A stretch of 64,000 nucleotides of DNA. Origin: Aeromicrobium yanjiei (GTDB taxonomy: Bacteria > Actinomycetota > Actinomycetes > Propionibacteriales > Nocardioidaceae). The notes beneath the pieces are model-generated. The model made no database searches and was not told where the DNA came from. It saw only the letters and a program-made list of their open reading frames with translations. The DNA lies in assembly GCF_009649075.1 (NCBI RefSeq), contig NZ_CP045737.1, positions 1,922,001-1,986,000 on the forward strand. The letters run 5' to 3'. The translations under genes and the position numbers were made by a program. Shown one piece after another: positions 1 to 64,000 of the stretch; position 1 is the stretch's first letter, and each line of letters starts with the position of its first letter.

Positions 1-228
1 CAGCACGATTCCGAGCTCGACGGGACCGAATCCGGATCCGCCGTAGGCCTCCGGGATCGACAATCCCTGGAGTCCCAGCTGATCGGCCATCTGCGACCAG
101 ATCTTGTCGTCGCGATTGTCGTCTGAGTCCATCAAGCGACGCACGTGCTCGCTGGAGGACTTCTCTTCGCAGAAACGGCGCACCAGTTGGCGCAGCTCCT
201 CTTGCTCGGCGGTGAAGCTGAAGCTCAT
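1..228 (-). CDS. Acyl-CoA dehydrogenase, N-terminal part (cut by window edge)
   Basis: Only the first 76 codons are inside the window; the gene runs off the left end. Reading from ATG at 228, the peptide starts MSFSFTAEQEELRQLVRRFC and continues to a WSQMADQLGLQGLSIPEAYGG stretch, the usual alpha-helical N-domain of FAD acyl-CoA dehydrogenases (FTxEQxxLR start, GxxGLxxPExYGG at about residue 50-64). The family introduces the alpha,beta double bond in acyl-CoA beta-oxidation. The catalytic part is not visible, so chain-length class and active glutamate cannot be judged. A near-perfect palindromic candidate operator lies about 100 bases upstream of the start. Family assignment is secure; substrate is unknown. 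Confidence 0.85.
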   Translation of the reverse strand, partial: MSFSFTAEQEELRQLVRRFCEEKSSSEHVRRLMDSDDNRDDKIWSQMADQLGLQGLSIPEAYGGSGFGPVELGIVL

Positions 229-329
229 GGCGGGCCTCTCTTGTCATCTCGACGTATGCGTCGAGAGTTTGCCCACTTCTCGGGCATTCTGTTGGTCGCC
301 ACCTTACCGCAAAGGCTCTACCTATTACA

Positions 330-343
330 ATCAGTAACCTGAT
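330..343. promoter_or_regulatory. Candidate operator, site A (ATCAGTAACCTGAT)
   Basis: The 14-mer matches 11 of 12 fixed positions of the palindrome ATCAGTnnACTGAT seen at other catabolic promoters (counted by eye). Here it is extended to a perfect inverted repeat with 7-base arms CAATCAG/CTGATTG around TAAC at 328-345. It lies about 100 bases upstream of the acyl-CoA dehydrogenase that starts at 228. Confidence 0.55.
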
Positions 344-355
344 TGTCGGCAGGCC

Positions 356-1129
356 TCAGCGCCCCAGCCAGACCGGCTTGCGCTTCTCCAAAAAGGATCG
401 GACGCCCTCCTGGGAGTCCTCGCTGCCCACGAGCGCCTCCTTCGCGTCCTCCGTCGCCTCCCACCCGGCCCGCGTCCCGGCGTCGAGCGTCACCTGTATG
501 GCTCGTAGACAGGCCTGGACCGATGTCGGCGAGTTCTCACAGATTCGCTCGGCGAGCAGCACCGCCTGCTCGAGCGCCTCGCCGGGCGGGGTGAGCTGAT
601 TGACGAATCCGGCCTGCCACGCCCGCTCGGCTCCGATCGGGCGGCCGGTCAGAATCAGCTCGCGAGCGAGGTTGACCGGAAAGATCTGCGGAGCACGGAA
701 CAGCGCCCCGCATGTCGGGACCACGCCGATCGCGACCTCAGGTAGACCGAAGACGGCAGCGGAGGAAGCCACCACCAGATCGCAGCTCAACAGGATCTCG
801 AGACCGCCCCCGAGAGCCGGACCCTCGACCGCCGCGATCAGCGGCTTGCTGCGCGCCCGGCGGATGATGCCGTACTCACCGCCGCGTTCGGTGACATAGT
901 CCCCGCCTGCGGTCAGGTCGCTCCCGGCGCAGAAGGCCTGGGGCACCCCTTCGAGGACGCCCGCCCAGAGCTCGTCGTCGCCCTCCAGCAGGTTGAGCTC
1001 ACGGTCAAGAGCGTCGGCCATGTGCCGATCGATCGCATTGCGCTTGTCGGCGCGGGCCATCGTGATGATCAGCACGTGCCCCTGTCGCCGGGAGCTGACC
1101 CGTCCGTTGAGCGCATCTTCTTCAAGCAT
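356..1129 (-). CDS. Enoyl-CoA hydratase/isomerase family protein
   Basis: Crotonase-fold protein of 257 residues. The oxyanion-hole segment AFCAGSDL and the GGGLEILLSCDL segment are present, followed by FGLPEVAIGVVP. Both glutamates used by enoyl-CoA hydratases (in GGGLE and in LPEV) are in place, so hydration of a 2-enoyl-CoA is plausible. The C-terminus FLEKRKPVWLGR is typical. The ATG at 1129 is chosen because GGAG sits 7 bases before it; an in-frame TTG at 1150 lacks a good site and runs into the operator-like palindrome. Divergent from the DUF2889-type gene at 1205. The exact enoyl-CoA substrate cannot be told. Confidence 0.85.
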   Translation of the reverse strand: MLEEDALNGRVSSRRQGHVLIITMARADKRNAIDRHMADALDRELNLLEGDDELWAGVLEGVPQAFCAGSDLTAGGDYVTERGGEYGIIRRARSKPLIAAVEGPALGGGLEILLSCDLVVASSAAVFGLPEVAIGVVPTCGALFRAPQIFPVNLARELILTGRPIGAERAWQAGFVNQLTPPGEALEQAVLLAERICENSPTSVQACLRAIQVTLDAGTRAGWEATEDAKEALVGSEDSQEGVRSFLEKRKPVWLGR

Positions 1130-1150
1130 GTCGGTCTCCGTGATGATCAA

Positions 1151-1164
1151 ATTGGTTAACCTAT
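1151..1164. promoter_or_regulatory. Candidate operator, site B (ATTGGTTAACCTAT)
   Basis: Palindromic 14-mer with a GTTAAC centre, matching 8 of 12 positions of ATCAGTnnACTGAT. It lies in the divergent promoter region, 21 bases from the hydratase start at 1129 and 40 bases from the plus-strand start at 1205, so it could control both. Confidence 0.4.
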
Positions 1165-1204
1165 CGTGTCATATGATCGTCGCCGACATTCCGAGGGAAG
1201 ACCC

Positions 1205-2218
1205 ATGAGTTCCCGCGCCCTCCACCCCGATCGCGGGCCGCACCGGCCCGTAGAGGCAACTCCCGCCCGCGCACCACGCTCGGCCCGACGAACTGCGACG
1301 ATGGACTCGATCCGCACCGACGGTCTCACCGGACCGCTGCGCCTCATTGGACACTCGCGTGACGTCGTCACGCTTGCCGACGGACAGCTCGAAGTCGTCG
1401 GCGACTCGCACCTGGAGGCCCGGGTCGAGTACCTCGACAGCCGTCGGATCTCTGAGCTCAGGTCGCAGCCGGCCGACCGTCGACTCGACGGGCTGGTCGG
1501 CGCCAGCGCGGCAAGCGGCTTCCGCGGCAAGATCCTGCATGCCCTGCCCGACCAGGTTGCCCAGGCCACCAGGCTGCACCTCCTGCTCGACGACATCCCG
1601 GTGGCAACCCTCGTCTCCGGCCACGCGGTCGTCTCGGGCGGTGTCAGGTCCGTGAACCCCGCGTCGGACCACGCGCCACCAGCCGATCTGTGCTCAGGCT
1701 GGCGCAGCGGGGGCACGATCATGCTCCAGATCGAGAAGTCTGGTGCAGCCCCGATCGTGACCGGCCCCGCGACCCCCGATCTGATCGATGCCGGCGATCC
1801 GGCGGCATGGCATGAGCTGCCTCCACTTCCCCCGCATGGCATGCGCAGGGCCCGCCGCCTGGACGTGAGCGTCCAGGGCGCCGACGTCGTGCTCGACAGC
1901 CATTTCCGCGACAGCCATGTCGACGCGCTCGGGTTCGAGCAGACCGTGCACGAGTACAACGTCACGATGCGGCTCGATCGCGCGTCACTGGTGATCCACG
2001 AGGTCGAGGCGACGACCCGCGTACTCCCCTGGGTCGAGTGCCCCCACGCGACGCGGAGCTCCGAGCGCCTGCTGGGGCTGGACGTGCGCGAGCTGCGGCC
2101 TTGGGTCCGTGCCGAGATGACCGGCATCGACACCTGCACGCATCTCAACGATCAGTACCGTTCGATGGCCGACGCCGTCGCCTTGCTGGACGTCCTCGCC
2201 GCTCATAATCTTGATTAA
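1205..2218 (+). CDS. DUF2889-type protein of unknown function
   Basis: Protein of 337 residues. The middle part has RRLDVSVQGADVVLDSHFRDSH and the C-terminus has TCTHLNDQYRSMADAV, a pattern I associate with the DUF2889 family; this is from memory and unverified. No catalytic function is established for that family as far as I know. No signal peptide or membrane segment is visible. The ATG at 1205 follows GAGGGAAG with good spacing; an in-frame GTG at 1166 would add a very arginine-rich leader and has no ribosome site. It is divergent from an enoyl-CoA hydratase and precedes an SDR on the same strand with a 95-base gap, suggesting a role near CoA-thioester metabolism. Confidence 0.65.
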   Translation: MSSRALHPDRGPHRPVEATPARAPRSARRTATMDSIRTDGLTGPLRLIGHSRDVVTLADGQLEVVGDSHLEARVEYLDSRRISELRSQPADRRLDGLVGASAASGFRGKILHALPDQVAQATRLHLLLDDIPVATLVSGHAVVSGGVRSVNPASDHAPPADLCSGWRSGGTIMLQIEKSGAAPIVTGPATPDLIDAGDPAAWHELPPLPPHGMRRARRLDVSVQGADVVLDSHFRDSHVDALGFEQTVHEYNVTMRLDRASLVIHEVEATTRVLPWVECPHATRSSERLLGLDVRELRPWVRAEMTGIDTCTHLNDQYRSMADAVALLDVLAAHNLD

Positions 2219-2313
2219 TTGTATTAACTAAATATATGCTGGTCGGAGTTTTGACGTGGCCCGGCCACCGGTCGACGGCCCCTAGCCCCCGGAACATCAG
2301 AGGAGACGTGCAG

Positions 2314-3090
2314 ATGAACATCACAGGTGCAGTAGCGCTGGTCGCCGGCGGCGGCGGCGGATTCGGTGCGGCCACGGCCCGCCGCCTCCACGCGGCAGGC
2401 GCGAGCGTCGTGATCTGCGACCTCGACGCGGTCAAGGGCAAGGCTGTGGTCGAGGACCTCGGCGAGCGTGCGGTCTTCGTCGAGACTGACGTGACCGATG
2501 AGGCGAGCGTCCAGGCGGCCATCGACGCCGCTGAGAAGCTCGGCAGCCTGCGCATCACCGTGATCGCCCATGGTGGACCCGGCGGCGGACGCACGCTGAA
2601 CCGCGAGAACGAGCCGATCGCACAAGATGACTTCATGCGCGTCGTCAACATCTTCCTCGGCGCCTCCTACAACCTCATCCGCATGACCGCAGCGAGCATG
2701 GCCAAGACCGAGCCGCTCGAGACCGGCGAGCGCGGCGTCATCATCAACACCGCCTCGATCGCGGCGTTCGACGGCACGATCGGTCAGGCCGCCTACAGCG
2801 CGGCCAAGGGCGGCATCGTCGGGATGACGCTGCCCATCGCGCGCGATCTCTCCCCCATCGGCGTCCGGGTGATGACCATCGCCCCCGGCACGTTCCTCAC
2901 CCCCGCGTTCGGCGACGCCGACCCGGTCAAGCTCGACGCCTACTGGGGCGCGGCGGTGCCGTTCCCCAAGCGCATGGGACGCCCCGAGGAGTACGCCCAG
3001 CTCGCCCTGCAGATCTGTGAGAACCCGTATCTCAACGGAGAGACGATCCGCCTCGACGGCGCGCTTCGCTTCACGCCCAAGGGCGCCTGA
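2314..3090 (+). CDS. SDR, 3-hydroxyacyl-CoA dehydrogenase type II-like
   Basis: Short-chain dehydrogenase of 258 residues. The nucleotide-binding loop reads AGGGGGFGAATARRL at residues 11-25 and the acidic DLD near residue 37 suggests NAD(H). The catalytic set is Ser148, Tyr161 and Lys165 (YSAAK). The C-terminal NPYLNGETIRLDGALRF and the overall pattern resemble type-2 3-hydroxyacyl-CoA dehydrogenase (HSD17B10/FabG-like), which oxidises 3-hydroxyacyl-CoA and also 2-methyl-branched forms. The usual NNAG is replaced by AHGGPGG. ATG at 2314 follows AGAGGAG by 8 bases. It fits the third step of beta-oxidation in this cluster; the substrate is inferred. Confidence 0.75.
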   Translation: MNITGAVALVAGGGGGFGAATARRLHAAGASVVICDLDAVKGKAVVEDLGERAVFVETDVTDEASVQAAIDAAEKLGSLRITVIAHGGPGGGRTLNRENEPIAQDDFMRVVNIFLGASYNLIRMTAASMAKTEPLETGERGVIINTASIAAFDGTIGQAAYSAAKGGIVGMTLPIARDLSPIGVRVMTIAPGTFLTPAFGDADPVKLDAYWGAAVPFPKRMGRPEEYAQLALQICENPYLNGETIRLDGALRFTPKGA

Positions 3091-3101
3091 CCAGCCCCCG
3101 A

Positions 3102-3169
3102 CCAGAAGTGCGGAGTCTTGCACGGTTCGAACGCTTAGAACCGTGCAGGACTCCGCACTTTTGGTCTGG
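3102..3169. terminator. Long hairpin between convergent genes
   Basis: Almost complete inverted repeat: CCAGA, AGTGCGGAGTC and TGCACGGTTC on the left pair with GAACCGTGCA, GACTCCGCACT and TCTGG on the right around a 9-base loop, with one mismatch and a small bulge. It lies between a plus-strand gene ending at 3090 and a minus-strand gene ending at 3182, so it probably terminates both. It is longer than most terminators and could belong to a dispersed repeat family. Confidence 0.65.
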
Positions 3170-3181
3170 GGGGAACCGGGA

Positions 3182-4672
3182 TCAGACCGTGGCCTGATCT
3201 TCGAGCAGCTTGGTCAGCACCGTGCGTCGGACCAGCTTGCCGGTCACGGTGCGCGGCAGCTCATCCCAGTACACGATCCGGTCGGGAGTCTTGCTGCCAC
3301 GCAGCGCCGATCGGACGAATGCGCGCAGATCTTCGGCCGACACGTCGACGCCGGGCCTGATCACGGCAGCCGCCTCGATCCGCTGGCCCCACTCCTCGTC
3401 GGGCACGCCGACGACTGCGACATCCAGGACGGCCTCGTGGCGCAGCAGCACCTCCTCGATCTCCGCCGGGGCGATGTTCTCCGCGCCACGGATGATCGTG
3501 TCGTCGAGTCGGCCGGCAATGAACAGGTAGCCCTCCTCATCGACGTACCCGTTGTCGCGGGTGTCGAAGAAGCCGCGCTCGTCGACGGCCTTGCCGATTC
3601 CGGCGTACTCGGCCGAGACCTGATCGCCGCGCACGCAGATGCGGCCCGTGATGCCGGGACCCACCGGCTGATCGTCGTGGCCTCTGATCTCCAGCTCGAT
3701 GCTCGGAACGATCTTGCCGACCGAGGACAACCGTGCGCGGACTGCAGGATCGTCGCTCGCGAGCGCGACGCGGTGATCCTCCGGACCGAGCACCGCGACC
3801 GTCGAGCTGGTCTCGGTCAGTCCGTACGCATTGACGAAGCCGATCTCCGGCCACATCGCGAGGGCCTTCTCGATGACCGCCGACGGCATCGGCGCTCCCC
3901 CGTACGCGAGGGTCTGCAGCCGAGGAAGCTCCTTGGGAGCATCGGACTCGACGATGCGCGCCAGCATCGTGGGCACGACCAGGGCGTTCGTGACTCCCTC
4001 TTTCCGGGCGGTGTCGAGCCACTGGTGCGGAGCGAACTGCTCGAGCACGATCGACCGCCGCCCGGCGAAGAGATTCGTGATGACATTGGCCACTGCGGCG
4101 ATGTGGTACGGCGGGACGCTCATCAACGCCGCATCGTCCGGGTCGGCCGAGGCGAACTCGACGGAGCCCAGGACGTACGAGACCAAGTTGTCGTGATGCA
4201 GGAGCACCCCCTTGGGCGCGGAAGTCGTCCCGCTCGTGTAGATGATGACCGCCGGCGAATCCGACTCCACCTCGATCGGCGCAGCGACACCGCGACTGAC
4301 CTCGAGCCACTGCTCGGGGGTGACCGCCGAGATGCCGGCGCGCTCGAGGAGCGGAAGCTGCGCTTCGTCCGCGATGCCGTACGCGCGAGGGTGGTTGGCC
4401 AGCAGCGAGCTGAGCTGCTCGTCACCGAGGCGATAGTTGACCGGCACGATCGGGACACCGGCGAACGCCGCGGCGAACATCGCCACTGGGAAGGCCGGGC
4501 CGTTGACAGCCAGGTACACGACCGAGTCGGCTTCGGCATCGCGGATGGCAGCAGCCCCCGACTCGGCCATGGCCTTGAGCTCCGCAGCGCTCAGGCCACC
4601 GTCGAGTCGCCCAATGACCGTGCGGTCGCCGAATCCATCGGCCGCCATCTCGAGCAGCATCGTCAGCTTCAC
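3182..4672 (-). CDS. AMP-forming acyl-CoA ligase (ligase 1)
   Basis: ANL-superfamily enzyme of 496 residues that would activate a carboxylic acid to its CoA thioester through an acyl-adenylate. The P-loop-like motif is IIYTSGTTSAPKG (about residue 145), the A5 motif AYGLTE is intact, the hinge region is GYLFIAGRLDDTIIRGAENIAP, and the A10 lysine is in LPRTVTGKLVRR. Length is normal for medium-chain or aromatic acid ligases. GTG start at 4672 with GAGGAG 8 bases upstream, 10 bases after the stop of the small gene at 4683, so the two are co-transcribed. Substrate unknown. Confidence 0.85.
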   Translation of the reverse strand: MKLTMLLEMAADGFGDRTVIGRLDGGLSAAELKAMAESGAAAIRDAEADSVVYLAVNGPAFPVAMFAAAFAGVPIVPVNYRLGDEQLSSLLANHPRAYGIADEAQLPLLERAGISAVTPEQWLEVSRGVAAPIEVESDSPAVIIYTSGTTSAPKGVLLHHDNLVSYVLGSVEFASADPDDAALMSVPPYHIAAVANVITNLFAGRRSIVLEQFAPHQWLDTARKEGVTNALVVPTMLARIVESDAPKELPRLQTLAYGGAPMPSAVIEKALAMWPEIGFVNAYGLTETSSTVAVLGPEDHRVALASDDPAVRARLSSVGKIVPSIELEIRGHDDQPVGPGITGRICVRGDQVSAEYAGIGKAVDERGFFDTRDNGYVDEEGYLFIAGRLDDTIIRGAENIAPAEIEEVLLRHEAVLDVAVVGVPDEEWGQRIEAAAVIRPGVDVSAEDLRAFVRSALRGSKTPDRIVYWDELPRTVTGKLVRRTVLTKLLEDQATV

Positions 4673-4682
4673 GGCGCGCTCC

Positions 4683-4991
4683 TCAGTCCGACGACGGCAG
4701 GGGCTTGGCAGTCTTGATCGTCAGCGCGACGCCGTCGACCGACAACGAGGCCTCTCCCGCCTTGGTGGCGAGCAGCTCGATGCTGCCCGTCTCGTCGACA
4801 TAGCGCTTGCCGAGCTGCGTGCCGCCCATGTGCGCCGGATCGGCCTCCCCTGAGCTCGCCGCTCCCGTCTTGGCGTCGTACATCTCCACGCCGCCGCATG
4901 CGACAGCGACGTCGGCATCGGGCGCTTTGACGACGATGACCGTCGTGGTGTCGACCGCACTCGACAGGGTCTGTCCAACACTCAGCTTCAC
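4683..4991 (-). CDS. Small conserved-looking protein, function unknown
   Basis: Acidic protein of 102 residues with no signal peptide or membrane segment. It starts MKLSVGQTLSSAVDTTTVIV, has a single cysteine in AVACGGVEMYD (about residue 32), and its C-terminal third (GSIELLATKAGEASLSVDG) looks beta-rich. I do not recognise a family. GTG start with GGAG 5 bases before it. It is the first gene of a two-gene unit with acyl-CoA ligase 1, 10 bases apart, and a very good palindromic operator candidate lies 45 bases upstream. Clean spacing, ribosome site and codon pattern support a real gene. A role with the ligase is inferred from position only. Confidence 0.7.
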   Translation of the reverse strand: MKLSVGQTLSSAVDTTTVIVVKAPDADVAVACGGVEMYDAKTGAASSGEADPAHMGGTQLGKRYVDETGSIELLATKAGEASLSVDGVALTIKTAKPLPSSD

Positions 4992-5036
4992 GATGACTCC
5001 ACAACTAGATTCTCGGAAATTACTGCTAATGACTAT

Positions 5037-5050
5037 ATCAGTGAACTGTT
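5037..5050. promoter_or_regulatory. Candidate operator, site D (ATCAGTGAACTGTT)
   Basis: Matches 11 of 12 positions of ATCAGTnnACTGAT. It is located 45 bases upstream of the GTG start of the small gene at 4991, in the short gap after the stop of ligase 2 at 5058, so it would control the small protein/ligase 1 unit. Confidence 0.55.
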
Positions 5051-5057
5051 ACCGAAA

Positions 5058-6611
5058 CTAGCGTCTGAGCTCGTTCCGAAGGTCTACTTTCCTGATCTTC
5101 CCAGCAGCCGTCCGGGGCAGCTCCTGAACGATCCGGACGAGCTCCGGCGTCTTGGCCTTCGCGATGCCGGCGGCGGCGCAATGGGCGGCCAGATCTGACA
5201 GCTCGAGGCTCTTGCCGTCCCGCACGATGACGAAGGCAGCCACCCGCTCGCCAAGTCGTTCGTCGGGGGCACCGACCACCGCGACATCTGCGACGTCGGG
5301 GTGCGTCGCCAGGACGTCCTCGACCTCCTTCGAGGAGATGTTCTCGCCGCCTCGCACGATGATGTCCTTCTTGCGGTCCGTGACGGTCAGATAACCCTCC
5401 TGGTCGAGGGTTCCGATGTCGCCGGTGATGAACCACCCGCCCTCGAGGAACGCCTCGGCGTCGAGCGAGGTGTCGCGGTATCCGACGAACAGCTCGGCGC
5501 CGCGGGTGACGATGTTGCCGGCCTCGCCAGGAGCAACGTCCACCCCGTTGTCGTCGACGATACGCAGCTCGTTGCCGGCAATCGGCGGACCGTCGGTGTT
5601 GGCACGGCGGTCGAGGGAGTCCTCGAGCCGCCCCACCGTCACCGTGGGATGCTCGCTCGAGCCGTAGCAGCGATAAGCCACCACACCGGCTCGATCGGCC
5701 CGCTCGATCAGTGAGGGAGAGACGCTGGCACCGCCGACGAGGAACTCCTTGAGAGTCTCGAGGGCGGCCTCGCCGTTGTCCTTGGCGTCGAGGAGCCCGC
5801 TCAGATGCACGGGCGCCCCCGACGTGAAGGTCACGCGATGCTCGTCGATCAGCCGGGCGGCCGTGGCGATGTCCCAGACATCCATCGTGACCGTCGGCGC
5901 GCCCTTGACGAGAACGCGTAGCAGTCCGAGCAGCCCGGCCACATGGCCCGACGGGAAGACCGCAAGGGTCGACGCTTCTGCAGCCGATGCGCTCGCGGAC
6001 GAGTCCGACCACACCTCGGCCAGCAGCGACTCATGGCTGTGCTGGACGCCCTTCGGGTCCGCCGTGGTCCCCGAGGTGTAGACGAGCATCGCGATCGACC
6101 GGGGATCAAGGACCGGCATCGACCACGGCTTGGCCAACGGGCCGAGCAGATCGTCCCAGGACAGCGCTCCCGCCGGCACGTTGTCGGCGATGACGACGAC
6201 CTGCTCGAGATCGGGCAAGGATCCCATCGCCGGGAGCATGTCCGGATAGTAGCGACCTCGCCACTCGCCGGGGATGACCAAGACCCGGGCGCGTGATTCT
6301 CGAACGATGAACTCGACCTCACGGCGCGCGTAGATCTGCACGATCGGCAGGACCACGGCGCCCACGAGAGCAGCCGCAGTCTGCAGGACCGCGCCCTCGT
6401 ACCAATTCGGCAGCTGGACCGCCACCACATCGCCGGCCCCGACCCCGAGGCCTTGCAGCGCACCTGCGGCCAGCTTGGCCTCCTCGACCAGCTCGCCGAC
6501 CGTCGTGGCATGCGGCCGCACCTCGCTCGCGACAACGAAGCGCGTGGCGCCGAATTGCGCCGCGCCGTCCAGCACGGCCCCGGCGAGCGTCGCCGACCTG
6601 ACGGCGGTCAC
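5058..6611 (-). CDS. AMP-forming acyl-CoA ligase (ligase 2), alicyclic-acid ligase-like
   Basis: ANL ligase of 517 residues. Motifs: LVYTSGTTADPKG, YGSSEHPT in place of the usual YGxTE, GYLTVTDRKKDIIVRGGENIS at the hinge, and the A10 lysine in LPRTAAGKIRK. The YGS(S/T)EHPT variant is also in ligase 4 at 14612; I associate it with cyclohexanecarboxylate-type CoA ligases, which is a memory-based hint. The GTG at 6611 overlaps the upstream ligase stop (GTGA), so ligases 3 and 2 are translationally coupled. Upstream in-frame codons lie inside the coding part of ligase 3 and were not used. Confidence 0.82.
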   Translation of the reverse strand: MTAVRSATLAGAVLDGAAQFGATRFVVASEVRPHATTVGELVEEAKLAAGALQGLGVGAGDVVAVQLPNWYEGAVLQTAAALVGAVVLPIVQIYARREVEFIVRESRARVLVIPGEWRGRYYPDMLPAMGSLPDLEQVVVIADNVPAGALSWDDLLGPLAKPWSMPVLDPRSIAMLVYTSGTTADPKGVQHSHESLLAEVWSDSSASASAAEASTLAVFPSGHVAGLLGLLRVLVKGAPTVTMDVWDIATAARLIDEHRVTFTSGAPVHLSGLLDAKDNGEAALETLKEFLVGGASVSPSLIERADRAGVVAYRCYGSSEHPTVTVGRLEDSLDRRANTDGPPIAGNELRIVDDNGVDVAPGEAGNIVTRGAELFVGYRDTSLDAEAFLEGGWFITGDIGTLDQEGYLTVTDRKKDIIVRGGENISSKEVEDVLATHPDVADVAVVGAPDERLGERVAAFVIVRDGKSLELSDLAAHCAAAGIAKAKTPELVRIVQELPRTAAGKIRKVDLRNELRR

Positions 6612-8104
6612 GCGGACTTGCCCAGCAGCATCGAGTGCTGAACGGCGTCGAGGAGATCGACGCGGCTCACCTTCGACGACGGCGTGCGCGGGAGCTCGTC
6701 GAGCACCACGACGTGCACCGGCACCTCGTACGGCATCAAGAACTCGCGGCACAGAGCGATGAGCTCCTCAGGTGCGGGCCGCAACGCCCCGGGGACCAGC
6801 TCGACACCTGCGACGGGAACATGCCCCAAGCGGTCGTCGGGGAATGGAGCGACCGATGCCTCCCGCACCGAGGGGTGCCGCTCGAGCACCTGGGCGACCT
6901 CGGCCGGCTGCACCTTGAATCCACCTCGGACGATCGCATCATCGGCGCGACCGACGATGAAGACGAATCCGTCGGCGTCGACGCGGGCCAGATCGCTCGT
7001 GCGAACCCACGTCCCGCTTCCCGCCGACGACTGGGCGCTGCGCACTTCGAGCAGTCCCGTCTCTCCTACCGGCAGCGCGTCACCGTCCGGGCCGACGACC
7101 TGCAGGTCGACCCCCGGCATGGCTCGGCCCGCACTTCCCGACTTGCTCGCCCACCACTTCTGGTGCATCGGGAGGGTCCAGGCCGCGATCGCCCCGGCGA
7201 ACTCGGTCGCCCCATAGGTCATCAGCACGCGGATGCCGTACTTGTCGAAGAAGGCATCTGCCAGGTCCGGCGGGCAAAAGGTCGTTCCGCTGGTCACGAC
7301 CTGGAGGCTCGACAGCTTCTCCGCGGGAACATCGGCGTCAAGGACAGCACGCAGCGCGCCCGGGACCAGGCCAGCCGCTCGCGGCCGATGCCGCTCGACG
7401 GAGTCGACCCACTGATCGAGGACGAACCGGTGCATGAGCACGATCTTGCGACCGGAGTAGAGCGCCGAGACCGCGCCCCACAGTCCGCCGATGTGCACCA
7501 AGGGCGTATAGACCAAGCTGACGCCGTTGCGGAAGAGCACATCAGGCTTGGGCTCCGGAACGCTGGTCTCGAGGGAGCGGTCGAACTGTCGATCGCTGAG
7601 TCGCACCCGCTTGGGTGGTCCGGTCGTCCCCGAGGTCAGCATCTCGATCGCGGTGTCGGGGCTCGCGGTCGACGTCGAACCGATCGAGGCGCCGCTGACG
7701 CTCACACGACCAGCGGGATCCAGCTCGATGACGTGACCGACCTTCTCGATCGACTCACGGATGCCAGGACGCGCGAGCATCTCCGTCGAGACCACGACGA
7801 ACGGGACGTCGCTGCGCTCGATGTCGGCAGACAGCCGCTCGGGGGGCTGCAAGGGACTGAGGGTCACGAGACAGCGTCGCGTTGCCATCAGGCCCAGCAT
7901 GGCCCCGACGTGCTCGGGCCGGTTCTCCAGCACGATCCCGACCCGTGTGCCCTCACCGAATGAGTGCTCATGCAGGATCGCGTCGATGGCTCGCGACACC
8001 GATTGGAGCAGACCCCACGAGACCCACCGGCCCTCGAACTCGATGGCCGGCGCCCCTTCCGGGGCCTCGTCGAGCAGTTGCGCGAAACGACTGCGAAATC
8101 CCAC
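6608..8104 (-). CDS. AMP-forming acyl-CoA ligase (ligase 3)
   Basis: ANL ligase of 498 residues with IEMLTSGTTGPPKRV (P-loop-like), MTYGATEFAG (A5), FVFIVGRADDAIVRGGFKVQP at the hinge and the A10 lysine in LPRTPSSKVSRV. The P-loop ends PPKRV rather than PKGV, a minor change. The start is set at GTG 8104, with GAAGGAG 5 bases before it. A longer reading to TTG 8140 would run through a GTATAC-centred palindrome and lacks a site. First gene of a two-ligase unit coupled to ligase 2 by GTGA overlap. Two adjacent ligases of different type suggest two acid intermediates or broad substrate range. Confidence 0.8.
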   Translation of the reverse strand: MGFRSRFAQLLDEAPEGAPAIEFEGRWVSWGLLQSVSRAIDAILHEHSFGEGTRVGIVLENRPEHVGAMLGLMATRRCLVTLSPLQPPERLSADIERSDVPFVVVSTEMLARPGIRESIEKVGHVIELDPAGRVSVSGASIGSTSTASPDTAIEMLTSGTTGPPKRVRLSDRQFDRSLETSVPEPKPDVLFRNGVSLVYTPLVHIGGLWGAVSALYSGRKIVLMHRFVLDQWVDSVERHRPRAAGLVPGALRAVLDADVPAEKLSSLQVVTSGTTFCPPDLADAFFDKYGIRVLMTYGATEFAGAIAAWTLPMHQKWWASKSGSAGRAMPGVDLQVVGPDGDALPVGETGLLEVRSAQSSAGSGTWVRTSDLARVDADGFVFIVGRADDAIVRGGFKVQPAEVAQVLERHPSVREASVAPFPDDRLGHVPVAGVELVPGALRPAPEELIALCREFLMPYEVPVHVVVLDELPRTPSSKVSRVDLLDAVQHSMLLGKSA

Positions 8105-8122
8105 AACATCTCCTTCAGCAAA

Positions 8123-8148
8123 ATAACTCAAGTATACCAAAGAGTTAT
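8123..8148. promoter_or_regulatory. Palindrome ATAACTC-N12-GAGTTAT
   Basis: Seven-base inverted arms at 8123-8129 and 8142-8148 enclose a GTATAC core at 8132-8137. It is placed 18-44 bases upstream of the ligase 3 start. It differs from the more common ATCAGTnnACTGAT-type sites but keeps a GTnnAC centre, so it may be a variant or another operator. Confidence 0.35.
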
Positions 8149-8171
8149 CTATTAGATGGATGAATTCGTGG

Positions 8172-9110
8172 CTATCGGCCGCGGGCGGCTCGCCACTGCT
8201 TCATGGACCACACGTCTTGGTCCTCGCCATGCACCTCGCGTCCGTCGACCTGCCAGCGCATGACCGAGTTGACGCACACATTCGTCGCGCCCGCCAGCAC
8301 CATCCTGCTGCGCGCCTCGCCCGTGACCGAGACCCGATTGCCCTGCTCGTCGGTGGCATCGATCGTCATCGCGGTGACCCAGCCCTCTGCCGGGTCACGG
8401 TCGACCGTTCGCTGCCCGGAGACCAGCCTCGAGACCTTGCCGTCTCGACGCAGGTAGCCCGCGTACACCTCGTCGACGCCGTCGACGGGACGCGAGAAGG
8501 CCAGCACCGACACGTCACGATCGGCCAGCCAGGTGTAGCCGATCCGGGGGTAGCCGCGTTCGGTACGCGGCCCCCACGAGCGGTCGCGCATCGCGAAGCA
8601 GTCGACGTCGACCCGTTCGCCGTCCAGGACCAGATGGCCCGTGACGTGGCCGGTCTGGTCGAAGTGCGAAGCCGTGGGATACGGCGGAGCGCCCGCGCGC
8701 AGCGGCACGGGAGGCTCGAGACCCTCGAATCGAAGCTGGACGCTCGTCCCGTCACGATCGGTGTGAGCCAGGTCGTAGACCATCCCCGACTCGATCGTGG
8801 TGATCGTGATGCCATTGGGCAGCGCCACCCGGTCCGGGCCGACCTCCGTGGGAGGCTTGAGCCACGAGAAGTACTCGTAGAACGGCAGATCCGCCGGCTG
8901 GGTCGCGGTGTCGTCCCAGACGAACAGCCCTCCGGTGCTCACGCCGGCGTTCTGCCGGACGCCCGAGTAGAGCCAGGCGCCCATCGCGCGCTCGGGGACG
9001 AAGAAGGAGAACCAGAACGTCTCGTTCTCGTAGAAGTTGTCGGTGACGCCGTGCAGCGCGTCATCGGCCGGTTGGAAGTGCTGATCCCAGTCCGTCGTCA
9101 GGTGGTCCAT
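8172..9110 (-). CDS. Unknown protein, DUF7064/7065-like (AttH/CrtC-type fold guess)
   Basis: Protein of 312 residues rich in aromatic residues. It starts MDHLTTDWDQHFQPADDALH, has an ENETFWFSFFVPERAMGAWL block (about residue 28-47) and a central RDRSWGPR motif, with a C-terminal WSMKQWRA. No signal peptide or membrane helix. I recall similar proteins in CoA-thioester catabolic clusters under DUF7064/DUF7065 and possibly a lipocalin-like AttH/CrtC fold; this is not verified. Last gene of a minus-strand unit after the kinase-like gene (11-base gap), hydratase and SDR. Start supported by AAGGGA 7 bases upstream. Function unknown. Confidence 0.6.
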   Translation of the reverse strand: MDHLTTDWDQHFQPADDALHGVTDNFYENETFWFSFFVPERAMGAWLYSGVRQNAGVSTGGLFVWDDTATQPADLPFYEYFSWLKPPTEVGPDRVALPNGITITTIESGMVYDLAHTDRDGTSVQLRFEGLEPPVPLRAGAPPYPTASHFDQTGHVTGHLVLDGERVDVDCFAMRDRSWGPRTERGYPRIGYTWLADRDVSVLAFSRPVDGVDEVYAGYLRRDGKVSRLVSGQRTVDRDPAEGWVTAMTIDATDEQGNRVSVTGEARSRMVLAGATNVCVNSVMRWQVDGREVHGEDQDVWSMKQWRAARGR

Positions 9111-9121
9111 GCGAGATCCCT

Positions 9122-10510
9122 TCAGCTGAGCGGGTCGAAGTGACGGTCGGCGAGCACGCCCATCGCAGGCCGCATGATCTGCGTCTGACGGATGGACTGA
9201 CTCTGGAAGAACGCCACCGCCGCGGCGGCGTCGATCGTGTCGTCGGACAGCGCGCGCACCAGTGCCGCCGATCCCTCCACGACCGAGCCAGGACGTGAGC
9301 CGAGGACGGACTCGAGATCGTCGAGGTCGCGAGAGGCCGCGGGATCGGCCAGCCTGTCCGCCTCGCGCAGATACTTCAGGATGCGCGCAAGGCCCTTGCT
9401 GCGCTGGATCACGAACGGATCCTCGCTGCGGGGCACGATGATCTGCGAGATCTGGGCCAGGGCCGCGTCGTACAGCCACTCCTGAGACGTCGCCGGGGCC
9501 TCGATCGCTTCGGGCGTCGACAGCGTGAGCCCCAAGACGTCGGCCATGGCCTCGATGAACAACCGCCGGTGCAGCGCGCCGTAGATCAGCGAGTTCCCGA
9601 TCTCCGAGAGCGGACTGGCGTTGCCGACCTTGTTGTGGCCGAGGATCAGGATGCGCAGCTCCGCGAACACGCGGTAGTAGCGGATCCGGTCAAGATCGAT
9701 CTCGCGACCGCTCGCCGCGGCATAGTCACGAAGGCGATCGGGCATGTGCGTGAAGGGCTCCTGGACCGCGCGCACCGTGAGCCAGGCCAGGTCGTCGTGC
9801 GGATCGCCGAGATGCGCCAGCTCCCAGTCGAGGACGGCCGTCACCCGGCCGTCCTCGTACAGGAAGTTGCCCGGCCCTGTGTCGCCCTGCACCAGGACGA
9901 CCGGCCCCGCGACGTCGGGGACGTTCTTGCGAAGCCACACCAGGCCGAGCTCGATCAGCGGGTCGGCCGGGGCGACGCCCGCCCGGTAGAGCTCGGTCCA
10001 GCGCTCGATCTCGTCGACGACCACGTCGCGGAGATCGCGATCAGGATCCGTGCGATCGCCCGGCAGGTCGACGCCGTGGAGGTCCACCGCGTGCAGGCCC
10101 GCGAGGATCGTCATGAACTCGCGCGCGATGGCGAGCCGCTGCTCCTCGTCCCGCAGCTGGGAGAACCAGGCCTTGCCGGGCACCCGCGACGAGACGATCG
10201 CCTGCTCGACCGGGTGCACCGCATAGATCTTCGGCACGGGAACTGCGGAGTCCTGGAGCGCGAGGAAGTACTTGGCCTCGTCCTGGAGCGTGAACGGATC
10301 GCCGGCGGCCTCGCGGTCGGTGCGGTCGTACCGCAGGAACAGCTCGCGCACCTGGCCGTCGGGCGTCTCGACGTCGACGTACCACGCCTCTCGCCGTCCT
10401 CCACCCGGCTGACGGTCGGCGTAGGTGATCTTGCCGCCCAGGGACTCCTCGACCCAGGAGAGGATGTCCGCGCTGAGATCGGTCGACTGCTGTTCTTCGG
10501 TATGCGTCAC
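9122..10510 (-). CDS. Phosphotransferase (APH-like) family protein with extra C-terminal domain
   Basis: Protein of 462 residues. Residues about 30-300 form an aminoglycoside-phosphotransferase/kinase-like domain. The catalytic loop reads VLVQGDTGPGNFLYEDG, where the common HGD histidine is Gln but Asp and Asn remain, followed by AVLDWELAHLGDPHDDLAW as the metal-binding segment. The last 140 residues are a predicted helical domain I do not recognise. Members of this family often sit in acyl-CoA dehydrogenase clusters (ACAD10/11-like kinases act on 4-hydroxyacyl-CoA), which suits the context but is inference. GTG start at 10510 with GAGGAAC upstream. A second copy-like gene is at 16329. Confidence 0.72.
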   Translation of the reverse strand: MTHTEEQQSTDLSADILSWVEESLGGKITYADRQPGGGRREAWYVDVETPDGQVRELFLRYDRTDREAAGDPFTLQDEAKYFLALQDSAVPVPKIYAVHPVEQAIVSSRVPGKAWFSQLRDEEQRLAIAREFMTILAGLHAVDLHGVDLPGDRTDPDRDLRDVVVDEIERWTELYRAGVAPADPLIELGLVWLRKNVPDVAGPVVLVQGDTGPGNFLYEDGRVTAVLDWELAHLGDPHDDLAWLTVRAVQEPFTHMPDRLRDYAAASGREIDLDRIRYYRVFAELRILILGHNKVGNASPLSEIGNSLIYGALHRRLFIEAMADVLGLTLSTPEAIEAPATSQEWLYDAALAQISQIIVPRSEDPFVIQRSKGLARILKYLREADRLADPAASRDLDDLESVLGSRPGSVVEGSAALVRALSDDTIDAAAAVAFFQSQSIRQTQIMRPAMGVLADRHFDPLS

Positions 10511-10550
10511 GGGTTCGGGTTCCTCAAGTCGTAGCGGGATGGATCGGGTC

Positions 10551-11423
10551 TCAGAGAGTCTCGGGGTGGGCGATCTGTTCGTGAAGTGGCACGAAGAGCG
10601 GCATCCGCAGGCCCCTACGCAACCAGTTCGCACCGTCGAGCACCAGCGTGTGGCCACTGAGGTAGGTCGCATACGGCGAGCACATGAACGTCGCGGCCCA
10701 GCCCAGCTCGTGCAGCTCACCGACCCGTCCGGCGGGGATCCGCTCAGCGGGGTCGATGGAGCCGGCGTTGCGCAGCGCGAGCAGGGCCGTGGGATGGTCA
10801 TCGTGCGGGAACGTGCCGGGAGCCAGGCAGTTGACGCGGATGCCGAAGGGTGCCCACTCGACGGCAAGGCTCTGAGTCAGATTGGTCACGCCGGCCTTCG
10901 CGGCGGCAGACGGCGACGTGCCCGGTCCGCCGGTCCACGAGTACGTCGCGCCGATGTTGAGGATGCTCGCGGGACGTCCCGCTGCCTTGGCTCGCCGCGC
11001 GAGCTCGGTGCTGCAGATGAAGGTGCCGTCCAGGACGATTCCCGTCACGGCGCGCCAGCCGTTGATCGACAGCTCCTCGGCCGGGACCTGAAAGTTCCCG
11101 GCCGCGTTGTTGATCAGGACGTCGATGGGGCCCAGCTCGGACTCGACCAGGTCGAAGGCGGCCGCAACCTGTTCCGGCTCCCGCACATCGACCTCGACGC
11201 CGAGGCCTCGTCCGCCGACCGCCTCGATCGCGGCGACGCCTGACGCTCGATGCTCCTCTCGGCGGCTCGCGATCGCGACCGACGCACCGAGGCGGGCGAA
11301 CTCGACGGCCATGGCCTTGCCGAGTCCGGTGCCTCCGCCGGTGACGAACACGACCTGCCCGGCGTACGTCCCTGCGGGCAGCGCTGTGGCGCCGAGAGCC
11401 GGCGGTTTCGGCAGACCGGTCAT
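10551..11423 (-). CDS. SDR, 2,4-dienoyl-CoA reductase-like
   Basis: Short-chain dehydrogenase of 290 residues. TGGGTGLGKAMAVEFARLGA is the cofactor loop, and ASRR after beta-2 suggests NADP(H). NNAAGNF is at about residue 106. The catalytic residues Tyr161, Ser172 and Lys176 have the same 11 and 4 residue spacing as Tyr199/Ser210/Lys214 of mitochondrial 2,4-dienoyl-CoA reductase, rather than the normal YxxxK. This supports a dienoyl-CoA reductase or related enoyl reductase for unsaturated intermediates. ATG at 11423 overlaps the hydratase stop (ATGA), so the two are coupled. Substrate not proved. Confidence 0.78.
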   Translation of the reverse strand: MTGLPKPPALGATALPAGTYAGQVVFVTGGGTGLGKAMAVEFARLGASVAIASRREEHRASGVAAIEAVGGRGLGVEVDVREPEQVAAAFDLVESELGPIDVLINNAAGNFQVPAEELSINGWRAVTGIVLDGTFICSTELARRAKAAGRPASILNIGATYSWTGGPGTSPSAAAKAGVTNLTQSLAVEWAPFGIRVNCLAPGTFPHDDHPTALLALRNAGSIDPAERIPAGRVGELHELGWAATFMCSPYATYLSGHTLVLDGANWLRRGLRMPLFVPLHEQIAHPETL

Positions 11424-12175
11424 CGTGCCGCCGCCTGTCGCTTCTGCTTGAGCTCGAGATACTCCGCGCTTCCGAACAGCGCCACCTGCGCGAGCAGCTC
11501 GGCTCGGATGCCCGTGTGCAGCGCGGTGTGCCACATCTCGTCGACCACCTGCTTGATGCTGCCGAGCGCGAGCTCTCCGTGCTGGGCGATCTCGTGGGCG
11601 AGGGAACGAGCGGTGTCGTCGAGGTCTTCGGGCGCGACGAGCTCGTCGACCATGCCCCAGGCCAGCGCCTGCTCGCCCCCGATGCGCCGGCCCGTCATCA
11701 GCATGAGCTTGGCGCGCGACGGGCCCGCGAGCACGGTCGCGAACGCCGCACCGCCGGTGTCGGTCATGAGCCCGTAGCCGATCTCGGGGAACGCCATCTG
11801 CAGATCCGTCGAGGCGATCCGGATGTCGGCCGCCAGCGCCATCTCGAGGCCACCGCCCAGGACGTTGCCCTTGAGTGCAGCGATCACCGGCTTGGGGCAG
11901 TCGACCTGCGCGAGCCGAGAATCCTGGTGCCGGCGCACGAAGGAGAAGTCGGACTCGCCCTCGACTCGACGGCCCAGCTGTGCGGTGTCGCGGCCCGAGC
12001 AGAACGAGCGGCCCTCCCCCCTCAGCAGGATGACCGCGACATCCTTGCTACCGGCCGCTTCTCGGAAGGCAGCACCGTAGGCCGCACCCGTTGCGTCGTC
12101 CACCGCATTGTGTCGCTCGGGACGGTTGAGCGAGATGATGCACACTCCCCCGTCCATCTCGGTGGATACGGTCAT
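11420..12175 (-). CDS. Enoyl-CoA hydratase/isomerase family protein
   Basis: Crotonase of 251 residues with RSFCSGRDTAQL oxyanion segment, GGGLEMALAADIRIAS and MAFPEIGYGLMTDTGG. Both hydratase glutamates (GGGLE and FPEI) are conserved. ATG at 12175 has AGGAG 5 bases upstream and is preferred to the adjacent GTG at 12178. It heads a four-gene minus-strand unit (hydratase, dienoyl-CoA reductase-like SDR, kinase-like protein, DUF7064-like protein) and is divergent from the acyl-CoA dehydrogenase pair at 12280. The pairing of a hydratase with a dienoyl reductase suggests handling of unsaturated or cyclic enoyl-CoA. Confidence 0.82.
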   Translation of the reverse strand: MTVSTEMDGGVCIISLNRPERHNAVDDATGAAYGAAFREAAGSKDVAVILLRGEGRSFCSGRDTAQLGRRVEGESDFSFVRRHQDSRLAQVDCPKPVIAALKGNVLGGGLEMALAADIRIASTDLQMAFPEIGYGLMTDTGGAAFATVLAGPSRAKLMLMTGRRIGGEQALAWGMVDELVAPEDLDDTARSLAHEIAQHGELALGSIKQVVDEMWHTALHTGIRAELLAQVALFGSAEYLELKQKRQAAAR

Positions 12176-12279
12176 CACTTCTCCTCACTCGGTCGGCGAT
12201 CCATGCGAACCGCTAGGTCATCATCGCACGCAATGCTTAAATGAGATAGATCGTCTACCTATAACTGGTTGGAGAAGTC

Positions 12280-13449
12280 GTGGACCTGCTGCTGCCCCGC
12301 GAGATGGCCGACTTCCGCGAGGAGGTGCGCACCTGGCTGGCCGAGAACGTCCCACGCACGCCGCGTCCGCCGGTCAGCACCGAGGCACGCGACTTCGACC
12401 TGGCCTGGCAGCGCACGCAGTTCGAGGGCGGATGGGCCGGCATCAACTGGCCCAAGGAGTACGGCGGCCGCGGACTGTCCCTGCTCGAGCAGATGATCTG
12501 GTACGAGGAGATGGCGTGGGCGGAGGCACCGTACATCGGCGTGTGCTTCGTGGGCATCAATCACGCAGGGCCCACGCTCATCGCCCGTGCGAACGAGGAG
12601 CTCAAGGCATTCCACCTGCCCAAGATCCTCAAGGGCGAGACGGTCTGGTGCCAGGGCTTCTCAGAGCCCGGAGCCGGCAGCGACCTGGCCGGGCTCTCGC
12701 TACGCGGCGAGATCGACGGCGACCACCTCGTGGTCAACGGCCAGAAGACCTGGACCAGCTACGCCCAGTTCGCCGACTTCCAGGAACTCCTGATCAGGAC
12801 CAGCCGCGCCGACAAGCGCCACCACGGGATCACCTGGGCCGTGTGCGACATGCACGCCCCCGGCATCACGGTGCGTCCCATCGAGCTCCTCACGGGCGAG
12901 CCCGAGGTGTGCGATGTGTTCTATGACGATGTCCGAATCCCACTGTCGAACGTCGTGGGCGAGGTCGACGACGGCTGGAGCGTTGCGATGTCGACGCTGT
13001 CGTTCGAACGCGGCACGGGCTTCATGAAGGACCAGGTCGAGGCGTCCCGACGCATCGACCGGCTGATCGAGGAGGCCCGCACCAGGGTCGACCGTCGTGG
13101 CCGCACGCGTATCGACGATGACGCGATCGCCGATCGGCTCGCGACCGCGCGGGCCGAGGCGGCAGCGCTGTCGGCCATGAGCCTCGCGAACATCACCAGG
13201 AACGCCCGCAGCACGCAGCCCGGTCCGGAGGGATCCATGCTGAGGCTGTTCTTCGGCGAGCTCGACCAGCGTGTCAAGAAGCTCGCGGTCGACATCCTCG
13301 GCGCCGAGGCGGCGGAGCGATTCGGGGGTCCGGCAGATCCGTCGAAGGTCTGGCATCGCAGCTTTGCGGGGACGATCGCGGCCGGCAGCAAGGACATCCA
13401 GCGCAACATCATCGGCGAGCGGGTCCTCGGCCTGCCGAAGGGAAAGTGA
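12280..13449 (+). CDS. Acyl-CoA dehydrogenase, probable catalytic subunit of a pair
   Basis: FAD acyl-CoA dehydrogenase of 389 residues. QGFSEPGAGSDLAGL is the FAD/substrate signature at about residue 125, and GQKTWTSYAQFAD follows. The C-terminal segment has AAGSKDIQRNIIGERVLGLPKG, so the MCAD-type glutamate site is not Glu, but the helix-G site MSTLSFERGTG carries Glu-Arg as in long-chain or isovaleryl enzymes. GTG start at 12280 with GGAG 5 bases before it. It is followed after 4 bases by a second, shorter dehydrogenase. That arrangement is known from alpha2beta2 enzymes of steroid side-chain catabolism (FadE26/27, FadE28/29). Confidence 0.83.
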   Translation: MDLLLPREMADFREEVRTWLAENVPRTPRPPVSTEARDFDLAWQRTQFEGGWAGINWPKEYGGRGLSLLEQMIWYEEMAWAEAPYIGVCFVGINHAGPTLIARANEELKAFHLPKILKGETVWCQGFSEPGAGSDLAGLSLRGEIDGDHLVVNGQKTWTSYAQFADFQELLIRTSRADKRHHGITWAVCDMHAPGITVRPIELLTGEPEVCDVFYDDVRIPLSNVVGEVDDGWSVAMSTLSFERGTGFMKDQVEASRRIDRLIEEARTRVDRRGRTRIDDDAIADRLATARAEAAALSAMSLANITRNARSTQPGPEGSMLRLFFGELDQRVKKLAVDILGAEAAERFGGPADPSKVWHRSFAGTIAAGSKDIQRNIIGERVLGLPKGK

Positions 13450-13453
13450 CTTC

Positions 13454-14455
13454 ATGGACCTTCTTCTGGATGCACAGCAGGCCGCCATCGCCGACACGGC
13501 GCGACATCTGATCGAGAAGTCAGCCCCCCGGGATCGCTTGCGCGATCTTGCCGACGACCAGCCGGTGACGGACACGGAGTTCTGGGCGACGGCTGCGCAG
13601 AACGGCTTCTTCTCTCTCGATCTCCCCGAGGAGCTGGGCGGCACCGGACTCGGTCTGGCCGAAGTGACGCTGGTCTTCCGCGAGATCGGACGCGGCCTGG
13701 TTCCGGGCCCCTTCCTGGGCACGGCGCTCGCGCTGCAGATCGCACGTGCGGCCGGCCGGCTCGACCTCGTCGAGGAGATCTCCACCGGTGGGCGGCCGGT
13801 GGGCCTCATCGAACGCATCGGCGACGGCCTCTTCCGCACGCTCGATGCTGGCGAGGCAACCACATGGGTCGTCGCCGACGGCACCAGCGCCCTCTACGAG
13901 AGCTCCGCAGTCTCCACGGTCGAGACCAAGGAGTGCGTCGATCCCGGATCGCGGCTGGCACATCTGCGCATCACGGGCGAGCCCCTCGTCGAAGTCGCCC
14001 TCGCGGAGCTCGACGGCAATGCGTATCTGTCGATCCTGGTCGCGGCGATGCTCTCGGGAAGCGCCGAGGCGACGTGCGCCATGAGCGCCTCGTACACCGC
14101 GGTGCGGGAGCAGTTCGGCGTCCCGATCGGCTCGTTCCAGGCCGTGAAGCACCGCTGCGCCGACATGGCTGTCCGCGCCGAGGCAGCAACCCAGCTCGTG
14201 ACCCTGGCGGCCCTGGCGCATGGCGGCGGCCGCAGCGACGAGGTCCTGCTCGGACATGCCGCCCTGTCGATCGGGCGCGACCACGCGATCAGGAATGCGG
14301 GCGACAACATCCAGAATCACGGAGGTCTGGGACTGACGACCGAGCAGGACGCTTCGCTGTACCTGAAGCGCACCCAGGTCTGGAGCACGATCGGCAGCCC
14401 GCCCGCCGAGCTGCGCGAAGCGATTCTGGCCGCGCCGTCCGAGCGACCAGCCTGA
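13454..14455 (+). CDS. Acyl-CoA dehydrogenase-like subunit without obvious catalytic glutamate
   Basis: Protein of 333 residues, shorter than normal acyl-CoA dehydrogenases. The N-domain (LLLDAQQAAIADTARHLIEK, then FSLDLPEELGGTGLG) and C-domain (REQFGVPIGSFQAVKHRCAD, INHGGLGLTTE-like segment) are clear. The middle beta domain is reduced: the SEPGAGSD signature is replaced by GLIERIGDGLFRTL-type sequence. No Glu is seen at the helix-G site (around LSILVAAMLSGSAE) or at the MCAD site. Starting 4 bases after its neighbour, it is best explained as the non-catalytic partner of a heteromeric dehydrogenase. Activity alone is unlikely. Confidence 0.75.
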   Translation: MDLLLDAQQAAIADTARHLIEKSAPRDRLRDLADDQPVTDTEFWATAAQNGFFSLDLPEELGGTGLGLAEVTLVFREIGRGLVPGPFLGTALALQIARAAGRLDLVEEISTGGRPVGLIERIGDGLFRTLDAGEATTWVVADGTSALYESSAVSTVETKECVDPGSRLAHLRITGEPLVEVALAELDGNAYLSILVAAMLSGSAEATCAMSASYTAVREQFGVPIGSFQAVKHRCADMAVRAEAATQLVTLAALAHGGGRSDEVLLGHAALSIGRDHAIRNAGDNIQNHGGLGLTTEQDASLYLKRTQVWSTIGSPPAELREAILAAPSERPA

Positions 14456-14478
14456 TTCGTGGACACCAACAACGAATC
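14454..14478. terminator. Weak hairpin between convergent genes
   Basis: GATTCGT (14454-14460) pairs with ACGAATC (14472-14478) around an 11-base loop, at the stop codon of the dehydrogenase pair and before the convergent ligase 4. There is no T tract. It may act as a weak terminator; the rest of 14456-14611 shows nothing recognisable. Confidence 0.3.
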
Positions 14479-14611
14479 AGTACCGTCCGTCCTCGACTGC
14501 TGATGGGCAGACCGGACTAGATGGAGGGTGGCCGCGCCGCCCACGAGAAGCGCACCCCGCAGTGGGAATCTTAGGTCGCCGCGACTGGCCCCCCGGCTGG
14601 TAGCCATCGAC

Positions 14612-16225
14612 CTACGGTGTCGAGAGCCGTTCGCGAAGGGCGAACTTCTGCACCTTGCCCGACGGCGTGCGCGGCAGGTCCGTGACGACCTCGATCCGCT
14701 CCGGCGCCTTCTGCGGGGCGATTCCGGCCTCGGCGAACATCGACCGGATCTCCTCGACGTCCAGCGAATCGCCTTCACCGAGCAGGACGAAGGCCGCGAC
14801 GCGCTCGCCGTACTTCGGGTCGGGCTCGGCGACGACCGCGGCCTCGAGCACTCGCGGATGGGTCGCCATGAGGTCCTCGACCTCCTTCGAGGCGATGTTC
14901 TCTCCGCCCCGGATGATGATGTCCTTCAACCGGTCGGTCACCGTGAGCCGACCTCGGTCGTCGAGCCGGCCGATGTCGCCCGTGCGAAACCACCCACCTG
15001 GCAGGAACGACTCGAGATTGAGGCTCTCGTCGTGATAGCCCACGAACTGCATCGGACCGCGCGTGACGATCTCCCCCTCCTCACCGATGGCCACGTCCTC
15101 ACCCGACAGGTCGACGATCTTCAGCTCGTGGGAGAACCTGACGTGTCCGTCCGTGCGCGAACGCGTCCAGCGGTCGGCCTGCGGGCTCGACGACGCACTC
15201 GTGGGATGCTCGGTGCTGCCGTAGGCTCGGCCGACCGAGATCCCGGCGCGCTCGGCCCGGTCGACCAGCTCGGGCGGCACATTCGCCCCGCCCACCTGGA
15301 TGTACCGCAGGCTTGAGATGTCGGCGCCCGTGCTGGCAGCAGCCTCGAGGATGGCCGCGACGTGCAACGGCGTGCCGCTCGTGCCCACGCAGCTGAACTC
15401 CTCGATCAGCTGGACCGCCGCGACGGCGTCCCATCGATCCATGAGGACGACCCCGGGCCCGCCGATCAGTCCCCCGCACACGCCGATCAGACCCGCGATG
15501 TGCCCCGCCGGCCACGGCACCAGCTTGTTCTCGCCCGGTCCGCACTCGAGCATCGGGCCGATCGTCGCCATCTCCGCGAGCAGGGAGTTGTGGGTGTGCT
15601 GGACGCCCTTCGGATTGCTGGTCGTCCCCGACGTGTAGATGATCGTGCAGACATCGTCGGCCGAGATCTCGACCTCTCGATATTGTCCGGACGTGATCAT
15701 GTCGTCCCAGCGGATGCTGGTCTCGGTCGAGCCCTCTCCGAGCATGATCACGTGCTCGAGCGCCGACACGTCCTTGAGCCTGGCCACGCGTTCGAGGTAG
15801 TCGATCGAGCGCCACCGGTCGGGCAGGATCAGCGCCTTCGCCCCGGATTCGCGAAGGATGAACGAGACCTCGCGCGGACCGTAGATGTGCGTGATCGGCA
15901 CGATCGTCAGCCCGGCCAGGTAGGCCCCGAAGTACGACGTGACCAGCTCGGGCCGGTTGGAGACCTGGATCGCGACCGTGTCGCCCGGCCGCAGGCCCAG
16001 CGCCTGAAGGCCACCCGCGACGCAACGGCTCTGCTCGAGCGCCTCGACAAACGTCATCGAGATCCGCTCGGCCTCGGTGGCGAAGACATAGCCCTGCCCC
16101 GGGAACTTCTCAGCCGCAACGGCCAGCTGCTCGCCGATCGTGCGCGTCGAGAAGTGCCCCTCGCGATACCACCGCTCGCGCTGCTCTGCGATGTCGTCCG
16201 AGAACTGCTGTTTCGTCACGCTCAC
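14612..16225 (-). CDS. AMP-forming acyl-CoA ligase (ligase 4), alicyclic-acid ligase-like
   Basis: ANL ligase of 537 residues. Motifs: IIYTSGTTSNPKG, AYGSTEHPT (same unusual variant as ligase 2), GRLTVTDRLKDIIIRGGENIA at the hinge, and the A10 lysine in LPRTPSGKVQK. It is close in pattern to ligase 2, suggesting duplication. GTG start at 16225 with GGGAA upstream. Divergent from the kinase-like/lipoprotein operon at 16329, with candidate operator G in the 103-base gap. Activates an unknown acid; similarity to cyclohexanecarboxylate-CoA ligases is a memory-based suggestion. Confidence 0.83.
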   Translation of the reverse strand: MSVTKQQFSDDIAEQRERWYREGHFSTRTIGEQLAVAAEKFPGQGYVFATEAERISMTFVEALEQSRCVAGGLQALGLRPGDTVAIQVSNRPELVTSYFGAYLAGLTIVPITHIYGPREVSFILRESGAKALILPDRWRSIDYLERVARLKDVSALEHVIMLGEGSTETSIRWDDMITSGQYREVEISADDVCTIIYTSGTTSNPKGVQHTHNSLLAEMATIGPMLECGPGENKLVPWPAGHIAGLIGVCGGLIGGPGVVLMDRWDAVAAVQLIEEFSCVGTSGTPLHVAAILEAAASTGADISSLRYIQVGGANVPPELVDRAERAGISVGRAYGSTEHPTSASSSPQADRWTRSRTDGHVRFSHELKIVDLSGEDVAIGEEGEIVTRGPMQFVGYHDESLNLESFLPGGWFRTGDIGRLDDRGRLTVTDRLKDIIIRGGENIASKEVEDLMATHPRVLEAAVVAEPDPKYGERVAAFVLLGEGDSLDVEEIRSMFAEAGIAPQKAPERIEVVTDLPRTPSGKVQKFALRERLSTP

Positions 16226-16299
16226 TGAAGTTTCCCGTCGTCGGCGCTCGATGGCTCGGGTGTTGTACAGATCACACTGTGCCTGTTATGGTCCGCTAA

Positions 16300-16313
16300 A
16301 TCAATGCACTGAT
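16300..16313. promoter_or_regulatory. Candidate operator, site G (ATCAATGCACTGAT)
   Basis: Matches 11 of 12 positions of ATCAGTnnACTGAT and is also the inverted repeat TCAAT-N6-ATTGA at 16301-16316. It is in the divergent region between ligase 4 (start 16225) and the kinase-like gene (start 16329), only 15 bases before the latter. Confidence 0.5.
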
Positions 16314-16328
16314 TGAGATGAGAAGTCC

Positions 16329-17696
16329 TTGACCATTCCTTCAGTAGACGACGTCGGAGCAGTAGTCGCCCGCGAGATGGGCGTGAACGTCCTTGACATC
16401 AGACGGCAGACCCGATGGCGCCCCACCTGGTTCGTCGAGGCCGAGAAGGACGGCATGCGTCACGATGTGGTCGTTCGCGGCGATCGGGTCGACACTCAGG
16501 CGTACCCGCTCCAGCACGAGATGGCCTTCCACCGCATCCTTCACGACAACGGCGTCAAGGTGCCCGAGCTGTACGGATATCTGCCGGAGATCGACGCGCT
16601 GATCCTCGAGCTCGTCCCGGGCAGACCCGACTTCGGCGGCGTCTCGGAGGCAGACCGCGACGTGATCGTCGATGAGTACCTGCAGGAGCTCGTCAAGGTC
16701 CATCAGCTCCCGATCGAGCCTTTCACCCAGGCAGGCATCATTCGCGCGGCTGCCGGCGAGGACCCCGCGCTCGTCCACCGCTCGCGGATGATCAAGAACT
16801 GGCGCGCCAAGAAGGCCGCGCCCGATCCGTTCACGGAGTTCTGCCTCGGCTGGATGCGACGGCACCCTCCTCGTTCCGACGGCCGTGAGGCGCCCATCAT
16901 CTGCGACACCGGCCAGTTCCACCACGATCGGGGACATCTGACGGCGGTGCTCGACCTCGAGTTCGGCCACATCGGCGATCCGCTGATCGACCTGGCCGTG
17001 TGGCGCATGCGCGACACGCTCATCCCGTTCGGTGACTTCGCCACGCTCTATGCGCGCTACGAGGAGCTCTCCGGGACGTTCGTCGACCTGGAGATGATCA
17101 AGCGCCACACGTTCGCGAGCACTCTGGGCAATCAGCTGATGTTCGGACCGGCGGTGGCCGATCCGGTCAGCGACACCGACTTGATGAACAACATGCAGTG
17201 GAACAGCGAGACCAATCTCCATGCGACGGAGACCCTTGCCGAGCTGCTCGACATCGAGCTGCCCACCGTCACCGCGCCCGAGCCGCGGATCACCCGACAG
17301 GACAAGACCTTCGCCCATCTGGTCGAGTCCCTCAAGGTCGACACCGCCGACTACCTGCTCAAGCACGATCTGCGTCTGGCCTTCCGCATGGCCCGCCACC
17401 TGCAACGCGCCCACCAGATCGGCGACCAGATCATCGAGGACGATCTCGACGATCTGCACGCGCTGCTCGGCCGGCGACCCGCCACCTTCGCCGAGGGCGA
17501 TGCGGCACTCGAGGAATTCGTGCTCGCCGACGCCGCGGACGGCCGGCACGACGAGGCTCTCATCAAGCTCTTCCACCGCCGGAACCTCCGGGTCCACCTC
17601 CAGCTGGGACCGGCCGGCTCCAGCATGGCCACGCACCTACCGATGCGGCCCTTCCCCGCAGCCGTCGCAGCGCCATCTGAAAGGAATCATCCATGA
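16329..17696 (+). CDS. Phosphotransferase (APH-like) family protein, degenerate catalytic loop
   Basis: Protein of 455 residues with the same two-part build as the gene at 9122: a kinase-like domain (about 20-290) and a C-terminal helical domain. The catalytic loop reads PIICDTGQFHHDRG, so the Asp is kept but the HGD histidine and the later Asn are replaced. The following TAVLDLEFGHIGDPLIDLAVW keeps the DxE/DFG-like acid. Loss of the Asn raises doubt about kinase activity. TTG start at 16329 with GAGAAG about 5 bases before. The stop overlaps the lipoprotein start (ATGA), so the two are coupled. Function unknown. Confidence 0.65.
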   Translation: MTIPSVDDVGAVVAREMGVNVLDIRRQTRWRPTWFVEAEKDGMRHDVVVRGDRVDTQAYPLQHEMAFHRILHDNGVKVPELYGYLPEIDALILELVPGRPDFGGVSEADRDVIVDEYLQELVKVHQLPIEPFTQAGIIRAAAGEDPALVHRSRMIKNWRAKKAAPDPFTEFCLGWMRRHPPRSDGREAPIICDTGQFHHDRGHLTAVLDLEFGHIGDPLIDLAVWRMRDTLIPFGDFATLYARYEELSGTFVDLEMIKRHTFASTLGNQLMFGPAVADPVSDTDLMNNMQWNSETNLHATETLAELLDIELPTVTAPEPRITRQDKTFAHLVESLKVDTADYLLKHDLRLAFRMARHLQRAHQIGDQIIEDDLDDLHALLGRRPATFAEGDAALEEFVLADAADGRHDEALIKLFHRRNLRVHLQLGPAGSSMATHLPMRPFPAAVAAPSERNHP

Positions 17697-19252
17697 GAAG
17701 ATCGTCCACCCCACTCACGATGCTTGTCGCGGCTGCGATGCTGGCACTCGCAGCATGCAGCGGCGGCTCTACTGATGAAGCAGCCCCGGCCAGCAAGGAC
17801 GTCGACCGCAACGGCACCCTCAAGGTCGCGATGAACTATCCGCCCTATCCCCTCGACCCGCACAAGGCCGCCTCGACGCAGGCCTCGTTCCCGTTCACGA
17901 CGCTGGTCTACGACAACCTGACCCGGATGGGGCCGGACCTCCAGCTCGAGCCGATGCTGGCCACGAAGTGGGAGTTCAGCGACGACAACACGTCGGTCAC
18001 CTTCACGCTGCGCGATGACGTCACCTTCTCCGACGGGGAGAAGCTCGATGCGAACGCCGTCAAGCTGAGCATGGAGCGCGCGATGAACCTACCCGACTCG
18101 ACGGTTGCGGTGTTCTTCCCGATGGTCGAGTCGATCGAGGTCGTCGACGCCCAGAACATCAAGTTCAACACCAACCGATCGGCCGCAGATCTCCCATACG
18201 TCCTGTCAGGCGCCGAAGGCGGCATCGTCAGCCCGGCAGCCCTCGACAACGACGACCTCGACGTCAAGCCGGTCGGGTCCGGCGCATATGTGCTCGACAA
18301 GTTCACGTCCGGCCAGAACGCGTCGTTCAACCGGCGTGAGGACTACTGGGACAAGGAGGCCGCACCCGCGAAGCGCATCGAGATGACCGGCATCGTCTCG
18401 AATGCGACCCGCATCAACGCGATGCGGTCGGGCCAGTACGACATGTCGGTCAACAAGCTCGACCAGGTCAAGCAGCTCGACGCACTCCCGAAGAAGTTCA
18501 CCACGACGTACTACCGGCCCGCCGTGACCTATGCGTTCATCTTCAACACCGGCAGCGAGAAGGTGTCCGATCTCAGGGTTCGACAGGCGCTGAACCATGC
18601 AGTCGACCGGGAGGCCATCAACACCTCGCTTCTCGGCGGCAAGTGCGAGCCCACGACGCAGCCACTGCCCGAGGTGTACGAAGGGCATCTGGAGAAGTCG
18701 CCCGTCGACTACACCTACGATCCCCAGAAGGCGAGGGCGATGCTCAAGGATGCCGGCGTCGCCGACGGGCTGAAGCTGGTCGCAGTGGTGGGAGCCAACA
18801 TCTCCCCCGAGACCAGCATCGCCGAGACCCTGCAGGCCCAGTTCAAGGAGGTCGGTGTCGATCTCGAGGTCCGGGAGCTCGCAGGCACCCAGCTGTACCC
18901 CGCATGGGCAGACGGCGCCGCCGACGGCTTCGTCAGCGTCAAGCCGACCCAGCCCAACGGTGCGATGACACTGGCCAACCAGTACCTCAACCCGGCACGC
19001 TTCCCCGGTGGGACGCCGCCCGAGTTCGGTGAGGCGGTCAACAAGGCCTACGACCCGAAGCTCAGCGACGAGGAGCGTGTCGCGACGCTCGAGGCTGCGT
19101 CCAGGATCACGGTCGAGCAGGCGTTCGACGTCAACATCTGCGCGCTGCCGACGGTCATCGCGGCCAGTGACAAGGTGGTCGGTGCGGACACGATGGGACG
19201 GTCGGGCTTCGTCGGCATTCCCGATCTTCGCTACGTCGGCGTCACCAAGTAG
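17693..19252 (+). CDS. ABC transporter solute-binding lipoprotein, family 5 (peptide/opine/nickel type)
   Basis: Exported lipoprotein of 519 residues. The signal peptide ends in the lipobox LALAAC, with lipidated Cys22. The mature part has the family-5 pattern: DPHKAASTQASFPFTTLVYDNL, then ATKWEFSDDNTSVTFTLRDDVTFSDG at about residue 86. These proteins bind peptides or other hydrophilic or amphipathic solutes for a two-permease, two-ATPase importer. No permease or ATPase gene is in the window, so it is an orphan here. It overlaps the kinase-like gene by 4 bases and is followed by a strong terminator. It may import or sense the cluster substrate (inference). Confidence 0.85.
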   Translation: MRRSSTPLTMLVAAAMLALAACSGGSTDEAAPASKDVDRNGTLKVAMNYPPYPLDPHKAASTQASFPFTTLVYDNLTRMGPDLQLEPMLATKWEFSDDNTSVTFTLRDDVTFSDGEKLDANAVKLSMERAMNLPDSTVAVFFPMVESIEVVDAQNIKFNTNRSAADLPYVLSGAEGGIVSPAALDNDDLDVKPVGSGAYVLDKFTSGQNASFNRREDYWDKEAAPAKRIEMTGIVSNATRINAMRSGQYDMSVNKLDQVKQLDALPKKFTTTYYRPAVTYAFIFNTGSEKVSDLRVRQALNHAVDREAINTSLLGGKCEPTTQPLPEVYEGHLEKSPVDYTYDPQKARAMLKDAGVADGLKLVAVVGANISPETSIAETLQAQFKEVGVDLEVRELAGTQLYPAWADGAADGFVSVKPTQPNGAMTLANQYLNPARFPGGTPPEFGEAVNKAYDPKLSDEERVATLEAASRITVEQAFDVNICALPTVIAASDKVVGADTMGRSGFVGIPDLRYVGVTK

Positions 19253-19270
19253 TCCAGCTGAAAACGGCGA

Positions 19271-19303
19271 GGCGCCCGATCCGGAACTGTCGGATCGGGC
19301 GCC
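19271..19303. terminator. Bidirectional hairpin terminator
   Basis: Perfect 13-base stem GGCGCCCGATCCG / CGGATCGGGCGCC with a 7-base loop, followed by TTCTTCGTTCTT on the plus strand. It serves the lipoprotein gene ending at 19252 and the convergent thiolase ending at 19316. Confidence 0.8.
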
Positions 19304-19315
19304 TTCTTCGTTCTT

Positions 19316-20497
19316 CTAGGCGGAGACGCGGATCGCCATCGCGCTGCCCATCCCGCCACCTGCACACATCGAGGCGATGGCGACTCCGCCGCCGCGACGG
19401 CGGAGCTCGTTGATCAGTGACGTGATCATCCGCGCACCGGTCGCGGCGACCGGATGTCCGAGGCTGCAGCCACTCCCCTGCACGTTGACCCGCTCGGGGT
19501 CGAGGCCGAGCATCTTGGTCGTCGCAACAGCCACGGTGGCAAAGGCCTCATTGATCTCCCACAGGTCCACATCGGCGACCGTGAGCCCCGTGCGCTCGAG
19601 CAGCTTCTGGATGGCCGGCACGGGTGCCGTGCCTGTGAGGCTCGGATCCACGCCCACGCTGGCCCAGCCGAGGATCGTCGCCAGCGGTTCGACGCCGTGC
19701 TCGGCGGCGAGCTCGGCCGAGGTCACGACGACGGCTGCGGCGGCGTCGTTGACACCGCTGGAGTTTCCGGCGGTCACGTTGAATCCGTCGATCTCCGGGT
19801 GCAGCGGCTTGAGATTCGCCAGCGCGTCGAGCGAGGAGGAACGTCGAGGGTGCTCGTCGACCTCGAACACGCTGACCGAGCCATCGCGTGCGGTGACCTT
19901 GACCGGCACGATCTCGTCGACGAAGTGTCCCTCGTCGATCGAGCGGATGGCCCGTTGATGCGACCGCAAGGCCCAGGCGTCGGCTTCCTCCCGGGTGATG
20001 CCGGCGGACTTGGCCGCACTCCATCCGACCGTGATGGTCATGTCCCGGTTGGGCGCATCAGGAGTCGAGACGTGCGTGGGTGACATCCACGGGTCCTCCC
20101 ACTCGTCGTCGGTACCGGGCGTGCGACGCTTCGAGACCGGCGCGGTCGAGCTGGACTGCACTCCCCCGGCAACCACCGCGCGATCCATCCCGGCGGCAAC
20201 GCTGCCCGCAGCCATCGCGATGCTGCTGAGGCCCGAGGCGCAGTGACGGTTGAGCGCGACACCGGGCACATCGGTCAGTCCGGCCTCAAGAGCCGCATAG
20301 CGGGCGATCGCTCCGCCACCGGCGAGGACCTCGCCCAAGATGACGTCGTCGAAGACCTCGACGGGCAGCTTCGACCTACGGACGGCCTCGGAGACGATCA
20401 GCGGTGCCAGCTCGAACGCCGTCGTGTCGCGCAGAGTCCCCTTCCGGGCGGTTCCGATGGCGGTGCGGCAAGCAGCGAGGATGACGGGTTGGGACAT
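19316..20497 (-). CDS. Thiolase (acetyl-CoA acyltransferase)
   Basis: Thiolase of 393 residues. Nucleophilic Cys86 is in NRHCASGLSS, the EINEAFA segment is present, then SGCSLGHPVAATGARM with the catalytic His, and the second Cys in SMCAGGGMG. It would release acetyl- or propionyl-CoA in the last beta-oxidation step. ATG at 20497 has AAAGGA 8 bases upstream. It is the last gene of a very tight minus-strand operon (racemase, hydratase, dehydrogenase, hydratase, dehydrogenase, thiolase), a complete beta-oxidation set. The chain it cleaves is unknown. Confidence 0.87.
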   Translation of the reverse strand: MSQPVILAACRTAIGTARKGTLRDTTAFELAPLIVSEAVRRSKLPVEVFDDVILGEVLAGGGAIARYAALEAGLTDVPGVALNRHCASGLSSIAMAAGSVAAGMDRAVVAGGVQSSSTAPVSKRRTPGTDDEWEDPWMSPTHVSTPDAPNRDMTITVGWSAAKSAGITREEADAWALRSHQRAIRSIDEGHFVDEIVPVKVTARDGSVSVFEVDEHPRRSSSLDALANLKPLHPEIDGFNVTAGNSSGVNDAAAAVVVTSAELAAEHGVEPLATILGWASVGVDPSLTGTAPVPAIQKLLERTGLTVADVDLWEINEAFATVAVATTKMLGLDPERVNVQGSGCSLGHPVAATGARMITSLINELRRRGGGVAIASMCAGGGMGSAMAIRVSA

Positions 20498-20520
20498 GGG
20501 TGGGTCCTTTCGGGAAACGT

Positions 20521-21621
20521 TCAGTCGCGGGGTAGGCCGAGCACGCGCTCGGCGAGGATGTTCTTCATGACTTCGGTCGTGCCCGCGGCGATCGTCGCCG
20601 AGCGGGAGCGCAGGAATCGCTGGGTGCCACGATCGTCCGCCAGCAGGGAATGGTGCCCCGAGACCTTCATCTCGGTCTCGGCCAGACGAGACGACACGAG
20701 GCTCCAACCGAACTTGATGATCGACTGCTCCGAGCCGGGCTCCTCGCCCTCCTTGAGCCTGGCGAGCGCACGGGCTCCCATCAGCCCGACCAGCCGAGCG
20801 TCCATCCAGTGACCCAGGAGCTCGTCGCGCAGGATCGGATCCGTGACGGTCGTGTTCTCGACCACCTCCCGAACGTCGCGCTCGAGCTTCGTTGCCATGT
20901 TGATGACGCCCGTGCGCTCGTACCCGAGCGTCTTCATGGTCACGAGCCAGCCCTCGTTGAGCGGACCGAGCAGATTCGCCTCGGGCACCCGTACGTCGTG
21001 GAAGAACATCTCCGCGAAGCCGGACTCGCCCGTGATCTGCTTGATCGGCCGGCGTTCGATGCCCGGCGAGTCCAGCTTGACCAGCAGCGCCGAGATGCCC
21101 TTGTGCTTGGCCGCTTCCCGATCCGTGCGGACCAACAGCAGCGCGTGGGTCGACTGCATGCCGTTCGAGGTCCAGACCTTCTGGCCGTTGAGGACGAACT
21201 CGCCGTTCACGAGCTCTGCCCGCATCGTCAGCGCGGCCAGATCACTGCCCGCACCCGGCTCGCTGAAGCCCTGCGCCCAGAACTCCTCGCCGCTCAGGAT
21301 GTGGGGCAGCGACCGCTGCTGCTCCTCAGTCCCGAACATCATCAGTGCGGGACCGATGTTCTGCAGCGCAATGGCACCCGCGGCCATCGGCGCGTCGACG
21401 CGTGCGAGTTCGGCATCGCAGGCGATCCGGTCGACCGTGCTGAGTCCTCTGCCGCCGTGCTCGACAGGCCACGACGGCGCAGCCCAGCCACCCTCGTTGA
21501 GCAGCTTCTGCCACGCGAGCTGGGCCTCGAAGGAGGTCGCGGCCCCCCACTCGGCGCGAAATCCGGGCATGACCTTCTCCAGATACACACGCAGCTCGCC
21601 CGCCGGTCCGTCGATGCTCAT
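20521..21621 (-). CDS. Acyl-CoA dehydrogenase
   Basis: FAD acyl-CoA dehydrogenase of 366 residues. QGFSEPGAGSDLAAL (about 119-133) and NGQKVWTSNGMQSTH are present. The C-terminal AAGTTEVMKNILAERVLGLP lacks Glu at the MCAD site; the helix-G segment MKTLGYERTGV provides Glu-Arg, as in long-chain or isovaleryl-type enzymes. ATG at 21621 shares its A with the upstream TGA (TGATG), so translation is coupled to the hydratase. The longer reading frame upstream lies inside the hydratase gene and is not used. Fifth gene of the tight operon. Confidence 0.83.
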   Translation of the reverse strand: MSIDGPAGELRVYLEKVMPGFRAEWGAATSFEAQLAWQKLLNEGGWAAPSWPVEHGGRGLSTVDRIACDAELARVDAPMAAGAIALQNIGPALMMFGTEEQQRSLPHILSGEEFWAQGFSEPGAGSDLAALTMRAELVNGEFVLNGQKVWTSNGMQSTHALLLVRTDREAAKHKGISALLVKLDSPGIERRPIKQITGESGFAEMFFHDVRVPEANLLGPLNEGWLVTMKTLGYERTGVINMATKLERDVREVVENTTVTDPILRDELLGHWMDARLVGLMGARALARLKEGEEPGSEQSIIKFGWSLVSSRLAETEMKVSGHHSLLADDRGTQRFLRSRSATIAAGTTEVMKNILAERVLGLPRD

Positions 21622-22391
21622 CAAGCGTCCTTCTTTCTGAATCGTGCCGTGGCATCCCGGAATTCCTGGCCCGTCAGCAGGCCGCCTTGCGTGGCACCGA
21701 GGATCGCGAGCTCCTGCTCGAAGCCGAGGGCCATCGCGCGCTGGAGCGATTCCTTGCTGCTCTTGATCGCAGCCGCCGAAAGCGATCCGACGTGGTCGGT
21801 CATCGCGTCGACGGTCGCCCTCAACTCGCCCGCCGCGACGAGCTTGTTCACGAGACCCCATTCGAGTGCGGTCTGGGGTGAAACCCGCTCGCCCATCAGC
21901 ACCATCTCGGTCGCTCGAGCCGTACCGATCGCGCGGCTGAGGAGGTGTGCGCCGCCCATTCCAGGGACCAGGCCGACGCCGATCCATGAGCTCGCGAACA
22001 CCGCCTCGGTGCTGCTGACCCGTAGATCGCACGCCATCGCGAGATCGAGGCCTGCGCCCAGTGCGGGCCCGTTGACGGCCGCGATGACGGGGCACGGGGC
22101 CTCGGCGAGGGCCCGGACGAGCCGCTGGAACTGGGAGTAGATGACATCGGTGACGACGCGGGCACCGCCCTCGGCCACGGCGGAAAGATCGGTCAGATCG
22201 CCGCCTGCGCAGAACGCCGAGCCGCTACCGGTCAGCACGATGCATCGCACCTCGGCATCGCAACCGCCGATCGCGTCGGCGAGCTGCCTGACCAGGTCGA
22301 CGGTCAGGGCATTGCGGCGCTCGGGCCGGTTCAACGTCAGCCAGAGCGTCGATCCGAATCGCTCGCTGAGCAGCACATCGTTCGACGTCAT
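21621..22391 (-). CDS. Crotonase-family protein lacking both hydratase glutamates
   Basis: Crotonase-fold protein of 256 residues. The oxyanion segment SAFCAGGDLTDL and GALGAGLDLAMACDL-type helix are clear. At the two hydratase glutamate positions it has Asp (GAGLD) and Trp (FASSWIGVGLVPGMGG), so normal enoyl-CoA hydration is doubtful; an isomerase, hydrolase or another crotonase reaction is possible. ATG at 22391 overlaps the dehydrogenase stop (ATGA), and its own stop is in TGATG with the next gene. It lies inside a tight beta-oxidation operon, so it likely acts on a CoA thioester. Confidence 0.8.
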   Translation of the reverse strand: MTSNDVLLSERFGSTLWLTLNRPERRNALTVDLVRQLADAIGGCDAEVRCIVLTGSGSAFCAGGDLTDLSAVAEGGARVVTDVIYSQFQRLVRALAEAPCPVIAAVNGPALGAGLDLAMACDLRVSSTEAVFASSWIGVGLVPGMGGAHLLSRAIGTARATEMVLMGERVSPQTALEWGLVNKLVAAGELRATVDAMTDHVGSLSAAAIKSSKESLQRAMALGFEQELAILGATQGGLLTGQEFRDATARFRKKDA

Positions 22392-23542
22392 CGCAGCCCC
22401 GTCAGATCTCGCGCAATGATGGTCCGCATGATCTCCGAGGTCCCGCCGTAGATCGTCTGGATCCTCGCATCCACGTAGGACCGCGCTATCGGATATTCCA
22501 ACATGTAGCCGTAGCCACCGAACAGCTGAAGGCATCGGTCGACGACGCGTTTTTGCGTCTCGGTCGACAACAGCTTGCCCTTGGCCGCATCGACAACCGT
22601 CAGCTCGCCCTCATTGAGCGCGATGATCGAGGCGTCGACATAGGCCTGCAGCACGTCCAGCTCGGTGACCATGTCGGCGAGCTCGAACTGCGTGTTCTGG
22701 AAGCTGGCGAGCGGCTGGCCGAACGCGACCCGTTCCTTGGTGTACTCGACGGTCCAGTCCAGGGCCGCGCGTGCAGCGGCCAGAGCCATCATGGAGATCG
22801 AGAGGCGCTCACGGGGAAGGCGCTCCATCAGGTGACCGAAACCGCCACCCTCGGTGCCGAGGAGATTCGCGGCAGGAACCCGCACATCGTCGAACGACAG
22901 CTCGGCGGTGTCCTGCGCCTGCAGCCCCACCTTCTCGAGCTTGCGCCCCCGCTCGAATCCGGGCATGCCGCGCTCGACGACGAGCAGGCTGAATCCGCGC
23001 GAGCCCGCGCCGGGATCGGTCCGCGCCACCACGATCACCAGATCCGACGAGATGCCGTTGGTGATGAAGGTCTTGGACCCGTTGAGGACCCAGTCGTCCC
23101 CCTCGCGCACTGCGGTCGTACGGACGCCCTGGAGGTCGCTGCCGGCCCCCGGCTCGGTCATCGCGATCGCGCCGATGAGCTCGCCCGTGACCATCCGAGG
23201 AACCCAGCGCTCATGCTGCTCGGGCGTGCCGAGGTCGAGGATGTACGGCAGCGTGATGTCGTCCTGCAGACTGAACCCGGACGCCACCGACGCGGCACCC
23301 ACGCGGGCCAGCTCTTCGACGACGACATTGCGGTAGCGCATGTCGTCGAGGCCGCCACCGCCGAGGGCGGTGGGCGCTGCCACGCCGAGGATCCCCTGCT
23401 TGCCGGCCGCGAGCCACGTCTCGCGGTCGACGAGATGCTGTTCGTCGAACCGCTCACGGTGAGGGGTGACCTCCCGGTCCACGAACTCGCGGACGACCTG
23501 CCGATAGTCCTCGTGATCCTGATCGTAGAGCCTGCGACGCAT
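22388..23542 (-). CDS. Acyl-CoA dehydrogenase, long-chain-type
   Basis: FAD acyl-CoA dehydrogenase of 384 residues. AMTEPGAGSDLQGVRTTA and LNGSKTFITNGISSD are the FAD-domain motifs; LFGGYGYMLEYPIAR and TIYGGTSEIMRTIIARDL are the C-domain motifs. Gly replaces Glu at the MCAD site, while MERLPRERL carries the helix-G Glu as in mammalian LCAD. ATG at 23542 overlaps the upstream stop as TGATG. It closely resembles the gene at 25568, so the two are probable duplicates in divergent operons. Acts on a long or branched acyl-CoA (inference). Confidence 0.86.
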   Translation of the reverse strand: MRRRLYDQDHEDYRQVVREFVDREVTPHRERFDEQHLVDRETWLAAGKQGILGVAAPTALGGGGLDDMRYRNVVVEELARVGAASVASGFSLQDDITLPYILDLGTPEQHERWVPRMVTGELIGAIAMTEPGAGSDLQGVRTTAVREGDDWVLNGSKTFITNGISSDLVIVVARTDPGAGSRGFSLLVVERGMPGFERGRKLEKVGLQAQDTAELSFDDVRVPAANLLGTEGGGFGHLMERLPRERLSISMMALAAARAALDWTVEYTKERVAFGQPLASFQNTQFELADMVTELDVLQAYVDASIIALNEGELTVVDAAKGKLLSTETQKRVVDRCLQLFGGYGYMLEYPIARSYVDARIQTIYGGTSEIMRTIIARDLTGLR

Positions 23543-24306
23543 CAGCGTCCCTTCCAGACCGGCGATCGCTTCTCAGCGAATGCGGTGGCCCCCTCGCGGG
23601 CATCCTCGGACTCGAAGACCGGGCGCATGATCTTCTCCTGGGCAGCCCATCCGTCCTCGAAGGTCCAGTCGCTGCTCTGCCGGGCGATCGCCTTCGAGGC
23701 CGCGACCGCAAGCGGTCCGTTCTCGGCGATCGCGGTCGCCCACGAGACAGCGGTCCCGAGCGCCTCACCCTCACCCGTGACCTTGTTGACCAGGCCCACC
23801 TCGGCCGCGCGGGGCGCCGTCATCGGATCGCCCGTGATCAGCAGCTCGAGGGCGATGGCGAACGGAACGCGTCGGGCCAGCAGCATCGCCGCCCCACCCC
23901 CGGCGACGAGCGAGCGCTTCACCTCGGGAACCCCGAATCGGGCGGTCTCCGCCGCCACGACGAGATCGCATGCGAGGAGGAGCTCGAATCCGCCGGCCAG
24001 GGCCCAGCCCTCGACCGCGCCGATCAGCGGCTTGGTCGGCGGTGTCATGGTGATGCCGCACAGGCCGCGGCCCGGGATCGCGGGACTCTCGCCCTTGAGG
24101 AAGGCCTTGAGGTCCATCCCGGCCGAGAAGACTCCGCCGGCCCCGGTCAGGACACCGACACGCAGCTCATCTGAGGCATCGAGCTCGTCGACGGCCGCCG
24201 CGATCTGCTCGGCCACGGCCGCATTGAGCGCATTCTTCGCCTCGGGACGGTTGATCGTGATGATCTGCACGCCGTCGCGCTGCTCGACGAGTACCTCAGA
24301 TGCCAT
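23542..24306 (-). CDS. Enoyl-CoA hydratase
   Basis: Crotonase of 254 residues with TGAGGVFSAGMDLKAF, AGGFELLLACDLVVAAE and RFGVPEVKRSLVAGGG. Both hydratase glutamates (GGFE and VPEV) are present. The C-terminus FAEKRSPVWKGR is typical of actinobacterial EchA proteins. ATG at 24306 has AGGAG 7 bases before it. Second gene of the racemase-led operon; 35 bases after the racemase stop and overlapping the next dehydrogenase by TGATG. Catalyses hydration of 2-enoyl-CoA. Confidence 0.86.
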   Translation of the reverse strand: MASEVLVEQRDGVQIITINRPEAKNALNAAVAEQIAAAVDELDASDELRVGVLTGAGGVFSAGMDLKAFLKGESPAIPGRGLCGITMTPPTKPLIGAVEGWALAGGFELLLACDLVVAAETARFGVPEVKRSLVAGGGAAMLLARRVPFAIALELLITGDPMTAPRAAEVGLVNKVTGEGEALGTAVSWATAIAENGPLAVAASKAIARQSSDWTFEDGWAAQEKIMRPVFESEDAREGATAFAEKRSPVWKGR

Positions 24307-24341
24307 GGTCTTCTCCTGTGAGTTCACGTGTCCAACAACAG

Positions 24342-25499
24342 TCAGTGGTTCGCGTCCTGGAACACCGCACCCGACTCGATCAGCGATCGAATCTCCTCGG
24401 TGTCGAATCCCCACGCAGCAAGTGTCGCCTCGGTGTCCTGACCGACCCTGTGCGATGGCGAGGGGTCGAGCCCGGGCGTGCGCGAGAATCGCGGCGCCAC
24501 CTTCGGATGCGGATGACCAGCCAGCTCTGCGAAGGTCCCGCGTGCGGCCATGTGCGGATGCTGTGGTGCCTCGGTGAGGCTGAGCACGGGTGCCACGCAC
24601 GCGTCGGTGCCGTCGAAGTGGCTCGCCCATTCGTCGCGAGACCGCTCTGCGAACGCGTCCTCGAAGATCTTGCGGTGGGCGGGCCAGAAATCCTGGTCGA
24701 GCTGATCGCCCTCGATCGACGTCAGGCCGAGCCCCTCGAGGAGAGCCGCATAGAACTGCGGCTCGATCGCGCCCACCGCAACGTACTTGCCGTCCGCGCA
24801 ACGGTAGGTGTCGTAGAACGGTGCTCCACCGTCGAGGAGGTTGACCCTCCGCTCGTCCTTCCAGCCGCCCTGGGCCAGTAGTCCGTAGAGCATCGTGACC
24901 AAGGAGGCCGCGCCGTCGACCATCGCGGCGTCGATGACCTGGCCGCGCCCGCTACGGGTGCGCTCCTGCAGGGCTGCGAGGACTCCGATGATCAGGTACA
25001 GCGATCCACCGCCGAAGTCGGCGATGAGGTTGACAGCCTGCATGGGCTTCTCGTGGGTGCCCGTCGTGTGGAGAGCTCCGCTGATCGCCGCGTAGTTGAT
25101 GTCGTGGCCCGCGGTGTGCGCGAGCGGACCCTCCTGGCCCCATCCGGTCATCCGTGCGTAGATCAGGCCAGGATTGACCGCCAGGCAGTCATCCGGGCCG
25201 ACGCCGAGGCGCTCGGTGACGCCGGGACGGTTGCCCTCGATCAACACATCGGCGCTGGCCACCAGGCGCAGCACGGTATCGCGGCCGCCCGCAGTCTTGA
25301 GGTTGACCGCCACATTCGCACGACCCCGGTTGAGCCCCGACGAGACGGTCGACTGCAATTCGCTTCCGCCGGGTCGGTCGATGCGGATGACCTCGGCTCC
25401 GAGCTCATTGAGAAGGAGGCTCGCAAACGGGCCCGGCCCGATTCCTGCGAGTTCAACGACGCGTATTCCGGCCAGCGGGCCGGCCGAAGGTTCACTCAT
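24342..25499 (-). CDS. Alpha-methylacyl-CoA racemase-like CaiB/BaiF family protein
   Basis: Class III CoA-transferase fold protein of 385 residues. The pair AGHDINYAAISGALHTTG and NLIADFGGGSLYL matches the racemase active site of AMACR/MCR, whose catalytic His and Asp are here about His132 and Asp161. That distinguishes racemases from CoA-transferases of the same fold. It would interconvert 2R- and 2S-methylacyl-CoA so that beta-oxidation of methyl-branched chains can proceed. ATG at 25499 is chosen; GTG at 25505 is an alternative. No strong ribosome site is seen. It heads the tight operon down to 19316 and is divergent from the dehydrogenase at 25568 with candidate operator H between. Confidence 0.82.
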   Translation of the reverse strand: MSEPSAGPLAGIRVVELAGIGPGPFASLLLNELGAEVIRIDRPGGSELQSTVSSGLNRGRANVAVNLKTAGGRDTVLRLVASADVLIEGNRPGVTERLGVGPDDCLAVNPGLIYARMTGWGQEGPLAHTAGHDINYAAISGALHTTGTHEKPMQAVNLIADFGGGSLYLIIGVLAALQERTRSGRGQVIDAAMVDGAASLVTMLYGLLAQGGWKDERRVNLLDGGAPFYDTYRCADGKYVAVGAIEPQFYAALLEGLGLTSIEGDQLDQDFWPAHRKIFEDAFAERSRDEWASHFDGTDACVAPVLSLTEAPQHPHMAARGTFAELAGHPHPKVAPRFSRTPGLDPSPSHRVGQDTEATLAAWGFDTEEIRSLIESGAVFQDANH

Positions 25500-25527
25500 T
25501 GCCACAGGCTAACATGGATACAGTGCA

Positions 25528-25541
25528 ATGATTCAACTGAG
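25528..25541. promoter_or_regulatory. Candidate operator, site H (ATGATTCAACTGAG)
   Basis: Matches 9 of 12 positions of ATCAGTnnACTGAT and is almost identical to site J at 34062. It lies midway in the 68-base divergent gap between the racemase-led operon and the dehydrogenase at 25568, so one site could control both. Confidence 0.45.
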
Positions 25542-25567
25542 AATGAATTCCCCAAAGGACTGACGCC

Positions 25568-26716
25568 ATGGCAGCGACCCGCAGTGTCTTCACCCGGGAG
25601 CACGACGAGTTCCGAACCCTCGTCCGAGACTTCCTGAGCCGCGAGGTCGCCCCGCATCACGCTCAGTGGGAGGCCGACGGCCAGGTCGATCGCTCGGTCT
25701 ACGCCGCCGCCGCGAAGGCTGGCGTCCTCGGCTTCTCCGTACCGGTCGAATATGGCGGGCTGGGGGTCACGGACTTCCGCTACAACGCGATCGTCGCGGA
25801 GGAACAATCGCGGTCTCGCCTGCACGGTCCGGCGCTGACGTTGCACAACGACATCATCTCGCCCTATCTGCAGCGACTCACGGACGACGAGCAGAAACAG
25901 CGCTGGCTTCCCGGCCTCGCCGCCGGCGACCTGATCTTTGCGATCGCGATGAGCGAGCCGGGCGCGGGCAGCGATCTGGCCGGCATCCAGACGTCCGCGC
26001 GGCGCGATGGCGACGAGTGGGTCATCAACGGCCAGAAGACTTTCATCTCCAACGGAATCCTCAGCGATGTCGTCATCGTCGTGGCGCGCACCGATCCCGA
26101 CGCCGGGCACAAGGGCTTCAGCCTCATCGTGGTCGAGCGCGGCACCCCCGGCTTCGAGCGCGGCCGCAATCTCAAGAAGATCGGCAACGGCGCCCAGGAC
26201 ACGGCCGAGCTGTTCTTCGACGACGTCCGTGTGCCGGTCTCGAACCTGCTCGGCGTCGAGGGGCGCGGCTTCATCCACCTGATGGAGAATCTGCCGTCCG
26301 AGCGGCTGTCGATCGCGATCTCCGCGATCGCGAGCGCACGCAAGGTCTTCGACGACACGCTCGTCTACGCCAAGGAGCGCACCGCCTTCGGATCGCCGAT
26401 CGGATCGTTCCAGGCGAATCGGTTCGCGCTCGCCGAGATGGACACCGAGCTCGACATCGCCCGTGTCTACATCGACCACTGCATCCAGGGCGTCCTCGAC
26501 GACACCCTGACGGCGGTGGACGCCGCGAAGGCCAAGTGGTGGGCGACCGAGCTGAACAAGAAGGTCGTCGATCGCTGCCTCCAGCTGCACGGCGGCTACG
26601 GCTACATGCTCGAGTACCCCGTCGCGAAGGCGTACCAAGACGTGCGCATCTCCACGATCCTCGGTGGCAGCACCGAGATCATGAAGGAGATCATCGGCAA
26701 GAACCTCGGCGTCTGA
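25568..26716 (+). CDS. Acyl-CoA dehydrogenase, long-chain-type
   Basis: FAD acyl-CoA dehydrogenase of 382 residues. AMSEPGAGSDLAGIQTSA and INGQKTFISNGILSD are present; the C-domain reads LHGGYGYMLEYPVAKAYQD and TILGGSTEIMKEIIGKNLGV. The MCAD-site Glu is absent; the helix-G Glu is in MENLPSERL, as in LCAD. Near-paralogue of the protein encoded at 22388. ATG at 25568 with AAAGGAC 8 bases upstream. A single-gene unit on the plus strand ending at a hairpin, divergent from the racemase operon. Confidence 0.87.
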   Translation: MAATRSVFTREHDEFRTLVRDFLSREVAPHHAQWEADGQVDRSVYAAAAKAGVLGFSVPVEYGGLGVTDFRYNAIVAEEQSRSRLHGPALTLHNDIISPYLQRLTDDEQKQRWLPGLAAGDLIFAIAMSEPGAGSDLAGIQTSARRDGDEWVINGQKTFISNGILSDVVIVVARTDPDAGHKGFSLIVVERGTPGFERGRNLKKIGNGAQDTAELFFDDVRVPVSNLLGVEGRGFIHLMENLPSERLSIAISAIASARKVFDDTLVYAKERTAFGSPIGSFQANRFALAEMDTELDIARVYIDHCIQGVLDDTLTAVDAAKAKWWATELNKKVVDRCLQLHGGYGYMLEYPVAKAYQDVRISTILGGSTEIMKEIIGKNLGV

Positions 26717-26729
26717 ACCAACGACAATA

Positions 26730-26756
26730 GAGCCGGACCCGCCCTGGGTCCGGCTC
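26730..26756. terminator. Hairpin terminator
   Basis: Perfect 11-base stem GAGCCGGACCC / GGGTCCGGCTC with a 5-base loop, between the dehydrogenase stop at 26716 and the convergent thiolase stop at 26785. No T tract, as is common in this GC range. Confidence 0.7.
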
Positions 26757-26784
26757 CATCGTGCGTGTGACGAGATCGGGCCGA

Positions 26785-27945
26785 TCAGCTGAGCAGCTCG
26801 ATGATCGTGCCGTTGGCCATGCCGCCACCTTCGCACATGGTCTGGTAGCCGTACTGGATCCCGTTGTCGCGCATGTGATGGACGAGTGTCGTCATGATGC
26901 GGGCGCCGGAGCCGCCCAGCGGATGCCCGATCGCGATCGCGCCGCCGTTGGGGTTGAGCCGCTCGATGTCGGCGCCGGTCTCGGCCAGCCAGGCCATCGG
27001 CACCGGCGCGAACGCCTCGTTGACCTCGAACGCACCGATCTGATCGATCGTCAGACCCGACTTCTTGAGCGCCTTGTGCGTGACCGGGATGGGCGCGCTG
27101 AGCATCATGATCGGATCGTCGCCGGCCAGCACCGCGGTGTGGATGCGGGCGATGGGGGTCAAGCCGAGCTCGGCAGCCTTCTCCGACGTCATCATGAGCA
27201 GCCCGGCCGCGCCGTCGCTGATCTGCGAGGCGTTGCCCGCGTGAATGACCCCGTCCTCCTTGAACACCGGCTTGAGCTTCGAGAGGGTCTCGACCGATGT
27301 TCCGCGGCGCAGGCCCTCGTCGACGCTGAAGACCGTCCCGTCCGCGAGGGTGACGGGCGCGATCTGCGACTCGAACCGTCCCCCGTCGATCGCGGCGGCA
27401 AGCCGTTCGTGGGAGCGCGCCGAGTACTCGTCCAGCGCTTCGCGGCTCAGGGCCCACTTCTCGGCCATCATCTCGGCGCCGACTCCCTGGTTGAACGAGA
27501 CGCCGTAGCGCTCCTGGACGGCAGGGCTGCTGGGAGAGCCGAGCGAGCCGTCGCCGAGCGAGGAGCCCATCGGCACCGAGCTCATGTTCTCGACGCCACC
27601 CGCGACCGCGATGTCGTACTGCCCCGAGACCAAGCCGGCGGCGACGAAGTGCACCGACTGCTGCGAGGAGCCGCACTGGCGGTCGATCGTCGTGGCGGGA
27701 ACCGACTCGGGCCAGCCGGCAGCGAGGACCGCATTGCGGCCGATGTTCTGCGACTGCTGCCCGACCTGCTGGACGCATCCCCAGACGACGTCGTCGACGA
27801 GCGCGGGATCGAGGGCGTTGCGCTCGGTCAGGCTGCGAAGGATGTGGGCGGAAAGCTCGGCGGCGTGGACGGATGCGAGCGAACCGTTGCGCCTCCCGAC
27901 CGGAGTACGGACTGCATCGACGATAACTGCGTCGCGTGTGGACAC
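26785..27945 (-). CDS. Thiolase, steroid/long-chain FadA-like
   Basis: Thiolase of 386 residues. Nucleophilic Cys91 is in IDRQCGSSQQSVHF, the FEVNEAFAPVP segment follows, then IAIGHPLGGSGARIM with the catalytic His and MCEGGGMANG with the second Cys. The RQCGSSQQ version of the active site is the one I associate with FadA5-type thiolases of actinobacterial side-chain degradation. GTG at 27945 follows GAGGAGG by 5 bases; the longer frame to 27993 overlaps the candidate operator and is rejected. Divergent from the thioesterase at 28080. Confidence 0.87.
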   Translation of the reverse strand: MSTRDAVIVDAVRTPVGRRNGSLASVHAAELSAHILRSLTERNALDPALVDDVVWGCVQQVGQQSQNIGRNAVLAAGWPESVPATTIDRQCGSSQQSVHFVAAGLVSGQYDIAVAGGVENMSSVPMGSSLGDGSLGSPSSPAVQERYGVSFNQGVGAEMMAEKWALSREALDEYSARSHERLAAAIDGGRFESQIAPVTLADGTVFSVDEGLRRGTSVETLSKLKPVFKEDGVIHAGNASQISDGAAGLLMMTSEKAAELGLTPIARIHTAVLAGDDPIMMLSAPIPVTHKALKKSGLTIDQIGAFEVNEAFAPVPMAWLAETGADIERLNPNGGAIAIGHPLGGSGARIMTTLVHHMRDNGIQYGYQTMCEGGGMANGTIIELLS

Positions 27946-27988
27946 ACTAGCCTCCTCGTAACTCACCACCAGAAGAGTGATGAGTAGA

Positions 27989-28002
27989 ATCATTTGACTC
28001 TT
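27989..28002. promoter_or_regulatory. Candidate operator, site I (ATCATTTGACTCTT)
   Basis: Matches 9 of 12 positions of ATCAGTnnACTGAT. It lies 43 bases upstream of the thiolase start at 27945 and 77 bases upstream of the thioesterase start at 28080, in the divergent promoter region. Confidence 0.4.
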
Positions 28003-28079
28003 GATGGTAACTCACACATGGTCGCGCGGGAAGTGATCCGCCGTTGGCACAATCGCCAACTGAATATACGCTTTCGCCC

Positions 28080-28970
28080 ATGCAGGAACCCGCTGGACCA
28101 CAGCTGCCGAAGACTCCCATCGACGCGATCCTGCGTCTTGAGCAGCTGGACGATCTGCTGTATCGCAGCATCCCCCAGCCCGGTGCGGGCCGACGGATGT
28201 TCGGCGGACAGGTGGCCGGACAGGCCGTGATGGCCGCCGGCCTGACGGTCCCCGCCGACCGGGTCATCCATTCGGCCCACGCCCACTTCCTGTTGCCGGG
28301 CGATGCCACGATCCCGGTGCTGTTCCATGTCGACGCCGTGCGCGACGGCGGATCGTTCACGACTCGCAGGGTCGAGGCCGTGCAGCACGGCCAGGTGATC
28401 CTCCACCTGACCGCCTCGTTCCAGAAGGAGGAGGCGGGCTTCGAGCATCAAGTGGCAACGCCGAACGTCCCGGGGCCGGACGATCTTCCGACTCCGGAGG
28501 TGCAGTTCCGCGACGACCCCGAGAGCCTGCGCTGGCATGCAACGCTCACTGGCAAGAGCCCGATCGAGTTCCGCTTCCCTGACACGCCGACCCGGGTCCT
28601 TGCTGCTCGAGGCATTGCCGGTCCGCCCCGTCAGTCAGCCTGGACCCGCTCGACGGCACCACTGCCCGACGACAGGCTGCACCAGGCCGCCGCACTGACA
28701 TATCTGTCCGACATTCTCCTGCTGTCCACCGCGCTGGCCCCGCACCGCGTCGTGATCCAGGACCCCGACCTGCAGTTCGCGACCCTCGACCACACGATCT
28801 GGTTCCACTCCCCCTGCCGTGCCGACGAGTGGCTGCTGCACGACCAGGAGAGCCACTGGGCCGGCGCTGGTCGGGCCGTGTGCCGCGGCTCCTTCTTCGA
28901 CCAGTCGGGACGACTGGTCGCGACAACGATGCAGGAGGGCCTGCTCCGCATGCGGTCTCGGCAACAGTGA
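28080..28970 (+). CDS. Acyl-CoA thioesterase II (TesB-like, double hotdog)
   Basis: Double-hotdog protein of 296 residues. The first hotdog has FGGQVAGQAVMAAGL (41-55) and HAHFLLPGD; the second has LTYLSDILLLSTAL and FATLDHTIWFH. Asp211, Thr235 and Gln285 fit the TesB Asp/Thr/Gln catalytic set. It hydrolyses acyl-CoA to free acid and CoA, probably to relieve CoA sequestration. ATG at 28080 is chosen: TATACG at 28065-28070 lies just upstream and no ribosome site is seen, consistent with a leaderless message. TTG at 28044 is an alternative. A second TesB-like gene is at 43920. Confidence 0.82.
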   Translation: MQEPAGPQLPKTPIDAILRLEQLDDLLYRSIPQPGAGRRMFGGQVAGQAVMAAGLTVPADRVIHSAHAHFLLPGDATIPVLFHVDAVRDGGSFTTRRVEAVQHGQVILHLTASFQKEEAGFEHQVATPNVPGPDDLPTPEVQFRDDPESLRWHATLTGKSPIEFRFPDTPTRVLAARGIAGPPRQSAWTRSTAPLPDDRLHQAAALTYLSDILLLSTALAPHRVVIQDPDLQFATLDHTIWFHSPCRADEWLLHDQESHWAGAGRAVCRGSFFDQSGRLVATTMQEGLLRMRSRQQ

Positions 28971-29002
28971 GCCGGCGACGGTTCGTTCTCCGCGATCGAG
29001 AA

Positions 29003-29043
29003 GGCCCCCGACCTCACTGGACATTCCAGTGACGTCGGGGGCC
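29003..29043. terminator. Bidirectional hairpin terminator
   Basis: An 18-base stem with one internal mismatch (GGCCCCCGAC, TCACTGG / CCAGTGA, GTCGGGGGCC) around the loop ACATT, between the thioesterase stop at 28970 and the convergent P450 stop at 29067. Confidence 0.75.
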
Positions 29044-29066
29044 TCCCCACTGCAAGACCTACCGGG

Positions 29067-30269
29067 TCAGACGTCCCAGACCAGCGGCAGCGCGGTCAGC
29101 CCGAGCTGGCCTCCGGTCTCCATCAGCTCCGCGCCGTCGGCGACGCGGTAGCTGGGGATGCGCTTGTGCCACTCCTCCAGGCCGATCTTGAGCTCACGAC
29201 GCGCCAGGTGCGATCCGAGGCAGCGGTGCGGGCCCGCCCCGAACGCGATGTGGTTGTTCGGGCTGCGATCGATCTTGACGGTACGCGCATCCTCGAACTC
29301 GGCACTGTCGCGGGTCGAGGCGTACAGCGGGATCTGGACCATGTCGCCGGCCTTCATCGGGCAGCCCTGGATCTCGACGTCCTTCATCACCTTGCGGGCG
29401 GGCGAGACGATCGCGTACGCACGCACGAACTCCTCGATCGCCGTGGGGATCAGCTCGGGCTCGGCCACGATCCGCTCGCGGTCTGCCGGGTTGTTGGCCA
29501 GGTGCAGGAACGACCACCCGAGCGTCACCGAGACGGTGTCCATGCCGGCCATGAACATCAGCAGGCAGAACGAGAGCAGGTCCTCGTCGCTCACCGGCTT
29601 GCCGTCGACCTCGAACTTCATCGCCTTGCTGACGATGTCGTCCTTCGGCTCCTCGCGGCGCTCGGCGACAACCTGGGCGAACCGTGTCATCACCGCACCC
29701 ATCGCGGCGATGCGCGCCTCGCCGCCCTCGGGGCCGCGCGCGGTGTGCAGGATCGCGTGCTCCCACTCCATGAACTGGTCGAGCTCCTCGACCGGGAGAC
29801 CGATCAGCTCAAGGAAGATCGACGTCGGGAACTGCTGGGCGAAGTCGGCCATGAAGTCGCAGGAGCCCTTGTCCTTGATGGCCTCGATCAGGTCGACCGC
29901 CCGCTGACGGACCTTGGCGTCGAGCAGCTCGGTCTGCTTGGGCGAGAACAGCGGTCCGAGCTGCTTGCGCCACTGCAGGTGCTCGTCGCCGTCGAGCATC
30001 TCCGGGATCCACTTGTAGCTCGGGTTCGGATCGACCGGGGTGACGACGCTGTTGGAGAAGGTCTCGGGCGACTGCAGGATCTCCAGGATGCCTTCGTGAT
30101 TGATCATCGACCAGAAGCCGTTGGCGAAGTCGTTGCGGAACCACGGGAACTGCTCGCGCAGCTCGTCATAGGTCCGGGTCCAGGTGCCGGCGGGCTTGTG
30201 CTCGCTGTAGTCGAAGTTCAGGACGGGGCACTCCGCCGTGCTCTGGTCGGTGGTGTCGGTCGCACTCAT
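29067..30269 (-). CDS. Cytochrome P450 monooxygenase
   Basis: Soluble class I-type P450 of 400 residues. I-helix AGMDT is at 241-245 with the oxygen-activating Asp-Thr, the K-helix ExxR is Glu280-Arg283, and the heme loop FGAGPHRCLG has Cys350 as ligand. The C-terminus TALPLVWDV resembles that of P450cam (CYP101), a loose resemblance. It would hydroxylate a hydrophobic compound using electrons from the nearby ferredoxins. ATG at 30269 with AAGGAG 6 bases upstream. Downstream of the ferredoxin reductase gene with a 145-base gap that contains the palindrome AGCGATATCGCT, so it may have its own promoter. Likely the entry enzyme of the pathway. Confidence 0.92.
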   Translation of the reverse strand: MSATDTTDQSTAECPVLNFDYSEHKPAGTWTRTYDELREQFPWFRNDFANGFWSMINHEGILEILQSPETFSNSVVTPVDPNPSYKWIPEMLDGDEHLQWRKQLGPLFSPKQTELLDAKVRQRAVDLIEAIKDKGSCDFMADFAQQFPTSIFLELIGLPVEELDQFMEWEHAILHTARGPEGGEARIAAMGAVMTRFAQVVAERREEPKDDIVSKAMKFEVDGKPVSDEDLLSFCLLMFMAGMDTVSVTLGWSFLHLANNPADRERIVAEPELIPTAIEEFVRAYAIVSPARKVMKDVEIQGCPMKAGDMVQIPLYASTRDSAEFEDARTVKIDRSPNNHIAFGAGPHRCLGSHLARRELKIGLEEWHKRIPSYRVADGAELMETGGQLGLTALPLVWDV

Positions 30270-30361
30270 GAAAGCTCCTTGAAGATGTGTCAGCCAACGC
30301 GCCGAAGGCGCACCCTGGGGTCGGGCTCCTCCAAGCATGGCCCACTGTGACGCCGGTTACA

Positions 30362-30373
30362 AGCGATATCGCT
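30362..30373. promoter_or_regulatory. Perfect palindrome AGCGATATCGCT upstream of P450
   Basis: Perfect 12-base palindrome in the 145-base gap between the ferredoxin reductase stop and the P450 start, about 95 bases from the start codon. It does not fit the ATCAGTnnACTGAT pattern. It could be a separate operator; function unproved. Confidence 0.3.
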
Positions 30374-30414
30374 AAATGATCGCCCTTGTTTGGCTGATCG
30401 GATGAATCGTCCGG

Positions 30415-31764
30415 TCAGGGTCCCTGCGATACCGGGCTGTTCGATCTGACGCCAGCCGCGTCCAACAGCTCGTCCCAGGTGTCGACCTTGACGTTTCCAC
30501 GCCCGTGGGTCTCTCCGTGGAGCGCTTCGTGGGCGGCGATGGCGGTCCATGAGCTCCGATCGACGCAGCTGATCCCGCGGTCGCGCAGCAGCTGAGCCAC
30601 GCCCGGCTTGAGCCCTCCCGCGTCGTACATGCCGCCGGCAATGTCCGCCTTGAGGCTCTCGACGGCATCCTCGGCATCGGCGCGGTTCGTGCCCAGGATG
30701 CCCGTGGGGCCCCGCTTCACCCACCCGACCACGTACTCCCCCATGCTCGGAGCGCCGGACCGGACGACACGGCTCGCCTCGGACGGGATGGTCGCGGTCT
30801 CCTCGTCGAACGGCACTCCGGGAAAGGGCAGCGCCCGGTAGCCAACGGACCGCAGCATCATCTGAGCATCGAGGTCCCACTGTCTCGTCTCCCCCCCGAT
30901 CGACTCCTCGACCCGGAGGCCGGACATCGCCCCCTGGCCCATGACCTCGACCGGGCGGGTGTCGAAGTGCAGGTGCAACCGGCGGCCGGCGCCCGTCAGC
31001 TCGCGCTCGGCCCACCCCGCAAGGACCTTGAGGTTCCGCTTGACCGCGGGCGTGTGGCCATCCGGATCGATGCCCTCGAGGTGGCGGGGATCCAGCACGA
31101 CGTCGACACCGTCCAGCTCACCCAGCTCCCGTAGCTCCTTGGTCGTGAACTTCGCGTACTGAGGGCCCCGACGGCCGAAGACGTGAACGTCCCGGACCTT
31201 GTTGCCTCGAAGAACCTCAAGGACACGGTGAGGCACATCCGTGATCGCGAAGTCATCCGCCGACTTGAGCAGGATGCGGGCGACGTCCAGAGCGACGTTG
31301 CCGGCGCCGATGATCGCGACAGACTCCGCCTCCAGCGCATCGAAGCGGTCACCTTCGGGGTGGCCGTTGTACCACTTGACGAACGACGTCGCGGAGATGC
31401 TGCCGGGTAGATCCTCGCCCGGAATGCCGAGACGGCGATCGCTGCTGGCTCCGGTCGCGTAGACCACGGCGTCGTAGTTCGCGCGGATCTCCTCGACCGT
31501 CACATCGTTGCCGACGTCGACATTGCACAACAGGTTGACGTCGGGACGATCGAGGATCTCTTCGAAGGTCGCGCCGGCCGCCTTGATGTTCGGATGGTCG
31601 GGGGCGACGCCGTACCTGAGCAGTCCCAAGGGGGTCGGCAGCCGCTCGATCAGATCAACGACAATCTGCCCCCCGTCGCCGTACGTCAGGTGATCGGCGG
31701 TGAAGAACCCAGCCGGCCCCGCTCCCACGATCGCGACGCGAGTGAACTGCTTCGGACTTGCCAT
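30415..31764 (-). CDS. Ferredoxin-NADP+ reductase, adrenodoxin reductase/FprA type
   Basis: Flavoprotein of 449 residues, the usual length for FprA. FAD-binding VAIVGAGPAGFFTAD lies at residues 9-23, then GVAPDHPNIK (typical of the family), an NADP-binding IIGAGNVALDVARILL and the C-terminal YVVGWVKRGPTGILGTNRADAEDAVESL. It transfers electrons from NADPH to ferredoxin. ATG at 31764 follows AGGAG by 8 bases; the longer upstream frame is arginine-rich and rejected. It lies between the P450 (downstream, same strand) and the 7Fe ferredoxin (divergent), so it very likely feeds the P450. Confidence 0.9.
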   Translation of the reverse strand: MASPKQFTRVAIVGAGPAGFFTADHLTYGDGGQIVVDLIERLPTPLGLLRYGVAPDHPNIKAAGATFEEILDRPDVNLLCNVDVGNDVTVEEIRANYDAVVYATGASSDRRLGIPGEDLPGSISATSFVKWYNGHPEGDRFDALEAESVAIIGAGNVALDVARILLKSADDFAITDVPHRVLEVLRGNKVRDVHVFGRRGPQYAKFTTKELRELGELDGVDVVLDPRHLEGIDPDGHTPAVKRNLKVLAGWAERELTGAGRRLHLHFDTRPVEVMGQGAMSGLRVEESIGGETRQWDLDAQMMLRSVGYRALPFPGVPFDEETATIPSEASRVVRSGAPSMGEYVVGWVKRGPTGILGTNRADAEDAVESLKADIAGGMYDAGGLKPGVAQLLRDRGISCVDRSSWTAIAAHEALHGETHGRGNVKVDTWDELLDAAGVRSNSPVSQGP

Positions 31765-31836
31765 GCTGGCGTTCTCCTTCGACCCGAGGCGCCTCCCACG
31801 GGCGGCAACACGCCGGGGACGTACGCCTAACTTAGT

Positions 31837-31851
31837 GTTAATATAACTGAA
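31837..31851. promoter_or_regulatory. AT-rich palindrome GTTAATATAAC in divergent promoter
   Basis: GTTA-ATA-TAAC at 31837-31847, continued by CTGA. The ATATAACT core is shared with site L at 42968, and TTAATATAA is shared with 34187-34199. It lies between the ferredoxin reductase and the 7Fe ferredoxin. It may be a weak (7 of 12) member of the operator set or only a -10 region. Confidence 0.25.
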
Positions 31852-31912
31852 TAAGTGAGTCGCGTCACGAGGCCTCGCGACCACGTTTCGACCAGAGCCC
31901 TCAGGAGGTTCG

Positions 31913-32239
31913 ATGACCTACGTAATCACCGACGCATGCGTCGATGTCATGGACAGGTCGTGCATCCGGGAATGCCCCGTCGACTGCATCTACGAGGGCA
32001 AACGCCAGGTCTACGTGCATCCCGATGAGTGCATCGACTGCGGTGCGTGCGAGGCGGTCTGCCCCCAGGATGCGATCTTCTACGAGGCCGACATGCCCGA
32101 TGAGCTGAGCGTCATGGTCGAGCGACAGGCGAGCATGTTCGTCTCCCTCGGACGACTGGGCGGGGCTCGCAAGTTCGGCCCGCTCGGCAAGGACCACCCG
32201 GACGTCGAGGCGCTGCCTCCTCGTACCCCCAACGACTGA
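31913..32239 (+). CDS. 7Fe ferredoxin (3Fe-4S plus 4Fe-4S)
   Basis: Ferredoxin of 108 residues. Cysteines at 9, 17, 21, 25, 40, 43, 46 and 50 give the spacing of 7Fe/8Fe bacterial ferredoxins (C-x7-C-x3-CP, then CxxCxxC-x3-CP). The long acidic C-terminal tail is normal for actinobacterial FdxC-type proteins. It carries electrons from the FprA-type reductase, next to which it is divergently transcribed, to the P450 or another oxygenase. AGGAGG lies about 4-5 bases before the ATG. A hairpin terminator follows. Confidence 0.9.
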   Translation: MTYVITDACVDVMDRSCIRECPVDCIYEGKRQVYVHPDECIDCGACEAVCPQDAIFYEADMPDELSVMVERQASMFVSLGRLGGARKFGPLGKDHPDVEALPPRTPND

Positions 32240-32259
32240 GCACAGCACACGAACGACAA

Positions 32260-32296
32260 AGCTGGCCCCACCTGGATGATCCGGGTGGGGCCAGCT
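32260..32296. terminator. Bidirectional hairpin terminator
   Basis: 13-base stem AGCTGGCCCCACC / GGTGGGGCCAGCT with a loop of about 11 bases and following CTGTTC, between the convergent ferredoxin genes ending at 32239 and 32315. Confidence 0.75.
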
Positions 32297-32314
32297 CTGT
32301 TCAGCGACTCGTGA

Positions 32315-32503
32315 TCAGATCGCGGCGATCGCCCGCTCCGGGCAGGACGCCGCCCCAGCTCGTGCCCTGTCCTCCGCGCCGGCGGGGACCTCTTCCTCCG
32401 TCACGGCGGAGTAGCCGAGGTCGTCCAGCGGGAACAGCTCCGCGTCGGCCGCATAGCAGCGAGCGTGCCCCGAGCACTTGTCCTGGTTGACTGCAATCTT
32501 CAT
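32315..32503 (-). CDS. [3Fe-4S]-type ferredoxin, P450 partner
   Basis: Small ferredoxin of 62 residues with Cys10, Cys16 and Cys54 in the pattern KCSGHARC ... SCPERAI. His13 replaces the second cysteine of a 4Fe-4S motif, the CxxHxxC...CP signature typical of single-cluster ferredoxins encoded next to actinobacterial P450s. ATG at 32503 with GGAG 5 bases before it. Last gene of a two-gene unit after the aldehyde dehydrogenase (45-base gap). The likely direct electron donor to the P450 at 29067. Confidence 0.9.
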   Translation of the reverse strand: MKIAVNQDKCSGHARCYAADAELFPLDDLGYSAVTEEEVPAGAEDRARAGAASCPERAIAAI

Positions 32504-32548
32504 GATGCTCCATTCACTCCGTTCAACGAATCGTGGTGTGTGCCCCTG

Positions 32549-34027
32549 TCAGCCCTCTTTGGCACTCCACGTGATCGACTTGGTCTGCAGGAACTCGTCG
32601 AGCCCTGCCTCACCCCATTCACGACCCAGGCCGCTCTGCTTGTAGCCACCGAACGATGCGTGCGGCGTCACGCCGCCGCCACCACCGTTGATGCCGACCA
32701 TGCCCGTTCGCAGCTGCTTGGCGATCCCATAGGCGCGCACTGGACTCTTGGACCAGACCGCACCTCCGAGCCCGAAGTCGCTGTCGTTCGCGAGCTTGAC
32801 CGCCTCGGCATCGTCCTTGAAGGAGATGACGACGCCCACGGGGCCGAAGAACTCCTCCTGAGCGATCGACATCGAGTTGTCGACGTCGACGAACAGCGTG
32901 GGCTCGACGAAGAAGCCCTTGTCGAGTCCGACCGGACGCCCGCCGCCGTAGGCGATCTGCGCGCCTTCGTCCTGCCCCTTGCGGATCAGCTTCTCGACCT
33001 TGTCGCGCTGGGCAGCGCTGATCAGCGGCCCCATGACCGTCTCGGGATCGGCCGGATCGCCGACCTTGATGTAGTCGAGCGCAGCCTTGATCATGCCGAT
33101 CAGCTCATCCTTGCGCGACTCGTGCACGATCGTGCGCGTCAGCAGCGAACAGCCCTGGCCTGCGTGCACCGTGATGCCCATGATCACATCGCGCACGGCC
33201 AAGGTGAGATCGGCGTCCTCGCAGATGATGTTGGCAGATTTGCCGCCGAGCTCGAGGACGACCTTCTTCATGGTCGGCGCGGCCTGGGCGTACACGAGAC
33301 GACCCACGGTGTCCGAACCCGTGAAGCTCACCAGATCGACCATCGGATTGGTGGTCAGCTCCTGGCCCGCTGCGATGTCGCCGGTCACGACGTTGAAGAC
33401 TCCTGGCGGGACACCCGCCTCATCTGCGAACTCCGCGATCAGGAAGGCCTCGAGCGGCGTGGTGGGCGCAGGCTTGAGGATCACGGTGCAGCCGGCCGCA
33501 AGCGCCGGCGCGACCTTCATGATGTTGAGGAAGAACGGGAAGTTGTAGGCCGAGATCAGCGCGGTCACGCCGAACGGCTCACGCCGGATGACTCCCTGAC
33601 CGATCTGCCCGGCGGCCTCGTTGATCGTCGGCGTCATCGCCTTCTCGTACGGGAACGTGACCATGGCTCGCTCGGCCATGTCTCGGAAGTTGGAGATCGG
33701 GATGCCGACCTGGATCGAGTCGGCCAAGGCCCGGGTCGAGCCGCACTCGCGCATGTTGAGCTGGATGATCTCCTCGCGGCGACGATCCATGATGTCGGCC
33801 ATGCGGAGGAGCACCTCTGAGCGCTCCTTGACGGTCATGGTCGGCCACGGCCCGTCGTCGAATGCGGTACGCGCCGCCTGGACTGCTCGGGCGACGTCGG
33901 AAGAAGTCGCCTGCGGCACCCGGCCGATGACCTCTTCGGTCGCCGGGTTGATGACCTCGATCATCTCCGAGCCGTCGCTGTCCCGCCATGCGCCATCGAT
34001 GTACAGCTTGTACGTATGAACAGCCAT
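32549..34027 (-). CDS. Aldehyde dehydrogenase (NAD(P)+)
   Basis: ALDH superfamily enzyme of 492 residues. Catalytic Glu259 is in LELGGKS, nucleophile Cys293 is in HAGQGCSLLTR, and EEFFGPV is present in the C-terminal half. NPATEEVIGRV and SFTGSDTVGR are standard. It oxidises an aldehyde to the acid that a CoA ligase could activate. ATG at 34027 follows GAGGAAG by about 8 bases; earlier in-frame codons run into a promoter region. Candidate operator J lies 34 bases upstream. Together with the SDR at 34236, it fits oxidation of a P450-made alcohol. Confidence 0.92.
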   Translation of the reverse strand: MAVHTYKLYIDGAWRDSDGSEMIEVINPATEEVIGRVPQATSSDVARAVQAARTAFDDGPWPTMTVKERSEVLLRMADIMDRRREEIIQLNMRECGSTRALADSIQVGIPISNFRDMAERAMVTFPYEKAMTPTINEAAGQIGQGVIRREPFGVTALISAYNFPFFLNIMKVAPALAAGCTVILKPAPTTPLEAFLIAEFADEAGVPPGVFNVVTGDIAAGQELTTNPMVDLVSFTGSDTVGRLVYAQAAPTMKKVVLELGGKSANIICEDADLTLAVRDVIMGITVHAGQGCSLLTRTIVHESRKDELIGMIKAALDYIKVGDPADPETVMGPLISAAQRDKVEKLIRKGQDEGAQIAYGGGRPVGLDKGFFVEPTLFVDVDNSMSIAQEEFFGPVGVVISFKDDAEAVKLANDSDFGLGGAVWSKSPVRAYGIAKQLRTGMVGINGGGGGVTPHASFGGYKQSGLGREWGEAGLDEFLQTKSITWSAKEG

Positions 34028-34061
34028 CTTCACTCTTCCTCGCGCCGGAACCATTAATTAT

Positions 34062-34075
34062 ATGATTCCACTGAT
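34062..34075. promoter_or_regulatory. Candidate operator, site J (ATGATTCCACTGAT)
   Basis: Matches 10 of 12 positions of ATCAGTnnACTGAT and differs from site H (25528) at only two positions. It lies 34 bases upstream of the aldehyde dehydrogenase start. Confidence 0.5.
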
Positions 34076-34186
34076 TAGCCTGTGACGCCGATCATACCTC
34101 GGCCGACCGCGTCAGGGTAGTGGACTCGCGAATAAGCGAATTCAGTCCCCGATCGGGTCCGCGCCCTAGCCAACTTATGGTTAGAT

Positions 34187-34199
34187 CATTAATATAATG
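34187..34199 (+). promoter_or_regulatory. -10 region and palindrome CATTAATATAATG
   Basis: CATTA-ATA-TAATG is a perfect inverted repeat and contains TATAAT at 34193-34198, an ideal -10 box about 37 bases before the SDR start at 34236. It is probably the promoter of the SDR/3-hydroxyisobutyrate dehydrogenase-like operon. No clear -35 is seen. Confidence 0.5.
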
Positions 34200-34235
34200 T
34201 GAGACACATCACCGCACACACGAAGGATGAGAGCT

Positions 34236-35096
34236 ATGGGTCGCGTCGAGGGCAAAGTCGTGTTCATCACCGGGGCAGCACGCGGGCAGGGCAGGTCCCA
34301 CGCGATCCGTCTCGCTCAAGAGGGTGCTGACATCATTGGCGTAGACATCTGCGCCGACATCGCCACCAACAGCTACGGCATGGCGACGCGCGAGGACCTC
34401 GACGAGACGGTTCGCCTCGTCGAGAAGGAGGGGCGGCGCATGATCGCGAGCGTCGCGGACGTCCGCGACCCGCAGGCGCTCAAGGACGCGGTCGCAGCCG
34501 GCGTCTCAGCACTCGGCCGGCTCGACAGCGTCGTCGCCCAGGCAGGCATCTGCCCGATGGGCACTGATGACCCCGAGGCGTTCCTCGACGCCGTCACGGT
34601 TGACCTCAACGGCGTGATCAACGCCGTCCAGGCCGCGATGCCACACCTCAGCAAGGGGGCGTCCATCGTGGCGACCGGCAGCCTGGCCGGCCTCGTGCAG
34701 GGCTCGACCGACAACCCCGACAACGGTGCCGGCGGTCTCGGCTACTCCTGGGCCAAGCGCGCAGTCGCATCCTTCGTGCACGATCTGTCCATCGTGCTCG
34801 GCCCCAAGGGCATGCGCGCGAATGCCGTGCACCCGACCAACTGCAACACCGACATGCTCAACAGCGACATCATGTACAAGATCTTCCGTCCGGACCTGGA
34901 CAAGCCCACGCGGGACGACGCGCTGGTGGCCTTCCCGGCGATGACCAACATGGGTGTCCCCTACGTCGAGCCCCAGGACATCTCCGACATGGTGCTCTTC
35001 CTGCTCTCGGACGAGTCGCGCTACGTCACTGGCATGCAGATGCGGGTCGATGCCGGCGCCTACACGCTGCGCCGCCCTCAGGCGCCCGCCTTCTAG
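34236..35096 (+). CDS. Mycofactocin-coupled SDR, carveol dehydrogenase-like
   Basis: Short-chain dehydrogenase of 286 residues. TGAARGQGRSHAIRLAQEGADII (residues 12-34) followed by VDICADIATNSYGMATREDLDETVRLVE is the signature of mycofactocin-coupled SDRs, which keep a tightly bound NAD and pass electrons to the peptide-derived cofactor mycofactocin. Catalytic Ser149, Tyr170 and Lys174 (YSWAK) are present. Related enzymes oxidise carveol and other secondary or terpene alcohols. ATG at 34236 is 8 bases after AAGGA; the ATG at 34227 is too close to it. Implies mycofactocin synthesis genes elsewhere in the genome. Likely oxidises the P450 product. Confidence 0.85.
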   Translation: MGRVEGKVVFITGAARGQGRSHAIRLAQEGADIIGVDICADIATNSYGMATREDLDETVRLVEKEGRRMIASVADVRDPQALKDAVAAGVSALGRLDSVVAQAGICPMGTDDPEAFLDAVTVDLNGVINAVQAAMPHLSKGASIVATGSLAGLVQGSTDNPDNGAGGLGYSWAKRAVASFVHDLSIVLGPKGMRANAVHPTNCNTDMLNSDIMYKIFRPDLDKPTRDDALVAFPAMTNMGVPYVEPQDISDMVLFLLSDESRYVTGMQMRVDAGAYTLRRPQAPAF

Positions 35097-35117
35097 CCTT
35101 CCCTACCCCACCGCCCC

Positions 35118-35153
35118 GTTCGTGCCGCGACTCCTCGGAGCCGCGGCACGAAC
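35118..35153 (+). terminator. Intercistronic hairpin
   Basis: 12-base perfect stem GTTCGTGCCGCG / CGCGGCACGAAC with a 12-base loop, between the SDR stop (35096) and the next gene (35176). No T run; it may attenuate transcription or protect the upstream message. Confidence 0.5.
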
Positions 35154-35175
35154 ACGTAACGATGGAGCACCTGAC

Positions 35176-35979
35176 ATGAGCACGATTGGATTCGTCGGAC
35201 CGGGCCAGATGGGCATGCCGATGGTTGAGCGACTCGTCACCGCGGGGCACTCAGTCGTCGTCCACGCCCGGCGTGAGGAGGTGCGCGAGCACCTCGACGA
35301 GCTCGGAGCACGGGCCGTTGCCGATCCGCGAGAGGTGGCGGACGGGGCCGACCTCGTACTGATCTGCCTGTTCTCCGATCCGCAGCTGCAGGAGGTCGCG
35401 CCGTCTCTCATCGACGCGGCTCGCAAGGGCTCGATCATCGCCTCGCACGTCACCGGCAGCATCGCGACCATCCAGGAGCTCGCCGAGCGAGGTCGATCCC
35501 GCGGGATCGACGTGCTGGACGCCCCGGTGAGCGGCACGGACACCAAGATCCGAGCGGGCGAGCTGACGGTGATGCTGGGCGGTGACTCCGACGCCGTTGC
35601 GGCCGCAACGGGCCCGATCAGCGCCTACAGCAACCCGGTGCTGCCGACGGGACCGCTCGGTTCGGCGTTGAAGATGAAGCTCGTGAACAACCTGCTGTTC
35701 GCCGCCAACGTCCAGCTGGTGGCCGAGGCGGCCGCACTGGGTGAGAGCCTCGGCCTGGAGACCTCCACGCTCCTTACGACGCTGGGCCACTGCAGCGGTG
35801 GCAGCGCGGCCAGCAGCTATGCCTCGGCAGCCGGCGACATCGCAACCTTCGGCGCGGGCATCGCCCACTACCTCGGCAAGGACGTCGCGGTGTGCCAGCA
35901 GGTCGCCGCCGAGCTGGGTGCGAACCCCGAGCTCCTGCTGTCCGTGGTCGACCGCGGGCCGCTGCCGCTGACCTCCTGA
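35176..35979 (+). CDS. 3-Hydroxyisobutyrate dehydrogenase family (beta-hydroxyacid dehydrogenase)
   Basis: Protein of 267 residues. N-terminal Rossmann motif IGFVGPGQMGMPM, the substrate-binding DAPVSGTDTKIRAGELTVMLGG (about 115-136) and KLVNN with the catalytic Lys168 match beta-hydroxyacid dehydrogenases. The family oxidises 3-hydroxyisobutyrate, tartronate semialdehyde or similar acids with NAD(P)+. In a pathway that yields methyl-branched C4 or C3 units, 3-hydroxyisobutyrate oxidation is reasonable. ATG at 35176 with GGAG 9 bases before. Second gene after the mycofactocin-coupled SDR; a strong terminator follows. Confidence 0.82.
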   Translation: MSTIGFVGPGQMGMPMVERLVTAGHSVVVHARREEVREHLDELGARAVADPREVADGADLVLICLFSDPQLQEVAPSLIDAARKGSIIASHVTGSIATIQELAERGRSRGIDVLDAPVSGTDTKIRAGELTVMLGGDSDAVAAATGPISAYSNPVLPTGPLGSALKMKLVNNLLFAANVQLVAEAAALGESLGLETSTLLTTLGHCSGGSAASSYASAAGDIATFGAGIAHYLGKDVAVCQQVAAELGANPELLLSVVDRGPLPLTS

Positions 35980-35992
35980 GACACACGACAAG

Positions 35993-36024
35993 ACCGGCCG
36001 GGCGAGATCACTCGCCCGGCCGGT
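35993..36024. terminator. Bidirectional hairpin terminator
   Basis: Perfect 14-base stem ACCGGCCGGGCGAG / CTCGCCCGGCCGGT with the loop ATCA, then TCTC, between convergent genes ending at 35979 and 36041. Confidence 0.8.
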
Positions 36025-36040
36025 TCTCAGTTGGCGCCGA

Positions 36041-37273
36041 TCAGGTGACGGCGCCGGCGATCTTGAGCTCGATGAGTCGCTCTTCGCTGAGTCCGAGCTC
36101 GGACAGGATGTCGTCGGTGTGCTCGGCGAACTGCGGAGCGCGCGTCAGCGACACGTCCGTCTCGTCGAACTGCACGGGATTGACGACCAGCTTCTGCGCA
36201 TTGCCGTCGGCGTCGACCACATCGGCGATCTGGCCGTTCGCCACCAGCGACACGTCGTTGCCGACCTCCCACGCATTCTGCACCGCGGCCCACTGCCCGT
36301 CCATGCCCTCGAACAGCTTGACCCATTCGTCGTACGGCCGGGACTCCATGATCTCGGCCACGATCTCAGCCGCCTCCAGGGCGTTGGCCATGATCTTCTC
36401 CACCGAGTCGAAACGCTCGTCGGTGATCAGGTCCTCACGTCCGACAACGGTGCAGAACTCCGGCCAGTACTTCCCGGGCTGGAGCATCGAGAACATCAGC
36501 CAGCGATCATCGGAGGTTCGGTAGGTGCCGATGAGCGGATTGGTCGCCGAGCCGTGCTTGGGCGCATTCCTCTTGGGAAGGGCCTGCCCGGCCATGAGTG
36601 CCAGATTGACCGAGAACTGCGTGGCCCAGGCGCCCACGCCGAGCAGCGAGACGTCCACGACCGAGGTCTCCCCCGTCGTCGCACGCTTGTAGAGCGCTGC
36701 GGCGATGCCACCGGCGATCGTCATGCCCCCCATCGAGTCGCCGTAGGCGCCGGAGGGCATACCCAGGAGCTGTTCGGATCCTTCGGGGGTCACGCCGTCG
36801 CCGCTGCCGCCGCGCGCCCAGAAGGCGGTGCTGTCATATCCGCCCTTGTCGATCTCTTCGCCGCGCTGCCCGAAGCCGCTGCCTCGCACGACGATGATGT
36901 CGGGGTTGATCTTGCGGACGTCCTCGAGCTCGATGCCCAGCTTCTTGCGTGCCCGGGGCAGGAAGTTGGTCAAGAACACGTCACTGTTGCGAATCAGCTC
37001 GTGCAGCACCTCCATCGCCTCGGGCTTCTCCAGTGCCAGGCCGATGCTGCGCTTGCCGCGGTTCGGGCCTTCCATGATCGGGAAGAACGACGCACCCTTG
37101 CTGAGGACGTCGAGGCCGAGGAGACGGACGAGGCCGCGCTGTGCATCCCCGGTCTCGGCGTGCTCGACCTTGATGACGTCGGCACCCCAGTCGGCGAGCA
37201 CCGCGCCTGCCGCCGGCACGAAGGTGAACTGGGCGACTTCCAGGACGCGCACGCCCTGCATGGGTCCGGTCAT
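36041..37273 (-). CDS. CaiB/BaiF family CoA-transferase
   Basis: Class III CoA-transferase of 410 residues. GVRVLEVAQFTFVPAAGAVLADWGADVIKVE is the typical N-terminus; Asp179 in GAYGDSMGGM matches the catalytic Asp169 of formyl-CoA transferase, which forms a covalent aspartyl intermediate. The AMACR His/Asp pair is not evident, so transferase rather than racemase is likelier. It would move CoA between a pathway acid and a donor thioester, saving ATP. ATG at 37273 with AAGGAG 8 bases before. Last gene after the LLM oxidoreductase and the DUF35-thiolase fusion, with 71 bases between. Confidence 0.83.
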   Translation of the reverse strand: MTGPMQGVRVLEVAQFTFVPAAGAVLADWGADVIKVEHAETGDAQRGLVRLLGLDVLSKGASFFPIMEGPNRGKRSIGLALEKPEAMEVLHELIRNSDVFLTNFLPRARKKLGIELEDVRKINPDIIVVRGSGFGQRGEEIDKGGYDSTAFWARGGSGDGVTPEGSEQLLGMPSGAYGDSMGGMTIAGGIAAALYKRATTGETSVVDVSLLGVGAWATQFSVNLALMAGQALPKRNAPKHGSATNPLIGTYRTSDDRWLMFSMLQPGKYWPEFCTVVGREDLITDERFDSVEKIMANALEAAEIVAEIMESRPYDEWVKLFEGMDGQWAAVQNAWEVGNDVSLVANGQIADVVDADGNAQKLVVNPVQFDETDVSLTRAPQFAEHTDDILSELGLSEERLIELKIAGAVT

Positions 37274-37344
37274 TGTGTGTCTCCTTCGTCTTGGTACTTG
37301 ATGATGTGCAGGTTGACAAGGCTGAATCCCACGGCACTCACCGG

Positions 37345-39000
37345 CTAAGCGCCACGCAGGAGCATGACGCCAGATGGCACGCCTCCGCCGGCCGCGACCG
37401 CGGCCACCTGCGCGCCCGCCACCTGACGACCCGTCGCCTCGCCGCGCAGCTGGAGCATCGCTTCGCGGACGAAGCCGTATCCGTGCAGTCGCCCCGCCGA
37501 CAGCTGGCCGCCGTGGGTGTTGAGGGGCAGCCTGCCGTCCAGCGCGATGCCGCGACCCTCGTCGATGAAGTCCTTCGCACCACCCAGCTCGCAAAAGCCC
37601 AGCGCTTCGAGATACGACAGGCAGTTGAACGTGAAGCCGTCGTAGAGCTGAGCGACGTCGACGTCCTCGGGCGTCAGTGACGTGCGACTCCACAGGTGTG
37701 CCGAAGGACCGAGCGTCTGCGGCAGATGCGTCAAGGTGTCCTGGTCCCAGGAGAGGCGTTCCATGATCTGCGTGCCGACAGCCTCCACGAAGACCGCAGG
37801 CTTGGGCCGGTCCTTGACCGTCTCCGCCGCCGAGACGATGACGGCGATCGCACCGTCCACGGGGACATCGCAGTCGAACAGTCCGAACGGCGACGTGACC
37901 ATCCGCGCCGACATGTAGTCGTCCATGGTCATCGGATCGCGGTAGACGGCCTCCGGGTTGAGCATCGCATTCTTGCGAGCGTTGATCGCGATGTGCCCGA
38001 GGGTCTCGCGGCCGCCGCCATAGGTGTGGAAGTAGTTCGACGCATTGCACGCAATCCAGTTGGCCGCAGAGACGGCGCCGAACGGGGCGCGCCACTCCAT
38101 CATGCCGGTGGCCCGCTCATTGCCGACCTTCCAGGCACCCGACCGCGTCATGGCCGAGTACGAGCCCTGCCAGACAGTGCGGAAGCACAAGACATGCCGG
38201 CACAGACCAGCGGAGACTGCGAGCATCGCGGCCATGATCGAACCGATCTGCCCCGGGGTTTCGCCACCGCCGTTGACCCAGGTGGGGCGAATCTGGAGGG
38301 CCTCCTCGACCGCCATGACACCGCCTTCGGACATCCCGGCCGGCGCATTGCCCGGATAGGTCGCGAGGCCATCGATCTCATCGATCGTCAGGCCCGCATC
38401 CTCGATCGCCTTCAAGCTGGCCTCGACCGTCAGCGACAGCGGATCCACCATCAGCCGGCGGCCGACCCTCGACTGGCCGACGCCCGTGAGAGCGACATCG
38501 TCCTCGAACTTCTTGGACGAGGCCATCGGCCGAAGCGCTGCTGCGACGTCACGCTGTGCGGGGATGGGTCCGAGCTCGGGCCCCGCATCCGGATCGGGTT
38601 CGAACAACGGCAGATAGACCTCTTCGGCCTTCTCGAACAGCACCCGGACGCGCATGCCGATCGCGACGGCCTCGGGCTCGCAGTTGACGATGTTGGTCAT
38701 CAGTCGCGCGCCGTCGTCCTCTTCAAGAGCGACGATCGCCACGACGTAGGGAGGCGGAAACGACGGAAGCCAATGCTGACTGTTGACCGTGAAGCCGACC
38801 ACCACGGCCCGGCCCGACACCGGGGTCATGGTGACGTTGATGCTCCGGCAGCTCCGGCAGGTCGGCAGCGGCGGGTGCATGTAGGTCGAGCAGTCGTCGC
38901 AGCGGGCTATCCGCAGCTCGCCGTCGGCTCCCGCGGACCAGAAGTCCGCGCTCGCCAGGGTCGGCTGCGGCAGCGGGCGCACCACTTCAGATGTTGTCAT
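37345..39000 (-). CDS. DUF35 (zinc ribbon/OB fold) - thiolase-like fusion, possible retro-aldolase
   Basis: Two-domain protein of 551 residues. Residues 1-150 are DUF35-like: a zinc ribbon with Cys34, Cys37, Cys48 and Cys51 (C-x2-C-x10-C-x2-C), then an OB-fold segment. From about 165 a thiolase/SCP2-like fold follows: VALTGVGQSRVGRR, LYDGFTFNCLSYLEALGF and NTHGGQLSAGRLHGYG. The thiolase nucleophile position appears to be GGETPGQIGS, with no Cys, as in Ltp2-type lipid-transfer proteins. In steroid side-chain degradation Ltp2 works with the DUF35 part of ChsH2 as a retro-aldolase, so the fusion may be a C-C lyase. ATG at 39000 is chosen; 39027 and 39036 are alternatives. Confidence 0.78.
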   Translation of the reverse strand: MTTSEVVRPLPQPTLASADFWSAGADGELRIARCDDCSTYMHPPLPTCRSCRSINVTMTPVSGRAVVVGFTVNSQHWLPSFPPPYVVAIVALEEDDGARLMTNIVNCEPEAVAIGMRVRVLFEKAEEVYLPLFEPDPDAGPELGPIPAQRDVAAALRPMASSKKFEDDVALTGVGQSRVGRRLMVDPLSLTVEASLKAIEDAGLTIDEIDGLATYPGNAPAGMSEGGVMAVEEALQIRPTWVNGGGETPGQIGSIMAAMLAVSAGLCRHVLCFRTVWQGSYSAMTRSGAWKVGNERATGMMEWRAPFGAVSAANWIACNASNYFHTYGGGRETLGHIAINARKNAMLNPEAVYRDPMTMDDYMSARMVTSPFGLFDCDVPVDGAIAVIVSAAETVKDRPKPAVFVEAVGTQIMERLSWDQDTLTHLPQTLGPSAHLWSRTSLTPEDVDVAQLYDGFTFNCLSYLEALGFCELGGAKDFIDEGRGIALDGRLPLNTHGGQLSAGRLHGYGFVREAMLQLRGEATGRQVAGAQVAAVAAGGGVPSGVMLLRGA

Positions 39001-39118
39001 CGACTTCTGCTCTCTCGTCGTGGTCATGTCATTCACTGGCCGGGGAACGCCGGCGGTCAGTACGAGCTGCTGCGCGGCCCTGCGCCTCCGAGCGCGTCGA
39101 TGCTCTGGTCACCCCACG

Positions 39119-40171
39119 TCAAGAGACGAAGCTCTTCAGCTGGGCGATCGTGCTCACTCGACCCGCGTGGGTGGGCGCGAGAGGTGACGTGTTCAGCGTC
39201 GTGACGCCGCTCTCGGCGAAGGCTGCTGCCCGCTCCTTGACCCAGCCGGGTGCGCCGATCAGGGCGACGCCGTGGACGAACTCGTCGGGGACGGCTGCCG
39301 CGGCCTCGGCCTTCTTCCCCGACAGGAAAAGCTCTTGGATGACCGGTGCGGACTCCTCGTAGCCGTAGCGGATCGCGAGGTCGTTGTAGAAGTTCTTGCC
39401 CTTGGCGCCCATGCCGCCGACGTACAGAGCCAGGTGCTCGCGCACATTCTGCATCGCGGCCTCCTTCTCATCGGCGTCCTCGGTGATCGCGACCTTGACG
39501 TCGACGATGATCTGCAACGGGTCCAGACCGGCCTGCCGGTTGGCCTTCCCCTTGGCGAGTGCATCGCCGAACGCCGCTTCAGCGCGTTCGGGCACGTAGA
39601 AGATCGGCTCCCAGCCGTCGAACATCTCGGCGGCGAGCTGGACGTTCTTGGGACCGAGAGCAGCCAGCACGACCGGGATGTTGTCGCGGACCGGGTGATT
39701 GATCAGCCGCAGCGGCTTCCCGAGCCCGCTGCCGCCGTGCTCCTTCGTGAGCGGGAGGTGGAAGTGCTTGCCGTCGTACTCGAGCGGTTCGCGACGCCAG
39801 ACCTTGCGGCAGATCTCCACGACCTCGCGGCAGCGGCCGTGCGGTGCGTCGTACTTGATGCCGTGGAAGCCCTCGACGACCTGGGGGCCCGAGGCGCCGA
39901 TGCCCAGCGTGAACCGGCCGTCCGAGACGTAGTCGAGTCCTGCGGCCGTCATGGCCAGCAGTGCAGGCGTGCGTGAGTAGATGTTGAGGATTCCGGAGGT
40001 GATTCCCAGGGTGGATGTCTTCGCGGCGATGTAACCGAGCTGGCTCACCGCGTCGAAGGTGTACGCCTCGGGCAGCAGGACGTCGTCGAGACCCACTGCT
40101 TCGTACTCCACGAGCTCTTCGACCGTCTCCTTGAAACCGCCGCTGTAGCTCATCGGCATGCCGATCTTCAT
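39119..40171 (-). CDS. LLM-class F420-dependent oxidoreductase
   Basis: Luciferase-like TIM-barrel protein of 350 residues. MKIGMPMSYSGGFKETVEEL at the start, AAKTSTLGITSGILNIYSRTP, then TAAGLDYVSDGRFTLGIGASGPQVVEGFHG is the classic F420-dependent LLM signature. These enzymes use reduced F420 for two-electron reduction of substrates, or oxidise alcohols. Reaction here unknown. ATG at 40171 is 6 bases after AGGA; upstream ATGs at 40177 and 40189 are less well placed. Candidate operator K lies 48 bases upstream. First gene before the DUF35-thiolase (118-base gap) and CoA-transferase. The 39001-39118 gap shows no recognisable element. Confidence 0.85.
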   Translation of the reverse strand: MKIGMPMSYSGGFKETVEELVEYEAVGLDDVLLPEAYTFDAVSQLGYIAAKTSTLGITSGILNIYSRTPALLAMTAAGLDYVSDGRFTLGIGASGPQVVEGFHGIKYDAPHGRCREVVEICRKVWRREPLEYDGKHFHLPLTKEHGGSGLGKPLRLINHPVRDNIPVVLAALGPKNVQLAAEMFDGWEPIFYVPERAEAAFGDALAKGKANRQAGLDPLQIIVDVKVAITEDADEKEAAMQNVREHLALYVGGMGAKGKNFYNDLAIRYGYEESAPVIQELFLSGKKAEAAAAVPDEFVHGVALIGAPGWVKERAAAFAESGVTTLNTSPLAPTHAGRVSTIAQLKSFVS

Positions 40172-40219
40172 GTGCATTCCTCTCGACATCTCATCGACGC
40201 TCGACCGGGATCGATCAAA

Positions 40220-40233
40220 ATCAGTTAACTATA
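40220..40233. promoter_or_regulatory. Candidate operator, site K (ATCAGTTAACTATA)
   Basis: Matches 9 of 12 positions of ATCAGTnnACTGAT with a perfect left half and a GTTAAC centre. It lies 48 bases upstream of the LLM oxidoreductase start. The other neighbour is only the 3' end of the MFS gene, so it would control the LLM/DUF35-thiolase/CoA-transferase unit. Confidence 0.45.
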
Positions 40234-40284
40234 TAACGCGAGAGGGCGCATCGGTAGCCCCGGCGCAGACACCATCCTGTCCGG

Positions 40285-41661
40285 TCATCGGGCCACCCGG
40301 GGGATGGTCAGGGCCGTGGCGCCTGCAACGAGCGCAATGCCTGCGCCGACGACGAAGGCGATCTCATAGGCACCCAGCGAGGGCAGCCCGGTGCCGACCA
40401 CGACGCCGGCCACCAGGATCGCCGAGACCAGTTGCGTACCGAGCGAGGAGCCGATCGACCTGACAACGGCATTGACTCCCGTCCCCTCGCCTGTGCGCTC
40501 GGGCATCACCCCTTCGATGATCGCGTTCGCCATCGCGGCGAACGCGATCGAGCCTCCGACGAGCGCCACCGTCGTCAACACGATGACGAGCAGGAGTCCC
40601 CCACCAGCAGACAGGGCGAGGAACGCCAGCCCGACGGCATTGACGATGCACCCCAGCGACAAAGCGATCCGACTCCCCCACCTCGATGAGATCCAGCCGG
40701 AGAGCGGACCCGCGAACAGCGACAGCAGCGTGCCGGGAACCAGCAGAAGACCGGCCTCGGTCGCGGTCAGCCCGTGCCCGTAGTCGGTCCAGGCCGGCGC
40801 TTGGCCGATCGCGGGCACCAGCAGGAACGGCACGAAGATCGCACTTCCCGCGAGGAGCGTCGTGGTGTTGGTCCGCAGCAGCACGGGCTTCATCGCGAGT
40901 CGGAGGTCGATGAGCGGTGCGCTCGCCCTGAGACTGTGCACCACCCACGCAGCCAGCACGAGGACGCCGAGCGCCGCGAGGGCGAGGGTCTTCGCGTCGG
41001 ACCACCCCCACGCACCCCCCTGGCTGAGTGCCAGGAGAGGCGCCGTCAGGCCGATCGACAGCAACACGGCGCCGACGACATCGACCGCGCCTCCGCCCTT
41101 GTCATCCGATTCGGGCAGCCGCCATTTGTCGACCAGGCACACGACCGCCGCAGGGACCGCCCCGGCCCAGAACAGCAGCCGGAAGCCGCCCAGATCCATG
41201 ATCACCCCGCCCAGGAACAGTCCCCCGCTCGCGCCCAGTCCGGCCATCGCCGAAAGGGTGCCGATGGTCGACGGCACCTGACGCGCCCCCATCGTGCTCC
41301 GGATGATGCCGAAACACAGCGGCAGGACACCGCCGCCTGCGCCGGCGACGATTCGACCCAGCACCACCAGCTCGAGCGTGGGTGCGACCGCAGAGATCAG
41401 GCTCCCGAGGGCGAACAACGCCATCGCGAGCATCAGGATTCTCCGACGCCCCCACATGTCACCCAGCCTGCCGAGGATCGGCGTGCACACCGCGGCGCTG
41501 ACGAAGTACCCCGTCAGGATCCACGCGACGTCCGCAGTGTTGCGGTCGAGCTCGGCACCGATGTGCGGCAGCGCGGGGATCACCGCGGTCTGCGCCAGCG
41601 CGAACACCATGACGTTCGCGGCGAGGACGTACTGCGTGCCGGACGACTCGTCCGCGGCCAT
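40285..41661 (-). CDS. MFS transporter, DHA2/EmrB-like
   Basis: Polytopic membrane protein of 458 residues with about 12-14 hydrophobic segments. ILTGYFVSAAVCTPILGRLGDMWGRRRILM is the loop 2-3 MFS motif (GxLxDxxGRRR), and GRIVAGAGGGVLPLCFGII fits motif C of drug:H+ antiporters. Probably exports a substrate, intermediate or toxic compound, or takes up the substrate; the direction cannot be proved. ATG at 41661 has GGAG 5 bases before it, better than ATG 41664. It follows the amidohydrolase on the same strand but is separated by a very strong terminator, so it is probably transcribed independently. Confidence 0.85.
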   Translation of the reverse strand: MAADESSGTQYVLAANVMVFALAQTAVIPALPHIGAELDRNTADVAWILTGYFVSAAVCTPILGRLGDMWGRRRILMLAMALFALGSLISAVAPTLELVVLGRIVAGAGGGVLPLCFGIIRSTMGARQVPSTIGTLSAMAGLGASGGLFLGGVIMDLGGFRLLFWAGAVPAAVVCLVDKWRLPESDDKGGGAVDVVGAVLLSIGLTAPLLALSQGGAWGWSDAKTLALAALGVLVLAAWVVHSLRASAPLIDLRLAMKPVLLRTNTTTLLAGSAIFVPFLLVPAIGQAPAWTDYGHGLTATEAGLLLVPGTLLSLFAGPLSGWISSRWGSRIALSLGCIVNAVGLAFLALSAGGGLLLVIVLTTVALVGGSIAFAAMANAIIEGVMPERTGEGTGVNAVVRSIGSSLGTQLVSAILVAGVVVGTGLPSLGAYEIAFVVGAGIALVAGATALTIPRVAR

Positions 41662-41684
41662 CATCGCTCCTTACCGGGGCAAGG

Positions 41685-41724
41685 CAGACACCGCGGAACG
41701 CCCGTGGGCGTTCCGCGGTGTCTG
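41685..41724 (-). terminator. Strong hairpin terminator
   Basis: Perfect 19-base stem CAGACACCGCGGAACGCCC / GGGCGTTCCGCGGTGTCTG with a 2-base loop, between the amidohydrolase stop (41739) and the MFS start (41661), both on the minus strand. Confidence 0.8.
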
Positions 41725-41738
41725 AGCAGGCTCTCGGG

Positions 41739-42938
41739 TCAGCTCGTGCGCGGGAAGTTGAGCACTTCGCGGGCGTTGAGCTCCACGATCTTGTGGGCCT
41801 CGTCGTCGGGCACGTCAACGAGGGACTCAGCGATGACCTTGCGGCTGTTGGGCCACTGCGAGTCAGAGTGCGGGTAGTCGATCTCGACACAGATGCGGTC
41901 GACGCCGATCTCGTGACGATTGGCCAGGCCGTGACGATCGTCGATGTAGCAGCCCCAGAAGTGCTTGCGAATCAGGTCGGACGGCTTCGTGTCGAAGTCG
42001 ATCGGCTGATACCACCGGTGCTGGAACCACGAGTAGTCGGCGCGCTCGGCGACGTACGGAAGCCAACCGATACCGCCCTCGGCCAGCATGATCTTCAGAT
42101 TCGGGTGCTTCTGCAGCTGGCCCGAGAACACCAGCTCGACCGTCGACCACATCAGATTGGTCGAGAACAGGGCGATGTTGACGATGAACGGCGCCTCGAT
42201 GTGAGGCGAGCCGTCGGGCATCGTCGCCGGCGTGACCGGCGGGAAGGCCGCAGCGGCAGAGGCGTTGAATCCCGGGACGAAGCTGCCCGAGCCGAAGTGC
42301 AGGCTGACCGGCATGTTCGTGTCTTCGCAGACATCCCACAGTGGCGCCCAGTAGTCACTGCTGAATCCGGGGAGACCGAGGGGCGAGGGGCTGTCGGGGA
42401 ACGAGACCGTCCGAGCGCCCATGTTGGCAACGCGCAGCGCCTCCTTGGCCGCCAGCTCGACGTCCCACGTCGGCAGGATGGCCAGCGGGACGTAGCGATC
42501 GGGGGCGCTCGCGCTCCACTCCTCGATGCTGAAGTCATTCCAGGCCTGGACTGCCGCGAGCGACAGCTCCTTGTCCTTGCTGCGATGGAACACACCGCCG
42601 CCGAAGCCCGGGAAGGACGGGAAGCAGCATGCGGCCTGAACGCCGTCGATGTCCATGTCCTTGACGCGGGCAATCGGGTCGTAGCAACCCGGGATCATGT
42701 CGTCGTATCGCACGGGCTCCATGCCGAAGTCCTTCGGCTCCTTGCCCGCCACCGCGTTGAGTCCGATGTACGGGTAGATGTCGCCGTCGTACTTCCAGAC
42801 GTGGTGTCCTTGGTCCGTCTCGATGATCTGCGGCCCGCGCTCGACGAACTTCTTGGGAAGCCGATCCGTCCAGACCCTTGGATGCTCGATCACGTGGTCA
42901 TCGACCGAAATGATTTGCATATGGTCTTGAAGTGGCAT
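41739..42938 (-). CDS. Amidohydrolase family protein (ACMSD-like metal-dependent hydrolase/decarboxylase)
   Basis: Amidohydrolase-2 family protein of 399 residues. ISVDDHVIEHPRVW near the N-terminus supplies the DxH metal ligands (Asp13, His15); MPVSLHFGSGSF has the middle His, and VEIDYPHSDSQWPNSR the C-terminal metal Asp. Such proteins hydrolyse or decarboxylate acids; many in actinobacterial catabolic clusters have no proven role. ATG at 42938 with TAGGAG 8 bases upstream. Divergent from the 94-residue gene at 43023, with candidate operator L between them. Confidence 0.83.
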   Translation of the reverse strand: MPLQDHMQIISVDDHVIEHPRVWTDRLPKKFVERGPQIIETDQGHHVWKYDGDIYPYIGLNAVAGKEPKDFGMEPVRYDDMIPGCYDPIARVKDMDIDGVQAACCFPSFPGFGGGVFHRSKDKELSLAAVQAWNDFSIEEWSASAPDRYVPLAILPTWDVELAAKEALRVANMGARTVSFPDSPSPLGLPGFSSDYWAPLWDVCEDTNMPVSLHFGSGSFVPGFNASAAAAFPPVTPATMPDGSPHIEAPFIVNIALFSTNLMWSTVELVFSGQLQKHPNLKIMLAEGGIGWLPYVAERADYSWFQHRWYQPIDFDTKPSDLIRKHFWGCYIDDRHGLANRHEIGVDRICVEIDYPHSDSQWPNSRKVIAESLVDVPDDEAHKIVELNAREVLNFPRTS

Positions 42939-42967
42939 GCCCAGGCTCCTATCGCTTAGTGAGGTCG

Positions 42968-42981
42968 ATCATATAACTTAT
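42968..42981. promoter_or_regulatory. Candidate operator, site L (ATCATATAACTTAT)
   Basis: Matches 9 of 12 positions of ATCAGTnnACTGAT. It lies in the 84-base divergent gap, 29 bases from the amidohydrolase start and 41 bases from the start at 43023. Confidence 0.4.
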
Positions 42982-43022
42982 TAGTCAGCGTTGTAAACCG
43001 GTACTACACAGAGGGGACAGAC

Positions 43023-43307
43023 ATGAACGACTCCAATGAGGTCGAGCGCGAGATCGAGGACGATCACGACCTGCTGACGTACAACGAATCCAGTGCCCGA
43101 CTGAGTGAGGAGATCGCGAATCTCCGCTCCCAGATCGAGCAGGCAGGCACCGACGGCATCACCGCCGATGGCCTGACGGTGGAAGCTGCGAAGCAGCGGA
43201 TCGTCGATCTGGAAGAAGCGGCACAGCGCAACTCCCAGCTGGCCGAGACGGACAAGGACGCCGCGGGATTCCTCGGGTTCACGCCCGGACAGTCAACGAC
43301 GGACTAG
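43023..43307 (+). CDS. Small acidic helical protein, unknown
   Basis: Protein of 94 residues, strongly acidic, with no cysteine, signal peptide or membrane segment. Residues about 22-75 (SARLSEEIANLRSQIEQ, then EAAKQRIVDLEEAAQRNSQL) have heptad-like spacing and could form a coiled coil; the end is GFLGFTPGQSTTD. I do not recognise a family. ATG with AGGGG 7 bases before it is convincing. Divergent from the amidohydrolase, convergent with DoxX, and downstream of candidate operator L, so it is probably expressed with the catabolic genes. Confidence 0.65.
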   Translation: MNDSNEVEREIEDDHDLLTYNESSARLSEEIANLRSQIEQAGTDGITADGLTVEAAKQRIVDLEEAAQRNSQLAETDKDAAGFLGFTPGQSTTD

Positions 43308-43327
43308 ATCTCGGGCAGGTCGCGCCC

Positions 43328-43825
43328 TCAGGTGGACGACGGCTTCGGCCGGTACGACGTCACCATGAGGAGCGCGGCCCCCGCGATCCCGGTGACCGCC
43401 GCCGCGATCGCCCAGCCGTAGCCGGCGACGTCGAGACCAAGTGCGTGATCGAGCGACCAGTCACCCGGGCCGACCGCGGCCAGTCCCACGGCGACCATCG
43501 CGACGAGGACGACGTACTCGACGCCGCCCTTGAAGATGAAGTAGCCCTTGCCGCGATGATCCGTCAGAGCCGCTACAGCCATGAGTCCGACGAATGCGGC
43601 GGCGCCCAGGCTCGTCAGCAGGCCCAAGGTGACCAGCAGGCCCGCCCCGATCTCGGCGACGGCCGCGACCCGCGCATGGAGCCATGCCGGCCGAAGTCCG
43701 AGACTCTCGAACCAGCCTGTGGTCCCGCTGAGTCCTCCCCCGCCGAAGATCTTGTTCCAGCCGTGCGTGATCAGCATCGGCCCGAGGGCCAGACGCACCA
43801 TGAGCATTCCGAAATCGACGTCCAT
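43328..43825 (-). CDS. DoxX-family membrane protein
   Basis: Membrane protein of 165 residues with four hydrophobic segments. LMVRLALGPMLITHGWNKIFGGGG and GWFESLGLRPAWLHA near the N-terminus and the GLMAVAALTDHRGKGYF stretch are typical of DoxX-type (DUF/SURF4-like) proteins, which are linked to quinone- or thiol-related redox functions in other organisms. ATG at 43825 has GAGGAG 7 bases before it; a longer upstream frame is not used. Divergent from the TesB-like thioesterase at 43920, with candidate operator M between. Role here unknown. Confidence 0.8.
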   Translation of the reverse strand: MDVDFGMLMVRLALGPMLITHGWNKIFGGGGLSGTTGWFESLGLRPAWLHARVAAVAEIGAGLLVTLGLLTSLGAAAFVGLMAVAALTDHRGKGYFIFKGGVEYVVLVAMVAVGLAAVGPGDWSLDHALGLDVAGYGWAIAAAVTGIAGAALLMVTSYRPKPSST

Positions 43826-43848
43826 CAGTGCGCTCCTCAGACCGGGCA

Positions 43849-43862
43849 TTGGGTTTACTGAT
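43849..43862. promoter_or_regulatory. Candidate operator, site M (TTGGGTTTACTGAT)
   Basis: Matches 9 of 12 positions of ATCAGTnnACTGAT, with a perfect right half ACTGAT and the GTnnAC core. It is 23 bases from the DoxX start and 57 bases from the thioesterase start. Confidence 0.4.
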
Positions 43863-43919
43863 ATTACTACACACAGCGAAACTGTCCCGCCACTCACCAC
43901 ACCGAACGGATCGCCGCAG

Positions 43920-44723
43920 ATGACCACACCCGGAATCGTCGGTCCGACGACGGACGACCGCACGCTGCTCGAGATGCTCGAGCTCGAGACGATCGACACG
44001 AACGTGTTCCGCGCCAATTTCGTCTTTCCCGATCACTACGCGCTCTACGGGGGCCAGGTGGCGGCCCAGGCGCTGCGCGCTGCCGGACTCACCGCCGAGG
44101 GCCGGCTGCCCCACTCGCTCCACGGCTACTTCCTGCGCCCCGGTGACGCCTCCCGTCCCATGCTGCTGAAGGTCTACCGCGATCGAGACGGCCGATCGTT
44201 CTCGGCCCGCCGCGTCGTGGCGCTCCAGGAGGGAGAGGTGATCTTCAACATGTCTGCCTCCTTCTCGACACCTGCCGACGGCGACGACCGTCAGATCGCC
44301 CAGCTACCCGACGTATCGGCTCCCGATGAGAATCGGGTCTACACGATTCCCCGACTCTTCTCCTTCGAGGGACGAAAGGCCGAGCAGGCCCTTCCGGGTC
44401 TCGAGTATCCGATCAGGTTCTGGGCGCGGTGCACCGCTCCCCTGGGGACGGACCCGCTGCTGAACGCGTGCGCCCTGACCTACCTGTCCGACATCTCGAG
44501 CGGCACGGCCGCCTTCAACACGCCGACGCACGCCACATCCTCGAGCCTGGACCATGCGATGTGGTTCCACCGACCGATCATCGCGAACGACTGGCTCCTC
44601 GTCGACCTGGTGCCACACACGCTCGCGGCGGGGCGGGGCTGGTACACGGGGTCGATTTTTCACTCCGATGGCAGCTTGGTAGCGAGCCTCACACAGGAGG
44701 CCTTGTTCAGAAGGCGACATTGA
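43920..44723 (+). CDS. Acyl-CoA thioesterase II (TesB-like)
   Basis: Double-hotdog thioesterase of 267 residues. ALYGGQVAAQALRAAGL (41-57), LHGYFLRPGD, LTYLSDISSGTAAF and SLDHAMWFHRPI are typical; Asp191, Ser208/209 and Gln259 occupy the TesB catalytic positions. It cleaves acyl-CoA to free acid. ATG at 43920; the ribosome site is weak (ACGGA). Ends 56 bases before the GntR regulator gene on the same strand, which has its own candidate operator. Second TesB-like gene of the window. Confidence 0.82.
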   Translation: MTTPGIVGPTTDDRTLLEMLELETIDTNVFRANFVFPDHYALYGGQVAAQALRAAGLTAEGRLPHSLHGYFLRPGDASRPMLLKVYRDRDGRSFSARRVVALQEGEVIFNMSASFSTPADGDDRQIAQLPDVSAPDENRVYTIPRLFSFEGRKAEQALPGLEYPIRFWARCTAPLGTDPLLNACALTYLSDISSGTAAFNTPTHATSSSLDHAMWFHRPIIANDWLLVDLVPHTLAAGRGWYTGSIFHSDGSLVASLTQEALFRRRH

Positions 44724-44735
44724 CGGTGTTATCCG

Positions 44736-44749
44736 AGTCGATTACTGAT
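44736..44749. promoter_or_regulatory. Candidate operator, site N (AGTCGATTACTGAT), regulator gene
   Basis: Matches 8 of 12 positions of ATCAGTnnACTGAT with a perfect ACTGAT half. It lies 30 bases upstream of the GntR-family start at 44780, the expected place for autoregulation. Confidence 0.4.
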
Positions 44750-44779
44750 ATCACCTCGATTGAGATGTAGGCTGCAACT

Positions 44780-45589
44780 ATGAGTACGACGAGTACGTCC
44801 CATGACGACATCATGCAAGTCGGTAAGGTCATGCGTGCGCCGAAGACCGCCGAGCTGATCGCGACCCATCTGCGCCGCCAGATCGTGAAGGGCGAACTCA
44901 CGCCCGGCGAGACGCTGCCGCCCGAGGTTCAGCTGATGTCCCAGTACGGCGTCTCGCGGCCCACGCTGCGCGAGGCCTTCCGGATCCTCGAGACCGAGAC
45001 GCTGATCAGCGTCCGTCGAGGCTCACGGGGCGGCGCCCAGGTCATGCAGCCCGACATCTCGGTGGCCGCCCGATACGTCGGTCTGCTGCTCCAGATCTCG
45101 GGCACCACGATCGACGATGTGTACGAGGCCCGCAAGGTGTCCGAGCCCGAGTGCGCTCGCCTGCTGGCGAAGACCCGCACCAAGCAGGACATCGCCGATC
45201 TCCAGAGCTGCATCGAAGATCTGCGGAAGGTCGTCGAGGCCGGCACGAAGGCTGTTCCCGATCCGAGTCGTTGGTCGGGCCTGACCTACAAGTTCCATGA
45301 GCTGATCATGCAGCGGTGCGGCAACAAGACCCTTGCCGTGCAGGGCGCGGTGCTGCACGACATCGTGACCACCCACCTCGAGCTGTCGGTCGCCACCAAG
45401 TTCGACCAGGGTGACAGCTCTGAACGGTTCCAGCGAGTCATCAAGGCCTACGAGAAGCTCGTTGCTCTCGTCGAGGCCAAGGACGGCGACGGTGCTGCCG
45501 AGCACTGGCGCAAGCACATGGACGTCGCAGCGAAGTACCTGTTCCAGAACGACCTCAAGAACAAGCCCGTGGTCGACTTGTTCGCCTGA
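44780..45589 (+). CDS. GntR-family regulator, FadR/FCD subfamily
   Basis: DNA-binding protein of 269 residues. A winged helix-turn-helix spans about 20-88 (KTAELIATHLRRQIVKGELT, then LPPEVQLMSQYGVSRPTLREAFRILE and GSRGGAQV in the wing). An all-helical FCD ligand domain spans about 110-245, with a likely metal/effector-binding set in the FHELIMQRCGN and EHWRKHMDVAAKYL regions. FadR-type proteins usually repress catabolic genes and release DNA on binding an acid or CoA ester. It is the only transcription factor in the 48-kb catabolic region. ATG 44780 is used, though the ribosome site is weak and ATG 44831 is possible. Confidence 0.87.
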   Translation: MSTTSTSHDDIMQVGKVMRAPKTAELIATHLRRQIVKGELTPGETLPPEVQLMSQYGVSRPTLREAFRILETETLISVRRGSRGGAQVMQPDISVAARYVGLLLQISGTTIDDVYEARKVSEPECARLLAKTRTKQDIADLQSCIEDLRKVVEAGTKAVPDPSRWSGLTYKFHELIMQRCGNKTLAVQGAVLHDIVTTHLELSVATKFDQGDSSERFQRVIKAYEKLVALVEAKDGDGAAEHWRKHMDVAAKYLFQNDLKNKPVVDLFA

Positions 45590-45606
45590 TCCACCTCACA
45601 CAGCTG

Positions 45607-45637
45607 AAAGCCGAAGTGCCTGATGGCCTTCGGCTTT
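45607..45637 (+). terminator. Hairpin terminator
   Basis: Perfect 10-base stem AAAGCCGAAG / CTTCGGCTTT followed by CTG, 18 bases after the regulator stop. Confidence 0.7.
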
Positions 45638-45736
45638 CTGCGTTCCAGATCGTGACCACGCGCGGCCATGCGTTATACAGTTAGATTAGCGTGCGATATC
45701 TGACCAGCTGCCGCGGTCTCGAGCAAGGACACTGTG

Positions 45737-46537
45737 ATGACGTCTGAACCCCTTCGTCCCGACGACTTCCTCCGCCTCGACGAGCGGGTCGCCCTCGTCA
45801 CGGGAGCCGGACAGGGCGTGGGCGCGAGGATCGCCCGCTATCTCGCAGCCAGCGGGGCACGAGTCGTGGTCAACGACTACTTCGCGGATCGTGCGGCCGA
45901 GGTGGCACAGAGCATCGTCGACGCGGGCGGCGAGGCGATCGCCCTCGCGTGCGACGTCAGCGACTTCGCATCGGTCTCATCGATGCTGGCACAGGCCGAG
46001 CACGAGCTCGGACCGGTCAGCATCCTGGTCAACAATGCCGGCAACGCCGGCGCTCGCGGCACCTTTGACTCGATGGCGATCCCGTTCTGGGAGTCCGATC
46101 CGTCCGACTGGCAGCCATTCCTCGACGTCAATCTCACGGGCGTCATGAACTGTTGCCGGGCCGCCATGCCGGCGATGGTCCGCGGCGGTCACGGCCGCAT
46201 CATCACGATCGTCTCGGACGCCGGACGCGTGGGCGAGCCGAGCCTGCCCGTCTACGCCGCGGCCAAGGCCGGAGCCGCAGGCTTCATGCGCTCGATCGCC
46301 AAGGCCGGCGGACGCCACCTGGTCACGGCCAACTGCGTCTCGCTGTCGACCATTCGTGACTCCGATGCGGCCGCCGATCCCGAGAAGGACGCGAGGCACC
46401 TGCGCGACTACACGATCAGGCGCTTCGGCACGCCGGACGACGCGGCCGGCGTGGTGCTGCTCCTGGCATCGGAGTCCGGTTCGTGGATCACGGGTCAGAC
46501 CATCCCGGTGAACGGCGGATACTCCTCGGCGCTGTGA
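45737..46537 (+). CDS. Short-chain dehydrogenase/reductase
   Basis: SDR of 266 residues. VTGAGQGVGARIARYLAASG (21-40) is the cofactor loop, with Asp47 after beta-2 suggesting NAD(H); NNAG is at 99-102, and Ser160, Tyr173 and Lys177 (YAAAK) form the catalytic set. C-terminal SWITGQTIPVNGGYSSAL is standard for FabG-like enzymes. It may act as a 3-hydroxyacyl-CoA or alcohol dehydrogenase. ATG at 45737, 7 bases after AAGGA; GTG at 45734 is possible. The 147-base region upstream contains the regulator terminator and an AT-rich promoter around 45672-45690. Ends 22 bases from the convergent lactonase gene. Confidence 0.83.
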   Translation: MTSEPLRPDDFLRLDERVALVTGAGQGVGARIARYLAASGARVVVNDYFADRAAEVAQSIVDAGGEAIALACDVSDFASVSSMLAQAEHELGPVSILVNNAGNAGARGTFDSMAIPFWESDPSDWQPFLDVNLTGVMNCCRAAMPAMVRGGHGRIITIVSDAGRVGEPSLPVYAAAKAGAAGFMRSIAKAGGRHLVTANCVSLSTIRDSDAAADPEKDARHLRDYTIRRFGTPDDAAGVVLLLASESGSWITGQTIPVNGGYSSAL

Positions 46538-46559
46538 CAGCCCACGCCGGCAGCAGACG

Positions 46560-47477
46560 TCAGCTCCCGGCGGGCGTCGCGATCCGGTACGGCTGCGGTG
46601 CTCCGGGGACCTCGACGCGCGTCTTGGCGATGTGCGGGTTCACGATCGATCCCACGAGGAGGTCGCGCCGGTCGGGTCCGGTGAACACCGGGTTGGTCGG
46701 CCAGCCGAGATCGGTCTCGGCGGGGTCGAAGGCGTACATCTGCACGTCCTTGCCGCCCGGGGCGATCACCGCCAGCGCATTGCGGTTGTAGACACCGACC
46801 CACAGCGCCCCCGACTCGTCGAAGGCCATGCCGTCCGGGCCCGCCGCCATGAGCTCGGCCTCCAGGCCGTCCTCGGGCAGGATGCAGTAGGTCTCGAGCT
46901 CGCCCAGCCCGCCGCCCGGGAGGATCGCGGCACGGCTCAGTCGGCCGGTGAACGTCTCGGCGACGTACAGGTGTCGGCCGTCCGGCGACAGGGCCAGACC
47001 GTTGGCGAAGCTGAGCCCGTCGGCCAGGATCTCCGAGCTGCCGTCCGGCCTCCGCACGAACAACCAGCCATCCGGATCGGCCAGCATCTCGGGAATCTTG
47101 TCCGGGCCGGGGTGGGGGAAGCGGGTGGACTCGGTGGCCCAGACGAAGCCGTTCGCATCAGCCAGCGCGTAGTTGGCGTGCGTGACTGCCTGGCCGTCGA
47201 CCACGTCGATCAAGGTCTCGACGGCACCGTCGGCGGTGTCGAGCACCTGCAGCGCCCCTTCGAAGTTGGCGATCAGCAGCCGTCCGTCGGGCAGGAAGTT
47301 GAGGCTGTTCGGCTCTCCCCCGGCCTTGCCGATCTGAGTGATCGAGCCGTCAGAGGCCACCCGGGCAGCTGCACCGGCCTTGTCGCTGACCCAGATGGAA
47401 CCGTCCGGAGCCTCCGCGATGTCCTCGGGCCGGGTGACACCGGATCCGAACGGTTCGAATGTCAGGGTCTCGCTCAT
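46560..47477 (-). CDS. SMP-30/gluconolactonase-like beta-propeller
   Basis: Protein of 305 residues with repeated propeller blades: RPEDIAEAPDGSIWVSD, PNSLNFLPDGRLLIANF, FANGLALSPDGRHLYVAET and GPDGMAFDESGALWVGVYN. These carry the Glu, Asn and Asp positions used for divalent metal by SMP-30 lactonases (PED, PNSLN, FANG, DGMAFD). It would open a lactone, for instance one formed from a cyclic ketone or hydroxy acid. ATG at 47477, 5 bases after GGGAGG. Divergence and strand suggest a single-gene unit downstream of the ferredoxin reductase at 47567, 89 bases away. Confidence 0.83.
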   Translation of the reverse strand: MSETLTFEPFGSGVTRPEDIAEAPDGSIWVSDKAGAAARVASDGSITQIGKAGGEPNSLNFLPDGRLLIANFEGALQVLDTADGAVETLIDVVDGQAVTHANYALADANGFVWATESTRFPHPGPDKIPEMLADPDGWLFVRRPDGSSEILADGLSFANGLALSPDGRHLYVAETFTGRLSRAAILPGGGLGELETYCILPEDGLEAELMAAGPDGMAFDESGALWVGVYNRNALAVIAPGGKDVQMYAFDPAETDLGWPTNPVFTGPDRRDLLVGSIVNPHIAKTRVEVPGAPQPYRIATPAGS

Positions 47478-47566
47478 CATTGCCTCCCAGTGCGTGACGG
47501 CCATCTGCCGACCCCGACATTGTTCTACCTATTTGTACTAAACACAAGGCATATGGCGAGAAGCGG

Positions 47567-48769
47567 TCAGGAGACGGCGGACGATCGTGCAGAGAGCATT
47601 CCCTCGGCCACCAGGGGCCGGTACTTCCCGATCAGGCGTGGAGAGCCGAAGGTCGCCACGGCCACCAAGGACTCGCCGTCGTGATAGCCGTACACGGCGG
47701 AGCCGCTGTCGGCGTCCTGCTCGAGCCAGCCACCCGTCCGTGCCATCTCGGTGCGCCCGATCACCTGGATCTTGATGCCGTGCTGATCCGACCAGAAGTA
47801 GGGCGCCTGCCGCAGGTAGTCCGGCACCGGAAGACCCAGGATCGTGTGAGCCACGATGGCGGCCTGGTCGCCGGCCGTCGACCAGTGCTCTCGGCGGGTC
47901 GGCAGCCCGGTGAGCTCGTCGCGCCACCGGGCGACGTCGCCGAGCGCGTAGACCCCATCCAGACCTTCGACCGCGCCCGATCCGTCACACAAAACCCCGC
48001 CGACGACGTCGAGTCCGAGTCCGTCGAGCACCCCCGTGTTGAGGGACGCACCCAGCCCGACCAGCGCCAGGTCTGCGGTGACGTGGGTGCCGTCCTCCAG
48101 CGTCACGGTCACCCCGCCGTCCGCACCGGAGAGCCCTCGTACAGGGCTGCCGGAGAGCACCCGCACCCCGTGGCGACGGTGCAGCTCGGAGCAGTACTCA
48201 CCCGCCTCGGCACCGAGCGCACGGTGGAACAACGTCGGCATGGCCTCCACGATCGTGACGTCCACCCCGAGCACCCGGGCAGCGGCGGCCACCTCACCAC
48301 CGATGAAGCCTCCGCCCACGACGACCAGCGACTCGGCCGCGGGCAGCGCCGAGCGCAGGCGCATCGCGTCATCGAGGGTGCGCAACCGGTGGATGAGCGG
48401 ATGGTCGGGGACGAAGTCAGGCATCCGCGCCTCGGCGCCGGTCGCCACCACGACGACGTCGAAGTCCTCGGTCGAGCCGCTGGCCAAGTGGACGCGCCCG
48501 GGCGTCACCGCGCGAACGACGGCTCCCGGCCGAAGGTCCAGGGACAGCGCCTCGAGCTCGGCATCATCGGCGAGCCGAGCCTCGTCCACGGTCCAGTCGC
48601 CGAGCAGGATCTGCTTCGACAGCGGAGGCCGATCGTACGGAGGGTGCGTCTCGGCGCCGAACACGACCAACGGCCCGGTGTGCCCCAGTCGGCGCAGATC
48701 GGCCGCGACGCGGAAGCCTCCGAGGCCACTTCCCACCACGCCGATACGACAGGACTCGACGGCTGACAT
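47567..48769 (-). CDS. Ferredoxin reductase, putidaredoxin/rhodocoxin reductase type
   Basis: FAD-dependent reductase of 400 residues. FAD motif IGVVGSGLGGFRVAADLRRLG at the N-terminus, YDRPPLSK (typical of oxygenase-coupled reductases), NAD motif VVVGGGFIGGEVAAAARVLG and the second FAD motif GVYALGDVARW. It passes electrons from NAD(P)H to a ferredoxin, serving a P450 or Rieske oxygenase. This is a second reductase of another family besides the FprA-type one at 30415. ATG at 48769 with AGGTGG upstream. Candidate operator Q lies 66 bases upstream. Confidence 0.87.
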   Translation of the reverse strand: MSAVESCRIGVVGSGLGGFRVAADLRRLGHTGPLVVFGAETHPPYDRPPLSKQILLGDWTVDEARLADDAELEALSLDLRPGAVVRAVTPGRVHLASGSTEDFDVVVVATGAEARMPDFVPDHPLIHRLRTLDDAMRLRSALPAAESLVVVGGGFIGGEVAAAARVLGVDVTIVEAMPTLFHRALGAEAGEYCSELHRRHGVRVLSGSPVRGLSGADGGVTVTLEDGTHVTADLALVGLGASLNTGVLDGLGLDVVGGVLCDGSGAVEGLDGVYALGDVARWRDELTGLPTRREHWSTAGDQAAIVAHTILGLPVPDYLRQAPYFWSDQHGIKIQVIGRTEMARTGGWLEQDADSGSAVYGYHDGESLVAVATFGSPRLIGKYRPLVAEGMLSARSSAVS

Positions 48770-48835
48770 GGCCCACCTCATTCGCAACGAATCGGATCCT
48801 GCGCATCCCTGCTGGGTCGTCCAGCAAACATCTAG

Positions 48836-48849
48836 ATAATCGTACTGTT
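48836..48849. promoter_or_regulatory. Candidate operator, site Q (ATAATCGTACTGTT)
   Basis: Matches 8 of 12 positions of ATCAGTnnACTGAT and shares ACTGTT with site D. It lies 66 bases upstream of the ferredoxin reductase start and is the right-most site noticed. Confidence 0.35.
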
Positions 48850-48898
48850 AGGCGGACTGGGAGGGCAAGTTCCGCCGCGCGACGGCCCGCGGTGCCCC

Positions 48899-49813
48899 TC
48901 AGCTCTTCGACCGGAAGGCACCGGCGAGCAAGACCGTGTCGACGCCCGGCGTGGGGAGACCGACTGCGTAGCGGTAGATCAGAGCACGCGCGTACGCGCC
49001 CACCGCGCCGACCAGGCTTCCGACGACGATCATCGCGACGGCTCCTACGGCCATGAGAGCGACGCCGAGGACAAGCAGCCGCGAGGGGCCGGAGAAGACC
49101 ATCACAGCGCCTGCGACCAGAAGACTGATCGCCGCCACCCAGGAGACAATCGCCAAGGCCCCGCCCCGGACCGCTGTGCGCAGGCTGGTGCCCCAGGTGT
49201 CCCTGAGAACGACAGTCGAGCGCCGGATTGCCGTGACCGGGCCGACGTCCTCGGCAACGAGCACCGGCACCACGACAAACGTGGCGACCCCCCAAGCCAT
49301 CCCACCGACGAAATTCAGAAGGGATCCGAGGAAGCTGAGCCGCTCCTCGATCATCTGGAGCACGAATCCAACCGTCGCGGTGACGACGGACCACGCAAGG
49401 ATCGTCCACTTGAGCCTCCACGCTGCGCGCAGGCACGACCGCGCGGTGGGCTCGCCGCCGTCCGCGCGGTGGTTCGCACCAATGACCAGCGCGGTCTGAA
49501 AGTAGACCGAGACGATCGTCGCCCCCAGGCCGGCTAGCGCCGCACCCGCGTAGCAAGCGACCTCGCCGCGGTGGCCCGTGACCAGCCATCCGATGCCATA
49601 GCCCAGGCAGAAGGAAATGACAGCGGCGATAGCTCCGACCACCATGCCGATGAATGGCAGGGACAACATCTGCTTGTCCTGACGCAGCAGAGCGAAGGTG
49701 GCGCGCAACAGCTGCCGGCCTGTGGGGTTCGACCCGGGTGACGCAGCTCGGGGTCGCGGCGCCTCATGGGTCTGACTGGAACCTTGCGGATCCGGCGTGC
49801 CGGGGTGGGGCAT
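48899..49813 (-). CDS. Multi-pass membrane protein, DUF6159-like
   Basis: Protein of 304 residues. After a polar N-terminus of about 45 residues rich in Pro and Ser, it has about six hydrophobic segments (LPFIGMVVGAIAAVISFCL, ALAGLGATIVSVYF, ILAWSVVTATVGFVL, FVGGMAWGVATFVVVPVLV and two near the end). The VPVLVAEDVGPVTAIRRS loop and the final YRYAVGLPTPGVD resemble DUF6159 proteins as I remember them. Function unknown. ATG at 49813, 6 bases after GGGAGG. It lies in the transition between catabolic and core regions and does not look part of either pathway. Confidence 0.7.
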   Translation of the reverse strand: MPHPGTPDPQGSSQTHEAPRPRAASPGSNPTGRQLLRATFALLRQDKQMLSLPFIGMVVGAIAAVISFCLGYGIGWLVTGHRGEVACYAGAALAGLGATIVSVYFQTALVIGANHRADGGEPTARSCLRAAWRLKWTILAWSVVTATVGFVLQMIEERLSFLGSLLNFVGGMAWGVATFVVVPVLVAEDVGPVTAIRRSTVVLRDTWGTSLRTAVRGGALAIVSWVAAISLLVAGAVMVFSGPSRLLVLGVALMAVGAVAMIVVGSLVGAVGAYARALIYRYAVGLPTPGVDTVLLAGAFRSKS

Positions 49814-49949
49814 GCGTCCTCCCTGCCTGAAGACTATCTGTCGCAATCGTTGCACGATGAGGCCGAGATCGCTGGAACCGCTTCAGACGTCACGGTTCCT
49901 GCGCGAGCTGACCACCGACCCCAGACGCGACGACCAACCCAGAAACTAA

Positions 49950-49985
49950 AAAGTCCCGGACCTGCTTCCGCAGGTCCGGGACTTT
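49950..49985. terminator. Strong hairpin terminator (downstream of tRNA-Pro)
   Basis: Perfect 16-base stem AAAGTCCCGGACCTGC / GCAGGTCCGGGACTTT with a 4-base loop and A/T-rich flanks on both sides. It sits 25 bases after the tRNA-Pro 3' end (minus strand) and upstream of the membrane protein gene. Confidence 0.82.
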
Positions 49986-50010
49986 CCTGTCTCTTGCGAG
50001 ACTCGCACGG

Positions 50011-50084
50011 TCGGGCTGACAGGATTTGAACCTGCGACCCCCTGACCCCCAGTCAGGTGCGCTACCAAGCTGCGCTACAGCCCG
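50011..50084 (-). tRNA. tRNA-Pro (anticodon GGG)
   Basis: A full cloverleaf reads on the minus strand over 74 nt: acceptor CGGGCTG/CAGCCCG, D arm GCGC...GCGC, anticodon stem CCTGA/TCAGG with loop CTGGGGG (anticodon GGG at 50048-50050), T arm GCAGG-TTCGAAT-CCTGT, and discriminator A at 50011. CCA is not encoded (CCG follows). It decodes CCC and CCU proline codons. A strong terminator follows. Confidence 0.95.
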
Positions 50085-50203
50085 TTCGTACCGAAGAGGA
50101 ACTTTACCGCAGGTCCTCCCGGCACCTCACATCGGCCACACCCTCGGGACGTCATGCCCGCCGAACCTGCTGCGATTCGAGCCGGATGACGTCCCGCGAG
50201 ACG

Positions 50204-51529
50204 TTAGCGGCGTTCGCGCTTCTTGCGCGGACGCTGCTGGATGTGGATCGGCGTGCCGACGAAGCCGAACTCCTCGCGGAGACGACGCTCGATGAATCGC
50301 ATGTACGACTGCTCGAGCTTGCCCGACGTGAACAGCACGAAGGTCGGCGGCGCGGTGGAGGCCTGCGTGCCGAACATGATCTTGGACTGCTTGCCGCCGC
50401 GCACCGGGTGCGGGTGCTCGGACACCAGACGGCCGAGGAACGCGTTGAGCGCGCCCGTGGAGACGCGGGTCTCCCAGCCCTCCAGGGCGGCGTCGAGCGC
50501 CCGCACGAGGCGATCGATGTGCCAGCCCGTGCGCGCCGTGATGTTGATCGTCGGGGCCCACGGCACCTGGACGAGCTCGCGCTCCATCTCGCGCTCGAGG
50601 TAGTAGCGACGCTCGTCGTCGACGAGGTCCCACTTGTTGAACGCGATGATCAGCGCCCGTCCGGCCTCGGCCACCGAGCTGATGATGCGGGTGTCCTGCT
50701 CGGTCAGCGGCACGCTGCCGTCGATGATGACGACCGCGACCTCCGCCCGGTCGATCGCCGAGCTGGTGCGCAGGCTCGCGTAGTACTCGTGGCCTGACGC
50801 ATCGCGCACCCGGCGACGGATGCCGGCGGTGTCGATGAAGTTCCACGTACGCCCGCCGAGCTCCACGATCTCGTCGACCGGGTCGACCGTGGTGCCGGAG
50901 GCGTCGTCGACGACGACCCGCTCCTCGCCCGCGAGGCGGTTGAGCAGGCTGGACTTGCCGACGTTGGGCTTGCCGACGATCGCCACCCGACGCGGACCCT
51001 GCGGGGCGTCGAAGTCCTCCGGCGGCGGATCGGGCAGTGCGTCGAGGATCGCGTCGAGCATGTCGCCGCTCCCCCGCCCGTGCAGCGCCGAGACGGGCCA
51101 CGGCTGACCGAGCCCGAGGTTCCACAGACCGGCGGCCTCGATCTCGGCGCGCTGGTCGTCGACCTTGTTGGCCGCGAGGATGACCGGCTTCTTGGCCGCC
51201 CGCAGGATCTTCACGACCTTCTCGTCGACGTCGGTGATGCCGACCGTCGCGTCGACCACGAACAGCACCGCGTCCGCGACCTGGATCGCGATCTCGGCCT
51301 GCGCGGCGATGCGCTCGGCCAGACCGCGGGCGTCGGGGTCCCAGCCGCCGGTGTCGACCACCGTGAACGCGCGACCGTTCCACACCGCGTCGTACGAGAC
51401 ACGGTCGCGGGTCACGCCGGGGACGTCCTCCACGACGGCTTCGCGTCGGCCGATGATGCGGTTGACCAGCGTCGACTTCCCGACGTTGGGTCGCCCGATC
51501 ACGGCGAGTACGGGAACGGCGTCAGCCAT
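50204..51529 (-). CDS. der: Ribosome biogenesis GTPase Der (EngA)
   Basis: Protein of 441 residues with two tandem GTPase domains and a KH-like C-terminal domain. G1 motifs GRPNVGKS (about 12-19) and GKPNVGKS (about 185), G3 motifs DTGGW and DTAGI, and G4 motifs NKVD and NKWD are all intact. Der acts in late 50S ribosomal subunit assembly and is essential in bacteria. ATG at 51529 with AGGAC 6 bases before it. Lies 167 bases after cmk on the same strand, the usual neighbour. Confidence 0.97.
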
Positions 51530-51695
51530 CGGAGCGTCCTGTCAGCAGGGGGCCCGGCAGGTCACGCTTGACCGCGTCCTTGGCCCAGGAGATGTGGGAT
51601 CACAGGTGACCGTGGATCCGGGCACCTGCGTCCTCCATCATCCCACGATCGGGCCGCCGATCCCGCATCGGGAACTGGATCGGCCCGCGGTGGGG

Positions 51696-52358
51696 TCATC
51701 CAGCGGCGTCGACGATCCCCACGATCGCGTCGATGACCTCGTCGAGCGTCATGTGGGTGCTGTCGACCACGACCGCTCCCTCGGGCTTCGCGAGCGGAGA
51801 CGTGGCACGGGTGGAGTCGATCTCGTCGCGTCGCGCGAGCGCCTGCTCCGTCGCCGCGGCGTCACCTCCGCCGTTCTCGGCTGCGCGCCGTGCGGCACGG
51901 GCGGCGGGGTCGGCGACCAGGTAGATCTTCACCGGGGCGTCGGGGGCCACGGTCGAGCCGATGTCGCGCCCCTCGACCACGATGCCGTGGCTGCCGGCGA
52001 TCGTTGCGCGCTGCATGTCGACGAGGATCTCGCGGACGCGCGGCACCGCGGCGACGAGGCTGACCGAGCCGGTGACCTCGTCCGAGCGGATGGGCTCGGC
52101 CACGTCGACGCCGTCGGCGTGGATCGTGGGCGCCGCCGGATCGGTGCCCGACTCGAGCGAGATCTTCTCCGCCGCGACTGCGACCGCATCGCTGTCGGTG
52201 AGGTCGACGCCGTGCTGCAGCAGGGCCCACGTCATCGCCCGGTACATCGCTCCGGTGTCCAGGTACGCGAGGTCCAGCCGGGCGGCGACGCCGCGCGACG
52301 TGCTCGACTTGCCGGACCCGGAGGGCCCGTCGATCGCAACGACCAGGGGTGATGTCAC
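51696..52358 (-). CDS. cmk: Cytidylate kinase
   Basis: Protein of 220 residues. P-loop AIDGPSGSGKSSTSRGVA at 9-26, YLDTGAMYRAMTW for CMP binding, and VVEGRDIGSTVAPDAPVKIYL are hallmarks. It phosphorylates CMP and dCMP with ATP. GTG start at 52358; no clear ribosome site. Follows tyrA after 54 bases, in the standard actinobacterial order tyrA-cmk-der. The 166 bases after it (51530-51695) hold imperfect GC-rich inverted repeats but no gene. Confidence 0.95.
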   Translation of the reverse strand: MTSPLVVAIDGPSGSGKSSTSRGVAARLDLAYLDTGAMYRAMTWALLQHGVDLTDSDAVAVAAEKISLESGTDPAAPTIHADGVDVAEPIRSDEVTGSVSLVAAVPRVREILVDMQRATIAGSHGIVVEGRDIGSTVAPDAPVKIYLVADPAARAARRAAENGGGDAAATEQALARRDEIDSTRATSPLAKPEGAVVVDSTHMTLDEVIDAIVGIVDAAG

Positions 52359-52412
52359 AGGTGCTCAACTTCCTTCGGCAGTACGGATCAGTACGTCGGG
52401 GGTCGGGGTCAT

Positions 52413-53489
52413 CTAGCGGTACGCGGTCCAGCCGCGTGCGGTCAGGGCGTCGACCAGGGAGTCCCCCACGCCCAGTGCGACCGCGATCTCGGCCAGGCCG
52501 ACGGGCCGTCCCAGGTCGTGGTCCAGGCGCAGGTCCTCGATGTTCACACCCGATTGTCCCGTATCGGTCATGAGACGCGACAGCTCGCCGGGACGGTCCG
52601 CGACCTGGACGTGCACGATGTCGACGCGCGCCGGCGCCGAGCCGTGCTTGCCCGGGATCTGCTCGGTGCCACGGCGGCCCGACTCGAGCACGTCACCGAT
52701 CACCGCGTCGTCCTGGCCCAGCGCATCGATGACCCGGTCGAGATCGGCCCGTACGAGCTCGAGCACGGCCCGCACGTCGGCTGCATTCGTGCCGAGGATG
52801 TCGATCCACAGCGCGCTGTCGCTGCCCGCGATCCGCGTGGTGTCACGCAGCCCGGGGCCGGCCAGGGCGAGGTGGTTGCCCTGAGCGTCGTTGAGGCGAG
52901 CCGCGGTGAGGGTCGACATCACCTGGGGCACGTGGGAGACCAGTGCGACGGCGCGATCGTGCGCGGCCGCCTCGAGGATGATCGGGACAGCGCCCACGTG
53001 CAGCGCCATGTCGACGACAGCGTCCAGCGCCTCCGGGAGCGTTGCGGAGCCGGGGGTCACCGCCCACGGCCGCCCCTCGAACAGCTGGGCCGATCCGGCC
53101 ATCGGTCCGGACCGCTCGCTGCCCGCCATGGGGTGTCCGCCGGCGAACCGCTCGGCCCCGGGGTGTGCGTCGATCTCCCGCTGCAGACCGGCCTTCACGC
53201 TCGTCACGTCGGTGACGTACGCCGCGGGCCACCTCCTCAGGGCCTGGACGACGACGTCGGCCGCCGCGGTCGGCGGCACTGCTGCCACCACCAGGTAGGG
53301 CTCCACGTGATCGGTGGCCGGACGCCCCGCGCCCCTGGAGGCCGCGGCCTCGACGTTGCCGGGCTCGGCGTCAGCGAGCAGCACGTCGACCTCGTGGGCC
53401 CTCAGCGCCAGGCCGATCGACGTGCCGATCAGCCCGCACCCGATCACGAGCACCGGCCCCGGCAACGCCCGGGGAGCAGCTGCGCTCAT
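52413..53489 (-). CDS. tyrA: Prephenate dehydrogenase
   Basis: Protein of 358 residues. NAD motif VLVIGCGLIGTSIGLALR (13-30), TDVTSVKAGL, then GGHPMAGSERSGPMAG with the catalytic His region, HDRAVALVSHVPQVM for prephenate binding, and a C-terminal ACT-like domain (VQVADRPGELSRLMTDTGQSGVNIEDLRL) for tyrosine feedback. It converts prephenate to 4-hydroxyphenylpyruvate in tyrosine synthesis. ATG at 53489 overlaps the rluB stop (ATGA), so both are translated together. Confidence 0.94.
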   Translation of the reverse strand: MSAAAPRALPGPVLVIGCGLIGTSIGLALRAHEVDVLLADAEPGNVEAAASRGAGRPATDHVEPYLVVAAVPPTAAADVVVQALRRWPAAYVTDVTSVKAGLQREIDAHPGAERFAGGHPMAGSERSGPMAGSAQLFEGRPWAVTPGSATLPEALDAVVDMALHVGAVPIILEAAAHDRAVALVSHVPQVMSTLTAARLNDAQGNHLALAGPGLRDTTRIAGSDSALWIDILGTNAADVRAVLELVRADLDRVIDALGQDDAVIGDVLESGRRGTEQIPGKHGSAPARVDIVHVQVADRPGELSRLMTDTGQSGVNIEDLRLDHDLGRPVGLAEIAVALGVGDSLVDALTARGWTAYR

Positions 53490-54214
53490 CGCTCGTCGAC
53501 GCTGTCGAACAGCCCACCCAGCTCGTCCCTCGTCAGATCGCGCATTGCGCCGACCGAGAGGCCGCCGAGGTGCAGCGGCCCGAACGCGGTGCGGGTCAGC
53601 TCCCGCACCGGGTGACCGGCCGCGTCGAGGAGTCGCCGCACGATGCGGTTGCGGCCCATGTGGATGTCGAGCTCCACGAGCGAACGTCCCCGCGACCGGT
53701 CCTTGACCTGGAAGCGGTCGACCTGCGCCGGGCCGTCGTCGAGCTCGATGCCCGCCTTGAGCTTCGCGGCGAGACTGTCCGGCACGGTCCCGTCGACGAG
53801 GGCGACATAGGTCTTGGTGATCTCGAACGACGGGTGCGCGAGCTTGTGCGCCAGGTCGCCGTCGTTGGTCAGCACCAGCAGACCGGATGTGTCGGTGTCG
53901 AGGCGGCCGACGTGGAACAGGCGGTCGTCGCGCCCCTCGACGAACGTCGACAAGTCGGGCCGTCCGCGCTCGTCGGCCATCGACGTCACGACGCCGCGAG
54001 GCTTGTTGAGCAGCACGTACGCATGACCGCTCGGCGCGGGGATGCGCTTGCCGTTGACCCGGATGACATCGGTCGCGGGGTCGACGCGCGCGCCCATGAC
54101 GTCGATGACCTCGCCGTTGACCTCGACCCGGCCCTGGGCGATCATGTCGTCGCAGCGACGACGACTCCCGAGCCCGGCCTGGGCCAGGACCTTCTGCAGG
54201 CGGATCTCAGCCAC
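53486..54214 (-). CDS. rluB: Pseudouridine synthase, RluB/RsuA family
   Basis: Protein of 242 residues. An S4 RNA-binding domain (IRLQKVLAQAGLGSRRRCDD, then GRVEVNGEVID) precedes the catalytic domain with LLNKPRGVVTS and the catalytic Asp in GRLDTDTSGLLVLTNDG. It isomerises a uridine in 23S rRNA. GTG at 54214 with GGAGG before; the longer frame is an arginine-rich read-through of scpB. Overlaps the scpB 3' end by 8 bases. Position between scpB and tyrA is the conserved order. Confidence 0.93.
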   Translation of the reverse strand: MAEIRLQKVLAQAGLGSRRRCDDMIAQGRVEVNGEVIDVMGARVDPATDVIRVNGKRIPAPSGHAYVLLNKPRGVVTSMADERGRPDLSTFVEGRDDRLFHVGRLDTDTSGLLVLTNDGDLAHKLAHPSFEITKTYVALVDGTVPDSLAAKLKAGIELDDGPAQVDRFQVKDRSRGRSLVELDIHMGRNRIVRRLLDAAGHPVRELTRTAFGPLHLGGLSVGAMRDLTRDELGGLFDSVDER

Positions 54215-54890
54215 GGTCGCCCCCCTCCGTCGCCGGCGCCTCAGGCTCGGCCTCCGCGATCGGCTCCTGCGTCGCGACGCCCGCGAGTGCCTCCTCGGCA
54301 CCCGGCAGGCCCTCGTCCTCCATGTCGTCCATGTCGGGCAGGTGCTGGGCGATGTCGGGCAGCTCGCTCAGGTCGCCCAGCCCCATGCGCTCGAGGAAGT
54401 AGCTCGTGGTGCGGTAGAGGATCGCGCCGCTCTCGCCGTCGACGCCGCTCTCCTCGATCAGGCCGCGGGTCACCAGCGTGCGGACGACACCGTCGACGTT
54501 GACGCCGCGGATGGCCGAGATGCGCGAGCGGGTGATGGGCTGGCGGTACGCCACGACGGCCATCGTCTCGAGTGCCGCCTGGGTGAGCCTGGCCTGCTGC
54601 CCGTCGAGGATGAAGCGCTCGACCGCCCCGGCGAACTCCTCGCGGGTGAAGAAGCGCCAGCCGCCCGCGATGTTGCGCAGCTCGAAGCCACGCCCCTGGT
54701 CGGTGTACTCCTGCGCGAGCTCGGCGAGCGCCGACTCGACGTCGGTCGGCGGGTGGCCGACGGCCTGTGCCAGGACCAGGTGGTCGAGGGGCTGGTCGGC
54801 GACCATGAGCACCGCCTCCAGGGCGGGCTTGAGGTCGAGCATCTCCAGCTCGAGCTCGTGGTGTCCGGTCGGGACGTGCTGGTCAGTCAT
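54207..54890 (-). CDS. scpB: Segregation and condensation protein B
   Basis: Protein of 227 residues with two winged-helix domains: LKPALEAVLMVADQPL at the N-terminus, then RFILDGQQARLTQAALETMAVVAYRQPITRSRISAIRGVNVDGVVRTL, the most conserved ScpB stretch. ScpB dimerises and binds ScpA and SMC in the bacterial condensin complex for chromosome segregation. The acidic C-terminal tail is normal in actinobacteria. ATG at 54890 overlaps the scpA end by 8 bases. Confidence 0.95.
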   Translation of the reverse strand: MTDQHVPTGHHELELEMLDLKPALEAVLMVADQPLDHLVLAQAVGHPPTDVESALAELAQEYTDQGRGFELRNIAGGWRFFTREEFAGAVERFILDGQQARLTQAALETMAVVAYRQPITRSRISAIRGVNVDGVVRTLVTRGLIEESGVDGESGAILYRTTSYFLERMGLGDLSELPDIAQHLPDMDDMEDEGLPGAEEALAGVATQEPIAEAEPEAPATEGGDRG

Positions 54891-55800
54891 CGGTGCTCTC
54901 AGGCTCGGGTGGTGGTGTGTCGTGCGATGTCGTCGGCTCGCCGTCCGTGTCGTCGAGGAGCTCCTCGGGGATCAGGACCGGCTCGTCGTCGGGGCCCAGC
55001 AGGGGTGCGTCGAACTCCTGACCGACGTCGATCTCGCCCTCATCGGTGCCGGTCCACCGCACGTGCAGATCGCCCAGCGGGGTCGCCTGCTCGAAGGCGA
55101 TGACGCCCTCGCGGAACAGCTCGAGCACCGCGAGGAAGCGCGCGACCTTGGTCATCAGGTCCGGCGCGTCGGCCGTGAGCGCGCGGAACGTCATCTCGCC
55201 CTTGCGCCGCAGCTGGTCGACCACTAGGTGGGCCTGCTCGCGGACGCTGACCTGCGGTGCGTGCAGGTGGGTGAGCGAGAGGATCGGGACCGGCTTGTCC
55301 TCGAATGCCCTCGCGGCCAGCTGGGCCAGCTCCCCGGGACCGACGGAGATCAGGACCTCGGGCAGGAGGTCCGCGAACCGCGGCTCGAGCGTCACGATGC
55401 GGGGGAACCTCTTCGACTCGCGCGCGAGCCGATCGGCCATGATCCCCGCGACCTGCTTGAACGCGCGGTACTGCATGAGACGGGCGAACAGCAGGTCCCT
55501 GGCCTCCAGGAGCGCCAGGTCCTCCTCGTCCTCGACCTCGGCCTGCGGCAGCAGCCGGGCGGTCTTGAGGTCCAGCAGGGTCGAGGCCACGAGCAGGAAG
55601 CTGGTGGTCTGCTCCAGGTCGTCCGTCATGCCCTTGATGTACGTGATGAACTCACCCGTCACGACGGACAGGGCGACCTCGGTGATGTCGAGCTCGTGCT
55701 TGGAGATGAGCTGCAGGAGCAGGTCGAAGGGTCCCTCGAAGTTGGTCAGGTTGACCTGGAACCCGGGGGGCGCGGACTCGTCGACGTCCGCGACCGTCAC
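54883..55800 (-). CDS. scpA: Segregation and condensation protein A
   Basis: Kleisin of 305 residues. FQVNLTNFEGPFDLLLQLISKHELDIT at the N-terminus is the SMC-binding signature, FLLVASTLLDLKTARLLP follows, and the C-terminal winged helix is near VVDQLRRKGEMTFRALTADA and VARFLAVLELFREGVIAFEQ. The last 50 residues are acidic and proline-rich. GTG at 55800 overlaps the stop of the upstream small gene (GTGA). Works with ScpB and SMC. Confidence 0.95.
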   Translation of the reverse strand: MTVADVDESAPPGFQVNLTNFEGPFDLLLQLISKHELDITEVALSVVTGEFITYIKGMTDDLEQTTSFLLVASTLLDLKTARLLPQAEVEDEEDLALLEARDLLFARLMQYRAFKQVAGIMADRLARESKRFPRIVTLEPRFADLLPEVLISVGPGELAQLAARAFEDKPVPILSLTHLHAPQVSVREQAHLVVDQLRRKGEMTFRALTADAPDLMTKVARFLAVLELFREGVIAFEQATPLGDLHVRWTGTDEGEIDVGQEFDAPLLGPDDEPVLIPEELLDDTDGEPTTSHDTPPPEPESTDD

Positions 55801-56159
55801 GACTCGCTCAATCGCCGGGCGACGTCGCTCTGGGTGCCGCGGGCGTCGAGATCCTCCAGCGCGACGGCCAGCGCCGCCCGCACGAACCGGCCGCGGTCCA
55901 CGCTGCGTCCGAGCTGACCGCGCAGCACGAGCCGAGCCTGCTCGACGGCCAACAGCTCGGCCGACGTGACGTACACCGTCATCTTCTCGTCGTGCTTGAC
56001 CCGGCCGCTGGCCGCGACGACCGGCTCGGGCTCGATCTGCGGCTCGGGCTCGGACGTCTCGACCGGTGGTGTCTTGGCGGTCGCCCGGAACAGCTCGTCG
56101 GCCCCCGGCATGGTGGGGCGCTTGCCTCCCCCCGAGGACGTGGTCACGCGTCGGGGCAT
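55797..56159 (-). CDS. Ribbon-helix-helix-like protein between parA and scpA
   Basis: Protein of 120 residues. The N-terminal half is disordered and rich in Pro, Glu and Thr; residues about 60-110 (KMTVYVTSAELLAVEQARLVLRG, then GRSVDRGRFVRAALAVALEDL) read as a strand and two helices, a ribbon-helix-helix type DNA-binding fold. It overlaps parA by 16 bases upstream and scpA by 4 bases downstream. A DNA-binding partner of the ParA-like ATPase in chromosome organisation is a reasonable inference, not shown. ATG at 56159 chosen; upstream frame is parA read-through. Confidence 0.7.
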   Translation of the reverse strand: MPRRVTTSSGGGKRPTMPGADELFRATAKTPPVETSEPEPQIEPEPVVAASGRVKHDEKMTVYVTSAELLAVEQARLVLRGQLGRSVDRGRFVRAALAVALEDLDARGTQSDVARRLSES

Positions 56160-56992
56160 CGAACGAGAACCTCCCTGGCCAGCTGGCGGTACGACTCGGC
56201 ACCCGGGGACGACGTCGCGTACTCCGTGATCGGCTCGCCGGCGACCGTCGAGTCCGAGAACTTCACCGTGCGGCGGATGACGGTGTGGAACACCAGGTCG
56301 CCCCATCCCTGAACAAGGGTCTGGAGCACCTCCTTGCCGTGCAGCGTGCGGCTGTCGTACATCGTGCCCAGCAGGCCGATGATCTGCAGCTCGTCGTTCG
56401 TGCGGTCACGGACCTTCTCGATCGTGTCCTTCAGCAGCGCGACACCCCGCAGAGCGAAGTACTCACACTCCAGCGGGATCAGCACGCCGTTGGCGGCGGT
56501 CAGCGCGTTGACGGTCAGCAGGCCCAGCGAGGGCTGGCAGTCGATGAGGATGACGTCGTAGTCGTGGCGGATCGGCTTGAGCACCCGGGCGAGCACCTGC
56601 TCGCGGCCGACCTCGGTGACCAGCTGCATCTCGGCGGCGGACAGGTCGATGTTGGACGGCACGAGGTCGAGCCCCTCGACCGTCGTCGACATGATGAGGT
56701 CCTTGATCGAGATCTCCCGGTCCATCAGGACGTGGTAGATGCTCTGGTCCAGGTCATGAGCGTTGACGCCCAGACCGACCGTGAGTGATCCCTGCGGGTC
56801 GAAGTCGACCAGCAGCACCTTGCGGCCGGTCTCGACCAGCGCGGCACCCAGGTTGATGGTCGTCGTGGTCTTGCCGACCCCACCCTTTTGGTTGCACAGC
56901 GCGATGATCGTCGCGGGCTTGGACGGATCCCGCGGCTGCGGATCGGGGAAGACCGGCATCGGTCGTCCGGTGGGACCCAGCTCCATGCTCAT
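56144..56992 (-). CDS. ParA-family ATPase (orphan, scp-linked)
   Basis: Protein of 282 residues. Deviant Walker A IIALCNQKGGVGKTTTTINLGAAL with signature lysine Lys36 and Lys41, Walker A' VLLVDFDPQGSLTVGLG, and Walker B DVILIDCQPSLGLLTVNAL. ParA-type ATPases form DNA-bound dimers and position DNA or protein cargo. No parB is adjacent; this is the second ParA of actinobacteria found near scpAB and xerD, distinct from the parAB near oriC. ATG at 56992, 6 bases after AGGGG. Confidence 0.9.
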   Translation of the reverse strand: MSMELGPTGRPMPVFPDPQPRDPSKPATIIALCNQKGGVGKTTTTINLGAALVETGRKVLLVDFDPQGSLTVGLGVNAHDLDQSIYHVLMDREISIKDLIMSTTVEGLDLVPSNIDLSAAEMQLVTEVGREQVLARVLKPIRHDYDVILIDCQPSLGLLTVNALTAANGVLIPLECEYFALRGVALLKDTIEKVRDRTNDELQIIGLLGTMYDSRTLHGKEVLQTLVQGWGDLVFHTVIRRTVKFSDSTVAGEPITEYATSSPGAESYRQLAREVLVRCPDA

Positions 56993-57082
56993 TCATAACC
57001 CCTGCGACTCGACCCGGCGGACGAGCGTCACTCTACCGGCACAAGTCGACTTGGCGACCACGCAAGCAGAGGAGTCGCCCTG

Positions 57083-58008
57083 TCATTGCCGTGCGGCCCG
57101 GGGGTGGGCTGTGGCGTATATCTCCCGAAGCTTCTCGACGGTCACCAGCGTGTAGATCTGCGTGGTGGTCACCGACGCGTGGCCGAGCAGCTCCTGCACC
57201 ACGCGGACGTCCGCGCCCCCGTCGAGCAGATGGGTCGCGAACGAGTGGCGCAGCGTGTGCGGCGACACCTCCGTGGAGATCCCGGCCCGGTCCGCCGCCT
57301 TGGTCAGCACGGTCCACGCACTCTGGCGCGACAGCCGCCCGCCCCGGGCGTTCAGGAACACCGCGGGCGTCCGGGTCGTGCCGCCGACCAGCGCCGGCCG
57401 CGACGCGGTCAGGTAGTCCGCGAGGGATGCCTTGGCGTACGAGCCGAGCGGCACGATCCGCTGCTTGCCGCCCTTGCCGCGCAGCAGGACCGTGGAGTCC
57501 TCCAGGTCGAGGTCGTCGATGTCGAGGCCGACCGCCTCCGAGATCCGCGCCCCCGTGCCGTAGAGCACCTCGAGCAGGGCCCGGTCGCGGGCCGAGAGGG
57601 TCGTGCCCGGTGCGCCGGCCGCGTCGAGCAATGCCTCGACGTCCGAGAGCGGGAGCGCCTTGGGCAGCCGGCTCGCCGGACGCGGCGGCTTGATGGCGGA
57701 GGTCACGTCGGTCGCCACGTTCTGCTCGCGGAGCCAGAACCGGTGCAGTCCGCGGACTGCCACGATCGTCCGCGCGGCGCTGGCCGTCCCGAGCGGAGGG
57801 TGGTCGGGATCCCCCGTGCGCAGCTCACCCAGGAACGCTGCGACGTCGTTCTCGGTGATCGCCGCGGGATCGGACAGGTCGCGCGAGGCGAGGAACGCCC
57901 GATAGCGCCGCAGGTCGCGACGGTACGACGTCAAGGTGTTGTCGGCGAGGCCGCGCTCGACGCCCAGGTGGCTGAGGTAGTCCTGGATGCCCCGGGCGAC
58001 GTCCCCGC

Positions 58009-58012
<4 letters not shown>
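57083..58012 (-). CDS. xerD: Tyrosine recombinase XerD
   Basis: Protein of 309 residues. A SAM-like N-domain ([24 protein letters not shown]) and catalytic domain with Arg156 (GTGARISE), Lys180, His252-x2-Arg255 ([10 protein letters not shown]), His278 (LLGHAS) and nucleophile Tyr287. XerD with XerC resolves chromosome dimers at dif. The location between nudix and parA is the conserved housekeeping one, so it is not an integrase of a mobile element. ATG at 58012 overlaps the nudix stop (ATGA). Confidence 0.95.
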
Positions 58013-61310
<3,298 letters not shown>

Positions 61311-61314
<4 letters not shown>

Positions 61315-62486
61315 GTGAAGAGTCCTTTGATCCAGGTGCCGAGATCGGCGAGCTGGTCACCGAGCGAGTCGAACCAGTCCTGCCCGACCGGGGTGATGGC
61401 CACGGCCACGCCGACCGCCACGATGCCCGCGAGGAGCATGAGCAGGACCGGCCAGAGGGCGAGGCGCTGGGAGGTGAAGTGGTGCACGGACTTGGCGTCG
61501 ACGATCTTGGCGCCGGCGCGCAGCCGCGCGACGAACATCCGGGCGGCGTCGGCCGGCGTGCGCTCGAGCATCTCGGTCATGGTCCGCGGTGCGCCGACGT
61601 GCACGATGACCGCGGCCTCGTGGGTGTCGGCCAGCAGGATCGCCAGGTCGTCGTCCGAGCCGGTCGACACGAACGTGGCGATCTCCTTGCCGTGCCGTTC
61701 GAGGCGTTCGGGCATGTCCACGGTGCCGGACGGCGTGGTCACGACGACCTCGCCGGACGTCCGGATCGCCTGGTCCGAGACGTTGTCCATCGAGCCGACC
61801 ACCACGGCAGGCGTGTAGCCCGCCGCGATCAGCACGTCGGCTCCGGCTCCTGCGCCGACGAGCACGGGGTCGTGGTCGGAGATCCAGCGCTTCAGCCCGC
61901 GCAGGTCGGCCGCGTCGTCATATGCGCGGGAGACCACCACGACGGCACGACCCGCCAGCTCGGTGCGCAGGCTCGGCACCTTCTCGCCGCTCAGGAGCAT
62001 GCCCTGCTCACGACGGATGTGGTCGCTCGCATTGGCCACGACGGAGTCCAGGCGGGTCGCGAGGCCGTCCTGGGCCGCCGCCAGGTCGGCGTCGGCGCGA
62101 GAGGCATCGATCTCCTCGCCCTCGACGACCAGCTCCTCGTCGCGCCACACCTTGCCGTCGTGGACCCGGAGTCCTTCGCCGCTCTTGAGGCGGGTCCAGG
62201 CACCTTCGCCGGCGAGGTCGACCAGCATGATGCCGGCGCGCACCAGCATCGGCGGTCCCGTGTTGGGGACGCGTCCGCTGCTGGACGGAGCGGTGTTGAG
62301 CACCGCCCGGACGCGTCGGTCGATCAGGGCTTGAGCCTGCCTGGCGTCGAGATCGGGGTGCGCGACCAGAGCGATCTCGCCCTCACGAAGAGAGGCGATG
62401 TCGCTGTCGCGCCGGGCGAACCTGAGGGTGCCGACAACACCCTCGACGTCCGGCGGCAGGGGCGTCTTGCGTTTCCAGATGGCCAT
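61311..62486 (-). CDS. steA: SteA, putative cytokinetic ring protein
   Basis: Protein of 391 residues. KRKTPLPPDVEGVVGTLRFARRD, LIDRRVRAVLNTAPSSSGR, and the central GRAVVVVSRAYDDAADLRGLKRWI with YTPAVVVGSMDNVSDQAI are typical of SteA (thiamin pyrophosphokinase-like domain). A C-terminal membrane helix (ALWPVLLMLLAGIVAVGVAVAI) anchors it. In corynebacteria SteA is a cell-division factor acting with SteB. ATG at 62486. Position between recN and steB is the conserved order. Confidence 0.88.
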
Positions 62487-62577
62487 CGCGGTCCATCGTT
62501 CCTCGTGGGCGCGACGCATCGGGGAGGTGGTCCCGGCGTGTCGCCGATGTGGCGCAACTATCAGTGCGCCGCCCGCG

Positions 62578-64000
62578 TCAGCCCCGTGCGAGATCGAGCA
62601 GCTCGCGGGCGTGCGCCTGGGCTGTGGCGGACTCCTCCTGGCCGGCCAGCATCCGTGCGAGCTCGTCGACCCGGCCGGACTCCTGCACCAGGATCACCGA
62701 GCTGCTGGTGACGTTGCCGTCGTCGTCCTTGGACACCACGAAGTGGTGGTCGGCGAAGGCTGCGACCTGCGGCAGGTGCGTGACCGCGATGACCTGGGCG
62801 TGATCGGCCAGGCGGGCGAGACGACGTCCCACCTCGACCGCAGCCTTGCCGCCGATGCCCGCGTCGACCTCGTCGAAGACCAGGGTCGGCACCGTCGTGC
62901 GATCCGCGAGCACGACCTCGAGAGCCAGCATGAGCCGCGAGAGCTCGCCGCCGCTCGCGCCCTTGTTGAGCGGCCGGGGACCCATCCCGCTGTTGGCCGA
63001 GAAGAGCATCTCGACGTCGTCGACGCCGTGGGGACCGGGAGTCGCGTCCTCGGCGGTCGTGACCTGGACCTCCAGATGAGCCGACGGCATCGACAGCTGC
63101 GCGATCTCGACGTCGACCAGCTGGGCGAACCGGACCGCGGCGTCACGCCGGATCGTGGTCATGCGGGCTGCGAGCCGCACGACCTCGGGCGCGAGCTCGA
63201 GTCGTTCGGCCTCGAGAGCTGCGACGGCCTCGTCGTCGTTGCCGAGCTCGCCCAGCCGCGCGGCGCTCTGCTGCGCCCATGCGAGCACGTCGTCCAGCGT
63301 CGGACCGTACTTGCGTTGCAGGCCCGCGAGGGCCGCCCGCCGCTCCTGCAGGCTCGCGAGCCGCTCGGGGTCGAGCTCGATCCCTTCGGAGTAGGTGCCG
63401 AGCTCGGCGCCCACGTCGTCGAGCAGGATGCCGAGCTCGAAGACGCGATCGGCCAACGCGTCCAGGGCCGGGTCGTGACCGCCCGCCTCGCGCAGCAGCG
63501 CGGTCGCCTCGGCCACGGTGGTGCGCGCCGACGTGGCGTCCAGATCGCCCACGAGCGCACGATGCGCCTGGTCGGCCGCGCGGGCCAGCGACTCGGAGTG
63601 GGCCAGCCGGCTCTCCTCGGCCTTGAGGGCCTCGTCCTCCCCCGGCTGCGGGTCCACCTCGGCGACCTCGTCGAGGCCGAAGCGCAGGACGTCGAGCTCA
63701 CGGGCGCGCTCCTGCGCGTGCGTGCGCAGCTCGTCGAGCCGCTGCTCGACGGCACGCCAGCGGGCGTAGACCGGGGCGTACGCAGCCGCGGCCTCCGCGA
63801 GCTCGTCGCCGGCGAACCGGTCGAGGGCGGCACGCTGCTCGGCCGGGCGCAGCAGCCGGTGCTGGTCGGACTGTCCGTGGACGGCGACCAGCTCGTCGGT
63901 GACCTCCGCGAGCAGCGCGGCCGGCACCGTGGCGCCGCCGGCCAGCGCACGCGAGCGGCCCTGCGCCGACAGCACGCGTCCGAGGATCACGACGTCCTCG
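62578..64000 (-). CDS. recN: DNA repair ATPase RecN (5' end beyond window)
   Basis: The visible 474 codons lack the N-terminal Walker A part, which lies outside the right edge. Present are LGRVLSAQGRSRALAGGATVP, AVHGQSDQHRLLRP (RecN signature), long coiled-coil stretches, the ABC signature KGASGGELSRLMLALEVVLA, Walker B LVFDEVDAGIGGKAAVEVG and the H-loop AVTHLPQVAAFADHH. RecN is an SMC-like protein acting in double-strand break repair. Followed by steA after 91 bases. Confidence 0.95.
   Translation of the reverse strand, partial: EDVVILGRVLSAQGRSRALAGGATVPAALLAEVTDELVAVHGQSDQHRLLRPAEQRAALDRFAGDELAEAAAAYAPVYARWRAVEQRLDELRTHAQERARELDVLRFGLDEVAEVDPQPGEDEALKAEESRLAHSESLARAADQAHRALVGDLDATSARTTVAEATALLREAGGHDPALDALADRVFELGILLDDVGAELGTYSEGIELDPERLASLQERRAALAGLQRKYGPTLDDVLAWAQQSAARLGELGNDDEAVAALEAERLELAPEVVRLAARMTTIRRDAAVRFAQLVDVEIAQLSMPSAHLEVQVTTAEDATPGPHGVDDVEMLFSANSGMGPRPLNKGASGGELSRLMLALEVVLADRTTVPTLVFDEVDAGIGGKAAVEVGRRLARLADHAQVIAVTHLPQVAAFADHHFVVSKDDDGNVTSSSVILVQESGRVDELARMLAGQEESATAQAHARELLDLARG

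What the first reader, a model, noticed from the sequence alone, without database searches (positions are those of the whole stretch)
330..48849. A recurring palindrome (ATCAGT-nn-ACTGAT) marks about twelve catabolic promoters: a candidate one-regulator regulon
Reading the intergenic regions by eye, a 14-base palindrome recurs at 330, 1151, 5037, 16300, 25528, 27989, 34062, 40220, 42968, 43849, 44736 and 48836. Matches to ATCAGTnnACTGAT are 11, 8, 11, 11, 9, 9, 10, 9, 9, 9, 8 and 8 of 12. All lie upstream of at least one catabolic gene, often in divergent gaps, and I noticed none in the housekeeping block. The only transcription factor in the catabolic region is the FadR-type GntR at 44780, whose own promoter carries a site. 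GntR/FadR operators generally have GT-n-AC-type centres, which agrees for most sites.
Basis: partly seen in the sequence, partly recalled or inferred. Interest (0 to 1): 0.78.

Follow-up and report, generated by a model that had tools for sequence, protein, structure and literature searches.

The report
One-regulator regulon across a catabolic island
The same palindromic DNA tag sits just upstream of genes along a 106-kb island of predicted degradation genes, and again beside relatives of the island's GntR-type regulator in other bacteria, so one protein likely switches the whole island, though its binding is untested.

Summary
In detail: all 12 sites are at the stated places with the stated match counts; 12 matches in catabolic gaps against 1.34 in shuffles. 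All three genome-wide matches with at most one mismatch lie in the window. The operator is wider than seen, AATCAGTTAACTGATT. Motif discovery finds it again, without the window, near GntR orthologues of other actinobacteria and in the island left of the window. A matrix from foreign loci alone supports 10 of the 12 sites; 44736 is weak. Sites span about 106 kb, 57 kb of it outside the window. Of 21 same-family genomes searched, three with a regulator of at least 59% identity (own included) hold 4, 10 and 5 strict matches, one with a 58% regulator none, 17 without it 2 in all; in large genomes of another family the pattern does not discriminate. New: extra half-sites exactly 9 bp outside the palindrome and a variant operator in one regulator lineage. 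Binding, repression and inducer are inferred; a TetR gene in the left part keeps a rival alive.

The parts
44780..45589 (+). GntR/FCD (FadR-subfamily) regulator, candidate binder (P0001)
   Evidence: PF00392 67.6 bits and PF07729 74.9 bits, both above cut-off; model and fold neighbours
   Evidence: 17.7 bits with foreign-only matrix
   Evidence: 12.7 bits
   Evidence: 15.8 bits
   Evidence: 15.7 bits
   Evidence: 11.6 bits
   Evidence: 14.8 bits
25517..25543 (.). two operators overlapping with a 9-bp step (cores 25519, 25528), divergent gap 25499(-)/25568(+)
   Evidence: 10.6 and 12.4 bits
27978..28004 (.). two operators overlapping with a 9-bp step (cores 27980, 27989), divergent gap 27945(-)/28080(+)
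   Evidence: 11.1 and 12.2 bits
34051..34077 (.). two operators overlapping with a 9-bp step (cores 34053, 34062), before aldehyde dehydrogenase 34033(-)
   Evidence: 14.9 and 13.2 bits
   Evidence: 12.9 bits
   Evidence: 18.0 bits, best in the window
   Evidence: 17.9 bits
   Evidence: 11.8 bits
   Evidence: 6.1 bits; orthologue promoters L003, L080, L095 carry fuller versions
   Evidence: 14.2 and 8.4 bits

Best explanation
A FadR-subfamily GntR protein encoded at 44780-45589 likely represses much of a 106-kb island of predicted catabolic genes by binding, as one or more dimers, the palindrome AATCAGTTAACTGATT in its promoters. Shown: the palindrome lies in gaps upstream of genes along the island, recurs in gaps beside orthologues of this regulator in other actinobacteria, and carries extra half-sites in 9-bp steps. 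Inferred: that this protein is the binder; that it represses (sites lie a median of 52 bp from the nearest start codon); that neighbouring dimers cooperate on the 9-bp array; and that a CoA ester or acid from the degraded substrate binds the FCD domain, releases the DNA and switches enzymes, transporters and the regulator itself on together.
For: Unseeded motif discovery in the window, and again without the window in six foreign loci (LLR 172.7, best of 4 shuffles 47.4) and in the own island left of the window (59.8 against 37.5). Window-trained matrix: 26 of 141 gaps near orthologues of at least 58% against 0.73 shuffled; 0 of 89 near distant GntR genes. Foreign-only matrix: 13 of 41 window gaps, 8 of 43 left-island gaps, 0 of 46 gaps outside (shuffled 0.26, 0.25, 0.35). 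Genome-wide, 12 of 18 places of the 16-mer pattern with up to 3 mismatches, and all four with up to 2, lie within 96 kb. Same-family genomes: 4, 10 and 5 matches with the orthologue, 2 in 17 genomes without; the listed places cluster near gntR (G744 5 of 10 listed, all within 37 kb; G616 5 of 5 on the gntR contig). gntR promoters carry sites in several orthologues. A lone site at 625,876 precedes a thiolase whose 76% orthologue in L079 lies one gene from gntR and has a site. Sites are in 30 of 42 divergent, 18 of 127 co-directional and 0 of 33 convergent gaps.
Against: No binding data. The window's own gntR site is weak (6.1 bits), as in L079 and L082; L083 and L085 have none there. Orthologue loci L082, L083 and L084 yield no motif, and G173 (58% orthologue) has no match in its genome. 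In f21 genomes the strict pattern does not discriminate: carriers G437 9, G167 2, G245 1; 11 non-carriers 1 to 6. A TetR gene with a site lies in the left island, and related TetR genes lie near gntR in L002, L081 and L095. All foreign loci were fetched with the GntR as bait. The FadR-subfamily TKGT box is not met.
Confidence: 0.8

Rival explanations
1. Another regulator, for example the TetR at L035:10891-11544 (genome 1,892,891), binds the palindrome, and the GntR is a regulon member or bystander.
For: The TetR gene lies in the island and shares a divergent gap with a strong site (15.7 bits; TetR_N). TetR genes near gntR in L002 and L081 also have sites upstream. Overlapping palindromes read by two dimers are known from TetR proteins (recalled).
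Against: The own TetR has no BLAST similarity (E 0.48 or worse) to the TetRs of L002, L081 and L095, which are 49-70% alike among themselves, while operator and GntR are common to all these loci (the GntR by choice of bait). No TetR was seen among the genes scanned or named in L003, L080 and L096, but not every gene there was scanned. The variant operator lies in all four gntR promoters of its lineage, and the gene across that gap had no Pfam match in the two loci tested.
Confidence: 0.12
2. The palindrome is a general promoter or global-factor element that looks special because the island's gaps are AT-rich.
For: Gaps with sites are AT-rich and many matches are in promoters.
Against: Shuffles keep gap composition and do not give it. 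0 of 46 gaps outside the island carry it, and 17 same-family genomes hold 2 strict matches in all.
Confidence: 0.04
3. The sites are leftovers of promoters duplicated together with paralogous catabolic genes, without a shared regulator today.
For: The island holds many paralogues: acyl-CoA dehydrogenases, CoA ligases, hydratases.
Against: Outside about 17 bp from the centre the flanks show almost no shared sequence, and the sites persist in other families of actinobacteria beside different genes.
Confidence: 0.02

Closest known systems
[quoted passage not shown]
   Same: GntR wHTH plus helical ligand domain; AT-rich palindrome with GT-N2-AC centre; sites often in divergent gaps
   Different: Box beside GT is CA, not TK; 9-bp-stepped extra half-sites; a regulon of many promoters over about 106 kb; GT/AC replaced in the TCTAGA variant lineage
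NanR of E. coli (PMC8012715, abstract and passages seen)
   Different: NanR reads GGTATA direct repeats with three dimers through a 32-residue N-terminal extension; here a central palindrome dominates and the part before the HTH is about 18 residues; score 97.3 against a cut-off of 260, so it is not a NanR
KstR/KstR2 regulons of actinobacterial steroid catabolism (recalled, nothing read)
   Same: One repressor and one palindrome over a large island of acyl-CoA and ring-degradation genes
   Different: KstR proteins are of the TetR family with other palindromes; the candidate here is GntR/FCD and the substrate is unknown

Membership tests
GntR family, FadR subfamily | N-terminal GntR wHTH and C-terminal helical FCD-type domain | tested here: met
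   PF00392 and PF07729 above cut-off; AlphaFold2 model pLDDT 81.8, neighbours PdhR, DhdR, NanR, VanR
GntR family, FadR subfamily | Palindromic operator with GT-Nx-AC centre | tested here: met
   AATCAGTTAACTGATT, GT-TA-AC, if this protein is the binder; the TCTAGA variant lineage lacks it
GntR family, FadR subfamily | TKGT/ACMA boxes (common, not obligatory: NanR and BioR are exceptions in PMC4494728) | tested here: not met
   Box reads CAGT/ACTG. The protein is placed in the subfamily by its domains; this lowers the claim of a typical FadR operator only
GntR family, FadR subfamily | DNA binding released by a small acid or CoA ligand | not testable with these tools
   needs EMSA and ligand assays
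NanR | NCBIfam NanR model cut-off | tested here: not met
   97.3 bits against 260
NanR | Array of direct half-sites bound cooperatively by several dimers | tested here: inconclusive
   9-bp direct half-sites in excess; number of dimers untested
KstR-type TetR repressor | TetR_N domain | tested here: not met
   P0001 has GntR and FCD domains only

The most novel reading that the evidence does not exclude
An undescribed actinobacterial regulator family governs large, patchily inherited catabolic islands through operators built as 9-bp-stepped arrays of two to four half-sites, a strong central palindrome with weaker outer half-sites. Cooperating dimers read the arrays, so array length sets each promoter's induction threshold, and the operator centre changes from GTTAAC to TCTAGA with the regulator lineage.
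Probability: 0.45. Interest if true: 0.68.

Novelty: new variant of a known kind. Interest (0 to 1): 0.52.

Why it matters
It gives a testable regulon (candidate regulator, operator, promoters inside and outside the window, orthologues) for catabolic islands of unknown substrate, and a motif that marks which scattered genes belong to the pathway, as it did for a thiolase 1.2 Mb from the island. The 9-bp-stepped half-sites and the lineage-specific operator centre make cooperativity and specificity of an FCD-type GntR protein directly testable.

Tried and rejected
Published motif: searches for operator strings (listings of 15 of 564 and 25 of 296 papers seen) showed mostly papers that hold the letters by chance. 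The one GntR paper opened from them, PMC13274462 (passages), holds ACTGAT only in primers. Searches on GntR and FadR regulons (listings and starts of abstracts) showed no regulon with this operator. Supplements of PMC4494728 and RegPrecise were out of reach, so an earlier prediction there is possible.

Substrate: the P450's best PDB match is CYP101J2; there are a mycofactocin-type SDR and an F420-type enzyme above cut-off and many CoA-ester enzymes. This hints at a cyclic or branched hydrophobic compound and settles nothing. DUF2889 is in two papers, not opened.

A first matrix with whole-genome background called AT-rich gaps wholesale and was dropped for matrices with gap background. Unseeded discovery in the variant lineage L086-L089 gave a GC-rich motif (LLR 73.5, shuffles up to 39.6), not the operator variant; the variant was seen by scanning and its pattern was then drawn from the sites it counts. 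L082-L084 gave nothing above shuffles (36.6 against up to 38.0). HTH position 28 as the cause of the variant: it is Asn in the variant lineage, but V, Q, T, I, S, L or A in the others, so the link is loose.

Selections: the six loci of the foreign blind run (L003, L079, L080, L081, L095, L096) were chosen after their hits had been seen, out of 17 orthologue loci; the foreign-only matrix used eight (plus L001, L002), and its fit was started from the consensus. The site statistics used 14 sources; L082-L084 and L086-L090 were left out. Shuffled motif runs had fewer iterations than real ones. Genes were called by my own codon-usage script. Family Nocardioidaceae is inferred from a contig length shared by G744 and a Nocardioides protein record; genus Aeromicrobium is recall.
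Full report
Observation. All 12 listed places read as described, with identical match counts. In 35 catabolic gaps there are 12 matches with up to 3 mismatches against a shuffled mean of 1.34; in 8 housekeeping gaps none, with 0.28 expected. Over the whole window the excess is modest, 19 against 11.4 (sd 3.05), because chance matches in coding DNA dilute it. Genome-wide the three matches with at most one mismatch are all in the window. Of 30 places outside the window with up to two mismatches 19 are coding and 11 in gaps; in the window 4 are in gaps and 3 coding.

The motif. An unseeded palindromic search of the window's gaps gives aATcAgTTAAcTgATt, well above 12 shuffles.

Independent recovery. 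In 48 sampled congeners the regulator's best match by E-value is 35% identical (5.8e-33); orthologues of 49-66% exist elsewhere. A matrix trained on the window alone finds sites of at least 11 bits in 26 of 141 gaps of 11 loci with orthologues of at least 58% (shuffled mean 0.73), in 8 of 76 gaps of six loci with 49-57% orthologues (0.24), and in 0 of 89 gaps of 29 short loci around distant GntR genes. Blind discovery returns nAATcAGtTAaCTgATTn from six foreign loci (chosen after hits were seen; LLR 172.7, best of four shuffles 47.4) and nAatgAGTTAACTcatTn from the own island left of the window, never used for training (59.8 against 37.5).

Extent. Site-bearing gaps run from genome 1,864,664 to 1,970,842, about 106 kb, of which 57 kb lies left of the window. 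With the foreign-only matrix 8 of 43 left-island gaps, 13 of 41 window-island gaps and 0 of 46 gaps outside carry sites. Left-island genes scanned are acyl-CoA dehydrogenases, a CoA ligase, a CoA-transferase, enoyl-CoA hydratases, SDRs, hydrolases, ABC-transporter parts and a TetR. Of 18 genome-wide places of a 16-mer pattern (up to 3 mismatches) 12 lie in 96 kb of the island, including all four with up to 2; six lie elsewhere; the reversed control has 4. One of the six, at 625,876, precedes a thiolase gene (L092:7013-8161) whose 76% orthologue in L079 has one gene between it and gntR and carries a site too.

Who binds. (a) Own family, 21 genomes: three with an orthologue of at least 59% (own included) hold 4, 10 and 5 strict matches; one with a 58% orthologue 0; 17 without it 2 in all, with 5 for the reversed control. 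Elsewhere: f21 carriers 9, 2 and 1, f21 non-carriers (11) 1 to 6; variant-lineage genomes 2 to 5; G132 1, G109 3, G331 1, G346 0. So the test discriminates in the own family only. (b) gntR promoters score 11.9 to 16.9 bits in L001, L003, L080, L095, L096 and L090, 9.2 to 10.1 in L002, L081 and L084, 5.3 to 6.5 in the window, L079 and L082, and 0.6 to 2.6 in L083 and L085 (window matrix). (c) The lineage L086-L089 (54-56%; four near-identical proteins, so one event) carries CTATCRTCTAGAYGATAG-like sites: 15 places with up to 4 mismatches, 11 in gaps and 4 coding, shuffled mean 0.2; 7 of 7 with up to 2 in gaps; one in each of the four gntR promoters (the pattern was drawn from these sites). Their recognition helix is the same (VSRPTLREAFRILE); HTH position 28 (my mapping of the numbering in PMC4494728, section 10) is Asn there but varies among the others. 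Against: the island TetR, and a second TetR family near gntR in L002, L081 and L095, unrelated by BLAST.

How it likely works. Of 202 classified gaps, sites of at least 11 bits lie in 30 of 42 divergent, 18 of 127 co-directional and 0 of 33 convergent gaps; of 56 primary sites 51 are within 150 bp of a start, median 52. That is promoter placement and fits repression (inferred). Second palindromes of at least 9 bits occur 15 times at exactly 9 bp (at 14 sites) against 1.41 in a simulation that allows self-overlap; any other offset has at most 1. Outside the palindrome, direct half-sites of at least 4 bits are in 19 of 112 flanks at offset 9, and in 0 to 5 at other offsets from 8 to 35. A stepped array read by several dimers, as NanR does on GGTATA repeats (PMC8012715, abstract and passages), is the likely meaning but not shown; NanR's cooperativity needs a 32-residue extension, longer than the tail here. 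The model is an ordinary GntR/FCD protein. The effector is unknown; a pathway acid or CoA ester is the guess.

Verdict. Observation and interpretation both stand. The regulon is larger, the operator longer and composite, and the gntR promoter site is the weak link. It is a new regulon of a known regulator type with an operator variant.

Noticed in passing
L035:10891-11544 (genome 1,892,891), left of the window: TetR-type regulator gene in the left part of the island, sharing a divergent gap with a strong site (15.7 bits) and an enoyl-CoA hydratase gene.
   Followed up: partly
window 1-48900 and genome from 1,864,664: The island's regulator has no close relative in 48 sampled congeners (best match by E-value 35%), while many island genes have 55-78% relatives beside gntR in other genera: patchy, transfer-like distribution.
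   Followed up: partly
L086-L089: Operator variant CTATCRTCTAGAYGATAG in gaps including all four gntR promoters; the neighbouring genes scanned (SnoaL-like, alpha-amylase, nSTAND1-WD40 protein) are not the catabolic set.
   Followed up: partly
L086-L089 gaps: A different GC-rich palindrome (cnGaCcGnnnnCgGtCng) was the top unseeded motif there, above shuffles.
   Followed up: no
window 29067-34054: P450 (best PDB match CYP101J2), ferredoxin reductase, ferredoxin and aldehyde dehydrogenase next to one another, then a mycofactocin-type SDR: looks like an oxidation module for a hydrophobic substrate.
   Followed up: partly
window 44780-45589, residue Tyr224 (alignment A1): His173 and His246 are kept but a nearly invariant Tyr224 seems to stand where metal-binding FCD domains have a histidine (canonical motif recalled), so the usual metal site may be incomplete.
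   Followed up: no
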